Shown here: one piece after another, positions 1-64,000 of the stretch
Layout of the letters: every line of letters starts with the position of its first letter
How positions within the stretch are numbered: position 1 is the first letter of the stretch
Source: Siphonodentalium dalli
Lineage: Eukaryota; Mollusca; Scaphopoda; Gadilida; Siphonodentaliidae
Assembly: GCA_032622095.1 (NCBI GenBank)
Contig: CP136066.1
Span: forward strand, 42,421,835 to 42,485,834
Length of the DNA: 64,000 nucleotides
Direction: 5' to 3'
The notes under the pieces: model-generated
Told to the model about the DNA's origin: nothing
The model's database searches: none
The model's input: the letters and a program-made list of their open reading frames with translations, nothing else
Made by a program: the position numbers and the translations under genes

Positions 1-318
1 TCAACTGCTATGGTAGATCTAGGATAAGATTGAAGTTCCCCAGTTGAAGTTGGTGATGGTAACCCATTGGGCACCTCGATTATGGATTTTACCTTCTGCA
101 AAATTAGGGGATACAGAAACTTCCCAGATGGGAAAACGTAACTAAAAAGAACGTTAATTTGATACTATAGATACTTCCCAGAAGATTAGACCTAAGCAGA
201 ATGAGGTCTCCAGAGGGTGAATTTGGTGATGCTAGCCCGCTGTGCGGGATAGCATCACTAAATTCACCCTCTGGGTTCCCTATTCTGCAAATGACAGACA
301 CACTATTTGCAGGCATGC
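1..318. mobile_element. Family H hAT-like MITE, 5'-truncated by window edge
   Basis: Right part of a family H element. It contains the conserved middle (CCCATTGGGCACCTCGATTA), the second sub-terminal hairpin at about 198-290 (arms AGGGTGAATTTGGTGATGC / GCATCACTAAATTCACCCT), and a right end reading CACACTATTTGCAGGCATGC. The left half lies outside the window, so no TSD can be checked. Family H is defined from the intact copies at 31743-32191 and 21102-21581. Confidence 0.75.
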
Positions 319-626
319 AATGGAACATATGATCCAACATATCAGAATCCAATGCACATTTAATTAAACAGCAAGAGAAGTCACTTTCAATTTTCTTGTA
401 ACTTGTTGAACATGGAATTTAACATGCTTTAAACAGTGCAGAGCCTGTAATGAAAATGGTCTTTATTTAATTTTTATGAAAAAGACTCTCTCTATTAATG
501 CTCATATTCTTTAATATTTGGTTAATAATTCCCTTGTTACACACTACTCAAAGTTTCATATGTCTTATTTAATTAGGTTCCATCCGGATAGTTCCAGCGT
601 TATTGAAGTTGGAACTAGACCTTGCT
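319..626. other. No feature seen
   Basis: AT-rich sequence with no open frame of note and no repeat found elsewhere in the window. Confidence 0.5.
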
Positions 627-845
627 TTAACCCTTTCAGTGCCAGGGGCCGATCTCATCGGCCCTAATTTACGGTCTGTACAATCGGCCATATACCTTAA
701 TTGTGCCAATGCATTCTCTTATATATGCGAGTCGACCATAGGTCGCATCGCATATATAAGAGAATGCATTGGCCTAACAATTTTTCATCATTTGTTATTA
801 TTTTTTACAATTTTTTACCATTTTAATAATTTTTTCTTATATTCT
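627..845. mobile_element. TTAA family A MITE, left end only
   Basis: TTAA at 627-630 is followed by CCCTTTCAGTGCCAGGGGCC, the family A terminus. The hairpin cassette lies at 706-772, then a T/A-rich spacer. The family A right end is missing. At its internal TTCTTTAA the sequence switches directly into the family C element at 846, so this is a chimera or an insertion followed by deletion. Confidence 0.7.
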
Positions 846-1105
846 TTAACCCTTCCATGACTGGAGCTTCCAGAAATTTTGTGAAAACCCTATGCCAATG
901 TATTCTCTTATATATGCGAGTCTCCATAGGGAGCCTTGCATATATAAGAGAATAAATTGGTCTAACAATATTTACTTGACTTCTAAGTCAGTCCATTCTC
1001 TTATATATGCGAGGCTCTCTTTGGGAGACTTGCATATATAAGAGAATGCACTGGCACAGGATCTTTAATGCTGCACCAGTGCAGCTCCCATCATGAAAGG
1101 GTTAA
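846..1105. mobile_element. TTAA family C MITE, complete
   Basis: TTAA flanks at 846-849 and 1102-1105. The ends read CCCTTCCATGACTGGAGC and CTCCCATCATGAAAGGG. Two hairpin cassettes lie inside, at about 896-958 and 990-1054, in inverted order relative to each other. Family C hairpins have the loop TCTCCCATAGGGAGCC, whereas families A, B and D have TCGACCATAGGTCGCC. The TTAA target and CCC start suggest a piggyBac-like mobiliser, by inference. Confidence 0.8.
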
Positions 1106-1149
1106 AGTTTATCTAATATTGATCCCCAATAGCTGGTTTAGTTAGATTT

Positions 1150-1380
1150 TATACAGATTTATTGTCGTTTCAGCCGCTTGGCCATATTACGACACTGTTA
1201 GTGTTACGGGTGATTAAAAGACCATACAGGGGGTTAATTTCACCAGGAAATTACTCCACTGCACATAAAAACCACCGACCAGAAAACAACTGAAACCTTG
1301 GCCAGATACACAAATCAGGACACCTTCCCAAATCCACCATGTATCTTACCAACTGAGCCAACATGGGCCCCAATCCATAT
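1150..1380 (-). mobile_element. Probable tRNA-derived SINE
   Basis: On the minus strand, near 1362-1340, TGGCTCAGTTGGTAAGA matches the tRNA box A consensus (TRGCNNAGYNGG). No clear box B follows, so the head is degenerate. The body ends in GGCTGAAACGACAATAAAT near 1150-1170. A related 3' end (CAGCCGAAACAATTGTAAA) occurs at 46660-46680 and 47350-47372, and a second box-A-like word on the minus strand at 2738-2760. Not recognised as a named SINE. Confidence 0.45.
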
Positions 1381-1439
1381 TAGAATGTAAAATGACATGG
1401 TGTGTGAAAACCTGAGCGAGGTGTTATTTTATAGCCCAT

Positions 1440-1830
1440 CTTATGTATGCATTGTAAGAGTTAAAGTGATATGAAACACTCCGATTGGGTGATCAAATGG
1501 AAATTGAGAATAATCTTGCTCAAAGTAGTTATTTGTTACAAATATTAATCCAAATTGACGATACACACCATCATTCTCATATATTGATTGAATGCCATGA
1601 ATATCAATGGCGAAATCATTTGTGTTAGATTATCGCCGATAGTTGCGTCCCGAATCGAGATGTAAATATTTACAATTGGGCATAGTTCAGACGATGTTTT
1701 CTATGGAGTGGCATGGTCAATTTCTTTGAAATTTTCAGCGATGTTAGCAGAATGATGCATTCCCCAGGTTGGCATAGCACCTGGGTACTAACTTATCAAG
1801 TTCACGCACCCGATCAAGTCCATAATATGT
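1440..1830 (+). repeat. Family R dispersed repeat, copy 1
   Basis: A roughly 390 bp stretch recurs at 9565-9825 in the same orientation and at 36933-37335 inverted. Shared landmarks are TAAATATTTACAATT, a TATGGAGT...ATGGTC block and GATGTTAGCAGAATG. The termini and type are not clear. Confidence 0.65.
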
Positions 1831-1892
1831 CTTTAACTATTCCATGACTGGCGCTTCCTGAAATTTTCCTAAAACCCCATGCCAATGCATTA

Positions 1893-2491
1893 TCTCATAT
1901 ATATTTTGAAGACCTCTGTATGTTTGTATGTCTGTCATTTATACAAATCTACGATTCTCGACCGATCGGGACGAAACTTGGTACGTGTGTGTAGTTTGAC
2001 CAGGCGGTGGACATTGTCGTATTGGCGAGCCCGTGCGGCGACCGCTTCGCGCATGCGCAGACGAGATCTCGGAAACGGGTGGAGCTATCGACTTGAAATT
2101 TGCTATGTGAATGTATCTTGCCCCGGATACGAATTTATTCGGGTCGCCGAGCCCGTGCGACGCCAGCTTCGCGCATGCGCAGACGAGATCTCGGAAACGA
2201 GTGGAGCTATCAACTTGAAATTTGGTATGTGAATGTATCTTGCCCTGGATACGAATTTTATCGGGTCGCCGAGCCCGTGCAACGCCAGCTTCGCGCATGC
2301 GCAGACGAGATCTCGGAAACGGGTGGAGCTATTGACTTGAAATTTGCTATGTGAATGTATCTTGCCCCGGATACGAATTTTATCGGGTCGCCGAGCCCGT
2401 GCGACGCCAGCTTCGCGCATGCGCAGACCAGATCTCGGAAACGGGTCGAGCTATCGACTTGAAATTTGGTTTTTGAATAGCCCGGACAACG
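1893..2491 (+). mobile_element. Helitron-like fragment carrying a tandem repeat
   Basis: The start, TCTCATATATATTTTGAAG, lies directly after an A and resembles the 5' end of the Helitron at 15420. A T/G-rich TCTGTATGTTTGTATGTCTG tract follows, as in many invertebrate Helitrons. The right end stops at GCCCGGACAACG, part of the usual 3' hairpin (compare CCCGGACGAAGTCGGG at 15737). No CTAG end is present, so it is truncated. Confidence 0.5.
2027..2480 (+). repeat. 122-bp tandem repeat, about 3.7 units
   Basis: Unit starts (GAGCCCGTGCG/A) lie at 2027, 2149, 2271 and 2393, exactly 122 bp apart. Each unit contains CGCGCATGCGCAGACGAGAT and GGTGGAGCTATCGACTTGAA-like blocks and is more GC-rich than its surroundings. 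The period is not divisible by three. The overlapping open frames on both strands are artefacts of the repeat. Confidence 0.9.
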
Positions 2492-2811
2492 TATGTATAA
2501 GAGAATGCATTGGCCTAACAATATTTACCAATACCTTGTAAGCCAGCTAGTGCATTCTCATATATATGCAAAGCTCCCTATGGGAGACTCACATATATAA
2601 GAGAATGCGTATCCTTAGTCACACCTCTAGTTGAACTTGTTTGTCTGAACATTTTCTAAGGGTCGAACTACTGGTTAATGAGTATTTAAGTATAGAAAGG
2701 GTTAAATTATTAATTAATGGTTTATAATGCACTATGCATCTTACCAACTGAGCCACACCCACCTCCCCTCCCCTCACCCACAGATCCAGTATACAGTTTC
2801 ATTGACAGCTA

Positions 2812-3084
2812 CAGTAATTCCCTAAGTAATCGACTCCTTAACTACAGCAGAATTATGGGTAACTTTTCAGGATTTAGTCGGAAATATGGCTTGTTGCCAT
2901 TCATCGGAAAGCTCTCCCTGTAACTTTTCAGGATTTAGTCCGAAATATGGCTTGTTGCCATTCATCGGAAAGCTCTCGGCAAGAGCTTTCCGATGAATGG
3001 CAACAAGCCAATTTCCGACTACGTCCTGAAAAGTTACCCATAATTCTGCTGTGGTTAAGGAGTCGATTACTTAGGGCATTACTG
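2812..3084. mobile_element. Family P palindromic MITE, with one arm duplicated
   Basis: Family P is a nearly perfect inverted repeat with ends CAGTAATGC...GCATTACTG and TA on both sides. Here TA lies at 2810-2811 and 3085-3086. The arm block GTAACTTTTCAGGATTTAGT to GGAAAGCTCTC occurs twice in the left half (about 2851-2920 and 2921-2979). Both arms carry the AAGTAATCGACTCC variant. Ends and TA target suggest a mariner/pogo-type transposase, by inference. Confidence 0.85.
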
Positions 3085-3439
3085 TACATGCAGAGAGTCA
3101 ATGTCCCATGAGTTGCTGGCATCAGCTTTTAATTTAGAATTTAAATTATCAATGTAAAATTGTGATTAATCAGCTTGAAGATGTTCCATTAGGCGATTGC
3201 ACAATAATAAATTGCTATCTGCATTGCTGCGTTCTGCCGAAAAATGGATCATGCGCTTGAATATGTCGAGTTAGAATTGGGAAATTGACGTTGTCACCAT
3301 ATATCTCTCCTTCTGTCAGGTTTTTGTCGTTTGATGCGTAAGAAGCTATTGATGATAATTCCTTATTAGGAGATGGGTGCATCACACTTGCACCTGTTTA
3401 TCCGCAAATTTTAAATTTACAGTAAAATGCAGGGCTGTT
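3085..3439. other. Low-copy stretch with one duplicated block
   Basis: About 3225-3345 (ATGGATCATGCGCT to TTTTTGTCGTTTGATGC) is repeated at about 4500-4625. Nothing else was identified. Confidence 0.55.
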
Positions 3440-3634
3440 TAAGGGCCCCTTTAGGGAGTGTTGCATATAAAAGAGAATGCACTGGCTTACAAGGTCATGG
3501 TAAAGATTGTTAGACCAGTGCATTCTCTTATACATGCGAGGCTCAATCCCTATGGGAGACTCGCATATATAAGATAATGCATCGGCACAGGGTTTTCGCA
3601 AAATTTCAGGAAGCTCCAGTCATTGAAGAGTTAA
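3440..3634. mobile_element. TTAA family C MITE, reversed and truncated
   Basis: Two hairpin cassettes (about 3450-3490 partial and 3513-3575) are followed by CAGGAAGCTCCAGTCATTGAAGAG and TTAA at 3631-3634, the family C end in reverse. The other end is missing. Confidence 0.65.
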
Positions 3635-3934
3635 CTTTTACAATGCATCTATAAAATGGGCTATAATATAACACCTATCTCATGTTTTCACACACCATGT
3701 AATTTACCAGTTAGTAATTATCAGGTCTTTTCCCAATTTTTTATCCTAAATTTCACAATATATATATAGAGGTCAGTAACTCCTGGTTTGTGAACAAAAG
3801 ATATTACTTTATAATTAAGCGACACATTTGGCTTACGAACCTGTCAACAACTTTTTTTTTTTATCGAAATTGCAACAAAAAATGTTTTTGGCTCGCGGTG
3901 TGCAGTTTGCGTATGACTTCTCACCAAACTGTTG
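3635..3934. other. Low-copy stretch
   Basis: About 3640-3705 is an inverted copy of about 1390-1455 (ATAAAATGGGCTATAATATAACACC). The rest shows no recognisable feature. Confidence 0.5.
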
Positions 3935-4150
3935 CAGTAATGCTCTAAATAATCGACTCCTTTATAAACCACAGCAGAATTATGGGTAACTTTTCAGGAT
4001 TTAGTCGCAAATATGGCTTGTTGCCATTCATCGGAAAGTTCTCACCATGAGCTTTCTGATGAATGGCAACAAGCCATATTTCAACTAAATCCTGAAAAGT
4101 TACCCATAATTCTGCTGTGGTTAAGGAGTCGATTATTTAGGGCATTACCG
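3935..4150. mobile_element. Family P palindromic MITE
   Basis: Ends CAGTAATGC and GGCATTACCG, both arms with the AAATAATCGACTCC variant. The flanking TA dinucleotides have decayed (TG left, TT right). Confidence 0.8.
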
Positions 4151-4302
4151 TTCTAACAGTCATACTATCATGGGGAATTGAGAATAATTGAGACATAAAT
4201 AATTTTGTTGATTTTATTTTATTTATTTCTATTCACAAAAATTATTTCAAGTGAAAATATGAGATTTGCATTCACTCAATAGGATCATGTGGAATAATCG
4301 CT

Positions 4303-4378
4303 GTGCGGGTTAGTGTCACTAAATTCACCCTCTGGGGACCTCATTCTGCAAATTACAGACACAATATTTCAACACTTG
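4303..4378. mobile_element. Family H fragment (right terminus)
   Basis: Half of the second hairpin plus CCTCATTCTGCAAATTACAGACACA, then a degenerate end. Confidence 0.6.
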
Positions 4379-5277
4379 AATATTTGTAAGTCCTGATTCT
4401 CCATTCTCATGACACGGGGGGACAAACAATCTACCAGACGGATTAAACTCTTTCATTACACTGCTTTCCCAATTGCACAAAAATAAATTGATATTTCCAT
4501 CGCTGATTGAGTCCTTCCAAAAAATGGATCATGCGCTATAATATATCGAGTTAGAATCGGGAAATTGACATTGTCGCCACATATCTCTCCTTCTGTCAAG
4601 TTTTTGTCGTTTGATGCATAAGAAACTATTGGTTTTTATGTTTTTACCATGCCCAGATAATATCCAGATAACATCCAGATAACAGAGTGTTAGTTTTCAG
4701 TTAGTGATGGATTTGCCAAAAATTGCCCGTTCAGGAAAAGACATTTTTAATGGAATTTTGAAGGACACAGTTGGGATAAATGAAATTTTATAATATTAAG
4801 TTGAAATTGAGCAACAGTCTAATTCTTTTTCAGTTTTGATACCACAAACTTTGAAAATTCATTGATTGAAATTTTTGAAAAAGAACATTAAAGTCATCAG
4901 AATCTCAAAATCTGAAGATTGTTTTTGGCAATAAAAATGTTTAACGGAATTTATCAAATTTAACTAAAAATGTTTTGGGGTTTTGATGCTGAAATTTCAT
5001 CAAAATTTTCTCTGACCGATGCTGAAAGTTTATAACATCTTCGTTCTTAGGTGAATAAGAGTGTATTACTGAATATTACATCTGAATCCAGTACCGAAAT
5101 GATTTGGCACACACGAAATCTCAAAAAAGGAGACATTATTGGCTGTAAAATATAGAAAAATACATTTATGACCTTGAAATTTTGTATGCAGGTAGTCTAA
5201 AGTTTGGTTTATGCATCAAAATTAGATAGTTTTGATATTGAATTGAAATCAATGAAAATATCTGAAAATGATTATGC
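4379..5277. other. Low-copy AT-rich stretch
   Basis: Contains the second copy of the block at 3225-3345 and a short CCAGATAA direct repeat at about 4655-4685. No coding or transposon structure was seen. Confidence 0.5.
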
Positions 5278-5565
5278 ACAGTTCCCAAATGGTGAATATT
5301 GTGATGTGCACCCATTGGGAACCTCGATTACACAATGTGTCTCTTCTAATTTGGGGATGTAAAGAAACTAAACTAAAAAGGAAATAGAAGTTTATATAGA
5401 AATTTGATAATAAAGAAACTTTCAGAGAAGATGAGGCATAAGCAGAATGAGATTCCCAGAAGGTGAATTTAGTGATGCTAGCCCACTGTGCTGGGTAGGG
5501 TCACTAAATTCACCCTCTGGGGACCTCATTCTTCAAATGTCCAGCACCATATTGTCAGACCTGCT
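5278..5565. mobile_element. Family H MITE, left-truncated
   Basis: Begins in the conserved middle (GTTCCCAAATGGTGAATATT), continues through the second hairpin at about 5446-5533 and ends near TTGTCAGACCTGC. The left hairpin is absent. Confidence 0.7.
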
Positions 5566-5624
5566 CAGGGTATTCCTCAATGAAACTTTGAGAAAATTAA
5601 ACCCCAACTAACATTCTCTTTGCA

Positions 5625-6094
5625 TTAACCCTTTCAGTGCCAGGGGCCGATCTCATCGGCCCTAATTTACGGTCTGTAGAGCCCTAAAAAAAACTATTAA
5701 AAAAAACTAAAACCATTTTTGTTTTGTTTTTGTTTTGGGTTGAATTTTTTTGGGTATGCTTAAGCATGCTATAGTGAATTTAAAAACAAACTGGATAAAA
5801 CCTTAGGGGCATGTTATCACCAAGTATTCATAGTAATAATTTTGATGCCCATGAAAAACGTAAGATTCCCTGGCACTAAACCTACAAAATAAGTCTGTTA
5901 AAGAATATAAGAACAAATTATTAAAATTGTAAAAAATTGTAAAGAATAATAACAAATGATGAAAAATTGTTAGGCCAATGCATTCTCTTATATATGCGAG
6001 GCGACCTATGGTCGACTCGCATATATAAGAGAATGCATTGGCACAGGGTATATGGGTTCGATACAAAAAAAGGACCTGGCACTCAAAGGGTTAA
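5625..6094. mobile_element. TTAA family A MITE, long copy
   Basis: TTAA at 5625-5628 and 6091-6094. Ends CCCTTTCAGTGCCAGGGGCC and CCTGGCACTCAAAGGG. One hairpin cassette (about 5975-6042). It carries an extra roughly 200 bp segment at about 5680-5880 not present in the copies at 17280 and 58069. Confidence 0.8.
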
Positions 6095-6829
6095 GTATTG
6101 AAGCAGCTGTACTTTTATTTAACCAAGAGTATAACATTGAAAAAACAATCATGTAAATGGAATGTCTCACTCAGAAATGCATTGGAGAAAAAATTGGACA
6201 GTGTCCTAGATATCTTCTCTTCACTCGATCATGGAAAATTTTATCCAACATATTTAAACGCCCAACACTATCTATAAATCCCAATCATCATATACATGTA
6301 GCTGATATTTGTGTCCAATCATGTTCAAAAGACTATCTACTAAATCCTAAAACCATAGTATACAAAGCACAACACAATAGCAGGGAACCAATACAGAATT
6401 TCAGCCTCGCCAGAACCCAGTTTTCTGTGCAGCTTCATAAAGTATAGGACCAAAAGCATACGTTTTCAAAATCTCTGACAAATATAGAGTAAAACACTTT
6501 TCAGGGGCATGGTTACAAATTTATGTATACATGTGGTCATAAATTAAAAAAAACACATGTCTATCAGTGTCTATTATCAATAAATGTCTGTATGTATGAA
6601 TGTAATACACCATTGTAATAATTTGAAAATTGTATCAAAAAGACGAATAAGTGATAAAAAAAAAACATTCTTGGTGCAATTTCCATCAGTGTTATCTGAG
6701 GAAATAATTGCTCTTGATTATTTTTGCTTGTGGGAAAGACTGGGTGTGGAAATGAGTTTCACCAACCTATATTTATAAAGGTACACAGAGTGTTCATTCG
6801 TTGATAACATAAACAAAAAAATTCATATC
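6095..6829. other. No feature recognised
   Basis: A 96-codon open frame at 6157-6447 (+) has no recognisable motif and lies in AT-rich low-copy DNA. It is not called as a gene. Confidence 0.45.
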
Positions 6830-7450
6830 AGTCAAGAATTCCCAAGTCGAGTGTAAATTTAGATGTGAAGGAAGGAACTCCCAAGTTTCTAATCACAAAC
6901 TCTTTACTTTCTATCTTTTCTTTGTGATATAATTTTATGGATTTTCCTAAATATTTTTGTTTCATGAACCAGATTTCTATCTTGGCCAAGCAGTAATGGA
7001 AGTAGGTAATTAAATCAGAGTTAATCACACTAATCCAGTCTTTGAGTGAAATTTAATAGCAGATACCTTATTGTTTGTTTTTGTGTGACCGACTGTAAGT
7101 CCGTAAGAACCCTACATGTATATCCATGGTTATATTACTTAAAGATTCCCTGTCTGATTTGCCACCATAAAACCACCACCTGTACGTATTATGTCAAGAA
7201 TTCCCAGGTCGAATGTAAACTTAGATGTCAAAGAAGGAACTCCCAAGTTTCTAATCACAAACTCTCAACTCTCTATCTTTACTTAGTCATGTACTTTTAT
7301 GGATTTTCCTAAATTTTTTTGTTTGATGAACCAGATTTCTATCTAGGCCGAGTGGTAATGGAAGTAGGTAATCACATCAGAGTTTTGACAGTAAGCCAGC
7401 CTTTGAGTGACATAGTTAATTGTAGAGATCTTATTTTTTTTTCTTTGTGT
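6830..7450 (+). repeat. Tandem duplication of about 365 bp
   Basis: About 6830-7080 and 7194-7440 are diverged direct copies. Landmarks are TCAAGAATTCCCA, AAGGAACTCCCAAGTTTCTA and GGTAATGGAAGTAGGTAATG-like blocks. No function was recognised. Confidence 0.75.
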
Positions 7451-7654
7451 GACTGATTAATCTCTTCTTATCTCAATAATAAAGTGCATTGTGTATTCTG
7501 CAGTAAATGTATTTTCATTAGCCACTAATTTTGACAAACTCCCTCAGTAACCTGAATATGAGGTCCATCTGAGTTAACTTTCTGGGAGCAGGCGACGAGA
7601 TATCTTGCCGTAAACATCATATTTAAGCAATTTCGAGAAAACAACTCATATTTA

Positions 7655-7858
7655 CTATAATGCCCTAAATAATCAACTTCTTAACCACAGCATAATTATG
7701 GGTAATTTTTCAGGAATTAGTCAGAAATATGGCTTGTTGCCATTCATCTCACTGAGAGCTTTCCGATGAATGGCAACAAGTCATATTTCCGACTAAATCC
7801 TGAAAAATTAACCATAATTCCGCTGTGGTTAAGGAGTCGATTATTTAGAGCATTACTG
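7655..7858. mobile_element. Family P palindromic MITE
   Basis: TA at 7653-7654 and 7859-7860. The left end has decayed to CTATAATGCCC, the right end is GCATTACTG. A few bases are lost at the dyad centre. Confidence 0.8.
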
Positions 7859-8153
7859 TAGTTGTCAGAATGTCATCAGTTGATGGCACGAGTACGATGG
7901 CATTATCTTTCCACAATCGCAAGAGTGCCATAAACTATCGGCCAGGAGCACACGTGTGCAGTTCTGTGTTTATTACACTCTCGACTGACATCTTCTAACT
8001 GTTCATTTCTGAAGAACTATTCCATGCTATTTCCTAATCTTGTCATGTGTGATGATGATTTTATTTTAAAGTTCTGGTATAATTCCCCCCCCCAATTCTA
8101 TAGAGCACAAAGACTCTTTCTAACCCCCATGTGCCTCTAAGGTGGAAATAAAG

Positions 8154-8305
8154 AGGAGCCCCTCCCTTCTCCCAGCGACCCTGCCTTCTCCCAGCGACCC
8201 TGCCTTCTCCCAGTGACCCTGCCTTCTCCCAGCACCCCCTGCCTTCTCCCAGCACCCCCTGCCTTCTCCCAGCACCCCCTGCCTTCTCCCAGCACCCCTA
8301 CCTCC
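8154..8305 (+). repeat. 19-bp C-rich minisatellite
   Basis: About eight units of CCCTGCCTTCTCCCAGCRM. It continues imperfectly into the C-rich repeats on the far side of 8323-8613. Confidence 0.85.
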
Positions 8306-8322
8306 ACCCAGTGATGCAGAAA

Positions 8323-8613
8323 GGGTCAGGTTACTACGTTTTAAACTTTTCGGTAAACAAAGTCGAAGACCAGTCTATCCCACAACAACTGTCTAAATTT
8401 CTAGTTCATGGAAGTAAAAGTATATTACAATGAATGATTTTCATCTCAAAGTTGATATAGCTGCGTATTGAATGAAAATTGCTGTCGTCTGTCATTATTT
8501 CTGCGACTCTTGTGTCTGTTTATTTGCACGCACTCAATGTCTCTTGTTGAATAGACTGGTTCCTGGTCAATAGCTGTAAAAATCTTAATCTTAAAATGTA
8601 GTAACGTGACCCC
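8323..8613. mobile_element. Unclassified inverted-repeat element (about 290 bp)
   Basis: Terminal inverted repeats GGGTCAGGTTACTACGTTTT (left) and AAAATGTAGTAACGTGACCC (right) differ at two sites. It interrupts a C-rich minisatellite. No clear TSD was found. Confidence 0.55.
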
Positions 8614-8624
8614 TCGGGCCCCAG

Positions 8625-8975
8625 ACCCCTGCCTCTTCCCAGCAGCCCTGTCATTATCTAATATATAACTATATATGATGTTCCATTTTGTGAATCAACT
8701 AATTTGGTTATTTGGTTATTTGTCTCACAGCGGTCCCCCCCCCCCCCCCCCCCCCCCCCCCCTGCCTCCTCCCTGCTGCCCTGCCATTACCTATAGCTGT
8801 TACACACGATGTTCCGCATAGCAAATGAAATAATTTGGTCATTTGGGACTGCTGTCTCCCAGCACCCCCCCCCCACCTCCTCCCTGCGGTCCTGCCATTA
8901 CCTATAGCTGTTACACATGATGTTCCCCATAGCAAATGAAATAATTTGGTCATTTGGGACTAAATTGTTTCCTCG
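8625..8975 (+). repeat. About 130-bp tandem repeat, three units
   Basis: Three units share CCTGCCATTACCTATAGCTG, GATGTTCC and AATAATTTGGTCATTTGGGA. They are separated by C-rich tracts, one of which has expanded to 28 C. Confidence 0.75.
8735..8762 (+). repeat. Homopolymer of 28 C
   Basis: Uninterrupted C run between CGGT and TGCCTCC. Its length may vary between individuals or be an assembly estimate. The glycine- and proline-rich open frames over it are not genes. Confidence 0.9.
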
Positions 8976-9477
8976 CAGATTGGGGAACTATCAAGTGTGT
9001 CTGGGAGGAAGTCATGGTACGCTTCAATTTACTGTCAACATACGGCAATTACGTCATCACTGGCACTCCATCTGCTAACAATATATCATGCTAAATAGTA
9101 CGTTAAAGGTTTCTTTCTGTCATTTAGTGCCGGAAAACCTTTCAAGTCTCATCGTGCTTGTGTAGAAAACTGGGGAAATTGGGATTTCTTAAATGACTTC
9201 AGTGAAGCACCTACGGTTTCCGTGGTTATAATAACATGAAAGCTAATGGATGTTATGTGACTTATGTTCAAGTCCTTACATGGTCTAAGCTGTCTATTTA
9301 CTGTAGTTGCCCAAGCTTTGCCCTTCAGGTCATAATCTTGTGACAGGCATATTAGTGAGGTTCATCCAGACATACATGTAACATGTAATGTGTGTTGCTA
9401 TGGAGATAATATTGGCAGTAAAATTCACATGATTTCATGGCGCGAAACCCACACATTTACAAGCCTTGAAATACTGT
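8976..9477. other. No feature seen
   Basis: Low-copy sequence without a recognisable repeat or gene. Confidence 0.45.
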
Positions 9478-9558
9478 GTCTGTCAGGTCCCCAATTTAGT
9501 GATGCTACATGTACCCTGCTCTTCAGGCTAGCATCACTAAATTCACTAAACCTCATGT
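9478..9558. mobile_element. Family H hairpin fragment
   Basis: GTCCCCAATTTAGTGATGCTA pairs with GCTAGCATCACTAAATTCAC. Only one sub-terminal hairpin remains. Confidence 0.55.
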
Positions 9559-9564
9559 ATTTCT

Positions 9565-9825
9565 TAACCATGTGAATTGATTCTCGGTGGCAAAATCGTT
9601 TGCGTTTGTTTATCGCCAATAGTTGCATCCCAAATCAAGATGTAAATATTTACAATTTAGCGTAGTTCAGACGATGTTTTCTATGGAGTAGTATGGTCGA
9701 TTTGTTGGAAATTTTTGACGATGTTAGTAGAATGCTACATTCCTCCAGTTGCCATAGCGCCTGAGTTCTAACTTATCATCAGTTTAATTCACCCAAACAA
9801 ATCCATCATATGTCTTTAATAATGT
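9565..9825 (+). repeat. Family R dispersed repeat, copy 2
   Basis: Matches 1575-1836 from the ATCGCC...AGTTGC block to AATCCATCATATGTCTTTAA, including a single copy of the GATGTTAGTAGAATGCTACA motif that is tandemly amplified at 36933-37077. Confidence 0.65.
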
Positions 9826-10430
9826 ATGGCGTATTATGAATGCCCAGCATGGACCGACCCTTCCTATGCTGTTAATAATGTATGGCGTTTAAATATAGTC
9901 ATCGATCTACTTCCTTCATCAAATGTTATAAGTGTGCTCTTTGAAGTTTATGATATTCTTTCTAATAATAATGTTAAAATCTTTTGATATTTTGTCATCT
10001 CAAAAGCTTCGTTTCAGTTCAAATAATACAAAATTCTCCGTCAAATGAATTTCTCAAATACAAGGAAATTTCAAAGAATCAATAGTTATCTGAGAGACAA
10101 GACAATCTATTTAATCATGTGAATCTATCACGCTGTTATTTCTTTCTCACAAATTCTCAGACGGCGGAGTCAAGATTGAAGGACGCTTCCGGAGACCATG
10201 TGACATCTTTCCAAATCAATCATCAGTTAATGGCAAGCTAATGAGTTGATAGTGGATGATTACATGACCAGCAATAGAATTTATTGATATATTCAAGGTT
10301 TCATACCTTCGTACAGAACAACATTTATTTTACAATATCTTAACTCAACATTATATATATCATTGGCTTTCTGCAACTGCCGAAAATGCTTCACACATGC
10401 TATAAATACACAGAACGACAGCATTGTATG
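9826..10430. other. No feature seen
   Basis: AT-rich low-copy sequence. Confidence 0.45.
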
Positions 10431-10782
10431 AATGGGTTCAGGGTCGCCGGAAGCATCCAAGGGCAGGGGGGGGGGCAGAGCCTACAAAAAGGGCACTTTT
10501 CCGCAAAAAAGGGCATTTTCTCCGCAAACTCAGGAAAATAACCATAAATTCATTGTGGCAAAAATCCCTATTTTAATGGTATTTGTCGGTTTTTATGGCC
10601 GTTTTGTGATAAAATTGACAAAAAATTAATATTCCTTGTGAAATTGGTGGTATTTGGACCAAAAAAGTCACATTTTGCTATAAAAACACGAGATTAAAGA
10701 CACAAAAAGCATTTTCTGTCTCCAGAAAAAGGGCAAGTCCTGCCCCCGCTCGCCCCCCTCTTCCGGCGCCCCTGAATGGGTT
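10431..10782. mobile_element. Family G hAT-like MITE, complete
   Basis: The element at 10439-10774 (336 bp) has ends CAGGGTCGCCGGAAG and CTTCCGGCGCCCCTG. It is flanked by a perfect 8-bp TSD AATGGGTT (10431-10438 and 10775-10782). The interior is non-coding and matches the copy at 40793-41167 in opposite orientation. The 8-bp TSD and CAG...CTG ends are hAT hallmarks. Confidence 0.9.
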
Positions 10783-11019
10783 TGTCGATACGGTACGAGT
10801 ACCATCCCGTAAGAATAGAAGGAGAGTGCCTCGAGTGAGGCTTCTATATTTCGATGATAGCCCAAGAGCCGCATTGACAAACCCATTCTTATACTTGTCA
10901 CTGTTTTATTACACGCTGCCCATCCTAAAATCCATTAATTGGAGAAAAATGACTTACAAAGTTTATTCAGGGACAGACAAGGCTTGTTTTGTCATTTGTG
11001 AAGATGTTTTTATTGCATA

Positions 11020-11304
11020 CAGTAATGTCCTAATTAATCGACTGCTTAACCACAGCAGAATTATAGGTAACTTTTCAGGATTTAGTCGGAAATATGGCTT
11101 GTTGCCATTCATCGGAAAGCTCTCGAGGCCAATGCATTCTCTTATATATGCGAGGCGACCTATGGTCGACTCGCATATATAAGAGAATGCATTGGCCTCG
11201 AGAGCTTTATGATGAATGGCAACAAGCCATATTTCCCACTAAATCCTGAAAAGTTACCCATAATTCTGCTGTGGTTAAGCAGTCGATTAATTAGGGCATT
11301 ACTG
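11020..11304. mobile_element. Family P palindromic MITE with hairpin cassette at its centre
   Basis: TA at 11018-11019 and 11305-11306. Both arms carry the private AATTAATCGACTGC variant. At the dyad centre, directly after GAAAGCTCTCGAGG, sits a complete TTAA-family hairpin cassette (11129-11195). The palindrome therefore runs unbroken through the cassette, with only a few mismatches between the arms. Confidence 0.9.
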
Positions 11305-11394
11305 TAGTTCCTGTGTCATGGTCGAAACGAACGTCATTTACATCGTGTGACATCAACATCTTCCAATTATACACATACATGTATGTGTGGAATT

Positions 11395-11570
11395 GCTTGA
11401 AAAAGGTGACACAGCTTTATAAGACGACTGACCAATGTGTTTTTTCAGGAATTTAACAACAACACATTTTCTACGGAACTCATTTTCAAGGGACTTCATT
11501 TAATATTACCAAAAACACAGATAACTTCACACATTTGAGATTATTGATGCGAATCAAATCTTAGTTTAAT
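11395..11570 (+). repeat. Dispersed repeat adjoining a family H end
   Basis: An inverted copy lies at about 49785-49970 (AACACATTTTCTACGGAACT, AACACAGATAACTTCACACA). In both places it abuts the same family H terminus. Confidence 0.65.
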
Positions 11571-11975
11571 GTGCCTGTCATTTTGCAGAATGAGGTCCCC
11601 AGAGGGCTAGCATCACTAAATTCACCCTTTGGGGACCTCATTCTGCTTTACTCAGGTCTCATCTTGGAGTTTCTTTATTTTCAAATTTCTATATAAATTT
11701 CTTCACATTGATTCTATTTAGTTTTTAGTTTAGTTTCTCTATATCGCCAAATTGGCAGACGACACATTGCATAATTAAGGTTCCCAATGGGTGCAGATCA
11801 CAATATTCACTATTTGGGAACTTCAATCTGAGTCTATGTCTCCCATAGCAGTTGAGGCCATGCAGAATGAGGTTCCCAGAGGGTGAATTTAGTGATGCTA
11901 GCCCACTATGCAGGATAGCATCACTAAACTCACCCTCTGGGGACCTCATTCTGCAAATGACAGGCACACTAAACT
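11571..11975. mobile_element. Family H MITE
   Basis: The left end begins at about TGTGCCTGTCATTTTGCAG, with a shortened first hairpin (11589-11643). The middle is intact, the second hairpin lies at about 11866-11955, and the right end reads GGCACACTAAACTCAGGATTG. Confidence 0.75.
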
Positions 11976-12069
11976 CAGGATTGATGTGAAATATTTTGAA
12001 TAATGATTGACTGAATTCCAGAGGCAAAATGCCTGTGAACATTATATATATATGATAAATAATTTACAA

Positions 12070-12241
12070 CAGTAATGCCCTAAGTAATCGAATCCTTAAC
12101 CACAGCAGAATTATGGGTAACTTTTCAGGATTTAGTCGGAAATATGGCTTGTTGCCATTCATCGGAAAGCTCAGACTAAATCCTGAAAAGTTACCCATAA
12201 TTCTGCTGTGGTTACGGAGTCGATTACTTAGGGCATTACTG
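12070..12241. mobile_element. Family P MITE with central deletion
   Basis: The left arm is complete to GAAAGCTC, then jumps to AGACTAAATCCTGAAAAG in the right arm, so the loop-proximal part of the right arm is lost. Ends CAGTAATGCCC and GGGCATTACTG. Confidence 0.8.
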
Positions 12242-12430
12242 TATTCCACAAAATAATAGAGTTTCCTGATCCTTTAGCAGTCCATGAAATTGGCCACAGC
12301 AATAAGCAATGTCATGGGAAATGCAATGGCAACATGTCGAATCTAACATGACACAGCATTAAATTTGCCGTGGGAAATTTTTCCTAATTTCGAGAGCTGC
12401 TTTAGGTATGAATAAGTCTCTTGTAGGGTA

Positions 12431-12647
12431 CAGTAATGCCCTAAGTAATCGACCTCTTAACCAAAGCAGAATTATATATGGGTAACATTTCAGGATTTAG
12501 TCGGAAATATGGCTTGTTGCCATTCATCGGAAAGCTCTCGCCGAGAGCTTTCCGATGAATGGCAACAAGCCATATTTCCGACTAAATCCTGAAAAGTTAC
12601 CCATAATTCTGCTTTGGTTAAGAGGTGGATTACTTAGGGCATTACTG
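12431..12647. mobile_element. Family P palindromic MITE
   Basis: TA at 12429-12430 and 12648-12649. Both arms share the unusual CCAAAGCAG and ACCTCTTAACC variants. Confidence 0.9.
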
Positions 12648-13380
12648 TATATCAGGGTATATCAGTATGCACTGCTTTGTTCTATCTGATGTATTTATTA
12701 AGTCTTGGAGTAGAAATCATCTGCCTGCATGCTTTATTACTTCAGGGATTGAAGGGCAACAGATATATTTGTCTCAAATCTCCTGTCGGTTTGCATTGTT
12801 TTAAAGTGAATCTCACTGTTTCTAGCAGTCAGAACTTAATGAGCCGGTGACAGACAAACCATGGGTTGTGTATGTTTCATATTATATAGATACTCAGGGT
12901 TAAAAATCGGGAACTTAAACTTTTTCATAAAATAATACATCCGTAATTAATTTACTTTGGTGAAAAACTATTACGAGTTGCAATAGAAAATATTGATGTG
13001 AAATATGTGAATAATTTCAGAGTGAATTCCACAAACAAAAGTGATCATGATTTTATTTTATTTTTTGCGAACAATTTATAAACGTATATTATAATTAGAT
13101 AAATAATTCACTTTGGTCAATAACTTCCCACAGTGAGAATATCAATATGAAATATATTGTATAATGCTTGAGTGAATTCTACAGAGAAAAAAAATGAGGT
13201 TTCTGATTCTTTAGGTGTAAATAAGTCTTGTGATGAGTGCTATATTAGGACGCCTGCTTTGTTCTATCTGATGTGTTTATGAAGTCCTGGAGCACAAATC
13301 ATCTGCCTGCATGCGTCATTACTCCGGGGATCGAAGGACGATAGATTTGTGGGCCACAATCTCCTGTCCGTGAACCTTGT
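12648..13380 (+). repeat. Direct repeat pair (about 120 bp, 595 bp apart)
   Basis: About 12668-12790 and 13257-13378 share GCTTTGTTCTATCTGATGT, CATCTGCCTGCATGC and AATCTCCTGTC blocks. The DNA between is AT-rich and featureless. Confidence 0.65.
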
Positions 13381-14111
13381 TGTCCTAGGGTCACAGGGTA
13401 ATAGATCTGTTGAGTTAGACTTCAACATAATTGTCCAATCATTATTCCCATAAAACTTTTATATTTGCCCACTTTACATCATTATTTCAATAATTATTTC
13501 AAGGCGTTTAAATAATGAGAAAGTCACGACTCCAGGAAATAAGTCTCTCCCCGAGTCACAGTGTTATGTTTTCATTAACTTCACTGTTTAGCATCAGGGC
13601 TTTACTCTAGATTTGTTGTGACAACATTAACATTGAATTGATTTCACGTCTTAAATGATCAGCCCCCCACGAAACTCAACAGTTTCCACATGTAGGGGCC
13701 CAGAAATAATGGGCCTCTACATGTTTTTTCACATGCCAAGAAATGTTGTAAAAAAATAGGAATTTTCGAAATTTGTTATTTTTTGGTGAAATTGCATTTT
13801 TTGGATGCAAAAGGGTTTGACATTGGTTTGTATATTCATTGAAATATAACTGAAATATGAATCCAAACCATATAGACAATATATATAGAGATATCATTTA
13901 TTTTCGTGACATGTGCATACATAATCAAATACAAAATAATGGAAAAAATACAATAAACACCCCGCCAATAAGACCTATATGTCACGCTTAATATCAATCA
14001 AGTTGAATACGTGTAAGGAATTCCTGCAAAATATAGTTTAAAGAAAATTAAACTTTCATTCTAATTCATTGCATATATGCATATTAACCACTAATATAAT
14101 CGGTAGCTTTT
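13381..14111. other. No feature seen
   Basis: Contains a short inverted pair around 13685-13725 (CACATGTAGGGGCCCA / TGGGCCTCTACATGTT). No gene or transposon was recognised. Confidence 0.45.
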
Positions 14112-14450
14112 CTATTTATATAGATAATTCTTTCTTTTGCCTAAAGCGTCGGAGAGATACTTAGATAATTGTCGTGGATAACATATTATTTCTGCTAATG
14201 CATCATCAAATTTTCCTTCCGATACCAATTCAGAGATTATTTTGGGTACAGATTTTAATAGTAATACCCTGAGGTCATGATAATGAGGGCAACGCAAGAG
14301 AAAGTGAGTTTCATCTTCAACCTCGTTCATGTTACATATGACGCAAATATGTTCATGGAGTTTCTCATTCTTGAAACGTCCAGTTTCGACCCTTAAACAG
14401 AGATTGGCACATATACATGTATATGCCTGAGATGAGTACAGAATAGGCTT
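14112..14450 (-). pseudogene. C-terminal tail of a non-LTR retrotransposon reverse transcriptase
   Basis: Reading the minus strand from an upstream stop near 14451 to the stop at 14112-14114 gives about 112 codons. Motifs in order: LCLRVETGRFKNEKL, then CVIC (codons starting near 14346), then THFLLRCPHYHDLR (near 14290). LR-ETGRF followed by CxxC and HFLxxC is the zinc-knuckle tail seen after the reverse transcriptase domain in several metazoan LINE groups. The catalytic domain (YxDD) and endonuclease are absent, so this is a 5'-truncated remnant and cannot move by itself. The downstream reading, through about 55 more codons to the stop, is intact. The clade (RTE, CR1 or other) cannot be told from this tail. 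Confidence 0.7.
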
Positions 14451-15130
14451 TCAGAATTTGATGCATATAGAAACAGATCCCCACCCCCAATTTTATGAAA
14501 CAACAAAATGCACATATCTTTCCATTTTATAAAGTGTTCAGATTGTAAATACTTAAAGGCCTATTTAATTTTCGAGTCACCAATTATTTTTTTGATAGTG
14601 CCTTGATATACGGTTTTAATAACAATCTATGACATAATATATGATTAAAATACTATAATTTATCACCATTTGGAACATCTGTGTCTAAGAAGGGGCCCAT
14701 AGAGTAATAGAAAATAGCTGATATCATAGAAACATTTCCCCCATTATGGCTCCCAGAGTGCACCAGATTTCAAACTAAGATATAGAGTTATTCCCCTTCC
14801 ATTGAAAATAATAGACTTTGCAGAAACTTAAGCACAAAAAACATGTCGGTACCTCAACAAAAACAACATGTTCACAGTTTATTACACTGGATAAGTTGAT
14901 ATAATACATGTACAATGTTTTGGAGCTTCCTCTTTCAAATGGTATATAATATGGCATATACTTTATATAATGTGATCGGGGTAGAGGGTTGAAAATTAAG
15001 TGGCATTTAATACATACTAATTTATATATTGTTATCAGAAATTAGTTTAAATTTTTTTAAAGTGTTTTCGCCAACCAACCATATTGTTTTAGTCCATTAG
15101 TGGGAACAAAGGTCTTTATTCTAGGATTGA
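14451..15130. other. No feature seen
   Basis: Low-copy AT-rich DNA. On the minus strand this is where the missing upstream part of the retrotransposon would lie, but no reverse transcriptase motif was found. Confidence 0.45.
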
Positions 15131-15139
15131 CAGAAAGAT

Positions 15140-16570
15140 GAATGGAGATATGCTCCCTCTCCGAAATCTATATCGATCACATGTCATATGTCTGGAGGAA
15201 ATTGAGCTAACCATAATCCTCCTATACCCCAAACAAAATCGATCACATGTTGTATGCATCCATAAAATCGTGCTCACCATAACCCTCCCATACCCCAAAC
15301 AAATTTGATCACATGTCATATGCCTTGAGGAAATCGTACTAACAATTTATAACCCTCCCTCACCCCAAACAAAATCGATCACATGTCATATACCTTGAGG
15401 AAATCATGCTAACCATATATCTATTATATATTTTGGAAGATCTGTCTGTGTCTGTGTGGTATATGACATGTGATCGATTTTGTTTGGGGTGAGGAAGGGT
15501 TATAAATTGTTAGTACGATTTCCTCAAGGCATATGACATGTTTGATGGGTCAAAATGATCAATTCAAGGTCAAATCGGGTAAAACCGGATGGATTTCGAC
15601 GGGTACTTTTGTCAGGTACTTTTGTCCGGGCAGTGTTTTGGACGGGTCAAATCGTAACCCCACCTGACCTTGACCTTCAAAATGGATAATTCAAGGTCAA
15701 ATCACGCAATTCGCCGAAAAGCAGAGGGGAAACAGCCCGGACGAAGTCGGGTCTACCTGCTAGTAACAATATATAACCCTCCCTCACCCCAAGTTAAATC
15801 GATCACATGTCAACACATATATGCCTTGAGGAAATCGTGCTAACCATAACCCTCCCATACCCCAAGCAAATTTGATCACATGTCATATGCCGTGAGGAAA
15901 TCGTCTAACCATATATATAACAATATATAACCCTCCCTCATCCCAAGTTAAATCGATCACATGTCGACTCGTATGCCTCAAGAAAATCGTGCTAACCATA
16001 ACCCCCCCCATACCCCAAGCAAATTTGATCACATGTCATATGCCGTGAGGAAATCATCTAACCATATATAACAATATATAACCCTCCCTCACTCCAAGTT
16101 AAATCGATCACATGTCGACACGTATGCCTCAAGAAAATTGTGCTAACCATAACCCCCCCATACCCCAAGCAAATTTGATCACATGTCATATGCCGTGAGG
16201 AAATCGTCTAACCATATATAACAATATATAACCCTCCCTCACTCCAAGTTAAATCGATCACATGTCGACACGTATGCCTCAAGAAAATCGTGCTAACCAA
16301 AACCCTCCTATACCCCAAACAAAATCGATCACATGTCATATGCCTTGAGGAAATCGTCTAACCATATATAACAATATATAACCCTCCCTCACCCCTAGCT
16401 AAATCGATGACATGTCGACACGTATACCTGAGGAAATCATGCTAAACATTACCCCCCTCCGAAGCTAAATTGATTGTAAGTCATATGCCTTGAGGAAATT
16501 GTCCTAACCACAACCCTCCCTCACCCCAAGCTAAATCGATCACATGTCACATGCCTCGAGAAAATCCTGC
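15140..16570 (+). repeat. Satellite, 150-154 bp higher-order unit of two half-units
   Basis: Landmarks recur throughout: ATCGATCACATGTC, GAGGAAATCGT, CTAACCATAACCCTCCC, AACAATATATAACCCTCCCT. Starts of the AACAATATATAA block at 15765, 15919, 16070, 16220 and 16370 give periods of 154, 151, 150 and 150 bp. The left part (15160-15420) has shorter units. A Helitron splits the array at 15420-15763. Confidence 0.9.
15420..15763 (+). mobile_element. Non-autonomous Helitron, complete, with empty site nearby
   Basis: 344 bp. The 5' end TCTATTATATATTTTGGAAG is followed by a TCTGTCTGTGTCTGTGTGG tract. The 3' end is CCCGGACGAAGTCGGG, then TCTACCTGCTAG. It lies between A (15419) and T (15764). Joining the flanks restores ACCATATA+TAACAATATATAACC, exactly the sequence in neighbouring satellite units (for example 16211-16234). 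The insertion point is thus fixed to the base and shows no TSD, as expected for Helitrons. About 80 bp inside (15463-15541) is an inverted copy of the host satellite. Confidence 0.88.
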
Positions 16571-16954
16571 TATATTTCAGATTCTAGAGCCATGTAGTCT
16601 CTGAGTTTACTGACTAAATTACTCAGTCAATACAAATGTTGTTCTTGGAAATTTAACTTAACCCACAGTTGAAATTTGGGCAAGCTGCATATGTTTGTGA
16701 ACGGCTTCCGATATAGATTTCCTATAGGTGTGTTTGTTCAGATGAGGAAAAGCAAACATATTTAAAGGTTTGTCATGAACCGCTGGTCCTCGAAGGTACG
16801 GATTGTTGAATGAACCTGCGCTGTTTTCATGGTCACAATAATACACACAGCCCTCCTCACAGCTCGTTAGTCTTATGTACTTAAATGATAGCTTGTTAGT
16901 CTTATCATGTACTTAAATGAATGGGCATTATTGATGGTGTTCAAGTCTGAATTC
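16571..16954. other. No feature seen
   Basis: Low-copy DNA with a small direct repeat (GTTAGTCTTA...TGTACTTAAATGA) at about 16866-16920. Confidence 0.45.
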
Positions 16955-17210
16955 AGTGTGCTTCCCAGAAGATGTAGACCAATTGGGAATCTCAATTATG
17001 CAATGTCTCGTCTGCCAATTTGGGGATATAGAGAAATTAAACTAAAAAAGAAATAGAATATATGTGAAGAAGTTTCTGTAGAAATTTGATAATAAAGAAA
17101 CTTTCCAGAGAAGATGAGGCCTAAGCAGACCACTGTATGGGGTAGCATCACTAAATTCACCCTCTGGGGACCTCATTCTGCATATGACAGACACGCTATT
17201 TCCAGATTTG
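16955..17210. mobile_element. Family H MITE, rearranged
   Basis: The TTCAGTGTGC end is followed directly by inner sequence. The middle is present, the second hairpin is reduced to one arm (GCATCACTAAATTCACCCTC), and the right end reads CAGACACGCTATTTCCAGATTTG. Confidence 0.65.
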
Positions 17211-17279
17211 AAACCAATCCAAACAACCAACAAGTCAGCCCTTATGATCAGTTAGTGCTGAAAAGCGGCGGTTCTTCAT

Positions 17280-17531
17280 TTAACCCTTTGAGTGCCAGGG
17301 GCCGATCTCATCGGCCCTAAACCTACAAAATAAGTCTGTTAAAGAATATAAGAATAAATTATTAAAATTGTAAAAAATTGTAAAAAAACAAAACAAAAAA
17401 ACAAAAAAATGGCCAATGCATTCTCTTATATATGTGAGGCGACCTATGGTCGACTCGCATATATAAGAGAATGCATTGGCACAGGGTATATGGGTTGACA
17501 CAAAAATCGGACCTGGCACTCAAAGGGTTAA
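17280..17531. mobile_element. TTAA family A MITE, complete
   Basis: TTAA at 17280-17283 and 17528-17531. Ends CCCTTTGAGTGCCAGGGGCC and CCTGGCACTCAAAGGG. One hairpin cassette (17414-17480). This is the cleanest family A copy. Confidence 0.9.
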
Positions 17532-17627
17532 AGGACTCGTCACCGGGATATTTGGAACTGATGATGATATTGGTGAAATTTTGACCATTTAACATATTAC
17601 ACCTCTCCTATTGACTACATTTGCATT

Positions 17628-17842
17628 CAGTAATATGCTCTAATTAATCGACTTCTTAACCACAGCAGAATTATGGGTAACTTTTCAGGATTTATTCGGA
17701 AATATGGCTTGTTGCCATTCATCGGAAAGCTCTCGGTGAGAGCTTTCCGATGAATGGCAACAAGCCATATTTCCGAATAAATCCTGAAAAGTTACCCATA
17801 ATTCTGCTGTGGTTAAGAAGTTGATTAATTAGAGCATTACTG
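17628..17842. mobile_element. Family P palindromic MITE
   Basis: Both arms share GCTCTAATTAATC and ACTTCTTAACC. The right TA is intact, the left has decayed to TT. Confidence 0.88.
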
Positions 17843-19095
17843 TACACTATCTCTTCCTCTCTTTCTACAACATACATGTATACTATTTAAATGCCTAATT
17901 TAACCCTTTGGCTATAAACTTCATTCGGAATTTTGCATATGCTCCAAATTACTTTCTAAAATATTAATGGCCCAACATCAGGTTACGATCTTGGTACTTC
18001 CCATTTGTTAACTGTGATGGCAGTGTCTTTGCTGTGATTTATAACTATATTTTACCTCTTGCAAAACACTCCATCGTAGTTGTCACATGGCATACACAGC
18101 CTATATGTGAGCAGGGCATTTCTAATTTTATGCTCCGCGGCTAAGCTACCAATTTTCTTCTTTATATTTAGTTGACACACTATTGGAGCTCTTGTATCTT
18201 ACTCCACGGTATGTACCAAGGAAATATCATCGCCTGTGTGCGTACTAGTGGTTTAGGACCTACCCTAAGTCTAGTGACATTCCTAGCAACCCTTGTATAA
18301 TTTTACAGCCCTTGAATAATTTTACAACAACAAGACAGCCCTTATGATTAAGAGTTCTCCAGGAATGAGGTGTGTTCGCGAATAGAGCAGATCTTATCCT
18401 GAGGAATCATATAATACATAACATGTCTGGTACAACCAAACCCTCGTAAGATAATAATAATACGTAACACGTCTGGTACAACCAATCCCTCATCAGATCA
18501 TAATAAATCCCATTTATCAATAAACAGTAATGCCATATTAGAAATGCGAGTACGTTCTAATCATAAGCTGATAAGAAAAAAATGTTGCCGATCACAGGGA
18601 GCAGCCTATAGGAATCACTGAACTAAATGGTTTCCCATAGGCGACAGTGTTAACGTTTCGGCCAAATTCACTGAATTGAAGCCTGCAGGTCATACCAGTG
18701 ATGTTTACCCAGCTAGATTGACACCAGTTGATCACGAAAATGCAAGAAAAATCATAGGTCATGTGTTTACTTTTTTAAATAAATCCCCAAGTCTACGACA
18801 GGGCTATCTCACAGCCAAATTTTATCTGGAAAAACCCCGAACTACAGCAGCCAGTTAATTAAATTTCCCGCTCACAAAAATCCATTCCCCAATTCATTCA
18901 CCAGTTTAAATTATTTAGATATTATGTACAAATCAAATAAACGCGATGTCATCCTTTAATAACGTATCGCATGTATCAGGTGAAGGTCATTCTTCAGTTA
19001 CCTTCACCTTTAGCATTCCACGGTGTACTCGCTCCCCGACTCTGGAACACATTTAGCTCCCTGATTCCTATAGGTTTCAAATTGGGAGAAGTCAC
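17843..19095. other. No gene recognised
   Basis: Low-copy DNA with a short repeat (CATGTCTGGTACAACCAA / CACGTCTGGTACAACCAAT) at about 18422 and 18468. A 60-codon open frame at 18676-18858 (+) has no recognisable domain or good splice context. Confidence 0.45.
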
Positions 19096-20065
19096 TTCCT
19101 GTTTGGTTATTACGGTAGGGAGATTGTTTATTGTTCAACTTCCACGATGGGGGAGATCTCGAGCCTCAGTATACAATATAATACAACATGAATAACAAGA
19201 TGAAAGAAAACAGCATGACTCGGAGAGATGACTGAGTACCCTGTGCCAATGCATTCTCTTATATATGCGAGTCGACCATAGGACGCCTTGCATATATAAG
19301 AGAATGCATTGGCCTAACAATTTTTTACAATTTTAATAATTTTTTCTTGTATTCTTTAACAATTTTATAATTTCACCCATACAGAGCCCCAGACAAACAT
19401 GAGCAGACAACACTCTTCTATATGCTTCTATATATGTGTGGGGCTCCCTGCAGGGTAATGGATTTTATGTCCTAAAAATTGTAAGAAACATTTATTTAAA
19501 AAAAATTATAAAAAATTGTTAGGCCAATGCATTCTCTTATATATGTGAGGCGACCACTTGCTGTTTGGTTATTACGGTAGGGAGATTGTTTATTGTTCAA
19601 CTTCCACGATGGGGAGAGCCTCAGTATATACAATATAATACAACATGAATAACAAGATGAAAGAAAACAGCATGACTAGGAGAGATGACTGAGTACCCTG
19701 TGCCAATACATTCTCTTATATATGCGAGTCGACCATAGGTCGCCTCGCATATATAAGAGAATGCATTGGCCTAACAATTTTTTACAATTTTAATAATTTT
19801 TTCTTGTATTCTTTAACAATTTTATAATTTCACCCATACAGAGCCCCAGACAAACATGAGCAGACAACACTCTTCTATATGCTTCTATATATGTGTGGGG
19901 CTCCCTGCAGGGTAATGGATGTTTTTTATTTTATGTCCTAAAAATTGTAAGAAACATTTATTTAAAAAAAATTATAAAAAATTGTTAGGCCAATGCATTC
20001 TCTTATATATGCGAGACGACCTATGGTCGACTCGCATATATAAGAGAATGCATTGGCACAGGGTA
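19096..20065. mobile_element. Family D hairpin MITE, tandemly duplicated (about 460 bp shift)
   Basis: Family D has the hairpin cassette, a T/A-rich spacer, a constant core (CAGAGCCCCAGACAAACATG to TGTGGGGCTCCCTGCAGGG), a second spacer and a second, inverted cassette. Hairpins lie at about 19246-19312, 19523-19550 (half), 19703-19770 and 19991-20058. The 140 bp preceding the first copy (GTTTGGTTATTACGGTAGGG) reappears at 19563, so flank and element were duplicated together and the break fell inside the second hairpin. Confidence 0.8.
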
Positions 20066-20650
20066 AAAAAATATATATGTCCACTCGATCGCCATGAAAA
20101 TTATGAACTGGACACTATAGCAATCATGGACCCCATGAATGTGATGTATGGCATAACATGTATTGTTTTTGATGTATCGGTTCACTGACACACAGCAGAA
20201 ACATAGCCGTGGAGTGAACAATAGAGACTACACTATAATATGATAATTGTCCGTTGTCTGGACTGTTATCTGGGAGAAGTAACAATGGCTGAAATCAATT
20301 TACACCCCCCATCATCACTCTTCTATGTTCCCCATGAGTATTATGCAACACAAGAGCCCATTTATAAAACCATTATTGTGAGTAAGAACACCATTATAAT
20401 AAGTAAATTTACATTAAATATTCTGAGAGTTCAAGCAAAGGGGATGGGTATACATGTACGAGAGAACATGTATGAGAGAGAAGTCACTTCTCCATAGGAC
20501 TAAAATAGGGAGAAGTGGCACATTTTAGGGAGAAGATGTCTCCCAAATAGATGTCTCCCAAATAGATGTCTCCCAAATCACCCTCTAGACGGCTGGTCTC
20601 GGCAGATGAGAGGCCCAGTACAGCTTGATATTGGTATGGTTGGGTTTTTA
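20066..20650. other. No gene recognised
   Basis: Low-copy DNA with a small tandem AGATGTCTCCCAAAT repeat (three copies, about 20535-20580). Confidence 0.45.
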
Positions 20651-21090
20651 AAAGGCCTATTTTTTTACCCTGTGCCAATGCATTCTCTTATATATGCGAG
20701 TCGACCATAGGTCGCCTCGCATATATAAGAGAATGCATTGGCCTAACAATTTTTTACAATTTTAATAATTTGTTCTTGTATTCTTTAACAATTTTATAAT
20801 TTCACCCATACAGAGCCCCATGCAGACAAACATGAGCAGACGACACTCTTCTATATGCTTCTATATATGTGTGGGGCTCCCTGCAGGGTAATGGATGTTT
20901 TTTATTTTATGTCCTAAAAATTGTAAGAAACATTTATTTAAAAAAAATGATAAAAAAATTGTTAGGCCAATGCATTCTCTTATATATGCGAGGCGACCTA
21001 TGGTCGACTCGCATATATAAGAGAATGCATTGGCACAGGGTAAAAAAAATCCCGACTTACAACTGGATTTGATATGGCGGGTCACATTGT
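20651..21090. mobile_element. Family D hairpin MITE
   Basis: Starts ACCCTGTGCC with a hairpin at 20675-20742. The constant core follows, then the inverted hairpin at 20967-21033 and the right end ACTGGATTTGATATGGCGGG followed by TCACAT. Confidence 0.8.
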
Positions 21091-21101
21091 TTATCTTGTT
21101 C

Positions 21102-21581
21102 ATTCCATACAACCCTGAGTTTAGTGTGACTGTCATTTGCAGAATGAGGTCCCCAGAGGATGAATTTAGTGACACTGTCCATCATAATGGGCTAGCATCA
21201 CTAAATTCACCCTCTGGGGACCTCATTATGTTTAGCTAGGCCTCATCTTCTCTGGAAAGTTTCTTTATTATCAAATTTCTATAGAAACTTCTTCACATAG
21301 ATTCTATTTCTTTCTTAGATTAGTTTCTCTATATCCCCAAATTGGCAGACAACACATTGTATAATTGAGGTTCCCAATGGGTGTACATCACAATATTTAC
21401 CACTTGGGAACTTAAATCTGAGTCTATGTCTCCCATAGTAGATGAGGCCGTGCAGAATGAGGTCCCCAGAGGGTGAATTTGGTTATGCTAGCTCACTATG
21501 TGGAATGGCATCACTAAATTCACCCTCTGAGGACCTCATTCAGCAAATGACAGGCACACTAAACTCAGGCTTGATTCCATA
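21102..21581. mobile_element. Family H hAT-like MITE, complete, 8-bp TSD
   Basis: The element at 21110-21573 (464 bp) has ends CAACCCTGAGTTTAG and CTAAACTCAGGCTTG. A perfect 8-bp TSD ATTCCATA lies at 21102-21109 and 21574-21581. Hairpin 1 is at about 21143-21228 and hairpin 2 at about 21453-21542. The conserved middle runs between them. No coding capacity. Confidence 0.92.
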
Positions 21582-21720
21582 TCACAATGTCAGCTTGATG
21601 GAGGCTTAATTTCATTGGGAAATAACTTCACTGCATATAAAATAAACCATAACCCTCCTGCCCCACGACCCCCATCCCCTAGCTTGAACTCTCATTGTAA
21701 TGTTGTGCCATAACAAACTA

Positions 21721-21831
21721 CAGTAATGCCCTAATTAATCGACTCCTTTAACCACAGCAGAATTATGGGTAACTTTTCAGGATTTAGTTGGAAATATGGC
21801 TTGTTGCCATTCATTGGAAAGCTCTCCCAAA
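21721..21831. mobile_element. Family P MITE, left arm only
   Basis: TA at 21719-21720, then a complete left arm to GGAAAGCTCTC. The right arm is absent. Confidence 0.75.
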
Positions 21832-21880
21832 AAACTTATCAAAAATACATTATTATATTCCTGTGTTTATATACCTTTAG

Positions 21881-24442
21881 TACCCCAGTTTCCTGACCAT
21901 GAATTATTCATGGTTATTCAAGGATAATTCATGAATAACCATGGTTATTTAACCATGAATATTCATGGTTATTCATACTTTTTAACCATGGATATTCATG
22001 GATATTCGTGGTTGTTAAATGGCCCATTATTCATGGTCCATGAATATCCATGGTCCATGAATATCCATGGTCCATGAATATCCATGAACAATGAATATCC
22101 ATGAATAACCATAGATATTCATGGTTAATAACCATACATGTAGATATCCATGAATAACCATAGATATCCATGGATAACCATAGATATTCATGGTTAATAA
22201 CCATACATGTAGATATCCATGAATAACCATAGATATCCATAGATATTCATGGTTAATAACCATGGATATTCATGGTTGATGAATATTCCCCAACCATGTC
22301 AAATGTTTTTATGTATGAAAGATACAAAACGTCTGCTGGTTTCCACATAATATAATTGTTCTGTTTTGGTCGATAACAACAACTTCTATACAGATGCATA
22401 TCATATAGAACTAGCAGTTTTACACAATTTAAGTTTGTACGTCAGTACTGTCACCTGCACTGCAGTGGCATCGCCATCAGAACTTCAGTACGAAAACGAC
22501 ACAGGTCGGCATGGGCTGGCCTAGATCCTAATATACTTGAATGCATATGGAACATCACCAGCTGAAATCACTGGAATTTCATGGTTGATCAACTGAATCC
22601 GAATTTCATGGTCATTGAATTTTCCTATCCAGTCTCCACTGCACTGTTCATCCCATTCAAATTCGGCGAGCTCGCCGGTTTCCGTGTCACTTCGAATTGA
22701 AATTTGGATGTATTTGCCTTCACATAATAATGACGAAGAATGATTACGGTATTCCAATTTTATAGTTTTACGATGTGCACACACTGTCATAATAATCATA
22801 TTCCATATAATTATATTCCTCAAAGTTCCCTCAAGTTCAACAGATCCACTGATTGTGTGCGACGGTTTTCAATTTTGAAAATTAGAGTAATTTTGACCGC
22901 GCAAAATTTCGCCTGTTTGAAAAAGCGGCTTGCAGAAAGAAACGGATCGTTGAGGTTGTTTTATGGGTATTTTGCTTCATCAGGATTATTTCTACACAAA
23001 ATATATACAAACAATGATTTACACTGGCATTATATTAATAAATGATATATCTAAAACGTCGCACATTTTGTATGACTCAATTCCATATTCCAGTTCCCGT
23101 TCCCGTTTTTCACTTTTAAATTTATTACTTTCGATTTCAAAGGCACATCCCCCCACGATATATTTGATTTGTTTTCATGATTATAAACCCAGGATCGCGA
23201 CAATAAAGCTATTCGATAAAAGAACTGATAAAGCCACATGGGGTATTGAACCTTTTAAATACATTATTTTGAATTTTGTTGTCCATAAATTGCATAATCC
23301 ATCGCTTGTTAGATCGGAATTTAAAAAAAATAATCAGCCCCCGAATTTGGCCGAAATTAGGAAAAATGTCCCCACGGTAAATCACATGTTACCACGGTGT
23401 TTCACACAGAATTGATTTATTTTGCTGTGGATTATGTTGAAATTAATGATGCAAATTATCAAACACAAACTTTAAACAAATATATGGTGAAAACAAAATT
23501 GAAATATTCCAAGTTTAAAACGCACATGTGGCGAACAAAGATTCCAATGCACTAACTGCGAACTTGAAACTAATATAAAATTTACTGTGAACTTATCGCG
23601 AATGGTTTGCCTCGAATCTAAATTTTCTGCAAAGTTTCAGCAAACATTAAAAAATTTTACTGCAAACAAAAAGTTTGCGGCAAAGATCTGCGAATATGTG
23701 CAATTTGCTGCAAACATGCCGCACATTTGCCGCTAACTTGCAGCAAACAACCATTTCGATAAGGGAATTATATATGTCAACTTCCTTATCATCATATAAG
23801 AAAATATTTATATAAAATGAATATTAATTGATAGAAGCATTTCCAGACAGGTGTCTTCGACATTATTACTTAATACCGCAAAATATATAAAACGTGTTTA
23901 CGACTGTTTACGAAGGGATAATCCATCTTTAATTAGTAAACACAGTCTGGTCTGATTTGATTGTTATAATTGCTTATTGTTCATGGTTGTTCATGGAAGG
24001 ATGAATTCCAGAATTTTTTTTATTAAATATTAGACGTAAAATATTCATGGTTATTCATGATATAAAATTGCTATCCTATTTGTATTTAAATGTTAAACAC
24101 ACTGCATTAGACTTGCCAACATTTCTTACTCAAAATATATACAAAAACTATTATATATAAATCCATTAATACATTCATGTTTATTCATGCTTATTCATAC
24201 TTCCATGGCTATTAGAATTTAATGTTTGCAATAATTCATGCTTATCCACACTTTTTCCTACCTTATAAACCTGCAAAATTTACTATTTCCAAAAGTTCAT
24301 GCTAATTCAGACTTTAAAACCATGATTAACCATGAACAAGCATAACCATGAATATGAATCATGAATAAAGAATGAATATTCATGAATAACCATGAATATT
24401 CATGCTTTGTTCGTGCTCCATGAATTACAGGAAACTGGGGTA
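21881..24442. mobile_element. 2.56 kb TA-flanked element with CATGAATA-type sub-terminal repeats
   Basis: Terminal inverted repeats CCCCAGTTTCCTG (21883) and CAGGAAACTGGGG (ends 24440) are flanked by TA on both sides. The outer 350-450 bp at each end are packed with variants of CCATGAATATCCATGG and TTCATGGTTATTCATG in both orientations. The interior holds one unassigned open frame (22524-22865, minus) and a block rich in TTTGCNGCAAA words (about 23580-23760). No transposase was recognised. The superfamily is uncertain. Confidence 0.7.
22524..22865 (-). CDS. Unrecognised open frame inside the 2.56 kb element
   Basis: About 113 codons from just after an upstream stop (near 22866) to the stop at 22521-22523. 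There is no obvious ATG at its head; the first in-frame ATG is at about 22800. The reading looks protein-like: mixed charge, ISGSVELEGTLRN near the start, EFEWDEQCSGDWIGKFNDHE in the middle, and VISAGDVPYAFKYIRI at the end. No transposase catalytic pattern was recognised. It could be a captured host exon, a remnant of the element's protein, or chance. Confidence 0.3.
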
Positions 24443-24701
24443 GGGAGCGGAGTTCCATGTAAGTTTGTCAGAACTTGTCCTCCAATCCCTTATATTTAAT
24501 GTATTCAATATGTGTTATTGCAATTAAAATATGTGTAAATAAAATACAAACTAGTGCGATAATGTTCACCACATTCGCAGCCTCATTCTGCTTAGGCCTC
24601 ATCTCCTTTAAAATATATGTCTCGACTTCACTTGCAGTGAATAAAACACATAACACACCAGTACGCATGCAGAATTTGGGCATGCATTGCTCGAACGTGA
24701 C

Positions 24702-26183
24702 ATGCAGAACAGGGTCCGCGCTGGCCCAAAATTTACTTTTGCCAAATGAAAATAATTTTTGCCAAATGCTGTTATGAGTTGCCAAATGCTATCAGTTTCT
24801 ACAACATTGTTTCTTTTATTTTGACTATTTTGACAATCCAACCAAACCAGCAACATAACAATTAGTGATGCGGACCAGACCGGACCATTGGGTGGTCCGG
24901 TCCACTGCCAAGGCGGTCCAGGCCATTCCGGTCCGGTACACATGCCTGGACCGGTCCAAAACGGTCCGTTCCACCTATAATAGGATATATGTTAAAACTT
25001 ACATTGTTTGCCGATTGTATGCATCATTGTCTGTCTCAGGTGGGATATACTGGGAACGATGCATGATAATAGTATTTCTAGTAATGCGAACATGCACTAA
25101 TTAAATGTATTGGACAGATATATAGCTAGGGCCAGAATGTGTTATATATAACCAATCTAACATGGCACTCAACTGATCGTATGCATGATTCGTATCATAC
25201 TTATTTTCATTAAATTGAAATTTAACGAAATAACTATACTGATGACAATTATACAAATGTGTACTAATATGGCTACTACATTAATATTGGAGTCTTGGCG
25301 TTTGTGATGGCTGATTGTATAGTCCTGACAATTATAGTTATATACCTAAGTACAACTACTATTGGATTAATGTGACTGTCTTGTGTATGTACTATGTAAT
25401 GTGGTTTGCATATTTCTTCGATAATTATAACTGTGAAAAACAATAGAATACTCGATTCGATATCCATCCAAATTGATTAGTTGATGCCTTGTTACACTGT
25501 TTATGACAAATAGTTCCATACTAATTCAGTTGCATCTTTGTCACATTGATAGGGTGCTACTGCTACATAGTGTTGGCCAATGTTACATTAATACATTATA
25601 AGGAAAGTACATCTATACATTGTTTTCGTGGCATCAAACGTTTAATAGATATTAACCACTTGAATGCGTCAACACATCGTTGCTAATTGATATGATGGCA
25701 AATACGCAATAATATTTGTGATAGTTTATTATAACTGAAGTAAAATAGTGGACCGGACCGGAGAGTACCGGACCGGCGGCAAAAAGCGGTCTGGTCCGGT
25801 CCAGTGACACCCGGACCGGACCGCGGAACGGACCGGTCCAAAGCGGTCCGGTCCGCATCACTAATAACAATGCAATTGTAGAAGGGTTTCTTCATCAGAA
25901 AGGCACATCGAAACAAAGAGGAAACACCACAACTAGACATACTAGCAATCCCTCCACTCGTCGATACTATGATATCAGATTGAAAGAGATGTTAACTTTT
26001 CATAACTTTATGGATGTGTAAATCACCACTAGTACCATTAATAATGAAATGAATGGAATTGATTGACAAATATTAATAAACTTTCTTGAGGAATCAAAAG
26101 TGACTTGCCAAAATATTTGCCAAATAATTATTTTTTTTGCCAAATGTGAATTATTTTTGCCATTGGCGAACCCTAATGCAGAA
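24702..26183. mobile_element. Outer hAT-like element, complete, 8-bp TSD
   Basis: The element at 24710-26175 has ends CAGGGTCCGCGCTGGC and GCCATTGGCGAACCCTA, with GCCAAATG repeats just inside both ends. A perfect 8-bp TSD ATGCAGAA lies at 24702-24709 and 26176-26183. It is split by a second hAT-like element at 24863-25863, so its own length is about 457 bp. Non-coding. Confidence 0.9.
24855..25871. mobile_element. Inner hAT-like element, complete, 8-bp TSD
   Basis: The element at 24863-25863 (1001 bp) has ends TAGTGATGCGGACC and GGTCCGCATCACTA, with a perfect 8-bp TSD ATAACAAT at 24855-24862 and 25864-25871. About 110 bp inside each end is dense in GGTCCGGTCC / GGACCGGACC words, likely transposase-binding repeats by analogy with hAT elements. 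The interior is AT-rich with no transposase frame. Confidence 0.93.
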
Positions 26184-26205
26184 TGACCATTCCAGACACT
26201 GTGAG

Positions 26206-26667
26206 TGCTGATCAAAGTCTGAGTTTAGTGTGCCTGTCATTTGCAGAATGAGGTCCCCAGAGGGTGAATTTAGTGATGCTATCCTGCATAGTGTGCTAGC
26301 ATAACTAAATTCACCCTCTGGGGACCTCATTCTGCTTAGGCTCATCTTCTCTGGAAAGTTTATTATAACATTTCTATAGAAACTTCTTCACATAGATTTC
26401 TCTATAATATATCCCCAAATTGGCAGACGACACATTGCATAATCGTCAAGGTTCTCAATGGGTGTACATCACAATATTCACCATTTGAGAACTTCAATCT
26501 GAGCTAGTCTATGTCTCCTTAAGCAGATGAGGTCATGCAGAATGATGTTCCCAGAGGGATGAATTTAGTGATGCTTGCCCGCTATGCGGGACAGCGTCTC
26601 TAAATTCATTTTCTGGGGACCTCATTCTGCAATTGACAGGCATACTAAACTCAGACTTGTGCCGATC
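26206..26667. mobile_element. Family H hAT-like MITE
   Basis: The element at 26214-26659 has ends AAAGTCTGAGTTTAGTGTGC and CATACTAAACTCAGACTTG. The TSD is TGCTGATC / TGCCGATC, 7 of 8 matching. Both hairpins are present (about 26243-26335 and 26538-26632). Confidence 0.85.
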
Positions 26668-26738
26668 ACCATGATAACTACTCTAATCATATCGTATACC
26701 CTACTGAGGATACTGATAATTACTAATCAGGACTCTAT

Positions 26739-27061
26739 TTAACCCTTTACCCAAGAAAACGGCCAAAACCGGCCAAATAAAGCTGCAACAGCCTAAAATA
26801 TCTTCGGTCTGTCTCAATAGAACCATACAAATATGGATATCATTGGAACCGGCTCCTTGACCACATTGTGATAGTTACAGTTATGCCCTGTGCCAATGCA
26901 TTCTCTTATATATGCGAGTCGACTATAGGTCGCCTCGCATATATAAGAGAATGCATTGGCACTTTTTACCATTTATTCTTACATTCTTTGTAACCTATGG
27001 TCGACTCACATATATAAGAGAATGCATTGGCACAGGGCCCTTCTGTTGGGTAAAGGGTTAA
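26739..27061. mobile_element. TTAA family B MITE
   Basis: TTAA at 26739-26742 and 27058-27061. Ends CCCTTTACCCAAGAAAACGG and CCCTTCTGTTGGGTAAAGGG. Hairpin cassette at 26895-26961; the second cassette is reduced to its right half (about 26999-27034). Confidence 0.88.
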
Positions 27062-27299
27062 CTGGATTTGCATCGCAATTTGTGATGCGATTTCCAATTT
27101 CTGATAACCAATTTACAATGAAAAAACATGTATTGGTAGGGGGGAATGCTATACAAAATCTACCCAGTGCTGCAAAATGCTATACAAATTTAAAACATTA
27201 AATCGACCCATGTTACTAAACACACACTCTACAACCATACATGTATATTAACCACAGACCATCCAATTTCATTTCGGACATGACAGTAAAGACAAATGA

Positions 27300-27565
27300 T
27301 TTCTATTCCACGATGTGGCCAGAGGGTAAATTTAATCTATAGTCTCAAATTAACATTGTTTTTAGTTACTTTTTCCCTTTTGTTCAGTTTCTATATCCCC
27401 TAATTTGCAGAAGATAAAATGCATAATCGACACCTGTAATCGAGGTCACTAATGTGTGAACATCACCAGCTTAAACTGGGGAACTTTAATCTGATTCTAT
27501 GTCTCCCATAGCAGATGAGGCCTAAGCAGAATGAGGTTCCTAGAGAGTGAATTTGGTGACGCTAA
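27300..27565. mobile_element. Family H MITE, old and degenerate
   Basis: Recognisable words are AATTTGCAGAAGATAAAATG, CTAATGTGTGAACATCACC, TCTCCCATAGCAGATGAGGC and GCAGAATGAGG. Both termini are lost. Confidence 0.55.
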
Positions 27566-27632
27566 CACAATTTCAAGACTATGTAAGGGGGCTATCTGGT
27601 GGGATCTCCAATGCTTTACTGTAGGTTGGTCC

Positions 27633-28866
27633 CCAATGTCACTCTATTATTTGATAAATTCTTAGTGTCCCTCTAAATCTTCCTATATTACTGGAATAAC
27701 ATGACATCTAATTTTATTTATGTATTCAGATATCACTTCCCTACCTCAAATTTATCATTTTAGTACAGAAGACCGTGAATAAAAAGTCTCAGTGAATATA
27801 TCTTAAAGATGGTTAATGGATGTCTGGTACTTTTTTATAATGCTTCCTGGTAGAGACTTCAGATATTGCTCTTTGTTTTATAGATAACAATTATCAATAC
27901 ATGTATTCGGTGTCTGACCAGGTGACACATCATGCAGGGTTAGCGAAAATCACACCTAGCACCCCGGAATGACATGACATCATGAAATGCTGGCTGATGG
28001 CTCAAAAGCTTTTAGACACCTGTATGTCAAATTAGGATAAGCTGAACGAAAAATGGCCTGAAACAAATTAGTCATATAACATTTTGTGAGTGTGGTACCA
28101 AATGTATGGATGACGAGAGAAAGAGGAGGAAGTCAGCAAAACATATGAAAATAGGTGGAAAATAAAGGAACAAGGAACCAATTTTGTGTAGATACAGTAA
28201 TGCCCTAAATAATCGACCCCTTAATCACAGAAAAATTATAAGTAATTTTTCAGGATTTAGTCGGAAATATGGCTTGTTGCCATTTATCAGAAAGCTCTCA
28301 CTGAGAGCTTTCTGATGAATGGCAACAAGCCATAATTCCGAGTAAATCCTGAAAAGTTACCCATAATTCTGCTATGGGTTAAGGGGTCTATTATTTAGAG
28401 CATTACTGTAGGGGGGAAATAAAGGAACATTGAACTAATTTTGTGCAGATAACTGATTCCTCGTTCTCTTGTCATAAACTTGAGAGTGGAGAGCTGTGGC
28501 TTGGAGCAGTTTAACAAAATTTGGAAAAGAATTTCAAATGTACGTGCCAAAGATTTAAATTATTTAAACCCGAAAGTTAAGAATTACAATTTATAAATGA
28601 TATCACTGGAGAGGTATAATAGAGAAAGCCAATAGGATATTCATCAGTTGCAATGTCACTCTATTATTTGATAAATTCTTAGTGTCCCTCTAAATCTTCC
28701 TATGTTACTGGAATAACATGACATCTAATTTTATTTATGTATTCATATATCACTCCCTACCTCATATTTATCATTTTAGTACACAAGACCGTGAATAAAA
28801 AGTCTCAGTGAATATATCTTAGATATGGCTAATGGATGTCTTGTACTTTTTATAATGCTTCCTGGT
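27633..28866 (+). repeat. Direct repeat pair of about 220 bp, 1.0 kb apart
   Basis: 27633-27850 and 28648-28866 are nearly identical (AATGTCACTCTATTATTTGA to TATAATGCTTCCTGG). A fragment (ATATATCTTAGATATGGCTA) also occurs at about 30417-30450, next to the family D element. Confidence 0.8.
28195..28408. mobile_element. Family P palindromic MITE
   Basis: TA at 28193-28194 and 28409-28410. Both arms share the ACCCCTTAA variant. Confidence 0.88.
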
Positions 28867-28899
28867 GCAGACTCTAAAAGATTTTAAGTTGTAACTATA

Positions 28900-29465
28900 A
28901 TTTGTAATATCTCATGGGTCAATACAAATTATATCTCACATCTCTTGTAACTATAATTTGTAATATATCATGGATCAAGAGAAATTAAATCTCTCACATC
29001 AATGTGACATCATGTAACTTAATTTTTAATATCTCATGGGTCAATACAAATTATATCTCGCATATCATTCAACTATAATTTGTAATATATCATGGATCAA
29101 GAGAAATTAAATCTTGCACATGATATAACTTTAATTTTTAATATCTCATGGGTCAAGACAAATTAAATCTCTCATATCGTGTAACTTTAATTTTTAATGT
29201 ATCATGGGTCAATTCAAATTATATTAACTTAACGTTTAACTTTAATTTTTAATATTTCATGGGTCAAGAGAAATTAAATCTCTCATATCGTGTAACTTTA
29301 ATTTTTAATATATCATGGGTCAATTCAAATTATATTTAACTTAACGTTTAACTTTAATTTTTAATATTTCATGGGTCAAGAGAAATTAAATCTCTCATAT
29401 TGTGTAGATTTAATTTTTAATATGTCATGAGACAAATTAAACTCTCATATCGTGTAAATTTAACT
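28900..29465 (+). repeat. AT-rich minisatellite, about 56-bp units paired into 112 bp
   Basis: Units contain AACTTTAATTTTTAATAT, TCATGGGTCAA and AAATTAAATCTCTCATAT. The GTTTAACTTTAATTTTTAAT block recurs at 29234 and 29346 (112 bp). Confidence 0.85.
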
Positions 29466-30029
29466 TAGATCCCACAGATTTGTCTGACCTTTTCCCACTC
29501 AGACAATAGAAATTGGTGACCTTTTAACCTTTACGACAACGTTTGTGACAAATTATTTAAAGGGTAGAGAGCTCATTTTCTGTTTAAATGAATCCCAATA
29601 AGTCTCCGACAGTTTAGTAAAGAGTTGTTTTTATCCGACACGTTACATGGAGCAGAGTTAAGAAATTAAAGGGGGCTGCATTTTTTTTAATTCTTCTTAT
29701 CCCAGAGAAACCCATCATCAGTGTTACGGACTATCACAAGGAGTTTAATTACAAGAACGGAACTGTCATTAACTAGCTTTTAAATTGACAGACGTTGTGT
29801 GAGAAAAGATCACATGGGCAGTTTAAGACTTGCGCTGTGCTTTAATGCATATTGCTGTGTTACTGATACAAGAGCAGAGTAATCTTCAAACCTTCCGTTG
29901 TTCCAAACTAGAAACTGGATTTACCTCCTCATGCATTTCATGTGGGCTGTGTCACTAATATGGGAGCAGAGCAGTCTAAGTCAGCTGGCCAGAATTTCCA
30001 AACTCCCCAATGTCTGGGGCGTTAAGGGG
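29466..30029. other. No gene recognised
   Basis: Low-copy DNA. About 29705-29770 resembles part of the SINE-like body at 1150-1250 (AGTGTTACGG...TTTAATT), only weakly. Confidence 0.4.
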
Positions 30030-30420
30030 GAGAAATTTACTGTGCCAATGCATTCTCTTATATAAGAGAATGCATTGGCCCAACAATTTTTTATCATTTT
30101 TTTTAAATAAATGTTTCTTACAATTTTTAGGACATAAAATAAAAAAACATCCATTACCCTGCAGGGAGCCCCACACATATATAGAAGCATATAGAAGAGT
30201 GTCGTCTGCTCATGTTTGTCTGGGGCTCTGTATGGGTGAAATTATAAAATTGTTAAAGAATACAAGAAAAATTATTAAAATTGTAAAAAATTGTTAGGCC
30301 AATGCATTCTCTTATATATGCGAGGCGACCTATGGTCGACTCGCATATATAAGAGAATGCATTGGCACAGGGTAAAAAAATCCCGACTTACGACTGGATT
30401 TTATATGGCGGGTCACATAT
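30030..30420. mobile_element. Family D hairpin MITE, core inverted
   Basis: The first hairpin (30044-30079) has lost its loop and is only ATATAAGAGAATGCATTGG-type arms. The core runs opposite to the copies at 19-21 kb. The second hairpin is full (30299-30365). The right end is ATTTTATATGGCGGGTCACAT. Confidence 0.8.
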
Positions 30421-30596
30421 ATCTTAGATATGGCTAATGGATGTCTGGGGAGAAATTTACTTTTAAGTATTTCAATTGAAGTCTCTTGCATGCATGGTCC
30501 CTGATTAAAGCCTGTAGACTAGTCCTGAAGGATATTACGGTTAGAGCTGCTGTCCCTTCATGCAGGCAGGGGCAGCTAGGAGATAGGAGAAAGGAT

Positions 30597-30640
30597 TATA
30601 ATGCTGCACCAGCGCAGTTCCCATCATGAAAGTGTTAATA
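30597..30640. mobile_element. TTAA family C right-end fragment
   Basis: AATGCTGCACCAGCGCAG then CATCATGAAAGTGTTAA, without the rest of the element. Confidence 0.6.
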
Positions 30641-30659
30641 AATATTGATATACAGACTA

Positions 30660-31040
30660 CAGTAATGCCCTAAGTAATCGACTCCATAACCACAGCAGAA
30701 TTGTGGGTAACTTTTCAGGATTTAGTCGGAAATATGGCTTGTTGCCATTCATATTGAAACGATGGCTGATATTGAATCAGTAACATTGGTGCATAGGTCA
30801 TCAAAGTCATCACGAGTTTGTTCCTACAGTAATGTCCTAAATAATCGACCCCTAAACCACAGCAGAATTATGGGAAATTTTTCAGGATTTAGTTGGGAAT
30901 ATGGCTTGTTGCCATTCATCCGAAAGCTCTCAGTGAGAACTTTCCAATGAATGGCAACAAGCCATATTTCCGACTAAATCCTGAAAAGTTACCCACAATT
31001 CTGCTGTGGTTATGGAGTCGATTACTTAGGGCATTACTGT
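30660..31040. mobile_element. Family P MITE interrupted by half of another family P copy
   Basis: The outer left arm (30660-30752) and right arm (about 30935-31040) share the private variants CTCCATAACC and TTGTGGGTAAC, so they belong together. Between them lie about 75 bp of foreign sequence and the left arm of a different copy (30827-30925, variant ACCCCTAAACC). The same foreign block plus left arm occurs at 39978-40180. Confidence 0.8.
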
Positions 31041-31275
31041 ATATAAATACTCTGAATAATCTTCCCCAAGTCATGTCAATTTTACAGCTGTTTTCAATTT
31101 TCCGCAAAGAAGTGAGACAATGGCTCTTTATTGATCCATGCTAATTTTTTCTTAATTCTGTCATTTGAGTAAGTCTTTCTGTGGCATATAACATCCATAT
31201 AACAGTATTTATCTATTTTATTCTCTGAAACCAGACCTGGATGTAATAATTGTGAGCATCATTTCACTGTGGGTT

Positions 31276-31430
31276 TTAACCCTTTCTATACTAAATGGCT
31301 TCTCACAGTCAGTTAAAAAGTGTACATAAGAATGGTCTATTATTGATTTGGAGGAATGTTAAGTTGATAAAAGCAGTTAACAGATGAATATAAGTGCAGA
31401 TGGAGCCAAATTTATTGAGGGAAATGTTTA
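31276..31430. mobile_element. TTAA family E MITE, left end
   Basis: TTAA at 31276-31279, then CCCTTTCTATACTAAATGGC. The body matches 33680-33800. The right end is missing. Confidence 0.65.
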
Positions 31431-31742
31431 GATATAGAGGATCTCACATGAGTTACTATTTTATACGGAATTTATCAACCGAGTTCACTAAATTTGATTT
31501 GAGCCAAGGTTTACCGAGGCTCAAATAGAATTTAGTGGACGAGGTTGATAAATTATGTATAAAATAGAACGAGTTTGAGATACTTTTTATCACATGATCA
31601 TATAATCGCTAAAATTTTATCGAAAAGAACAATAATCAACAACCAGCGAAATTTGTCCCAAAGAGCAGCGTGAAATCATTGCACGCGACGATATTACACG
31701 TGTCTATTACGCTCGAATATTACATAAGAAAATAATGCTAAT
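31431..31742. other. Low-copy stretch with a diverged inverted repeat
   Basis: About 31441-31570 holds an imperfect dyad (ATTTTATACGGAATTTATCA / TGATAAATTATGTATAAAAT) with arms of about 55 bp. Possibly an old MITE. Confidence 0.45.
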
Positions 31743-32191
31743 CATGTGATCAAGCCTGCAAATATCGTGTCTGTCATTTGCAGAATGAGGTCCCCAGAGG
31801 GTGAATTTAGTGACGCTATCCTGCATAGCGGGCTAGCATCACTAAATTCACCCTCTGGGGACCTCATTCTGCTTAAGCCCTCAACTGCTACGGTAGATCT
31901 AGGATCAGATTGAAGAAGTTTCCCAGTTGAAGTCTGTGATGTTCACCCATTGGGCACCTCGATTATGGATTTTACCTTCTGCAAATTAGGGGATATAGAA
32001 AACGTAACTAAAAACAATGTTAATTTGATACTATAGATACTTCCCAGAAGATGAGGCCTAAACAGAATGAGGTCTCCATAGGGTGAATTTGGTGATGCTA
32101 GCCCGTTGTGCGGGATAGCATCACTATATTCACCCTCTGGGGACCTCATTCTGCAAATGACAGGCACGCTATTTGCAGCCTTGCATGTGAT
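31743..32191. mobile_element. Family H hAT-like MITE, complete, 8-bp TSD
   Basis: The element at 31751-32183 (433 bp) has ends CAAGCCTGCAAATATCGTG and CACGCTATTTGCAGCCTTG. A perfect TSD CATGTGAT lies at 31743-31750 and 32184-32191. Hairpins at about 31784-31875 and 32064-32155. This sub-family has CTATTTGCAG in place of the CTAAACTCAG of the copy at 21102. Confidence 0.93.
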
Positions 32192-32268
32192 AAAATAAGT
32201 TCAACAAAAAACCTGTTCAGGTAAAATAAAAGCAGACAACAAATAATAAAAGCACAGAATGAGTACTA

Positions 32269-32481
32269 CAGTAATGCTCTAATTAATCGACCTCTTAACC
32301 AAAGCAGAATTATTGGTAACTTTTCAGGATTTAGTCGGAAATATGGCTTGTTGCCATTCATCAGAAAGCTCTCCCCGAGAGCTTTCCGATGAATGGCAAC
32401 AAGCCATATTTCCGACTAAATCCTGAAAAGTTACCCATAATTCTGCTTTGGTTAAGAGGTCGATTAATTAGAGCATTACTG
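32269..32481. mobile_element. Family P palindromic MITE
   Basis: TA at 32267-32268 and 32482-32483. Both arms share GCTCTAATTAATC, ACCTCTTAACC and CAAAGCAG. Confidence 0.92.
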
Positions 32482-32512
32482 TATGTTCAGATAATAAGAA
32501 TGGTCGTTTGTT

Positions 32513-32922
32513 GAACTTATTATCTGAACATTTCCAAAGGGATAACTACTCATCACTGATATGCTTTAGTATAGAAAGGGTTAACTTATTATCTGAACAG
32601 TTCCTATGGGGTAACTACTCATCAATGATGCTTTAGTATAGGAAGGGTTAACTTATTATCTGAACAGTTCCTATGGGGTAACTACTCATCAATGATGCTT
32701 TAGTATAGGAAGGGTTAAACTTATTATCTGAATATTTCCTATTGGATAACTACTCATCAATGATGCTTTAGTATAGACAGGGTTGAACTTATTATCTGAA
32801 CATTTCCTGTGGGATAACTACTCATCAATGATGCTTTAGTATAGAAAGGGTTGAACTTATTATCTGAACATTTCCTGTGGGATAACTACTCATCAATGAT
32901 GTATTGGTATAGAAAGGGTTAA
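32513..32922 (+). repeat. Tandem array of six TTAA family E right ends
   Basis: Six units of 67-68 bp: TTATTATCTGAACA, TAACTACTCATCAATGATGC, TTTAGTATAGAAAGGG, TTAA. The terminal TTAA or TTGA words fall at 32581, 32648, 32715, 32783, 32851 and 32919. Each unit is the terminal segment of family E including its target motif. Confidence 0.88.
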
Positions 32923-33675
32923 AATTGCCATTAAGATTCTTCTTTAATAGCCAGTTTTATTTTTGTATTTGTTTTTTTATATTTCGGTATAAGACATGTA
33001 AAGACAATCCCACACAAAAGCTATCATAAAATAAAATAAAATTAATACACTAATTTTGAGGGAAAACCAATTTAAAATATTTCATATTGATGTGGAAATC
33101 AAATTTTAAAATATATATCGTCTGTATGGCAACAAGGGCTACACAATATATCTCAAAATTATGGTAGGTTATAAAAACATCGAGGCAAACTTTATAATTT
33201 ACATAGAATCTTTTCATTATAATATTGTCAACTTATATTTTGTTATAAGAATCTTGAAAGTTCCATTTGATTTAAATATCCTTTATTCTAAAATATCGGT
33301 AAAAAAAGTTTTACCTGTGTGCAGTATAACAACCTAAAATAATCCAGAGCGAGAGAACTTGTCTTGTCCGACCGATATAGGTTTGTTGAAATGACGGACT
33401 CCCGTTCGCTTCAGACTTCCAATACTTTAGCGACAGCTGTGCTCTGCGGGGAAAATCATTAAAGTCTCCATTCTTGATAATTGGGCATGATTGATCACAC
33501 TAGGGGACATGATGTCCACTGTCTTCTAACAGAGACATCCTCGGTGTTTAGGTGCTGGTCGCGGTCACCAGTTCTTACAACCTCACCAAAATCTCAGGAT
33601 TGCGATTATCCTCCCTGAAATCTGTGTGCACCAATAAGAGGGAACTGTTCTGAACAATTACAGTGCTGGCTTACT
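32923..33675. other. No feature seen
   Basis: Low-copy DNA, AT-rich to 33330 and more balanced from 33340 to 33640. No exon was recognised. Confidence 0.45.
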
Positions 33676-33875
33676 AACCCTTTCTATACTAAATGCGTTT
33701 CCCCCACTCAGTTATAAAAGTATACATTGGAAAGGTCTATTGTTCATTTGGAGGGGTTTTCAGGAACAATAAAGAGATGACAGATAATTTTAAAGGTGCA
33801 GAAGGAATGTTGAGATAATAATAATTATTATCTGAACATTTCCTAAGGGAACTACTCATCAATGAGTATTTAGTA
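33676..33875. mobile_element. TTAA family E MITE, decayed ends
   Basis: The left end CTAACCCTTTCTATACTAAA has a mutated TTAA. The right part is TTATTATCTGAACATTTCC to GTATTTAGTATAGATAG. No hairpin cassette. Confidence 0.65.
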
Positions 33876-34096
33876 TAGATAGTACATATTTTTCTTTGGC
33901 ATCTTGCTATTACAGACTCATTTCACTATTACGTCTAAAATTGATATGTATTGATTACATTTAATTAAAATAATTTGTTCCAATCCGATATTTTGATAAA
34001 ATGGAAAAAACATAAATTTATAACCAATTTTATTTTTTTTATTTTCCCCGCTCTTCATAATTAACCTACAATTATCTTGTAAACCAACAAAGTCAC

Positions 34097-34347
34097 CTTA
34101 ACCCTTCCATGACTGGAGCTTCCTGAATTTTTGTGAAAACCCTGTGCCAATGCATTCTGTTATATATGTGAGTCTCCCATAGGGAGCCTCGCATATATAA
34201 GAGAATACATTGGACTAAAATTATTTACCTTGACCTTGTAAGCCAGTGCATTCTCTTATATATGCGAGGCTCCCTATATATGAGAGTATGCACTGGCGCA
34301 GGATTTTTAATGCTGCACCAGCACAGCTCCCGTCGTGAAATGGTTAA
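34097..34347. mobile_element. TTAA family C MITE, complete
   Basis: TTAA at 34097-34100 and 34344-34347. Ends CCCTTCCATGACTGGAGC and CAGCTCCCGTCGTGAAATGG. Two hairpin cassettes (34147-34213 and 34242-34296). Confidence 0.88.
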
Positions 34348-34449
34348 AACATTGAAACATAACAGCACATATAGTTGAGAAATGACATCTAGTTTACTGT
34401 TGTCAATGAAAAGTGGTGGCATGAAGTAATTAAAAATTCAGATTTCTGT

Positions 34450-35880
34450 GGTGGTGGGCACCTCCTTTACTCTGACTGATTACCGTGGTGCTATTGAACC
34501 TGACAGCCCTTACAGATTTGTTTCTGTAGGGCTGGACACCTCCTTAACTCAGTTGACTGATTATATTGAACCTGACATCCCTAACGGATTTGTTTCTGTA
34601 GGGCTGGACACCTCCTTAACTCAGTTGACTGATTATATTTAACCTGACATCCCTAACGGATTTGTTTCTGTGGGGCTGTGTAGGTCCTTAACTCTAACGA
34701 CTGATTATATTTAACCTGACATCCCTAACGGATTTGTTTCTGTAGGGCTGGACACCTCCTTAACTCAGTTGACTGATTATATTGAACCTGACATCCCGAA
34801 CGGATTTGTTTCTGTGGGGCTGGGTACGTCCTTAACTCTAACGACTGATTATATTTAACCTGACATCCCTAATGGATTTGTTTCTGTGGGGCTGGGTACG
34901 TCCTTAACTCTAACGACTGATTATATTTAACCTGACATCCCTAACGGATTTGTTTCTGTGGGGCTGGGTACGTCCTTAACTCTTAACGACTGATTATATT
35001 TAACCTGACATCCCTAACGGATTTGTTTCTGTGGGGCTGGGTACGTCCTTAACTCTAACGACTGATTATATTTAACCTGACATCCCTAACGGATTTGTTT
35101 CTGTGGGGCTGGGTACGTCCTTAACTCTAACGACTGATTATATTTAACCTGACATCCCTAACGGATTTGTTTCTGTGGGGCTGGGTACGTCCTTAACTCT
35201 AACGACTGATTATATTTAACCTGACATCCCTAACGGATTTGTTTCTGTGGGGCTGTGTAGGTCCTTAACTCTAACGACTGATTATATTTAACCTGACATC
35301 CCTAAAGGATTTGTTTCTGTGGGGCTGGGTAGGTCCTTAACTCTAACGACTGATTATATTTAACCTGACATCCCTAACGGATTTGTTTCTGTAGGGCTGG
35401 ACACCTCCTTAACTCAGTTGACTGATTATATTTAACCTGACATCCCTAACGGATTTGTTTCTGTAGAGCTGTGTAGGTCCTTAACTCTAACGACTGATTA
35501 TATTTAACCTGACATATCTAACGGATTTGTTTCTGTGGGGCTGGGTACGTCCTTAACTCTAACGACTGATTATATTTAACCTGACATCCCTAACGGATTT
35601 GTTTCTGTGGGGCTGGGTACGTCCTTAACTCTAACGACTGATTATATATAACCTGACATCCCGAACGGATTTGTTTCTGTGGGGCTGGGTACGTCCTTAA
35701 CTCTAACGACTGATTATATATAACCTGACATCCCTAACGGATTTGTTTCTGTGGGGCTGGGTATGTCCTTAACTCTAACGACTGATTATATTTAACCTGA
35801 CATCCCTAACGGATTTGTTTCTGTGGGGCTGGGTACCTCCTTAACTGATTATCGTGGTGCTTTTGAACCTGACATCTCTA
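34450..35880 (+). repeat. 72-bp satellite, about 19 units
   Basis: Units of exactly 72 bp in the central part contain ACTGATTATATTTAACCTGA, CATCCCTAACGGATTTGTTT and GTGGGGCTGG followed by GTACGTCC. The first and last units differ: GATTACCGTGGTGCTATTGA and GATTATCGTGGTGCTTTTGA. Early units read GAACCTGAC where later ones read TAACCTGAC. The period is 24 codons, but most units carry the TAA. Confidence 0.95.
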
Positions 35881-36235
35881 ACAGATTTGTTTATTATGCA
35901 AAAATTCATGTCTGGACAAACTAATCTGTATGCATTCACCAATTCATCAACTTCTGTAATCTTCATAAATAGAGATCAGAACTCTGCCAGCTTCTACGCA
36001 ATGTCAACAGGAGAGTTGGTGTACATGTATGCACGATGTGCCATAAAGGTTAAACAGACATGGCTCATTCAAATTCCAAATGTTGTCTACGTAATTTGGA
36101 AGGATGTATAAGATAGGTTGACAAATGCACTTTCCACAGCTGTTGATTAAATAATTATTATCAGATATTGTCTACCAATCGGCGAGTAAGCCGGTTGCTC
36201 AGCGACTGAGAGCGACTGAGCCGTCGCTTGCTGCA
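35881..36235. other. No gene recognised
   Basis: An 85-codon open frame (35854-36111, +) starts inside the satellite and has no recognised domain. A short AGCGACTGAG direct repeat lies at about 36200. Confidence 0.4.
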
Positions 36236-36625
36236 CAAGCCTGAGTTTAGTGTGCCTGTCATTTGCAGAATGAGGTCTGGGGACCTCATTCTGCATGGCC
36301 TCATCTGCTATGGGAGACATAGACTCAGACTGAAGTTCCCAAATGGTGAATATTGTTATGTAAACTCATTGGGAACCTCGATTATACAATGTGTCGTCTG
36401 TCAATTTGGAAACACAGAGAAACTAAACTAAAAAAGAAATAGTATCTATGTGAAGAAGTTCCTATAGAAGTTTTATAATAAAGAAACTTTCTAGAGAAGA
36501 TGAGGCCTAAGCAGAATGAGGTCCCCAGAGGGTGAATTTAGTTATGCTAGCCCACTATGTGGGATAGCATCACTAAATTCACCCTCTGGGGACCTCATTC
36601 TGCAAATGACAGGCACACTAAACTC
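36236..36625. mobile_element. Family H MITE fused to a family P arm
   Basis: Left end CAAGCCTGAGTTTAGTGTGC. The first hairpin has collapsed to GAGGTCTGGGGACCTC. The second is intact (about 36515-36604). The right terminus is cut at CACTAAACTC, directly joined to family P. Confidence 0.8.
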
Positions 36626-36769
36626 GGAATATGGCTTGTTGCCATTCATCGGAAAGCTCTCCCCGAGAGCTTTCCGATGAATGGCAACAAGTCATATTTC
36701 CGACTAAATCCTGAAAAATTACCCATAATTCTGCTGTGGTTATGGAGTCGATTAATTAGGGCATTGCTG
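36626..36769. mobile_element. Family P MITE, left end deleted
   Basis: Starts mid-arm at GGAATATGGCTTGTTGCC, passes the dyad centre at about 36663, has a full right arm and ends GGGCATTGCTG before TA (36770-36771). Confidence 0.8.
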
Positions 36770-36932
36770 TATTTGTTCACCATAATTTTGATATCCACAC
36801 ATACTTTCAGTGTTAAAGTACTGTTTTTCATTTTATGTGACACTGGTCATAATTTTCGCAAATTAAAGACATATTATGGACTTGTTCGGGTTCGTGAAAC
36901 TGATCAGTTAGTATTCTGGAGCTCTACCAACT

Positions 36933-37077
36933 GGGGAATGTAGCATTCTACTAACATCGCCGGGGAATGTAGCATTCTACTAACATCGCCGGGGAATGTA
37001 GCATTCTACTAACATCGCCGGGGAATGTAGCATTCTACTAACATCGCCGGGGAATGTAGCATTCTACTAACATCGCC
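36933..37077 (-). repeat. 29-bp tandem repeat, five identical units
   Basis: Five perfect units starting at 36933, 36962, 36991, 37020 and 37049 (GGGGAATGTAGCATTCTACT and so on). The identity suggests recent amplification. Confidence 0.95.
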
Positions 37078-37335
37078 GAAGATTTGAAGCAAATCGACCA
37101 TACCACTCCATAGATCTCACCGTCTGTCTGAACTACTCTTAATTGTAAATATTTACATCCCGATTCAGGACGCAACAATCAGCGATAAACTAACGCAAAT
37201 GATTTCGCCATCGAGAGTCATTGCATTTAATTAATATATAAGAATGACAGTGTGCACTGTAAATTTGGATTAATATTCATAACAATAACTTCTTTGAGCA
37301 AGATTATTCTCCATTTCTATTTGATCACCAAACCA
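36933..37335 (-). repeat. Family R dispersed repeat, copy 3 (inverted)
   Basis: Reverse complement of about 1440-1770, with shared blocks AATTGTAAATATTTACATC, ATTTCGCCAT and CAAGATTATTCTCCATTTC. Its end has been amplified into a 29-bp repeat. Confidence 0.7.
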
Positions 37336-37462
37336 GAGTGTTTCACATCACTTTAAAGACAAACAGAAGGTATGTTATCTGGTGTATTGTAGCATAAGAA
37401 CATGGGCTGTTAAAATAAATTAAACTATCTCTGCAGATGCATTGCCTCCTAGCAACCTAGCT

Positions 37463-37511
37463 TCCAGAAGATGAAGCCTAAGCATAATGAGGTCCCCAGA
37501 GGGTGAATTTA
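37463..37511. mobile_element. Family H fragment, left side of an interrupted copy
   Basis: GCATAATGAGGTCCCCAGAG to GGTGAATTTA, continued at 39840 (TTAGTGCTGCTAGCCCACTG to about 39925) after a 2.3 kb insertion. Confidence 0.8.
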
Positions 37512-37649
37512 GGGACCGTCGCGAAATGCAAAAACCGATACCGACCGATAACCGATACCGACCGATGACCGATTGTAATAAATTCATCGGTCATTCTATC
37601 TGTTCCATCGGTCATTCTATCTGTTCCATCGGTCATTCTATCGCTTCCA

Positions 37650-37830
37650 TCGGTCGTTTCATCTGTCATTCTATCGGCTCCATCGGTTATTCATCGGCGA
37701 CTGATACGACGACGTTACAGCGACGTCGCCAAAACACAGGTGTCAGTCGTGTTTTGGCGACGTCGCTGTAACGTCGTAGTATCAGTCGCCGATGAATAAC
37801 CGATGGAACCGATAGAATGACCGATGGAAT
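37650..37830. repeat. Strong internal palindrome of the TTA element
   Basis: Near-perfect arms: 37684-37737 (CGGCGACTGATACGACGACG, GACGTCGCCAAAACAC) against 37749-37802, extended outward with mismatches. The loop is about 11 bp. It is unusually GC- and CpG-rich for the window. Confidence 0.9.
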
Positions 37831-38459
37831 ATATATAGTTTTGAAATATATGCTTATAAAGTCAAATTCGAATGACTATCGCGCTAGGCATAATATACAT
37901 ATTTATCCATGCACTGTAGTTTATCTATAGTCATACACGCAAAATATTGTTTGAGAGAAATCACTTACTATCATAGCCTAGTCCGATAGGCCTAGGTCTC
38001 AATCCGTAATTAGACATGTATTTACCCATACCGAGAAAGAATTTAATTGTGTTTATAAATGAATGCGTCATACTTTATCAGTTTATTTGTATAATAGCTA
38101 CCTGACTTCCCGTTCGCGAAGGGTAATATTTCTTTACGGAAAAATATTGACCTATATAAATTTCCCCGCATTCAAATGACGGCAACTTAATACTCAATTG
38201 TGAAGTTTTATGAAAACTTTCGGACAGTTGTCAAATGACCAGCTGTATAGTAGAGCCTACTGCATTGAAAACGATTGCATTGATCTTTGCCGACGAATCA
38301 GTCATGTTCGCGGGGGTCAGGTTCTTACTAAAAGTAGCAATCCCAAATTTCGATTGAGCACACATTTCGACTTTAATGCTAATATCTTTATTTTGGGCAA
38401 AGTCGTAGCTACAAAATAACCGCCCATCAGTCTGCAGTGGGACATGATGACCACCCCTT

Positions 38460-38460
<1 letters not shown>

Positions 38461-38502
<42 letters not shown>
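38461..38502 (+). repeat. Homopolymer of 42 G
   Basis: Uninterrupted G run between CCCCTTC and TCTCACCC. The polyproline frames on the opposite strand are artefacts. The true length is uncertain in any assembly. Confidence 0.9.
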
Positions 38503-38503
<1 letters not shown>

Positions 38504-38916
38504 CTCACCCAAACTTTGCATGGTTATTTTTAATCTAGTAAATTCTGAACTATAATAGTTTGAAAGAATTTGCGCTTTTTATTTGAGAACATTTACATTT
38601 CATAGAAATAATTTCGCAGTTCCGATTTGTGAACATGGATTAATATTAAATAAAGAGTTGTTCCAGAAATCTGCGACCTCGTCACATGTGCTGTAACTGC
38701 GTATTAATGCGTAACGGGAATCGAAATCAGAAAATGTGGGTTGTTTTACCCAGAGTTCTAAATGTATATATATTTATATATATTTTTGAGTGCAAATTTG
38801 GATGGAGGGTTGGTGTGATCCGAACCCCGGCCCACAACGGCGAACGAGCCTTGCGACGTAAATACCATGCACATGGCCACGGAATCGACCCAATCAAAGG
38901 GCCGCTGGTTCCGACA

Positions 38917-38935
38917 CCCCCCCCCCCCCCCCCCC
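38917..38935 (+). repeat. Homopolymer of 19 C
   Basis: C run between CCGACA and AAACTTCGG, on the strand opposite in composition to the G run 415 bp upstream. Confidence 0.9.
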
Positions 38936-39839
38936 AAACTTCGGTAAAAAAAAACAAGTTGGAAATTTCATACCTGACACAACATTAGTTGGAAATTTGA
39001 CATCTGCAATAGGTTTGAAATTGCTCTTGTAGTTTGATTTTCCAACAATTTGTTGTTTCAGACCAACATTTGAATATATATAGGCTACCTATTTTTTATT
39101 AAAATTATGGGCTGAAATTACCATCGGTTGGAAATTTTCCAACACTTGGAAAGCTTGTGTCCAGGTCTCCACACCCCCACCCCTCGTGGTCAGTCAAAAC
39201 TGGTAGTTAATTTAAAGAGAACAATATTTTCCTACATTTCATTCTAATGTCTATCTAAAACACGTGATAAAATAAATATGGCGTGCAGGGACGTATAGCT
39301 AGAGGGTCTCCGTTGTGGGGGGAGGGGCTAATAAATTTGCGTAATTCAATTTGCACGCCGCTTGGCCGTTCCTTCACATGCCTGGATAATAGCATATTCT
39401 GAATAGATCAGTAGACTTGTTATAATGCACTGGGGCGACCATAGTTCTGTCAGTAGAAGAAAAATCATCTGATCTTAACCTGAAAATCCGATCATAATCG
39501 GGCACAGCGGGGAGAAAACTTTGAAAATGAAAACCGCAAAAACCCATAGCATTTAATAGACTGGCCTCAGCTGTCCATGCAAGTGTTTGAAAAATTCCAA
39601 CCTGACACCCCCACGAACGTTGGAAATTTGCCAACTGATGACCATTTAAGTTCATAATTTTGAATAAAAGCATAAGAAAATAATTAGCAGTTTTTTTTGG
39701 CTGGCCACGGGGGTCATGAGGGACCAGGACACAGGCTTCCCGACGTCAGTCGCATCGGTCGACCGATGATTTAACCGATGTACATCGGCTATCGGTCGGT
39801 TATCGGTCGGTATCGGTTTTTGCATTTCGCGACGGTCCC

Positions 39840-39925
39840 TTAGTGCTGCTAGCCCACTGTGCGGGTAGTGTCACTAAATTCACCCTCATTCTGCAAATGT
39901 CAGACACACTATATCCAGGTTTGTC
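39840..39925. mobile_element. Family H fragment, right side of the interrupted copy
   Basis: TTAGTGCTGCTAGCCCACTG, then the hairpin arm CACTAAATTCACCCTC and end CAGACACACTATATCCAGG. Confidence 0.8.
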
Positions 39926-39977
39926 GATCTGAAAGCAGGTAATTAATGATTTAGCACTTTCCGCCAGATTCAAAATG

Positions 39978-40269
39978 TTATATTGAAACAATGGCTGATA
40001 TTGAATCCAGTAACATTTGGTGCATAGGTCATCAAATTCATACGAGTTTGTTCCTTCAGTAATGTCCTAAATAATCGACCCCTAAATCACAGCAGAATTA
40101 TGGGAAATTTTTCAGGATTTAGTTAGGAATATGGCTTATTGCCATTCATCCGAAAGCTCTCAGTGAGAACTTTCCAATGAATGGTAACAAGTCATATTTC
40201 CGACTAAATCCTGAAAAGTTAACCATAATTCTGCTATGGTTAAAGAGTCAATTATTTAGGGCATTACTG
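39978..40269. mobile_element. Family P MITE with duplicated flank
   Basis: The element lies at 40057-40269; right TA at 40270-40271, left decayed. The preceding 78 bp (ATTGAAACAATGGCTGATAT to GAGTTTGTTCCTTCAG) also precedes the half copy at 30827, so flank and arm were copied together. Confidence 0.8.
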
Positions 40270-40784
40270 TATTGGGCATCAGGAAGTTTGAGTGTAACCA
40301 TTTTGAAATAAAATATATATCTTCGTGGGTACCTACAATTGTTCTGAATCTGATTATAATTAACCTACCTGTAAATTGGTTTAGAGTATGATTGTAAGCA
40401 AAATAATTATGTAGATTGCAGTTAATCGTTATATTCATCATCTCAAGTCTCATTGTTCGAACAGTATGACACTTATATATCAATAGGAGTCCATTCGGGA
40501 CCCTACAATCATGTGATCGGACCATATAGTAATCAGTTAGCCTTCATTGTACCATTGTGCACACATGCTCAGTCCGATAACACAATTATACCAGTTACCA
40601 ATTGGTCATACAAATGTTTGGCTATTTGGACAGCTTGTCTCTTACCTTTGACGTTACCTAAGTGACCCACCCTTTACTAATTTAACACCTCACATGTGTT
40701 CCTTTAGAATATCGCACCTGCATAATATTCATACATAGAGTTAACCAGGCCTCAAAATGTGGTGCTGGTCATATGCAGAATGAA
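40270..40784. other. No feature seen
   Basis: Low-copy DNA. A 70-codon open frame at 40453-40665 (+) has no recognised motif. The last 25 bp belong to a decayed family H end. Confidence 0.4.
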
Positions 40785-41175
40785 GTCCCAGACAGGGGCG
40801 CCGGAAGAGGGGGGCAGAGGGGGCAGCTGACCCCCCTGCCCTTGACCAAGGGGGGCGAGCGGGGGCAGGACTTGCCCTTTTTCTGGAGACAGAAAATGCT
40901 TTTTGTGTGTTTAATCTCGTGTTTTTATAGCAAAATGTGACTTTTTTGATCCAAATACCACCAATTTCACAAGGAATATTAATTTTTTGTCAATTTTATC
41001 ACAAAACGGCCATAAAAACCGACAAATACCATTAAAATAGAGATTTTTGCCACAATGAATTTATTGTTATTTTCCCGAGTTTGCGGAGAAAATGCCCTTT
41101 TTTGCGGAAAAGTGCCCTTTTTGTAGGCTCTGCCCCCCCCTGCCCTTGGATGCTTCCGGCGCCCCTGGTCCCAGA
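40785..41175. mobile_element. Family G hAT-like MITE, complete
   Basis: The element at 40793-41167 (375 bp) has ends CAGGGGCGCCGGAAG and CTTCCGGCGCCCCTG. A perfect 8-bp TSD GTCCCAGA lies at 40785-40792 and 41168-41175. It lies inside the hairpin arm of a family H fragment (GCAGAATGAAGTCCCAGA | GGGTGAATTTTATGATGC), so it is younger than that copy. Confidence 0.93.
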
Positions 41176-41273
41176 GGGTGAATTTTATGATGCTACCCTG
41201 CACAGTGGCTGTAGTCCTTGCATGCATGCCCCCTCACTGTTCTGTTATTTTCATTTTCCTCTCTGCTCTCTTA

Positions 41274-41423
41274 CAGTAATGCTCTAAATAATCGACTCCT
41301 TAACCACAGCAGAATTATGAGAGCTTTCTGGTGAATGGCAACAAGCCATATTTCCGACTAAATCCTGAAAAGTTACCCATAATTCTGCTGTGGTTAAGGA
41401 GTCGATTATTTAGAGCATTACTG
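41274..41423. mobile_element. Family P MITE with left-arm deletion
   Basis: TA at 41272-41273 and 41424-41425. The left arm jumps from CAGAATTATG to AGAGCTTTCTGG past the dyad centre. The outer arms agree (GCTCTAAATAATCGACTCC). Confidence 0.85.
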
Positions 41424-41610
41424 TATATCGTAAAATCTGTGATGCCATTAACCCAGCTTTTATTATTTTTACCTGACCGACTCAATCAAGTCCCTGTAAT
41501 TTCTCTTTATCGATGTCAGTTAACTGAATTCACTAAGTATTAAAATGCATTACTGTAGGACAGTCTAACTTCAGGGGCCACGCTCACTAAGTATCAAAAC
41601 GTATTACTGT

Positions 41611-42043
41611 CAAACCTGCAAATAGTGTGTCTGTCATTTGCAGAATGAGGTCCCTAGTGGGTGAATTTAGTGATGCTACCCCGCAAAGTGGGCTAGCATC
41701 ACTAAATTCACCTTCTTGGGACCTCACTCTGCTTTGACCTCATCTTCTGGGAAGTATCTATAGTCTGAAATTAACATTGTTTTTAAGTTACTTTTCCCTT
41801 CTGGGAAGTTTCTATATCCCTTAATTTGCAGAAGATAAAATGCATAATCGAGGTGACTAATGGGTGAACATCACCAACTTCAACTGGGGAACTTTAATTT
41901 GATCCTAGGTCTCCCTAAGCAGAATGAGGTTACCAGAGGGTGAATTTGATGATGCTAACCTGCCATGTGGGATATATAGCATCACTAAATTCACCTTCTG
42001 GTGACCTCATTCTGCAAATGACAGACACACTATTTGCAGACTT
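41611..42043. mobile_element. Family H hAT-like MITE, near complete
   Basis: Ends CAAACCTGCAAATAGTGTG and CACACTATTTGCAGACTTG. Both hairpins and the middle are present. Flanking octamers ATTACTGT / ATTAAGTA agree at only five of eight positions, so the TSD is uncertain. Confidence 0.8.
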
Positions 42044-43631
42044 GATTAAGTACCATGGCTTGATGTCATGTAGCCATACTCCCAATGTATTAAAAAGCAT
42101 TACTGGAGGACGATTTAGGAGTATCATGATTTAGGAGTACCATGCATTGATTTTATGTGCAAATTGTTCATTCTCAATGACGTGTCCAGCGGTTTTGTGT
42201 AGAAATCTCAAATTATTTTTTTAAAACAATTCAATTTTCAGCAATTGACTTTTAAATTGAAAGGCTGAAACATTCTCCAAGTAGAATTTCACTAATTTAA
42301 CAGGAGATAATAAGGATAACGAGATGAGATTATGGGAAGTCGTTTGGTTAGCACTAATGATGATCATCTCGGCCCGATGTCTTCCTGTGTGACTTGATTG
42401 CATGCAAGCATTGAAATAATTCAGCGATTCCTTCAGTTTTACGGCCTGTCATCATGACGGTACGGTATAATTTCAAATAATGAGGAAACATTAAAAGGTT
42501 AGAAAGGAAAGTCTGACTGAATCAAAATCTCGTTCAAGGTTTCTGCAATATTGTCCTTTTAGTTTGCTGAAGGTACTCAATCTGATTCGATGGTCCCCAT
42601 ATAATCAGATTTTTAGAAATGCTGCTTCAGTTATCAGAATCGATTAATTGCCCAAAAATAATGCTTACCGCTGTCAACTATAGTATAATATTGCCCGAAA
42701 TGTGTTATTTATCAACATGTTGTTTGACAAAATTTGGCCTTATTATCAACACAAAGCCTCTTGATTTTAGAGTTATCCATCTTCATCTGCAATTTGGTCC
42801 AAGACCATTGGCTCGTCGACTTTTGCTGGGCCACTAATTAGTCTCGATGGTGATAAATAACAGTTTTAAAAAATTACTTTCTGGAATATAAAGTTATCAA
42901 ACACTAGACTCATCTTGTTTCCGTATGGCCAATTCCATACTTCACCACTGGACAACGGGACAATATCACCCCATCCCCCCTCCCATTACACACCCATTGC
43001 ACTTGCCTTTCCCATCTATGACTGTGTATAGTTATCCACATAAAATTTGTTCCTTCCGTTCAATTACAACATGAAAAGATCTAATTTAACATCGTTTACT
43101 GCTCTGTGCTGTTAAAAAACTGTTTAAAACCAAATATGACATATACAAGTAAACAAGATCTATAAATACCTAAGATTATCATTTTGTTATTGAAAACTTA
43201 ATCATTTTGTTATTGAAAACTTAATCATTTTTTCAAAACTTGACAAAATAATTGTTTGTGTCCTCTAAAATGTCAAAACGATATGAAAGTAAAATGCATA
43301 GAAATTTCAATATCAAACAAAATGTTGTCTTTCATGTAGCTATTTTCATTCCAAGTATGTTATTTAATGCACTAGAATCTAAATAAATTTTAAATAGGTT
43401 GTCTGAAAAAATTAGCCTCGAACCCTGAATATATCCTTGAGGATAATTATATCCCAGTAGAAACACTTTATATTGTAGCATCTTGGCATCTTACATATTT
43501 GAACCACTACCACCCACAAGCCCTGTATCCATATAGCATTCAGGGATAATTCATGTGATATCACAACCCCCTTCTACGCACACATATTACTCTTAGCACT
43601 ATTACTATGCATAAAATGATACTTATATATA
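42044..43631. other. Longest repeat-poor stretch
   Basis: About 1.6 kb without recognisable transposon or gene, apart from a local duplication TCATTTTGTTATTGAAAACTTAA (about 43180-43225). A 72-codon open frame at 42619-42837 (+) has no recognised motif. Possibly old intronic or intergenic host DNA. Confidence 0.45.
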
Positions 43632-43844
43632 CAGTAATGCTCTAATTAATCGACTTCTTAACCACAGCATAATTATGGGTAACTTTTCAGGATTTAGTCG
43701 GAAATATGGCTTGTTGCCATTCATCGGAAAGCTCTCCCCGAGAGCTTTCCGATGAATGGCAACAAGCCATATTTCTGACTAAATCCTGAAAAGTTACCCA
43801 TAATTCTGCTGTGGTTAAGAAGTTGATTAATTAGAGCATTACTG
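43632..43844. mobile_element. Family P palindromic MITE
   Basis: TA at 43630-43631 and 43845-43846. Both arms share GCTCTAATTAATC and ACTTCTTAACC, like the copy at 17628. Confidence 0.92.
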
Positions 43845-43846
43845 TA

Positions 43847-44093
43847 TATTGTATATCTGATATCAGTTGTTTTATCATGTAATATCTTGAATAATAAGCC
43901 ATTCCCGCCCACTCATTGATGATTACAGAGTTAATGCCTGTGTTTACTTGATAATTATATCAATGGTAATTATGCACAATGACTATATTCCTACATAGAA
44001 AACATTAAAAGTGTGATGTCATCGCTGCGGCGCTGCCGTAATAAATGTTGACCAAATCGGGAGATTAGTGAATTGTCCAACATCTGTTCGTGT
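43847..44093 (+). repeat. Segment duplicated at about 54595-54840
   Basis: About 245 bp (TGTATATCTGATATCAGT to TTGTCCAACATCTGTTCGTG) recurs at 54605-54838. In both places it ends at a family C left terminus, so DNA and element junction were copied together. Confidence 0.8.
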
Positions 44094-44525
44094 TAACCCT
44101 TTCGTGATGGCAGCTGAACTCTGGTGCAACATTAAACATGCCATTAGGTGCCTCGCATATATAAGAGAATGCACTGGCTTACAGGGTCAAGGTAAATATT
44201 GTTAGGCCAATGTATTATCTTATATATGTGAGGCTCCCTATGGGAGACTTGCATATATAAGAGAATGAATTGGAATAGAGTTTTTCGCAAAATTTCAGGA
44301 AGTTCCAATCATGGAAGGGAGAACAATTTTTTTACCAAGTGAACTCTTCCATCAGTTATAAAAGTATATAAACTGGAATGGTATATTATTAATCTACTCG
44401 AAAAGATAATACACGTCCAGAAGGATTCCTATTCATTGGTGGAAAAGCCTAACAATATTTACCTGACCTTGTAAGCCTCGCATATATAAGATAATGCACT
44501 GGCACAGGATCTTTAATGCTGCACC
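44093..44525. mobile_element. TTAA family C/E composite, scrambled
   Basis: TTAA at 44093-44096 and a family C end. A half hairpin (44152-44180) and a full hairpin (44206-44272) follow, then CATGGAAGGG without TTAA. Family E body sequence (44345-44405) and a further half hairpin with AATGCTGCACC (44474-44525) follow. Confidence 0.65.
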
Positions 44526-44526
44526 C

Positions 44527-44796
44527 CTCATACTCACGCCTAGAAATAGTGTGTCTGTCATTTGCAGAATGAGGTCCCCAGAGAGTGAATTTAGTGATGC
44601 TACCCCGCATAGCGGGCTAGCATCACCAAATTCACCCTCTGGGGACCTCATTCTGCTTACACCTCAGCAGAATGAGGTTCCCAGAGGGTGAATTTGGTGA
44701 TGCTAGCCAGCTATGCGGGGTAGCATCACTAAATTCACCCTATGGGGACCTCATTCTGCAAATGACAGACACGCTATTTCAAGGCTTGCTCATACT
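44527..44796. mobile_element. Short family H hAT-like MITE, 8-bp TSD
   Basis: The element at 44535-44788 (254 bp) has ends CACGCCTAGAAATAGTGTG and CACGCTATTTCAAGGCTTG. A perfect 8-bp TSD CTCATACT lies at 44527-44534 and 44789-44796. The usual middle is gone, so two complete hairpins stand back to back. Confidence 0.93.
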
Positions 44797-44849
44797 ATTT
44801 TAATTTTGGACTGGCAAAAACTGCTCTGATGGCAGACTGTATGTTCATC

Positions 44850-45676
44850 ATTGGAACCGGCTCCTTGACCACATTGTGATAGTTACAGTTATGCCCTGTG
44901 CCAATGCATTCTCTTATATATGCGAGTCGACCGTAGGTACTTTGTATGCGGACCCAGGACACTGTGGCATCCCCCATAGCTCATTCCGATGATAAAATAA
45001 AAAAAAGAAAAGTATATTAACCCTTTACCCAACAAACCGGCCAAAACCGGCCAAATAAAGCTTCAACAGCCTAAAATATCTTCGGTCTGTCTCAATAGAA
45101 CCATACAAATATGGATATCATTGGAACCGGCTCCTTGACCACATTGTGATAGTTACAGTTATGCCCTGTGCCAATGCATTCTCTTATATATGCGAGTCGA
45201 CCGTAGGTACTTTGTATGCGGACCCAGGACACTGTGGCATCCCCCATAGCTCATTCCGATGATAAAATTAAAAAAAGTAAAGTATATTAACCCTTTACCC
45301 AACAAACCGGCCAAAACCGGCCAAATAAAGCTTCAACAGCCTAAAATATCTTCGGTCTGTCTCAATAGAACCATACAAATATGGATATCATTGGAACCGG
45401 CTCCTTGACCACATTGTGATAGTTACAGTTATGCCCTGTGCCAATGCATTCTCTTATATATGCGAGTCGACCGTATGTTGCCTCGCATATATAAGAGAAT
45501 GCATTGGCCTAAAAAAAATCTTTTTTTACCATTTTTTCTTACATTCTTTAACAATTTTATAATTTTTAATGTGTTAAGCCAATGCATTCTCTTATATATG
45601 CGAGGCGACCTATGGTCGACTCGCATATATAAGAGATAGCATTGGCACAGGGCCGTTCTGTTGGGTAAAGGGTTAA
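44850..45676. mobile_element. TTAA family B MITE, triplicated
   Basis: Units start at TTAA 45017-45020 and 45287-45290 (270 bp apart). An earlier partial unit begins at about 44850. The last unit runs to the family B right end (TTAA 45673-45676) with two hairpins (45439-45508, 45581-45647). In the first two units the hairpin stops at the same base (GTCGACCGTAGGT) and continues into ACTTTGTATGCGGACCCAGG. Confidence 0.88.
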
Positions 45677-46290
45677 GTTAAAAACATTTCCCACCAATGA
45701 ATATAAATACTTCTGCACTTGTATTATCTTTTCGTATGTCAGTAAATTATAAATGAAAGTTTTGTCAACAAAAATCTAAGCTTTCATGTGCTACCGGGTC
45801 TATGGGAAAGAGATAATGGTAATTTACCTTAATTAAAACTCTTTACCACCTAACATCAAATGTCGCTGGTGATGTATTTTGACGTAGAACAGTCCAGGTA
45901 TATGCAACATACATGTAGTCAAATCATGTCATCAGGTGTTAAAAGTGTTTTAAACAATATGAGACATTTTATAAGCTATATCAGGCTATATATGGTAAAT
46001 AAGAACAATCCTTACCTACCATATTTTTTTCCAAGATAATGTCACATTCTTTAGGTAAATGACGACAATCTGATTTCCCCCCAAAAAACAACGCGATGCC
46101 TCGATCGAGCATAAATGCACATGGGTGTGTGTATATGTATGTATGTCTGTAGATATATATATGTATGTGTGTATATATGTATATGTATATATATACATGC
46201 ATACATAGAATCGAGCGCATACGACAATACTATACATTGTATTTACTATATGTTGTAGTAGGCATAATATCTTCATTCATTGGAGGAATC
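45677..46290. other. Low-copy DNA with a TA/TG microsatellite
   Basis: TGTGTGTATATGTATGTATG-type microsatellite at about 46122-46205. Otherwise nothing recognised. Confidence 0.6.
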
Positions 46291-47660
46291 AACAATTCAA
46301 CCAGTGGTCTCCTGTTGTATAAATGTATCTTCACAGATGTTGATAAATTATCATGTCAGGATCGAGAAGAGTTATTTGTTAATCACTATTATTGTGATGT
46401 CACAAATTTCATACAGCCAGCAGCTAGCTGAGCTCAGACCAGTGGTATGTCCACTCATTGCTCTATTAGAATGGGAAGATTTTAGCGAATGGGGATATAA
46501 AAGTATGGATTAGTAATCCAAGCAAAGGGAGGTAACTTGATTCGTGTAGCCGTAGGTTCAGCTGGGTTTGGTGATTTCTACATGTAGTGGAGTGGTATCC
46601 TGGTGAAGTTGTCCTTCTGTAAGACACCAATAAAACTGAGGTTGGCCTTTCAGCCGAAACAATTGTAAATTTTGACCTCAGGCAGACAGACATAACGTGC
46701 ACAGTTTGATCTTTTAAAGATTTGTTTTTAAAAAATTTTTTTAGCTTGAGCTCCTTGCTGAAATTAACAAACAATTTTATTTTGAATTTTTGAATTTTTT
46801 AAATTAAATTTTTTTAATCAAAATAAAAAAAAACTTAACGCTGTTATAACCTCCATCAGGTACCCGAGTCACCACACCAAATTTGGTTGAAATCGGTCTA
46901 GGGATCTGGGATAAAAATCTGGACAGACAGACTTACAGACAGACAGATCCTACTCTTTTATGTATATATAGATAATACAATTGACTTCGTGTGTAATTTT
47001 GGTTTGGGCTCCTTTTCTATAAACATATCTTCACAAACGTTGATAAATTATCATGTCAGGATCGAGAGACGAGTTGTTTCTTAATTGCTATTATTGTGAT
47101 GTCACAAATCTCATACAACTAGCAGCTAGCAGAGAGCAGACCCCGCAATATGTCGACATTGCTCTAATGGAATGAGAAGATTATAGCGAATGGGGATATA
47201 TAAGTATGGATTAGTAATCCAACCAAAGGGAGGTAACTTGATTCATGTAGCCGTAGGTTCAGCTGGGTTTGGTGATTTCTACATGTAGTGGAGTGATATC
47301 CTGGTGAAGTTGATCTTCTGTAAGACACCAATAAAACTGAGGTTGTCATTTCAGCCGAAACAATGGTAAATTCCAATCAAATCAAATGAAATTTAGCGGG
47401 TGTGCATGACACTGTTATATTGTATAATACAATTGACTTCTTGTGTAATTTTGGTTTGGGCTCCTTTTTTGTAAAGTCGTATCTTCACAGACATTAATAA
47501 ATTATCATGTCAAGATCGAGACGAGTTGTTTCTTAATTTCTATTATTGTGATGTCACAAATCTCATACAGCTGGCAAATAGCAGAGATCAGACCCCGCGA
47601 TATGTCGACTCATTGCTCTAATGGATGGTGAGGATTTGAGGGAATGGGGCTTAGCATGCC
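46290..47660 (+). repeat. Three diverged direct copies of a 350-400 bp unit
   Basis: Copies at about 46305-46685, 47025-47375 and 47480-47650 share TTGATAAATTATCATGTCAG, ATTATTGTGATGTCACAAAT and GAATGGGGATATA. The first two also share a SINE-like 3' segment (TGGAGTG-TATCCTGGTGAAG to CAGCCGAAACAATKGTAAAT). Confidence 0.75.
46845..46972 (-). mobile_element. Helitron 5' end, fragment
   Basis: On the minus strand TCTATATATACATAAAAGAG is followed by a TCTGTCTGTCTG tract and ACCGATTTCAACCAAATTTG. It abuts T at 46973 and the repeat-unit sequence TAATACAATTGAC, which is uninterrupted in the next copy (about 47426). The far end was not found. Confidence 0.6.
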
Positions 47661-47925
47661 GATTGATGCTGTATTGATGTGAATCGTAACTTTATATTAG
47701 TAGAACCACCCCTAAGTTACCTAATCTCAGGATAACATGGCAAACTCCAGACGATAAAGATTTTTCCGTGACGATCTATGACTTCAGTTGATCGTAAATC
47801 CGTGTGAACACTAATCCACACGTTCAGGAAAGTCTTCCCTATCGTACCTCAGCCAGAACTGTTGACTCTTATAATAACACTTGAGTAGATGGCGTTTCAT
47901 TTTCTGAAAGTGAACCCTTCATGTA
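47661..47925. other. No feature seen
   Basis: Low-copy DNA. Confidence 0.4.
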
Positions 47926-48034
47926 CAGTAATGCCCTAAGTAATCGACTCCTTAAACACAGCAGAATTATGGGTAACTTTTCAGGATTTAGTCGGAAATA
48001 TGGCTTGTTGCCATTCATCGGAAAGCTCTCCTTG
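47926..48034. mobile_element. Family P MITE, left arm only
   Basis: TA at 47924-47925 and a complete left arm to GGAAAGCTCTC. A family B element starts 16 bp later and the right arm is absent. Confidence 0.8.
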
Positions 48035-48049
48035 AGAAGTATCAATGTC

Positions 48050-48448
48050 TTAACCCTTTACCCAACAAACCGGCCAAAACCGGCCAAATAAAGCTTCAAC
48101 AGCCTAAAATATCTTCGGTCTGTCTCAATAGAACCATACAAATATGGATATCATTGGAACCGGCTCCTTGACCACATTGTGATAGTTACAGTTAGCCCTG
48201 TGCCAATGCATTCTCTTATATATGCGAGTCGACCATAGGTCGCCTCGCATATATAAGAGAATGCATTGGCCTAAAATAAATCTTTTTTTAACACTTTTTA
48301 CAATTTTTTCTTACATTCTTTAACAATTTTATAATTTTTAATGTGTTAAGCCAATGCATTCTCTTATATATGCGAGGCGACCTATGGTCGACTCGCATAT
48401 ATAAGAGAATGCATTGGCACAGGGCCCTTCTGTTGGGTAAAGGGTTAA
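48050..48448. mobile_element. TTAA family B MITE, complete
   Basis: TTAA at 48050-48053 and 48445-48448. Ends CCCTTTACCCAACAAACCGG and CCCTTCTGTTGGGTAAAGGG. Two full hairpins (48206-48272, 48351-48417) in inverted order. Best family B copy. Confidence 0.93.
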
Positions 48449-48653
48449 ATTAACATTACTATTTCCCTTATGTTCAGTTCCTATATCCCGTAATTTGCAG
48501 AAGATAACATGCATAATAGAGGTGACTAACTTCAACTGGGAAACTTCAGTCTGATCCTAGATCTCCAATAGCAGTTGAGGCCTCAGCAGAATGAGGTCCC
48601 CAGAGGGTGAATTTTGTGATGCTAGCTAGCCCACCATGTGGCAAGTTTGGATT
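48449..48653. mobile_element. Family H MITE, both ends truncated
   Basis: Middle (AATTTGCAGAAGATAACATG, GAGGTGACTAACTTC) and half of the second hairpin, stopping at CCACCATGTGG. Confidence 0.65.
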
Positions 48654-48754
48654 AATATGCACGTAAAACACGAAACAAACTTCTAATCTTAAAATGATAA
48701 ACTTTCAATCGGAAAAAAAACCCCACAAATGATAGTATAACCCGAGAAGAGACT

Positions 48755-48960
48755 AGAGGGTGACTTGGGAGACAGGGACCAGCCGAGAGGGTGACTTGGG
48801 AGACAGGGACCAGCCGAGAGGGTGACTTGGGAGACAGGGACTAGCCTAGAGGGTGACTCGTAGACAGGGACCAGCCGAGAGGGTGACTTCGGAGACAGGG
48901 ACCAGTCGAGAGGGTGACTTGGGAGACAGGGACCAGCCGAGTGGGTGACTTGGGAGACAT
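48755..48960 (+). repeat. 31-bp minisatellite, about 7 units
   Basis: Units of GAGAGGGTGACTTGGGAGAC + AGGGACCAGCC with small variants. Confidence 0.9.
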
Positions 48961-49472
48961 CTCCCTAAAACAAGCCACTTAATTCTCCGAATTTTTGTTC
49001 CAGGGAAAAGTGACTTCTCTCTCATATAACAGTATGCATTTCCAACAGCATGGGGGTCGGCGTGGTGGGTGCGCACCCAGTTTGGAGTTATTAGTTCTGA
49101 CATCCCCTTTGCCATGCTGGCATTAACTATAAAACATATATGTATAGGGCAAGAAATTTGGGGCAAACAGAAAAGTTATGGTGACCTGCCAACTGGTCGC
49201 CTTAAATTTCCATGGTGATCAAATCACAGAAGTGAGAACCCCAGGCTGGGGATCTGGGACCCACCCAGGGCCCCAGAAGATATAGCACCTTAGATTTAGA
49301 AACAATTTCCTGCATTTGTGACCTGCATGATAATAATTTTAGAAAACTTCTCTCAAAACGTCCCAGGGTTTTTATATCCTCTGGAAAAAATTTTCTCACT
49401 CATGATTGACAGTTTTTTTTAAAGTTTGAGTCTGAACTTTGTTTATAGTTTCCATTCGCCCTATTATTGCTA
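48961..49472. other. No gene recognised
   Basis: Low-copy DNA. The minus-strand frame over 48846-49166 borrows the minisatellite and is not called. Confidence 0.4.
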
Positions 49473-49970
49473 TGTACGCCTGTCATTTGCAGAATTAGGT
49501 CCCCAGAGGGAGACATAGACTCAGATTGAAGTTCCCAAGTGGTAAATATTGTGATGTACACCCATTGGGAACCTCAATTATACAATGTGTCGTCGGCCAA
49601 TTTGGGGATATAGAGAAACTAAACTATATAAGAAATTGAATCTATGTGAAGAAGTTTCTATAGAAACATTTCAGAGAAGATGAGGCCTAAGCAGAATGAG
49701 ATCCCCAGAGGGTGAATTTAGTGATGCTAGCCCTCTGGGGACCTCATTCTGCAAATGACAAGCACACTAAACTAAGATTTTATTCACATCAATAATCTCA
49801 ACTGTGTGAAGTTATCTGTGTTTTTGGTAATATTAAATAAAGTCCCTTGAAAATGAGTTCCATAGAAAATGTGTCGTTGTTGTTAAATTTATTACATGCC
49901 TATTCCTGAAAAAAACGCAATGTTCAGTCATCTTATAAAGCTGTGTCATCTTTTTCAAGCAAATCCATTA
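49473..49970. mobile_element. Family H MITE plus duplicated flank
   Basis: Element at about 49473-49775: first hairpin lost (GTCCCCAGAGGGAGACATAG), second hairpin shortened (49700-49752), right end GCACACTAAACTAAG. The following 190 bp is the inverted counterpart of 11395-11570. Confidence 0.7.
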
Positions 49971-49999
49971 TGTTTTGTAGGAACATAAACCGTTATGTG

Positions 50000-50175
50000 A
50001 GATAGCGTCACTAAATTAACCGTCTTGTCACCTCATTCTGCAAATGACAGGCACACTAAACTCAGGCTACGCGCTATGGTGAATGGAAAATAGGTCCCAC
50101 CTTTTGAATTGCATGAACGATCGCGCTATGGTGAATGAAAAATAGGTCCCACATTTTGAATTGCATGAACGAGAG
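50000..50175. repeat. Family H end fragment followed by a 55-bp duplication
   Basis: 50000-50066 is a family H right end (GCAAATGACAGGCACACTAA). About 50070-50170 is a tandem pair sharing CGCTATGGTGAATGRAAAAT and TTTGAATTGCATGAACGA. Confidence 0.65.
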
Positions 50176-50715
50176 GCGAACGGAAAATCTGATCTACCCA
50201 ATGTTCGTACCTTGATATACGCTATCCAACTCTCTCCCCCAGAGCATATAGCTCTACCACAGCACTTTAATACTGCTTACCATTCTTCTATCAGAAAAAA
50301 CAAACACACCCCAGAATTAATTATTCCTTGATTGATAATCCATTAAAATCGAATGTGTTTATTACAGCATAATACAGCCACACAGGTGGGCAAGTATCGC
50401 GAAAATTAGACTTAATGGATGTACAAATTGTATGAGATATTCCATTTGTTTTTGGCAGATTATCCCTCCCCTTCGGGCTGTCAGTAAGAATAATTGTGAG
50501 GGATTTACCTTATAGCAGATTAGCTCAAATTAGATTCCTTAATAAAACTGCTGGAGATAAACTCATTAACACATTCATTCCTCAATGGAATCTACCATTC
50601 ACTTCTAAATATATGCATGGGATTGGTCTATTATTCATGTGGAGGGATGTTCATGAAATATAAGTAAACGACAGACAGATGAACAGATTTATAATACAAG
50701 TGCAGAATGATTCAT
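50176..50715. other. No gene recognised
   Basis: Low-copy DNA. About 50630-50710 resembles the family E body weakly (GGTCTATTATTCATGTGGAG). Confidence 0.4.
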
Positions 50716-50729
50716 ATTAAAGTGCCTAG

Positions 50730-50912
50730 TCCGATTTTTGTATCAACCCATATTTCCTTGATCATTTATCAAATTTATTGATTATAATAATGTGATACAT
50801 TGATGGAAAGAGCTGTAAGAGCTCTTTCCATCAATGTATCACATTATTATAATCAATAAATTTGAAAAATGATCATGGAAATATGGGTTGATACAAAAAT
50901 CGGACTTGAAAG
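50730..50912. mobile_element. TTAA family F palindrome, degenerate ends
   Basis: Arms AGTCCGATTTTTGTATCAAC / GTTGATACAAAAATCGGACT, extended by CACATTATTATAATCAATAA and its complement, with the centre near GAGCTGTAAGAGCTC. The second copy at 61801 has clean TTAA flanks; here they are lost. Confidence 0.8.
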
Positions 50913-50919
50913 GGAATCG

Positions 50920-51100
50920 AATCCTTCCATGACTGGAGCTTCCTGAAAGTTTGCAAAAATCTTGTGCCATCTGCAATGCATTCTCTTTTTATGCGAGTCT
51001 CCCATAGGTAAGCCAGTGTATTCTGTTATATATACATATATAAGATAATGCACTGGCACATGATCTTTAATGCTGCACCAGTGCGGTTCCCATCATGAAA
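50920..51100. mobile_element. TTAA family C MITE, degenerate
   Basis: CCTTCCATGACTGGAGCTTC to CCCATCATGAAAGGG. Hairpins eroded (about 50965-51010 and 51010-51057). At 51101 it runs directly into a family H right end (ACCTCATTCTGCAAAAG). Confidence 0.65.
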
Positions 51101-51179
51101 GGGACCTCATTCTGCAAAAGTTAGACACGCTATATTCCCATGCTTGCTCCATGCAGTTGTATGAGACACCTCAGGTTTA

Positions 51180-51392
51180 CAGTAATGCTCTAAGTAATCG
51201 ACTCCTTAACCACAGCAGAATTATGGGTAACTTTTCAGGATTTAGTCGGAAATATGGCTTGTTGCCATTCATCGGAAAGCTCTTCCCGAGAGCTTTCCGA
51301 TGAATGGCAACAAGCCATATTTCCGACTAAATCCTGAAAAGTTACCCATAATTCTGCTGTGGTTAAGGAGTCGATTACTTAGAGCATTACTG
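51180..51392. mobile_element. Family P palindromic MITE, very well preserved
   Basis: TA at 51178-51179 and 51393-51394. Arms of 106 bp are practically identical, both with GCTCTAAGTAATCGACTCC. Confidence 0.95.
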
Positions 51393-51634
51393 TATAATAG
51401 AAGAAAATACTAAGTGAAGCTAATTTTCTTGGAGATGCATCATTAGAAGAAATAAAAAGTGATAAGCAGATGCCAGGGATCTCTTGAAAATTTCATAATT
51501 GAGACAGTAAGATAATTTATTGTTATAAAAAAAATAAACAGCTGTTGTGGGGAGTTGATAACTACTTCTTGTTAATATTGTGGTATATAATGAGCAGGAG
51601 CATACAATAGATGATTCTTATCGGTAATTTGAAG

Positions 51635-51845
51635 AGACTTCACTGCAAATAGTGAGTCTGTCATTTGCAGAATGAGGTCCCCAGAGGGTGAATTTAGTGA
51701 TGCTCTCCCACCCCCTCGGAACCTCTTTCTGCTTAGGCCTCAACTGATAAGGGAGACCTAGGATCAGATTGAAGTTTCCCAGTTGAAGTTGTTGATGTTC
51801 ATGTGGTGCACCCATTAGTCACCTCAATTATGCATTTTAGCCCTA
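51635..51845. mobile_element. Family H MITE, left half
   Basis: Left end GCAAATAGTGAGTCTGTCAT, shortened first hairpin, middle to ATTATGCATTTTAGCCC. Right half absent. Confidence 0.7.
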
Positions 51846-52461
51846 CCACCTCGCCCTCTATACTGGAATAATTATTTATGGTACATACACATTTCGTCAC
51901 TTATTAAATACTTATTAAATACATTAACTAAAAAGCTCATTAAAGGAATGTGAATAATTCTGATATTCCGCCGATTTGGAATTCTCTCCAATTGGGTCGT
52001 AGCGTGCTCAAATTTATTTGCATTAAGACTTTTCACTGGCTTGTGACAATAAATGGTGATCAATTTAAAACGATACAATCCTCACTTATTTCTCCGTGAT
52101 ATATCTTATCCTACTGTTAATAGTAAGTTCACCTACCCATTTTCAACCACTGCCTGCACTCCCTTTCTCTTTCCTATCCCTTCACCTAAACTTTATTATT
52201 CGGACCACACAGAACCAAACCCGTCTGCTATACCCCAATGGTATCTATTGGGGTAACATTTATTTTCTGAGGATAGGACTTAACAAAAGCCCCCAAGCTT
52301 GTTGCCCAATCCTTGTTTGAACACTTTAAAATTATATGTTATGTATTTATTGTTTGTAATTATGTTCTGTTTAAACCAATTATGCATTTTATGCAGGACA
52401 ATATTGCTGAAATAGCAGATTCAACTGATTTCATTGTACTATTAATTACATGAATGAGCAA
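51846..52461. other. No gene recognised
   Basis: Low-copy DNA with a short GGTATCTATTGGGG / CCCCAATGG inverted pair at about 52229-52255. Open frames here are short and without motif. Confidence 0.4.
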
Positions 52462-52925
52462 CATATGTGACCCGCCATATCAAATTCAGTCAGAAGTCGG
52501 GATTTTTATACCCTGTGCCAATGCATTCTCTTATATATGCGAGTCGACCATAGGTCGCCTCGCATATATAAGAGAATGCATTGGCCTAACAATTTTTTAC
52601 AATTTTAATAATTTGTTCTTGTATTCTTTAACAATTTTATAATTTCACCCATACAGAGCCCCAGACAAACATGAGCAGACGACACTCTTCTATGTGCTTC
52701 TATATATGTGTGGGGCTCCCTGCAGGGTAATGGATGTTTTTTTATTTTATGTCCTAAAAATTGTAAGAAACATTTATTTAAAAAACATGATAAAAAATTG
52801 TTAAGCCAATGCATTCTCTTATATATGCGAGGCGACCTATGGTCGACTCGCATATATAAGAGAATGCATTGGCACAGGGTAAAAAAAATCCCGACTTCCG
52901 ACTGGATTTGAAATGGTGGGTCAAC
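52462..52925. mobile_element. Family D hairpin MITE, both ends present
   Basis: Left end ATGTGACCCGCCATATCAAA, right end TTTGAAATGGTGGGTCAACAT. The inverted repeats run about 45 bp inward to CCCTGTGCC / GGCACAGGG. Hairpins at 52517-52583 and 52807-52873. The flanks ACATAT on both sides may be a TSD, but one base is ambiguous. Not TTAA. Confidence 0.85.
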
Positions 52926-53067
52926 ATATAACTTAAAATTTCAAGTTCAAACTCAAATTCCTAAACAAACTCAATATTTTGAACTCAAACTGTTTGAGAA
53001 TTTACCTTCTTAGCTCAAAATGTCTTGGCAAATAAATAATTAATTTTGTGTTTTGAACTCAAAATTT

Positions 53068-53430
53068 AGATTCACCCTCTGGGGACCTCAATCTGCTTAG
53101 GCCTCATCTTCTCTGGAAAGTTTCTTTATTATCAAATTTGTATAGAAACTTCTTCACATAGATTCTATTTCTTTTTAGTTTAGTTTCTCTATATCCCCAA
53201 ATTGGCTGACGACACATTGCATAATCGAGGTTCCCAATGGGTGTTCATCAGAATTATTCACCATTTGTGAACTTCAATCTGAATCTCTGTCTGCCATAGC
53301 AGATGAGGCCATGCAGAATGAGGTGCCCAGTGGGTGAATTTGGTGATGCTAGCCCGCTATGCGGGATAGCGTCACTAATTTCACCCTCTGGGGACCTCAT
53401 TCTGCAATAATTACAGGCACACTAAACTCA
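53068..53430. mobile_element. Family H MITE, left-truncated
   Basis: Starts inside hairpin 1 (ATTCACCCTCTGGGGACCTC). Middle intact, hairpin 2 at about 53315-53402, right end GGCACACTAAACTCAGGCATG. Confidence 0.8.
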
Positions 53431-54143
53431 GGCATGGGCCAGACCAGAAGCAATGTATAAGGTCCAAGGCTCAAAATAAGTGGCCGGTCATGGTCATTGT
53501 CCGACGAAAAATAGCTTATGTCCAGTGCACTTCTGGATCTGTTGAACATTTTGTCCAATGCAAATTTTTAAACAATCTGTATCTTTTTGGGTCTGTCCAA
53601 AGAGCCACTACAGGCCAAATTGGACATTGAAAGTAAAAAATAGTTCTTTTTTAATTTCTGATCAATTCAGAGTGAATATAATTATGTTGTTTGTGAATTG
53701 CATGTGAATAAATATTTAATTAACGTAAAGTTTTTGAACTTTTGAAAACAAAAATACATGTACAACTTGGGTTTTTCCTTGGTGTCGATTGGGCGCTCAC
53801 TAAAATGTGTGCATCATTGATGAAAATAAGTCAATTGTAAATCTGAGTTTTGACAGGCACCATTTTGAAATGACCAACACCATCGATTTAGTGCCTGTCA
53901 TTTTGACAGTCAGTAAAAAAAAAGTTGTTTTGAGCCTTGATAAGGTCAAGTCCATGTGACCAAACCCATGCTTAGAAGATCACTATTTCAAGGCGTGCTC
54001 CAGTGGCAGAATAACCTCGGGTTTCTATATAATAGAAGAATAGACCAAGTAGAAACTAATTGTCCTGGAGATCGATCATTAGAATTATAAAGTGATAAAC
54101 AGATGCCAGGAATATCTTGAAAATCTCATAATTGAGAGAATTA
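53431..54143. other. No gene recognised
   Basis: AT-rich low-copy DNA. Confidence 0.4.
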
Positions 54144-54385
54144 CAGTAATTAATGTCCTAAATAATCAACCCCTAAACTACAGCAGAATTATGGGATTTT
54201 TTTTCTTCAGGTTTTAGTCGGAAATATGGCTTGTTGCCATTCATCGGAAAGCTCTCAGTGAGAGCTTTCCGATGAATGGCAACAAGCCATATTTCCAACA
54301 AAATCCTGAAAAATTACCCATAATTCTGCTGTGGTTAAGGAGTACATTATTGTGGTTAAAGAGTCCATTATTTTGGACATTACTG
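54144..54385. mobile_element. Family P MITE, right end rearranged
   Basis: TA at 54142-54143 and 54386-54387. The right arm repeats the GTGGTTAAGGAGT / GTGGTTAAAGAGT block twice. The left end carries an extra TAAT. Confidence 0.78.
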
Positions 54386-54401
54386 TAGCTATAATCATTG
54401 T

Positions 54402-55316
54402 TTAACCCTTTCAAAACTGGAGCTTCCTGAAATTATGCGAAAACACTGTGCCAATGCATTCTCTTATATATATGCGAGTCTCCCATAGGGAGCCTCCCAT
54501 ATATAAGACAATGCATTGGCCTAACATTAATATTTACCTTGATCTTGTAAGCCAGTGCATTCTCTTATATATGCGAGGCTCCCAATAAAACAATACTTAT
54601 ATATATGGTATATCTGATATCAGTCATTTTATCGTGTAATATCTTGCATAATAAGCCATTCCCACCTACCACCTGCCCACTCATTGATGTGTTTATTTGA
54701 TAATTATATCATGCAATGCTGATTATGCACAATGACTGTATTCCTACATAGATAACATTAAAAGTAGGATGTTATAACTGCCATAATAAATGTTGACCAA
54801 ATCGTGAGATTAGCACCTTGTCCAGCATCTGTTCGTGCCAACCCTTCCATGACGGGAGCTTCCTGAAAAATTGTGAATAACCTGTGCCAATACATTCTCT
54901 TATAATATACAGTGATGCCCTAAATAATCGACTCCTTAACCACAGCAGAATTATGGGTAATTTTTTAGGATTTAATTGGAAATATGGCTTGTTGCCATTC
55001 ATCGGAAAGCTCTCACTGAGAGCTTTCCAATGAATGGCAACAAGCCATATTTCCGACTAAATCCTGAAAAATTACCCATAATTCTGCTGTGGTTAAGGAG
55101 TCGATTATTTAGGGCATTACATGTATAGGGAGCCTCACATATATAAGAGAAATTTTTAGAATACATTGGCCTAACTATATTTACCTTGACCTTGTATACC
55201 AGTGCATTCTCTTATATATTTTAGGCCCCCTATGGGAGACTTGCATATATAAGAGAATGCACTGGCACAGGATCATCAATGCTGCACTAGCGCAGCTCCC
55301 GTCATGAAAGGGTTAA
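54402..55316. mobile_element. TTAA family C composite with nested family P copy
   Basis: The outer TTAA words are at 54402-54405 and 55313-55316. A first hairpin (54451-54515) and a half hairpin (54553-54590) are followed by the segment shared with 43847-44093. Next comes a second family C left end (54840), whose hairpin is broken at TATAATA by a family P MITE (54910-55122). The hairpin remainder and a final hairpin (55199-55265) follow. Confidence 0.75.
54910..55122. mobile_element. Family P MITE nested in a hairpin cassette
   Basis: TA at 54908-54909. Ends CAGTGATGCCC and GGGCATTACATG. Both arms share AAATAATCGACTCC. It is inserted into the TATATA core of the family C hairpin. Confidence 0.85.
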
Positions 55317-55431
55317 AAAAAAAAACAACAGCTGTGGTGGGGAGGTGATAACTACTTGATAATACTGAGAGGCAGGATAAAATACATGTAGATGATTCTT
55401 ATGGGGTCACTGGTCACTGCCCTCTGGAGGC

Positions 55432-55862
55432 AAGACTATCATTTGCAGAATTATAGGTCCCCAGTGGGTGAATTTAGTGATGCTACCCGCACAGTGGGCT
55501 AGCACCACCAAATTCACCCTCTCGGAACCTCATTCTGTTTAGGCCTCGTGCTATGGGAGACCTAGAATCAGATTGAAGTTCCCCAGTTGAAGTTCGTGAT
55601 GTTCACCCATTAGTCACCTCGATTATGCGTTTTGTCTTGTGCAAATTAGGGGATATAGAAACTTCCCAGGAGGGAAAAAGTAACTAATTTTTTATTTTTT
55701 TTTTGACTGTAGATTATACTACCCAGAAGATGAGGCTTAAGTAGAATGAGGTTCCCAGAGGGTGAATTTAGTGATGCTAGCCCACTGTGCGGGATAGCAT
55801 CACTAAATTCACCCTCTAGGCACCTCATTCTGCAAATGACAGACACACTAAATTCAGACTTG
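55432..55862. mobile_element. Family H MITE
   Basis: The left end is decayed (GCAAGACTATCATTTGCAG). Hairpin 1 at about 55455-55530, hairpin 2 at about 55746-55835. Right end CACACTAAATTCAGACTTG. Confidence 0.78.
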
Positions 55863-57401
55863 AGGTCAAGTCCATGTGACATGCATACATGCGTAGATGC
55901 ATATCTGCCAATAGTTGTTTCGGTATATCATGTTCCCCTGTAGATCAAAGAGTACAAAATATTGATAATTATCATCATGACAGACCGTCCATGATCCCAA
56001 TGGTGATAAGTGGCCGATGGTACTATGTGATTGTTCCGTCTATCCGACTCTCTCGATTTGTCAATATCCGAAATTGATATTGAGAAATTTTCCGAACATT
56101 GCGTAATTCATAATGATCGTTATAATTTAAGTGTGGCAGTCTTTGGATAGTGTGCCGGAACTCAATTTGTCTCCTGTTTAAATTCACTTTGTAGTTATTT
56201 AAGAAATGAATGTAGTGGGTGTGTGTGTTATTGGGGGGAATAAGACGCTGTGGTCATTGTGGCATATTGTGTGAACTGCAAAACGGTTCTTACTAAATGT
56301 GCCCCAAATGACCACAGCACCGTACATATCATCCAATAGCACACACACACCCACTACATTAATTTCTCATATTTATATAGCTTTTTGATGATTTATTCCC
56401 ATAAAAAAGATGAATGTATTTTTATTTATTTTCACAAAATCTGCCGAGAATTTGAGACTGGCCCACGCAGCACATTCATGTCTGGATTTAGGTAGAGTCT
56501 GCCTTTATTGAGATTCAGGGACGTGTCTAGCTGTTTGGTATAATTTCGCGATTATACAATATGTTGTTCGGCATATGACACTTCTATATGCCCAGAGATG
56601 AATCGATAACGACATTGATTGCATATGAAACTCTGTGCTTCTACAATTTCTGGACTTATTTTAGCAGATTTATGGCCCTTTTAAAACATACATAGTTTTG
56701 CCCCAGTTTTCAACAGTTTTTCAGTCAATTGATTTTAATGATTATGTTTGTATTTTGTTAAATTGTGCTAAAATACATGTAGCCTAAGGAGTACAATTTT
56801 CTCTCAATCACTAAACTTCTGAGAGAAATTCACCTTGTGAAACACGATGATAAGAGGTATACCTAAGGCTGCTTGCTACGTACTAAACACACTAGCGCTC
56901 TTATCATCTGTAATATTTGCCAACAAGCTAACAATGTTTTGCCTGGAATTTATTCACCTTGGGGGAGGTGTGTAGTCAGTCGTCATGCAAACAAGACATC
57001 AAATATCTCGGAAAATGTCGCCTTGATGCAACACGGTTCAATCACTCATGTCATTGATTGAGTGTTTGGGATATTTTTTTTAAAAACATTTCATGTTGAA
57101 CTTTTTGGTCAATATTTTAAGTTATTTGAAGTGTAAGCCATTTGATCATGAAAGGAACAAAATATAATTGATTATAGGTCAAAATAATTGCAGCTTTCTG
57201 CACTAAATACTCATTGATCAGTATAGTTCCTTAGGAAATGTTGAGATAATAAATTCAATAAACGACTAAAACTTATTATCTGAACATTTCCAACCAATGA
57301 ACATGGAAGAGTAATTAATAATCTTTTATTGGACCGTCACAGGTAATTATACCACATATTTCATATTACTTACTAAAATGGTCAAATTTTTTTTTATTCA
57401 C
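55863..57401. other. Repeat-poor stretch with one inverted repeat
   Basis: An imperfect dyad at about 56203-56372 has arms AAATGAATGTAGTGGGTGTG / CACCCACTACATTAATTTC, also pairing CTGTGGTCATT with AATGACCACAG. It is probably an unclassified MITE. The rest is low-copy; 57200-57300 resembles family E ends. Confidence 0.55.
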
Positions 57402-57835
57402 TTAACCCTTTCATGATGGGATCTGCGCTGGTGCAGCATTAAAGATCCTGTGCCAGTGCATTCTCTTATATATGAGAGTCTCCCATAAGGAGCCTCGCAT
57501 ATATAAGAGAATGCACTGGCTTACGTCAATGTAAATATTCTTAGGCCAATTTTAATGTACAGTAATGTCCTAAATAATCTACCCCAAAACCACAGCAGAA
57601 TTATGGGAAATTTTTCAGGATTTAGTTGGAAATATGGCTTGCTGCCATTCATCGGAAAGCTCTCGGTGAGAAAATTTTCCCATAATTCTGGTGTGGTTAA
57701 AGGGTCATATACTTCAGGCATACTATATTCTCTTATATATGCGATGCTCCCTATGGGTGACTTGCATATATTAGAGAATGCATTGGCACAGGGTTTTCGT
57801 AAAATTTCAGGAAGTTCCAGTCATGAAAGGGTCAA
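57402..57835. mobile_element. TTAA family C MITE (reversed) with nested family P copy
   Basis: TTAA at 57402-57405; the right flank has mutated to TCAA (57832-57835). Hairpins at 57455-57523 and about 57725-57785. A shortened family P MITE at 57560-57725 (TA at 57558-57559) interrupts the spacer and runs into the second hairpin. Confidence 0.8.
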
Positions 57836-58068
57836 AACAGTGTATTCCTATAATTCTAATATTATGACTGTGGAGTGATGCCGCATGGTTCTCTCTGTTG
57901 GTGGAGAAATTTGGCCAATGGGCTGACAGCAATTTCTCTATGCACAAGAAAACACGGGAGATATGGCAAAAGCCGAAACAAAAGTTATGGGAAAACTATT
58001 TAAAATAGGGGAGGTCTATAAAACTTATGAGTGGGCTCAACAAATTTATGAATGGGTTGGGTTAAAGT
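57836..58068. other. No feature seen
   Basis: Low-copy DNA. Confidence 0.4.
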
Positions 58069-58302
58069 TTAACCCTTTGAGTGCCAGGTCGATTTTTGTA
58101 TCAACCCATATACCCTGTGCCAATGCATTCTCTTATATATGCGAGTCGACCATAGGTCGCCTCGCATATATAAGAGAATGCATTGGCCTAACAATTTTTT
58201 GTGTTTTTTTACAATTTTAATAATTTATTCTTATATTCTTTAACAGACTTATTTTGTAGGTTTAGGGCCAATGAGATTGGCCCCTGGCACTCAAAGGGTT
58301 AA
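58069..58302. mobile_element. TTAA family A MITE, complete
   Basis: TTAA at 58069-58072 and 58299-58302. Ends CCCTTTGAGTGCCAGG and CCTGGCACTCAAAGGG. One hairpin (58120-58186), opposite in orientation to the copy at 17280. Confidence 0.92.
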
Positions 58303-58436
58303 CTAAACTTAGGGATGGGCTATACAAACTTATGGCCGGCTGGTGGGGAGGGGATATAAAGGGAAAAAATTGTCATAAACATGTGCAATTAGTGAATTAT
58401 TTCCTTATTTTAAAATCAATGTCTCTGGTCAAAATT

Positions 58437-58771
58437 TTAACCCTTTACCCAACAAACCGGCCAAATAAAGCTGCAACAGCCTAAATTATCTTGGGTCTGT
58501 CTCAATAGAACCATACAAATATGGATATCATTGGAACCGGTTCATTGACCACATTGTGATGGTTACAGTTATGCCCTGTGCCAATGCATTCTCTTATATA
58601 TGCGAGTCGACCATAGGTCGCCTCGCATATATAAGAGAATGCATTGGCCTAAAAAAAAATTTAATGTGTTAAGCCAAAGCATTCTCTTATATATGCGAGG
58701 CGACCTATGGTCGACTCGCATATATAAGAGAATGCATTGGCACAGGGCCGTTCTGTTGGGTAAAGGGTTAA
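58437..58771. mobile_element. TTAA family B MITE, complete
   Basis: TTAA at 58437-58440 and 58768-58771. Ends CCCTTTACCCAACAAACCGG and CCGTTCTGTTGGGTAAAGGG. Hairpins at 58581-58647 and 58674-58740, separated by only 26 bp. Confidence 0.93.
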
Positions 58772-59239
58772 ATAAGAAAAAAAGATAAATCACCAGTGAA
58801 AGGCGGAATGTCACTATATTGCCCCTCGTAAGTTTAGTTACGCCCACCGTTTGTATACTAGTGTACAAATTCTTGTTTCGCTTGGGCGCTGGAGTTTACG
58901 CTGGGGGTTTTATTTATAGATATGGGAATTTCTGGGACGGATTTTAAAGTCGAACTGCACGACAAGGAGGCCGAGTCCGGTAAAAGGTGTTGTTGGGAAT
59001 TTCAATTTCGTTTATTGTCCTTTACAGTATTTTGTCAATAATGTTGATTTTTGGTTTGTGACAAGCTATGTCAATTACAAATAAAAGAAATGAAAAGATA
59101 TTTTGTAAGTCTTATATTTCAACTTTTATAGACATTTTTCGTTCTGCAGCCCACTGAGGGTTGTGGTCGTGGTCAGCCACCGGTTCGTTAATTAGGTGTT
59201 GGTTGTTATTGTTATTTTAACGGAATTCGGAGTTGGTCA
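58772..59239. other. No gene recognised
   Basis: Low-copy DNA. Confidence 0.4.
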
Positions 59240-59790
59240 TTCGCGAAACCAATATATATTTGTCCCCCGAAAAATTAATTTTCGGGGTACTATAGAAACG
59301 GGCTCCATCCGTTGTGCCATCCGTTCGTCCGTCCGTTCGTCACACTTTAGAGTACCTTCATGGTGTAATCATCTCCTCCTACAGATTTCATCCCAGAGAT
59401 TTGAATTTTCAGTATGAGGGTACCTTCATGGTGTAATCAACTCCTCCTACAATTTTCATCCTAGAGATTTGAAACTTCAGAATATTGTTCCCCATATATT
59501 GAAGATGTGCAACATGTATATAGATGACGGAAAAATTATTTTTTGACAGAGTTATCAACCCTTTTCGACTTAGAAAAAAAAAACAAAAAAACAATCTGTA
59601 TGAGGGTACCTTCACGGTGTAATCAACTCCTCCTACAGTTTTGATCGTAGATATTTGAAACTTCAGAGTATTAGTATTGTTACCCACATATGGGAGATGT
59701 GCAACATGTATATAGATGATGGAACAATTACTTTTTTTACGGAGTTGTTAACCCTTTTCGACTTAGAACATTTCAACATTTTTTTAAATT
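59240..59790 (+). repeat. Short hairpin plus irregular tandem repeat
   Basis: CCCCGAAAAATTAATTTTCGGGG (59256-59278) forms a hairpin and is followed by a CCGTTCGTCCGTCCGTTCGT tract. Then three copies of GTACCTTCATGGTGTAATCA start at about 59353, 59420 and 59605, the last two with TGTGCAACATGTATATAGAT downstream. Possibly a decayed mobile element. Confidence 0.6.
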
Positions 59791-60710
59791 TCTTTAACAA
59801 AGCGGCATCGACTTGCCACGTTGTCGGGGGACACTGTGGTCGGCTGACATTTTATATATTCTATAATTACAAACATGGGTATATAATATATGATCTTGAG
59901 CACATTACCATTTCTGACATTGGTTTTCTTGTAATATAGTTGCAAGGAACAAATATAACTCACCTCCACATGAAAGCACACTATCTATCCATAGGTTTTT
60001 CCATCAACTCAAATTAAAAACGATGTAATGATAGACACCTAGACTGGTGTGTCACACCAATAATTCATCAGACGATGACTTCTGTATTCCTATTCATCAC
60101 GGAGGTATATATCTACCAATTGTCCACTCCATCACTCATATCGCATCTACACTCAATATAATATGATATGGTATCATGTCTATACTCTATATAATATCAT
60201 TGCATCTCGCTGACATTCACACTAAGTCATATCCTATGCTTGTTTTATTCATTTATCATATCAAATCTGTGTAATGGAAAACTCCCCAAAGATTTTATAT
60301 GTCCCCATGGATCTGCAGAATATCCGATAAACCTCGAACCAGCTTTGTCTTTGTCATCACGTGTTTGGCGAGAGACAACCTGGTATATGATACTGTGTCA
60401 AAGGTTTTTGTATAATATTTACCATGTGGGAGTACATCATTTATGTCCATTATCAGATACAGTCAATTAATGGAAATCAATCTAATCCAATTTGGGTCAT
60501 GTTTGTGTTTTTGGCCATTAAAAAATATATTCATAAACATGTGCAAATAATGATATATTTTCTATTTCTTCTTCAATGTCTATTAACAATTTCTAGAGAA
60601 ATCACCAGTGAAAGGTGGTGTATGTAACAAAATTGGCCTTTATTCTGGTCACGGAGGACTTGATAGTCTATATACAGGGAACAAATATAACTCACCTTTA
60701 TCATCTCTCT
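59791..60710. other. No gene recognised
   Basis: Low-copy AT-rich DNA with short motif-less open frames. Confidence 0.4.
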
Positions 60711-60856
60711 TCTACACCCAGGGACGCCGGAGAAGGGGGGCATGCGGGGGCACTTGCCCTGACCCAGGGGAGTCCAGTGGGTACCCAAAAAGTGCCCTCC
60801 TGACTGGTTTGCCCATCTCCTTGCCCTTTGCTGCTTCCGGCATCCCTGTCTACACT
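60711..60856. mobile_element. Family G hAT-like MITE, short copy
   Basis: The element at 60719-60848 (130 bp) has ends CAGGGACGCCGGAGAAG and TGCTTCCGGCATCCCTG. TSD TCTACACC / TCTACACT, 7 of 8 matching. Most of the interior is deleted relative to 10439 and 40793. Confidence 0.85.
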
Positions 60857-61144
60857 CTATACAGGGAGGTGATGCTGCTTCAATGATCTTACTAAATTGG
60901 TCTTCTATCATCAGGGTTTCTGCTGGGGTTAAAATGTCCATAGACCCTAGGATAGTTTTGGCTCATCGTGCGCAGATTTTAAAATTCCATGTCCAAAAAA
61001 ATAAAAGTACTATTTTCTTGCACCAGAGAATAGTTTTGGGCAGTTTTATTACCACTGTAATTTGAAATTTACACCAGTAACACCTGGTTACATGGTATTT
61101 CCATAAATAAATGTGGTATGTCACTAAATTGGCCTTACTGGTCT
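60857..61144. other. No feature seen
   Basis: Low-copy DNA. Confidence 0.4.
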
Positions 61145-61290
61145 TTAACCCTTTCATGATGGGAACTGTGCTGGTGCAGCATTAAATATCATGTGCCAGT
61201 CCATTCTCTTATATATGCGTGTCTGCCTATCATATATAAGAGAATGGACTGGATTACAAGGTCTGGCTAATATATTCTCTTATTTTATAT
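61145..61290. mobile_element. TTAA family C MITE (reversed), truncated
   Basis: TTAA at 61145-61148, then CCCTTTCATGATGGGAACTG. One hairpin with CCAGTCCATTCTC arms (61196-61252). The far end is lost near GGTCTGGCTAATATATTCTC. Confidence 0.75.
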
Positions 61291-61800
61291 CTGGCTAAGT
61301 TTGCACCATTCTATAACTCAGCGGGGTCCATGTACCCAGTCTGTTCGACTGCTATGGAGCCACCCCCTTACCAATTTAATGGCTAAACAATAAACACATA
61401 AACAAACTTTCCACAGAGCAGATTGTTCTCTCTACAGGTTGTGTTGACATGGTCCTTGGTTGCAGGCTGTATATTTTACTGCTCCTTAGATTTCCAGTGC
61501 ACGGAGGTCGATGCCATGTACTCTCTTTATAAACCTTTTATTTTATGAATAATGGCCCACTGCTAGAGTGCTGAAGTAGGTCCATAGGTTACTATGAACC
61601 ATATGGCTCACGACATGCACTTTTACGTAGGTAATAGTTACGGATGTCATAGCAGCGAAGAGGTTAAAGGGTTCAAAGAAAGAGCTAGTATCCTTCCTTA
61701 ATTGCCTCGTTACCACTATTGTAATTTGTAATTTGTAATTTGCCGAAAACTATATTTTCAATAGTTAAAGATGTATTCAGGGTTCCACTCCATTGTTTAA
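61291..61800. other. No gene recognised
   Basis: Low-copy DNA. Confidence 0.4.
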
Positions 61801-61955
61801 TTAACCCTTTCAGTGCCAAGTCCGATTTTTGTATCAACCCATATTTCCAGAGCTCTTTCCATCAATGTATCACATTATTATAATCAATAAATTTGAAAAA
61901 TGATTAAGGAAATATGGATTGATACAAAAATCGGACTTGGCACTGAAAGAGTTAA
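61801..61955. mobile_element. TTAA family F palindromic MITE, complete
   Basis: TTAA at 61801-61804 and 61952-61955. Ends CCCTTTCAGTGCCAAGTCCG and CGGACTTGGCACTGAAAGAG. The first 16 bp resemble family A termini, but there is no hairpin cassette. Confidence 0.9.
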
Positions 61956-62065
61956 GCGCACTGAAGTACTGTAGGTCTGTAAAGTAGAAAGCACCCAGTA
62001 TGATATTTTACATGTGTACTCAGATTGGACTTAGAGAAATCTTGAGTTAACTGCATGCAGACCCA

Positions 62066-62490
62066 CATAGTGTGTCTGTCATTTGCAGAATGAGGTCCAC
62101 AGAGAGTGAAATTAGTGATGCTATCCAGCACCGCGGGCTAGCGTACCAAATTCACCCTCTGGGAACCTCATTCTGCTGAGGCCTCAGCTGCTATGGGAGA
62201 CCTAGGATCAAATTGAAGTTCCCCAGTTGAAGTTGGTAATGTTCACCTATTAGTTAAATTAATCACCTCGATTATAATGCATTTTATCTTCTTCAAATTA
62301 GGGGATATAGAAACTCAGAACATAAGAGAAAAAGTAACTAAAAACAATGTTAATTTGAAACTATAGATACTTCCCAGAAGATGAGGTCTAAGTAGAATGA
62401 GGTCTGCAGAGGGTGAATTTAGTGATGCTAGCACACTGTGCCAGATGGTGTCACTCAATTCATCCTCTGGGGACCTCATTCTGCATAATA
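62066..62490. mobile_element. Family H MITE, right end fused to family P
   Basis: Left ACATAGTGTGTCTGTCATTT, hairpin 1 at about 62092-62175, middle, hairpin 2 at about 62396-62483. It stops at CTCATTCTGCATAATAT, next to a family P half. Confidence 0.8.
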
Positions 62491-62493
62491 TCA

Positions 62494-62988
62494 GCGAGAG
62501 CTTTCCGATGAATGGCAACAAGCCATATTTCCGACTAAATCCTGAAAAGTTACCCATAATTCTGCTGTGGTTAATCCTTTGGCGAAATACAACTTGGCGC
62601 CGTCCGCAACGAGTTCGATAAAAGATTCGAGATTATGATGCAAGTTGTGTTCTGTATTTATTCTTCACTGTTCAGTCAGATAAGTTCAATCCATGAATGT
62701 CACCTCCATTGTTACTATAGCTACTTTTATTGTGATTTAAGTCTGACAAATAACCAGTAATTATGGGGGATCACTGCAAGCGGATGATCGACGTAATGTA
62801 CGTCATCTTTCTTGGCGACGTCAACAAGAATAGTTCCGGCTTGTATTCCACTAGAGGTATACACTTATATGTATTCAATGGCTGGGATTCCGTTGAATAC
62901 ATGTGCCTCACGTCAATGGGTGTGGAATAAATGACGTTACAGATACTCTCCAAAGGGTTAAGGAGTTGATTATTTAGAGCATTGCTGT
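62494..62988. mobile_element. Family P MITE right arm split by a TTAA element
   Basis: 62494-62570 runs from the dyad centre (GCGAGAGCTTTCCGATGAAT) to GCTGTGG. It resumes at 62958 with TTAAGGAGTTGATTATTTAG and ends GCATTGCTG before TA (62989-62990). The left arm is missing. Confidence 0.88.
62571..62961. mobile_element. TTAA-flanked element inserted in family P
   Basis: The insert at 62575-62957 (383 bp) has ends TCCTTTGG and CCAAAGGG. TTAA is duplicated at 62571-62574 and 62958-62961. Removing the insert and one TTAA restores the family P arm GTGGTTAAGGAG. The interior has no hairpin cassette and matches no other family here. Confidence 0.88.
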
Positions 62989-63052
62989 ATTTGTGAACTG
63001 CTGTGTGATATTCTTGCAGTATCCCATAATATGATTTGTTTTTCGTTTACAG

Positions 63053-63176
63053 TTAGCTGGCGAAATGCTGAAGCTGTTTGATCCAACAGTGGAACCACAG
63101 AAACAACCGGAGATAGAAGAAATGAATCTGATTCCAATCTACAAGGCACCTAAAGTTCAGGGTGCAATTCTCCCAG
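63053..63176 (+). CDS. Candidate internal exon of an unidentified gene
   Basis: A pyrimidine-rich tract (TTGTTTTTCGTTTACAG) ends in an AG at 63051-63052. A GTAATA donor starts at 63177. The 124 bp between read in one frame as 41 codons plus one base: LAGEMLKLFDPTVEPQKQPE, IEEMNLIPIYKAPKVQGA, ILPG. Codon use is balanced, and the composition (acidic, with prolines) looks like a linker in a larger protein. The frame stays open after the donor to 63427, but that part soon enters a transposon, so a short exon is preferred over a 120-codon gene. I do not recognise the protein. If real, much of the window is probably an intron of, or DNA upstream of, this gene. Confidence 0.55.
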
Positions 63177-63266
63177 GTAATATATTACTCCAATCTGCAA
63201 TTAAAATTGCCAAATGTGAACAAATTACAATTTTATATAATTTGTTTTTAGTTTTTGCACTACTTG

Positions 63267-63824
63267 TTAAAGGGGTATTATTATGTACACCCCCAAAATC
63301 CACTCATTTATGGGACCATCTCGTTTTATACTCAACAGAATATATGCAACAAATGAATGAATTTGAACCATGGATTAGTGCAAAATACACTCAATTGCGC
63401 TACAAAATGATGCAAACAACAAGGTAATTATAATGAAAATGACTTTATGGCTGGAGTCATAAATTCACTTACCTTGTTGTATGTATAATAATAATACGTT
63501 TATTCTCTTATCAAAAAGATATTGAGATACAAGTGGAAAATATATACAAAAGATTGAGAATTTTGCAGTATTTGTACAATATATACACGAACTTCCCATC
63601 ACTGTCATCATTATCAACATCATGGCAGTCGTCATCAGTATCACCGTCTTCGTTGTCATCACGTTAACGTCTTCGTCTACTCGTCGTCACAATCGCCAGT
63701 ACCATTATCATCGTTCATGGAGCATATGAGTGTATTTTGCACTAATCAATGACTCAAATTCATTCATTTGTTGCATATATTATGTTGAGTATAAAAGGAG
63801 ATTTAGTGTTCAGTACCCCTTTAA
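63267..63824. mobile_element. TTAA-flanked element with long inverted repeats, in the presumed intron
   Basis: TTAA at 63267-63270 and 63821-63824. Ends AGGGGTATTATTATG and AACACTAAATC-CAGTACCCCT type. Arms pair over about 110 bp or more: TTTTATACTCAACAGAATAT with its complement near 63775, and ATTAGTGCAAAATACACTCA with its complement near 63735. The middle (about 63466-63715) is AT-rich with ATCATCA-type low complexity and may be a further insertion. The ends differ from the CCC-type TTAA families; Kolobok is an alternative to piggyBac. Confidence 0.75.
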
Positions 63825-64000
63825 GTTCAAGGGTCAAGTGTTGCCGCCTTAGTTGAGTATGGTATACACCAATAAATTTAGAAGCAGTGTTCACACTGTC
63901 GGATAAGCCAATTTATTTACGAAAATGGCAAACAAAATTTCATTTGGCCAAACTTTTGACCAAATTGTTTTTTACCCTAAAATGGAGATGGAAACATCGT
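63825..64000 (+). other. No feature seen
   Basis: Window end. No exon was recognised downstream of the candidate exon. Confidence 0.4.

What the first reader, a model, noticed from the sequence alone, without database searches (positions are those of the whole stretch)
627..61252. One hairpin cassette shared by TTAA elements with unrelated termini
A roughly 67 bp hairpin (CCAATGCATTCTCTTATATA, then TGCGAG, loop, and the inverse) occurs about 40 times. It lies inside at least four element families whose terminal sequences do not resemble each other (A: AGTGCCAGG, B: ACCCAACAAACCGG, C: CCATGACTGG, D: GACCCGCCATATC). Usually there are two cassettes per element, the second being the reverse complement of the first. 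The loop comes in two dialects: families A, B and D use TCGACCATAGGTCGCC, family C uses TCTCCCATAGGGAGCC. This suggests a mobile hairpin module, or termini swapped around a conserved core.
Basis: partly seen in the sequence, partly recalled or inferred. Interest (0 to 1): 0.72.

Follow-up and report, generated by a model that had tools for sequence, protein, structure and literature searches.

The report
Hairpin module shared by unrelated mini-transposons
In one animal-sized genome, the same 69-letter DNA hairpin sits inside several families of tiny jumping genes whose outer ends are largely unrelated, which suggests that the hairpin core is copied between elements while each element jumps using its own ends.

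Summary
The hairpin is real: 45 cassettes in the window, 33 with both arms; the arm gives 0 matches in shuffles. Corrections: the A, B and C ends all begin TTAACCCTT(T/C), a piggyBac-type tip, and are unrelated only beyond about 10 bp. D has no TTAA. A carries one cassette, not two. I add a fifth host, E, a mariner-like palindrome with one bare cassette at its exact centre.

Cassettes of A, B and D do not sort by family (n=19, p=0.55), although their ends are unalignable, so divergence from one ancestor fails for these. C is a distinct dialect. Swapping runs both ways: of ten A-type ends matched, three (three elements) lead into the hairpin core and seven (four elements) into an unrelated palindromic core. 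One locus elsewhere joins a C-type end to an A/B/D-dialect core.

Best reading: a passenger hairpin core copied between non-autonomous elements by repair or template switching, then amplified by each element's own ends. Exchange is well supported; the mechanism is inferred. Genome-wide search did not complete, so exchange with C rests on one clear case. New variant of a known kind.

The parts
627..845 (+). A element, left end and one cassette (706-772); right end missing, C element adjoins at TTAA 846
5625..6094 (-). A element, long form, one cassette 5975-6041, TTAA both ends
17280..17531 (-). A element, short form, one cassette 17413-17479, TTAA both ends
58069..58302 (+). A element, short form, one cassette 58120-58186, TTAA both ends
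26739..27061 (+). B element, cassette 26893-26959 and a partial one ending 27030, TTAA both ends
44847..45286 (+). B left parts in a 270-bp tandem duplication with cut cassettes beginning 44901 and 45171
45287..45676 (+). B element, cassettes 45441-45507 and 45579-45645, TTAA both ends
48050..48448 (+). B element, cassettes 48203-48269 and 48351-48417, TTAA both ends, paralogous empty sites found
58437..58771 (+). B element, cassettes 58581-58647 and 58674-58740, TTAA both ends
846..1105 (+). C element, cassettes 895-960 and 988-1054, TTAA both ends
34098..34347 (+). C element, cassettes 34147-34213 and shortened 34243-34296, TTAA both ends
1833..2613 (+). C element broken up, cassettes beginning 1882 and ending 2513 cut, 2547-2613 two-armed
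3419..3634 (-). C element remnant, cassettes ending 3485 and 3515-3585
44093..44319 (-). C element, cassettes ending 44177 and 44207-44273; right end without TTAA
44436..44524 (+). C remnant, one-armed cassette ending 44502 beside a piece of the C right end
50918..51103 (+). C element with a shortened cassette 51013-51056 and decayed ends
54402..55316 (+). two broken C elements; mariner-like palindrome E inserted in the cassette beginning 54887
57402..57835 (-). C element, cassettes 57453-57519 and ending 57786, E copy inside; ends TTAA and TCAA
61145..61252 (+). C end with one shortened cassette 61196-61252
19237..20071 (+). D-type core in tandem duplication, cassettes 19246-19312, 19524 (cut), 19703-19769, 19990-20056, without D outer arms
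20666..21087 (+). D element, cassettes 20675-20741 and 20967-21033, only the right outer arm
30040..30418 (-). D element, loop-deleted cassette 30045-30078 and 30299-30365, one outer arm
52465..52925 (+). D element with both outer arms (GTGACCCGCC..), cassettes 52518-52584 and 52806-52872
11018..11306 (.). E: mariner-like palindromic element (TA-CAGT ends) with one bare cassette 11129-11195 at its exact centre
61801..61955 (+). A-type outer ends (44 bp each) around a different core without the hairpin

Best explanation
A, B and C are short non-autonomous piggyBac-type elements (TTAA targets, CCCTT tips). D is an unclassified short element. E is a mariner-like palindromic MITE. Each moves by its own outer ends. 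Inside them sits a passenger core: CCCTGTG, a 69-bp near-perfect hairpin and an AT-rich arm (in E the hairpin alone). The core was copied from one element family into another, most likely by template switching or filler copying during repair of breaks or excision gaps, which a long hairpin would promote by stalling or breaking and by offering homology. Fold-back copying from the hairpin would explain why flanks and cassettes come in mirror pairs. The recipient's ends then amplify the new combination. Shown: the shared core, unrelated ends, no family structure of A/B/D cassettes, two cores for one A end, one cross-dialect chimera, TTAA ends and paralogous empty sites for one B element. Inferred: the copying mechanism, the fold-back step, the transposases.
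For: Cassette distances among A/B/D are as large within as between families (difference -0.0003, p=0.55, 19 cassettes), and the E cassette equals that consensus (71 of 71 bp identical to D), while most ends are no more alike than shuffles past 10 bp. Of 10 A_R-type ends matched in 307 kb, 3 (three elements) lead into the hairpin core and 7 (four elements) into an unrelated palindromic core, switching right after CATAT; two further hairpin-bearing A_R ends lie outside that count, 6042-6094 missed by the pattern and L031 fetched later. L021 9845-9953 joins a C-type end to an A/B/D-dialect cassette and a B/D-like spacer. In the rows shown, BLAST homology of D with A, B and C starts at or within 5 bp of CCCTGTG. 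At E the flanks mirror each other (GCTCTCGAGG / CCTCGAGAGC), and the AGG next to the hairpin equals the core's inner flank. TTAA stands at both ends in 11 of 13 stretches that I listed from a scan for TTAACCCTT. Joined flanks of B 48050 match uninterrupted paralogues at 5 places, with about 17 bp on the left side of the TTAA (one, in L013, inspected). Foldback inversions via ssDNA hairpins are known in yeast (PMC7467729, start of abstract in a search listing).
Against: Only one clear cross-dialect chimera, and its outer tip is degraded (no intact TTAACCC), so it could be an early C relative instead of a swap. C ends keep the C dialect in 16 of 17 readable cases and non-C ends the A dialect in 27 of 27, so exchange with C is rare or old. 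The E case is one copy among the 12 two-armed copies I chose to align; its two arms differ by 4.8%, which fits fold-back no better than other routes. No junction shows a diagnostic microhomology or filler scar. Of 13 joined flanks only B 48050 gave clean empty sites; the hits for 846 and 58437 are weak or gapped at the junction. The genome was sampled (about 288 kb fetched), not searched.
Confidence: 0.6

Rival explanations
1. Functional retention: the hairpin is kept or repeatedly recruited because it helps transposition (a palindromic binding site for the transposase's cysteine-rich domain, as in piggyBac and piggyBat) or yields small RNAs.
For: piggyBac and piggyBat transposases bind subterminal palindromes through CRD dimers (PMC7351741, PMC11707139, passages read). 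Cassettes start 45-47 bp inside the ends A_R, C_L and C_R. On the alignment of 26 cassettes, paired cells (93.1% versus 89.4%) and covariation (0.100 versus 0.052) exceed all 500 shuffles, though relatedness inflates this. In 307 kb, 18 of 18 B tips and 31 of 32 C ends have a cassette within 220 bp.
Against: The number of pairs changed on both sides (5 versus 4.3, reached by 203 of 500 shuffles) and of pair types (14 versus 14.0) is not above chance. The spacing differs elsewhere: about 27 bp at B_R, 149 at B_L and 129 at A_L. A and C already have their own, different dyads at bp 16-34 (A_L) and 17-32 (C_R) of one end (shuffle p 0.007 and 0.014), where piggyBac's palindrome sits, which suggests different transposases; B_L's dyad is not significant (p 0.149). 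The cassette also sits in non-TTAA D and mariner-like E, and four A-type elements do without it.
Confidence: 0.2
2. Self-mobile hairpin: the 69-bp hairpin (or the TA-flanked core CCCTGTG..CACAGGG) is itself a transposable unit that inserts into other elements, favouring palindrome centres.
For: E reads CTCGAG-GCCAATG..CATTGGC-CTCGAG, which could be a 6-bp target duplication. The D-type cores of the window are flanked TA..TA. The core sits at the centre of the D palindrome and the hairpin at the exact centre of E.
Against: CTCGAG is its own reverse complement and lies in a palindrome, so it is no proof of duplication. I saw no duplication at the hairpin in A-D, and B and C lack the flanking TA. 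No copy in unique DNA with a clean duplication was seen among the loci viewed.
Confidence: 0.13
3. Simple divergence: all families descend from one hairpin element whose termini drifted apart.
For: A, B and C share TTAACCCTT(T/C) tips, and C differs from the others in both dialect and ends.
Against: A, B, D and E cassettes are identical in consensus while their ends are unalignable; ends needed for mobility would have to evolve far faster than a passenger hairpin. One A end has two cores.
Confidence: 0.05

Closest known systems
piggyBac-superfamily MITEs
   Same: TTAA on both sides, CCCTT tip (the most conserved tip motif in animal piggyBacs, PMC10813416 passages), short, non-coding, many copies.
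   Different: Families with unrelated ends share one internal hairpin core; no transposase was found to confirm membership.
Galileo chimeric copies, Drosophila mojavensis (PMC3573991, passages read)
   Same: Copies with both TIRs from one subfamily and the inner region from another; attributed to recombination and conversion.
   Different: Galileo swaps occur within one family; here the core crosses families with unalignable ends and at least two TE types.
SINE highly conserved domains and MER6 (PMC6887750, abstract read)
   Same: A conserved module shared by otherwise different elements, there a V domain inside a mariner-derived MITE.
   Different: The abstract describes a SINE domain and no hairpin; this one is a near-perfect palindrome shared among DNA elements.
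Short palindromic repeats of Volvox organelle DNA (PMC2670323, passages read)
   Same: 10-100 nt selfish hairpins, often inserted within one another.
   Different: Mainly organellar and free-standing; here on a chromosome-size contig and, in the copies viewed, nearly always inside short transposons.
piggyBac/piggyBat subterminal palindromes (PMC7351741, PMC11707139, passages read)
   Same: Palindromes just inside the ends of TTAA elements.
   Different: Those are 14-19 bp transposase sites, unrelated in sequence between the two elements; this is 67-69 bp and common to several.

Membership tests
piggyBac superfamily (elements A, B, C) | TTAA target duplication | tested here: met
   TTAA at both ends in 11 of 13 stretches listed. 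They were picked from a scan for TTAACCCTT, so decayed elements (1833, 44093, 50918, 61145) are not among them; one of the 11 (54402-55316) spans two broken elements and one (61801) has no cassette; one reads TTAA/TCAA and one had a wrongly set left end. Joined flanks of B 48050 match uninterrupted paralogues.
piggyBac superfamily (elements A, B, C) | CCCTT-type 5' tip | tested here: met
   motif from PMC10813416
piggyBac superfamily (elements A, B, C) | DDD transposase in an autonomous partner | not testable with these tools
   No ORF of 200 aa or more in the window; 10 of 50 ORFs of 90 aa or more gave no piggyBac domain; genome search not answered (19 tries).
piggyBac superfamily (elements A, B, C) | subterminal palindrome near bp 17-35 of one end | tested here: inconclusive
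   Found in A_L (16-34) and C_R (17-32), not significant in the other four ends tested.
piggyBac superfamily (element D) | TTAA target and CCCTT tip | tested here: not met
   D begins GTGACCCGCC.
MITE | short, non-coding, inverted ends, many copies | tested here: met
   Undisturbed elements of about 230-400 bp; no ORF of 200 aa; 20 cassettes in 201 kb elsewhere.
Tc1/mariner-type MITE (element E) | TA target and CAGT tip | tested here: met
   TA flank at 15 of 19 left ends and 16 of 18 right ends listed; transposase not sought; the CAGT tip as a mariner mark is recalled.
Self-mobile hairpin element | bare hairpin with its own target duplication at several sites | tested here: inconclusive
   One bare copy, in E, with palindromic flanks that cannot decide.

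The most novel reading that the evidence does not exclude
A chromosomal mobile hairpin module with no transposase and no ends of its own: it spreads between different classes of DNA transposon (piggyBac-type, mariner-type, unclassified) by hairpin-primed copying during DNA repair and is then multiplied by each host element, a DNA-transposon counterpart of the conserved domains shared by SINEs.
Probability: 0.3. Interest if true: 0.75.

Novelty: new variant of a known kind. Interest (0 to 1): 0.5.

Why it matters
MITEs are normally grouped by their ends, and an internal core is usually taken to descend with them (general knowledge). Here core and ends have separate histories, so families can be assembled from parts. 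That offers a concrete route for how MITEs with little resemblance to an autonomous element arise, and natural junctions at which to study fold-back and template-switch repair.

Tried and rejected
Rfam: no match in the window at gathering thresholds. tRNA: none. The exact 26-mer in viral contigs: 0. Pfam on 10 of the 50 ORFs of 90 aa or more: only sub-threshold hits, one a zf-RVT trace at 14115-14450. A scan for piggyBac-like protein words that I recalled from memory found nothing. Reading the hairpin as the transposase-binding palindrome: considered and ranked second, because A and C have their own dyads. Reading E as fold-back: kept as inference; the arm comparison did not decide. A first reading that a C element sits at the same internal TTAA of A in two loci was dropped after viewing L031: the second is an ordinary long A element. 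Dropped rows: the distance test used 29 of 33 two-armed cassettes, the four shortened ones (30045, 34243, 51013, 61196) left out; family labels were set by me from the flanks, and three cassettes of the tandem copy at 19246-20056 were called D by their core alone. In one search the dialect counts rest on 46 of 78 rows (two-armed, end score 0.55 or more). The odds did not need changing. Paper searches on chimeric, palindromic or hairpin MITEs listed no title or abstract that describes this cassette; the library holds open-licence papers only.
Full report
What was checked. The 20-bp arm occurs 77 times (up to 3 mismatches) in the 64-kb window and 0 times in 100 shuffles. Pairing the arms (up to 4 mismatches) gives 45 cassettes, 33 with both arms and 12 with one. 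The four folded as single-stranded DNA had z-scores from -10.8 to -13.3. In the two whole A/B copies folded, the stem is 26-27 bp, followed by one or two unpaired bases and an inner stem of 5 bp around a 3-nt loop. The dialects (CGACC/GGTCG or CTCCC/GGGAG) differ by two compensating pairs. In all, 5 of 30 pairs show changes on both sides: those two, the fourth from the outside (A-T or G-C), and the sixth and seventh once each. On the 26 cassettes given to that call (23 distinct), 93.1% of cells pair against 89.4% in shuffles and covariation is 0.100 against 0.052 (0 of 500 for both); but the number of pairs changed on both sides (5 against 4.3) and of pair types (14 against 14.0) is not above shuffles. 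Relatedness can inflate the first two, and repair templated by the other arm would give the same, so I do not take this as proof of selection.

Where it comes from. The window belongs to an unnamed assembly whose contig C1 is 276.9 Mb long, so a large eukaryote, most likely an animal (inference). Twenty evenly spaced 10-kb pieces plus 1 kb held 20 cassettes, in 8 of the 20 pieces, about 100 per Mb. The window, with 45 in 64 kb, is a dense region.

The hosts. A, B and C end in TTAACCCTT(T/C). TTAA stands at both ends in 11 of 13 stretches that I picked from that scan; decayed elements were not in the list, and one of the 11 spans two broken elements. Joining the two flanks gave hits across the junction for 3 of the 13. 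For the B element at 48050 they match uninterrupted paralogues at five places (70-79% identity, about 17 bp on the left side of the TTAA); the one viewed, in L013, reads straight across with TCAA in place of TTAA. The hits for 846 and 58437 are AT-rich or gapped at the junction and prove nothing. CCCTT is reported as the most conserved tip of animal piggyBac elements (PMC10813416, passages). No transposase was found, so these are piggyBac-type by ends only. A has one cassette (5625-6094, 17280-17531, 58069-58302); whole B and C have two. C carries its own dialect. D (52465-52925) has arms starting GTGACCCGCC and no TTAA. E is a palindrome of two arms of about 105 bp with a TA flank at 15 of 19 left and 16 of 18 right ends and a CAGTAATG tip. 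In E at 11 kb the short tip, 3 bp in most intact copies, is replaced by the bare cassette.

The shared unit. In A, B and D the homology covers CCCTGTG, the hairpin and about 45-60 bp of AT-rich arm; with C it covers CCTGTG, the hairpin and a shorter stretch. In the rows shown, BLAST between the D element and the others starts at or within 5 bp of CCCTGTG, and with E it is 71 bp of 100% identity.

Over 29 of the 33 two-armed cassettes (four shortened ones left out), between-family distances among A, B, D and E (means 0.007-0.022) are no larger than those within A, B and D (0.015-0.030). A permutation test for A/B/D gives a difference of -0.0003, p=0.55, n=19; C against the rest is clearly separate (0 of 2000 permutations). 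I compared distances rather than trees, and family labels were set by me from the flanks. The outer ends past 10 bp are no more alike than shuffles for most pairs, with two weak exceptions of 21 comparisons, uncorrected (A_R/B_R p=0.034, A_R/D p=0.038); the other three below 0.05 are the two ends of one family. Two cassettes of one element (7 pairs) are on average closer (0.039) than cassettes of different elements (0.055), a comparison that includes C and was not tested. So for A/B/D/E the cassette history and the terminus history disagree.

Swaps in both directions. Scanning 307 kb (window plus loci), 10 A_R-type ends were matched: 3, from three elements, lead into the hairpin core and 7, from four elements, into an unrelated palindromic core, the change coming right after CATAT. 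The pattern missed one more hairpin copy (6042-6094), and in L031 (fetched later) an A end with the CCAAG variant seen in other-core elements leads into the hairpin. All 18 B tips, 31 of 32 C ends and all 5 D arms matched had a cassette within 220 bp. In L021 a C-type end (ATGGCGGGAGCTGCACTGGCGCAGCATTAAA) runs into an A/B/D-dialect cassette and a B/D-like spacer; downstream comes what looks by eye like a LINE coding stretch, not a right end, and the outer tip is degraded. L024 5019 may be a second, weaker case: its outer flank looks C-like by eye and its dialect is A, but the script scored that flank nearest D at 0.48, so I do not count it. Against this, 16 of 17 C ends with a readable dialect carry the C dialect, and 27 of 27 non-C ends with a readable dialect carry the A dialect (46 of 78 rows used, two of them with no readable dialect). 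The 13 rows showed no new exception by eye.

Mechanism. Most likely the core is a passenger that was copied between elements during repair. The long hairpin invites stalling and fold-back; in yeast, single-strand hairpins give inverted duplications (PMC7467729, start of abstract only). At E the left junction carries AGG, the core's inner flank, and the right junction mirrors it, as expected if the strand folded at the hairpin and copied its own left side. The same bases can also be read as a palindromic CTCGAG duplication, so self-insertion is not excluded, and the comparison of the two E arms (4.8% apart, against 0 to 18% in the other 11 copies aligned) did not decide. The hairpin also decays at its tip: loop deletions at 30045-30078 and L010 7454-7489, shortened copies at 34243, 51013 and 61196, and a B element in L007 whose first hairpin is lost. 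A role as a transposase site is a fair rival, since piggyBac and piggyBat use subterminal palindromes bound by CRD dimers (PMC7351741, PMC11707139, passages), and the cassette starts 45-47 bp inside A_R, C_L and C_R (but about 27 at B_R, 149 at B_L and 129 at A_L). But one end of A (bp 16-34) and one of C (bp 17-32) have their own, different dyads just where piggyBac has its palindrome, which suggests separate transposases; and D and E carry the hairpin too.

Known relatives. The nearest precedents are chimeric Galileo copies whose inner region comes from another subfamily (PMC3573991, passages), the V domain shared between SINEs and the mariner-derived MITE MER6 (PMC6887750, abstract), and nested selfish palindromes in Volvox organelles (PMC2670323, passages). 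None is the same: here one hairpin core crosses families with unalignable ends.

Limits. Genome-wide search did not complete (19 tries), so exchange with C rests on one clear locus and the bare insertion on one copy. Small RNAs, expression and activity could not be tested.

Noticed in passing
window 44564-44759 and many other places: A second abundant palindromic family (F, GCAGAATGAGGTCCCCAGAG...), many copies across the window; I did not check its copies for the cassette.
   Followed up: no
window 54887-55122 and 57560 onward: Mariner-like E palindromes inserted inside hairpin cassettes of C elements, one apparently at the loop TA with loss of one side.
   Followed up: partly
window 30027-30041 and 30447-30461: The D element at 30040-30418 lies between direct repeats of GGGGAGAAATTTACT (15 bp), long for a usual cut-and-paste target duplication.
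   Followed up: no
window 50729-50905, 61801-61955; L025 8263-8438; L011 4814: A-type outer ends joined to a long palindromic core (TTCCTTGATCATTTTTCAAATTTATTGATTATAATAATGTGATACATTGATGGAAAGAGCTC) instead of the hairpin.
   Followed up: yes
window 31276 and 32510-32920: A further TTAACCCTTTCTATACTAAA family, partly as a 68-bp tandem array, mostly without the cassette (2 of 23 ends have one nearby).
   Followed up: no
window 34492-35846: A 72-bp tandem repeat, 18.8 copies at 93% match.
   Followed up: no
L024 about 5074-5957: An insertion of nearly 0.9 kb with inverted ends GTGCATTTACACTG sits inside the right arm of a cassette.
   Followed up: no
window 17299-17317 (A_L) and 55281-55296 (C_R): Small dyads at bp 16-34 and 17-32 from the tip, the position of piggyBac's CRD site; A shows a compensating change between copies (GGCCGAT../GGCCAAT..).
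   Followed up: partly
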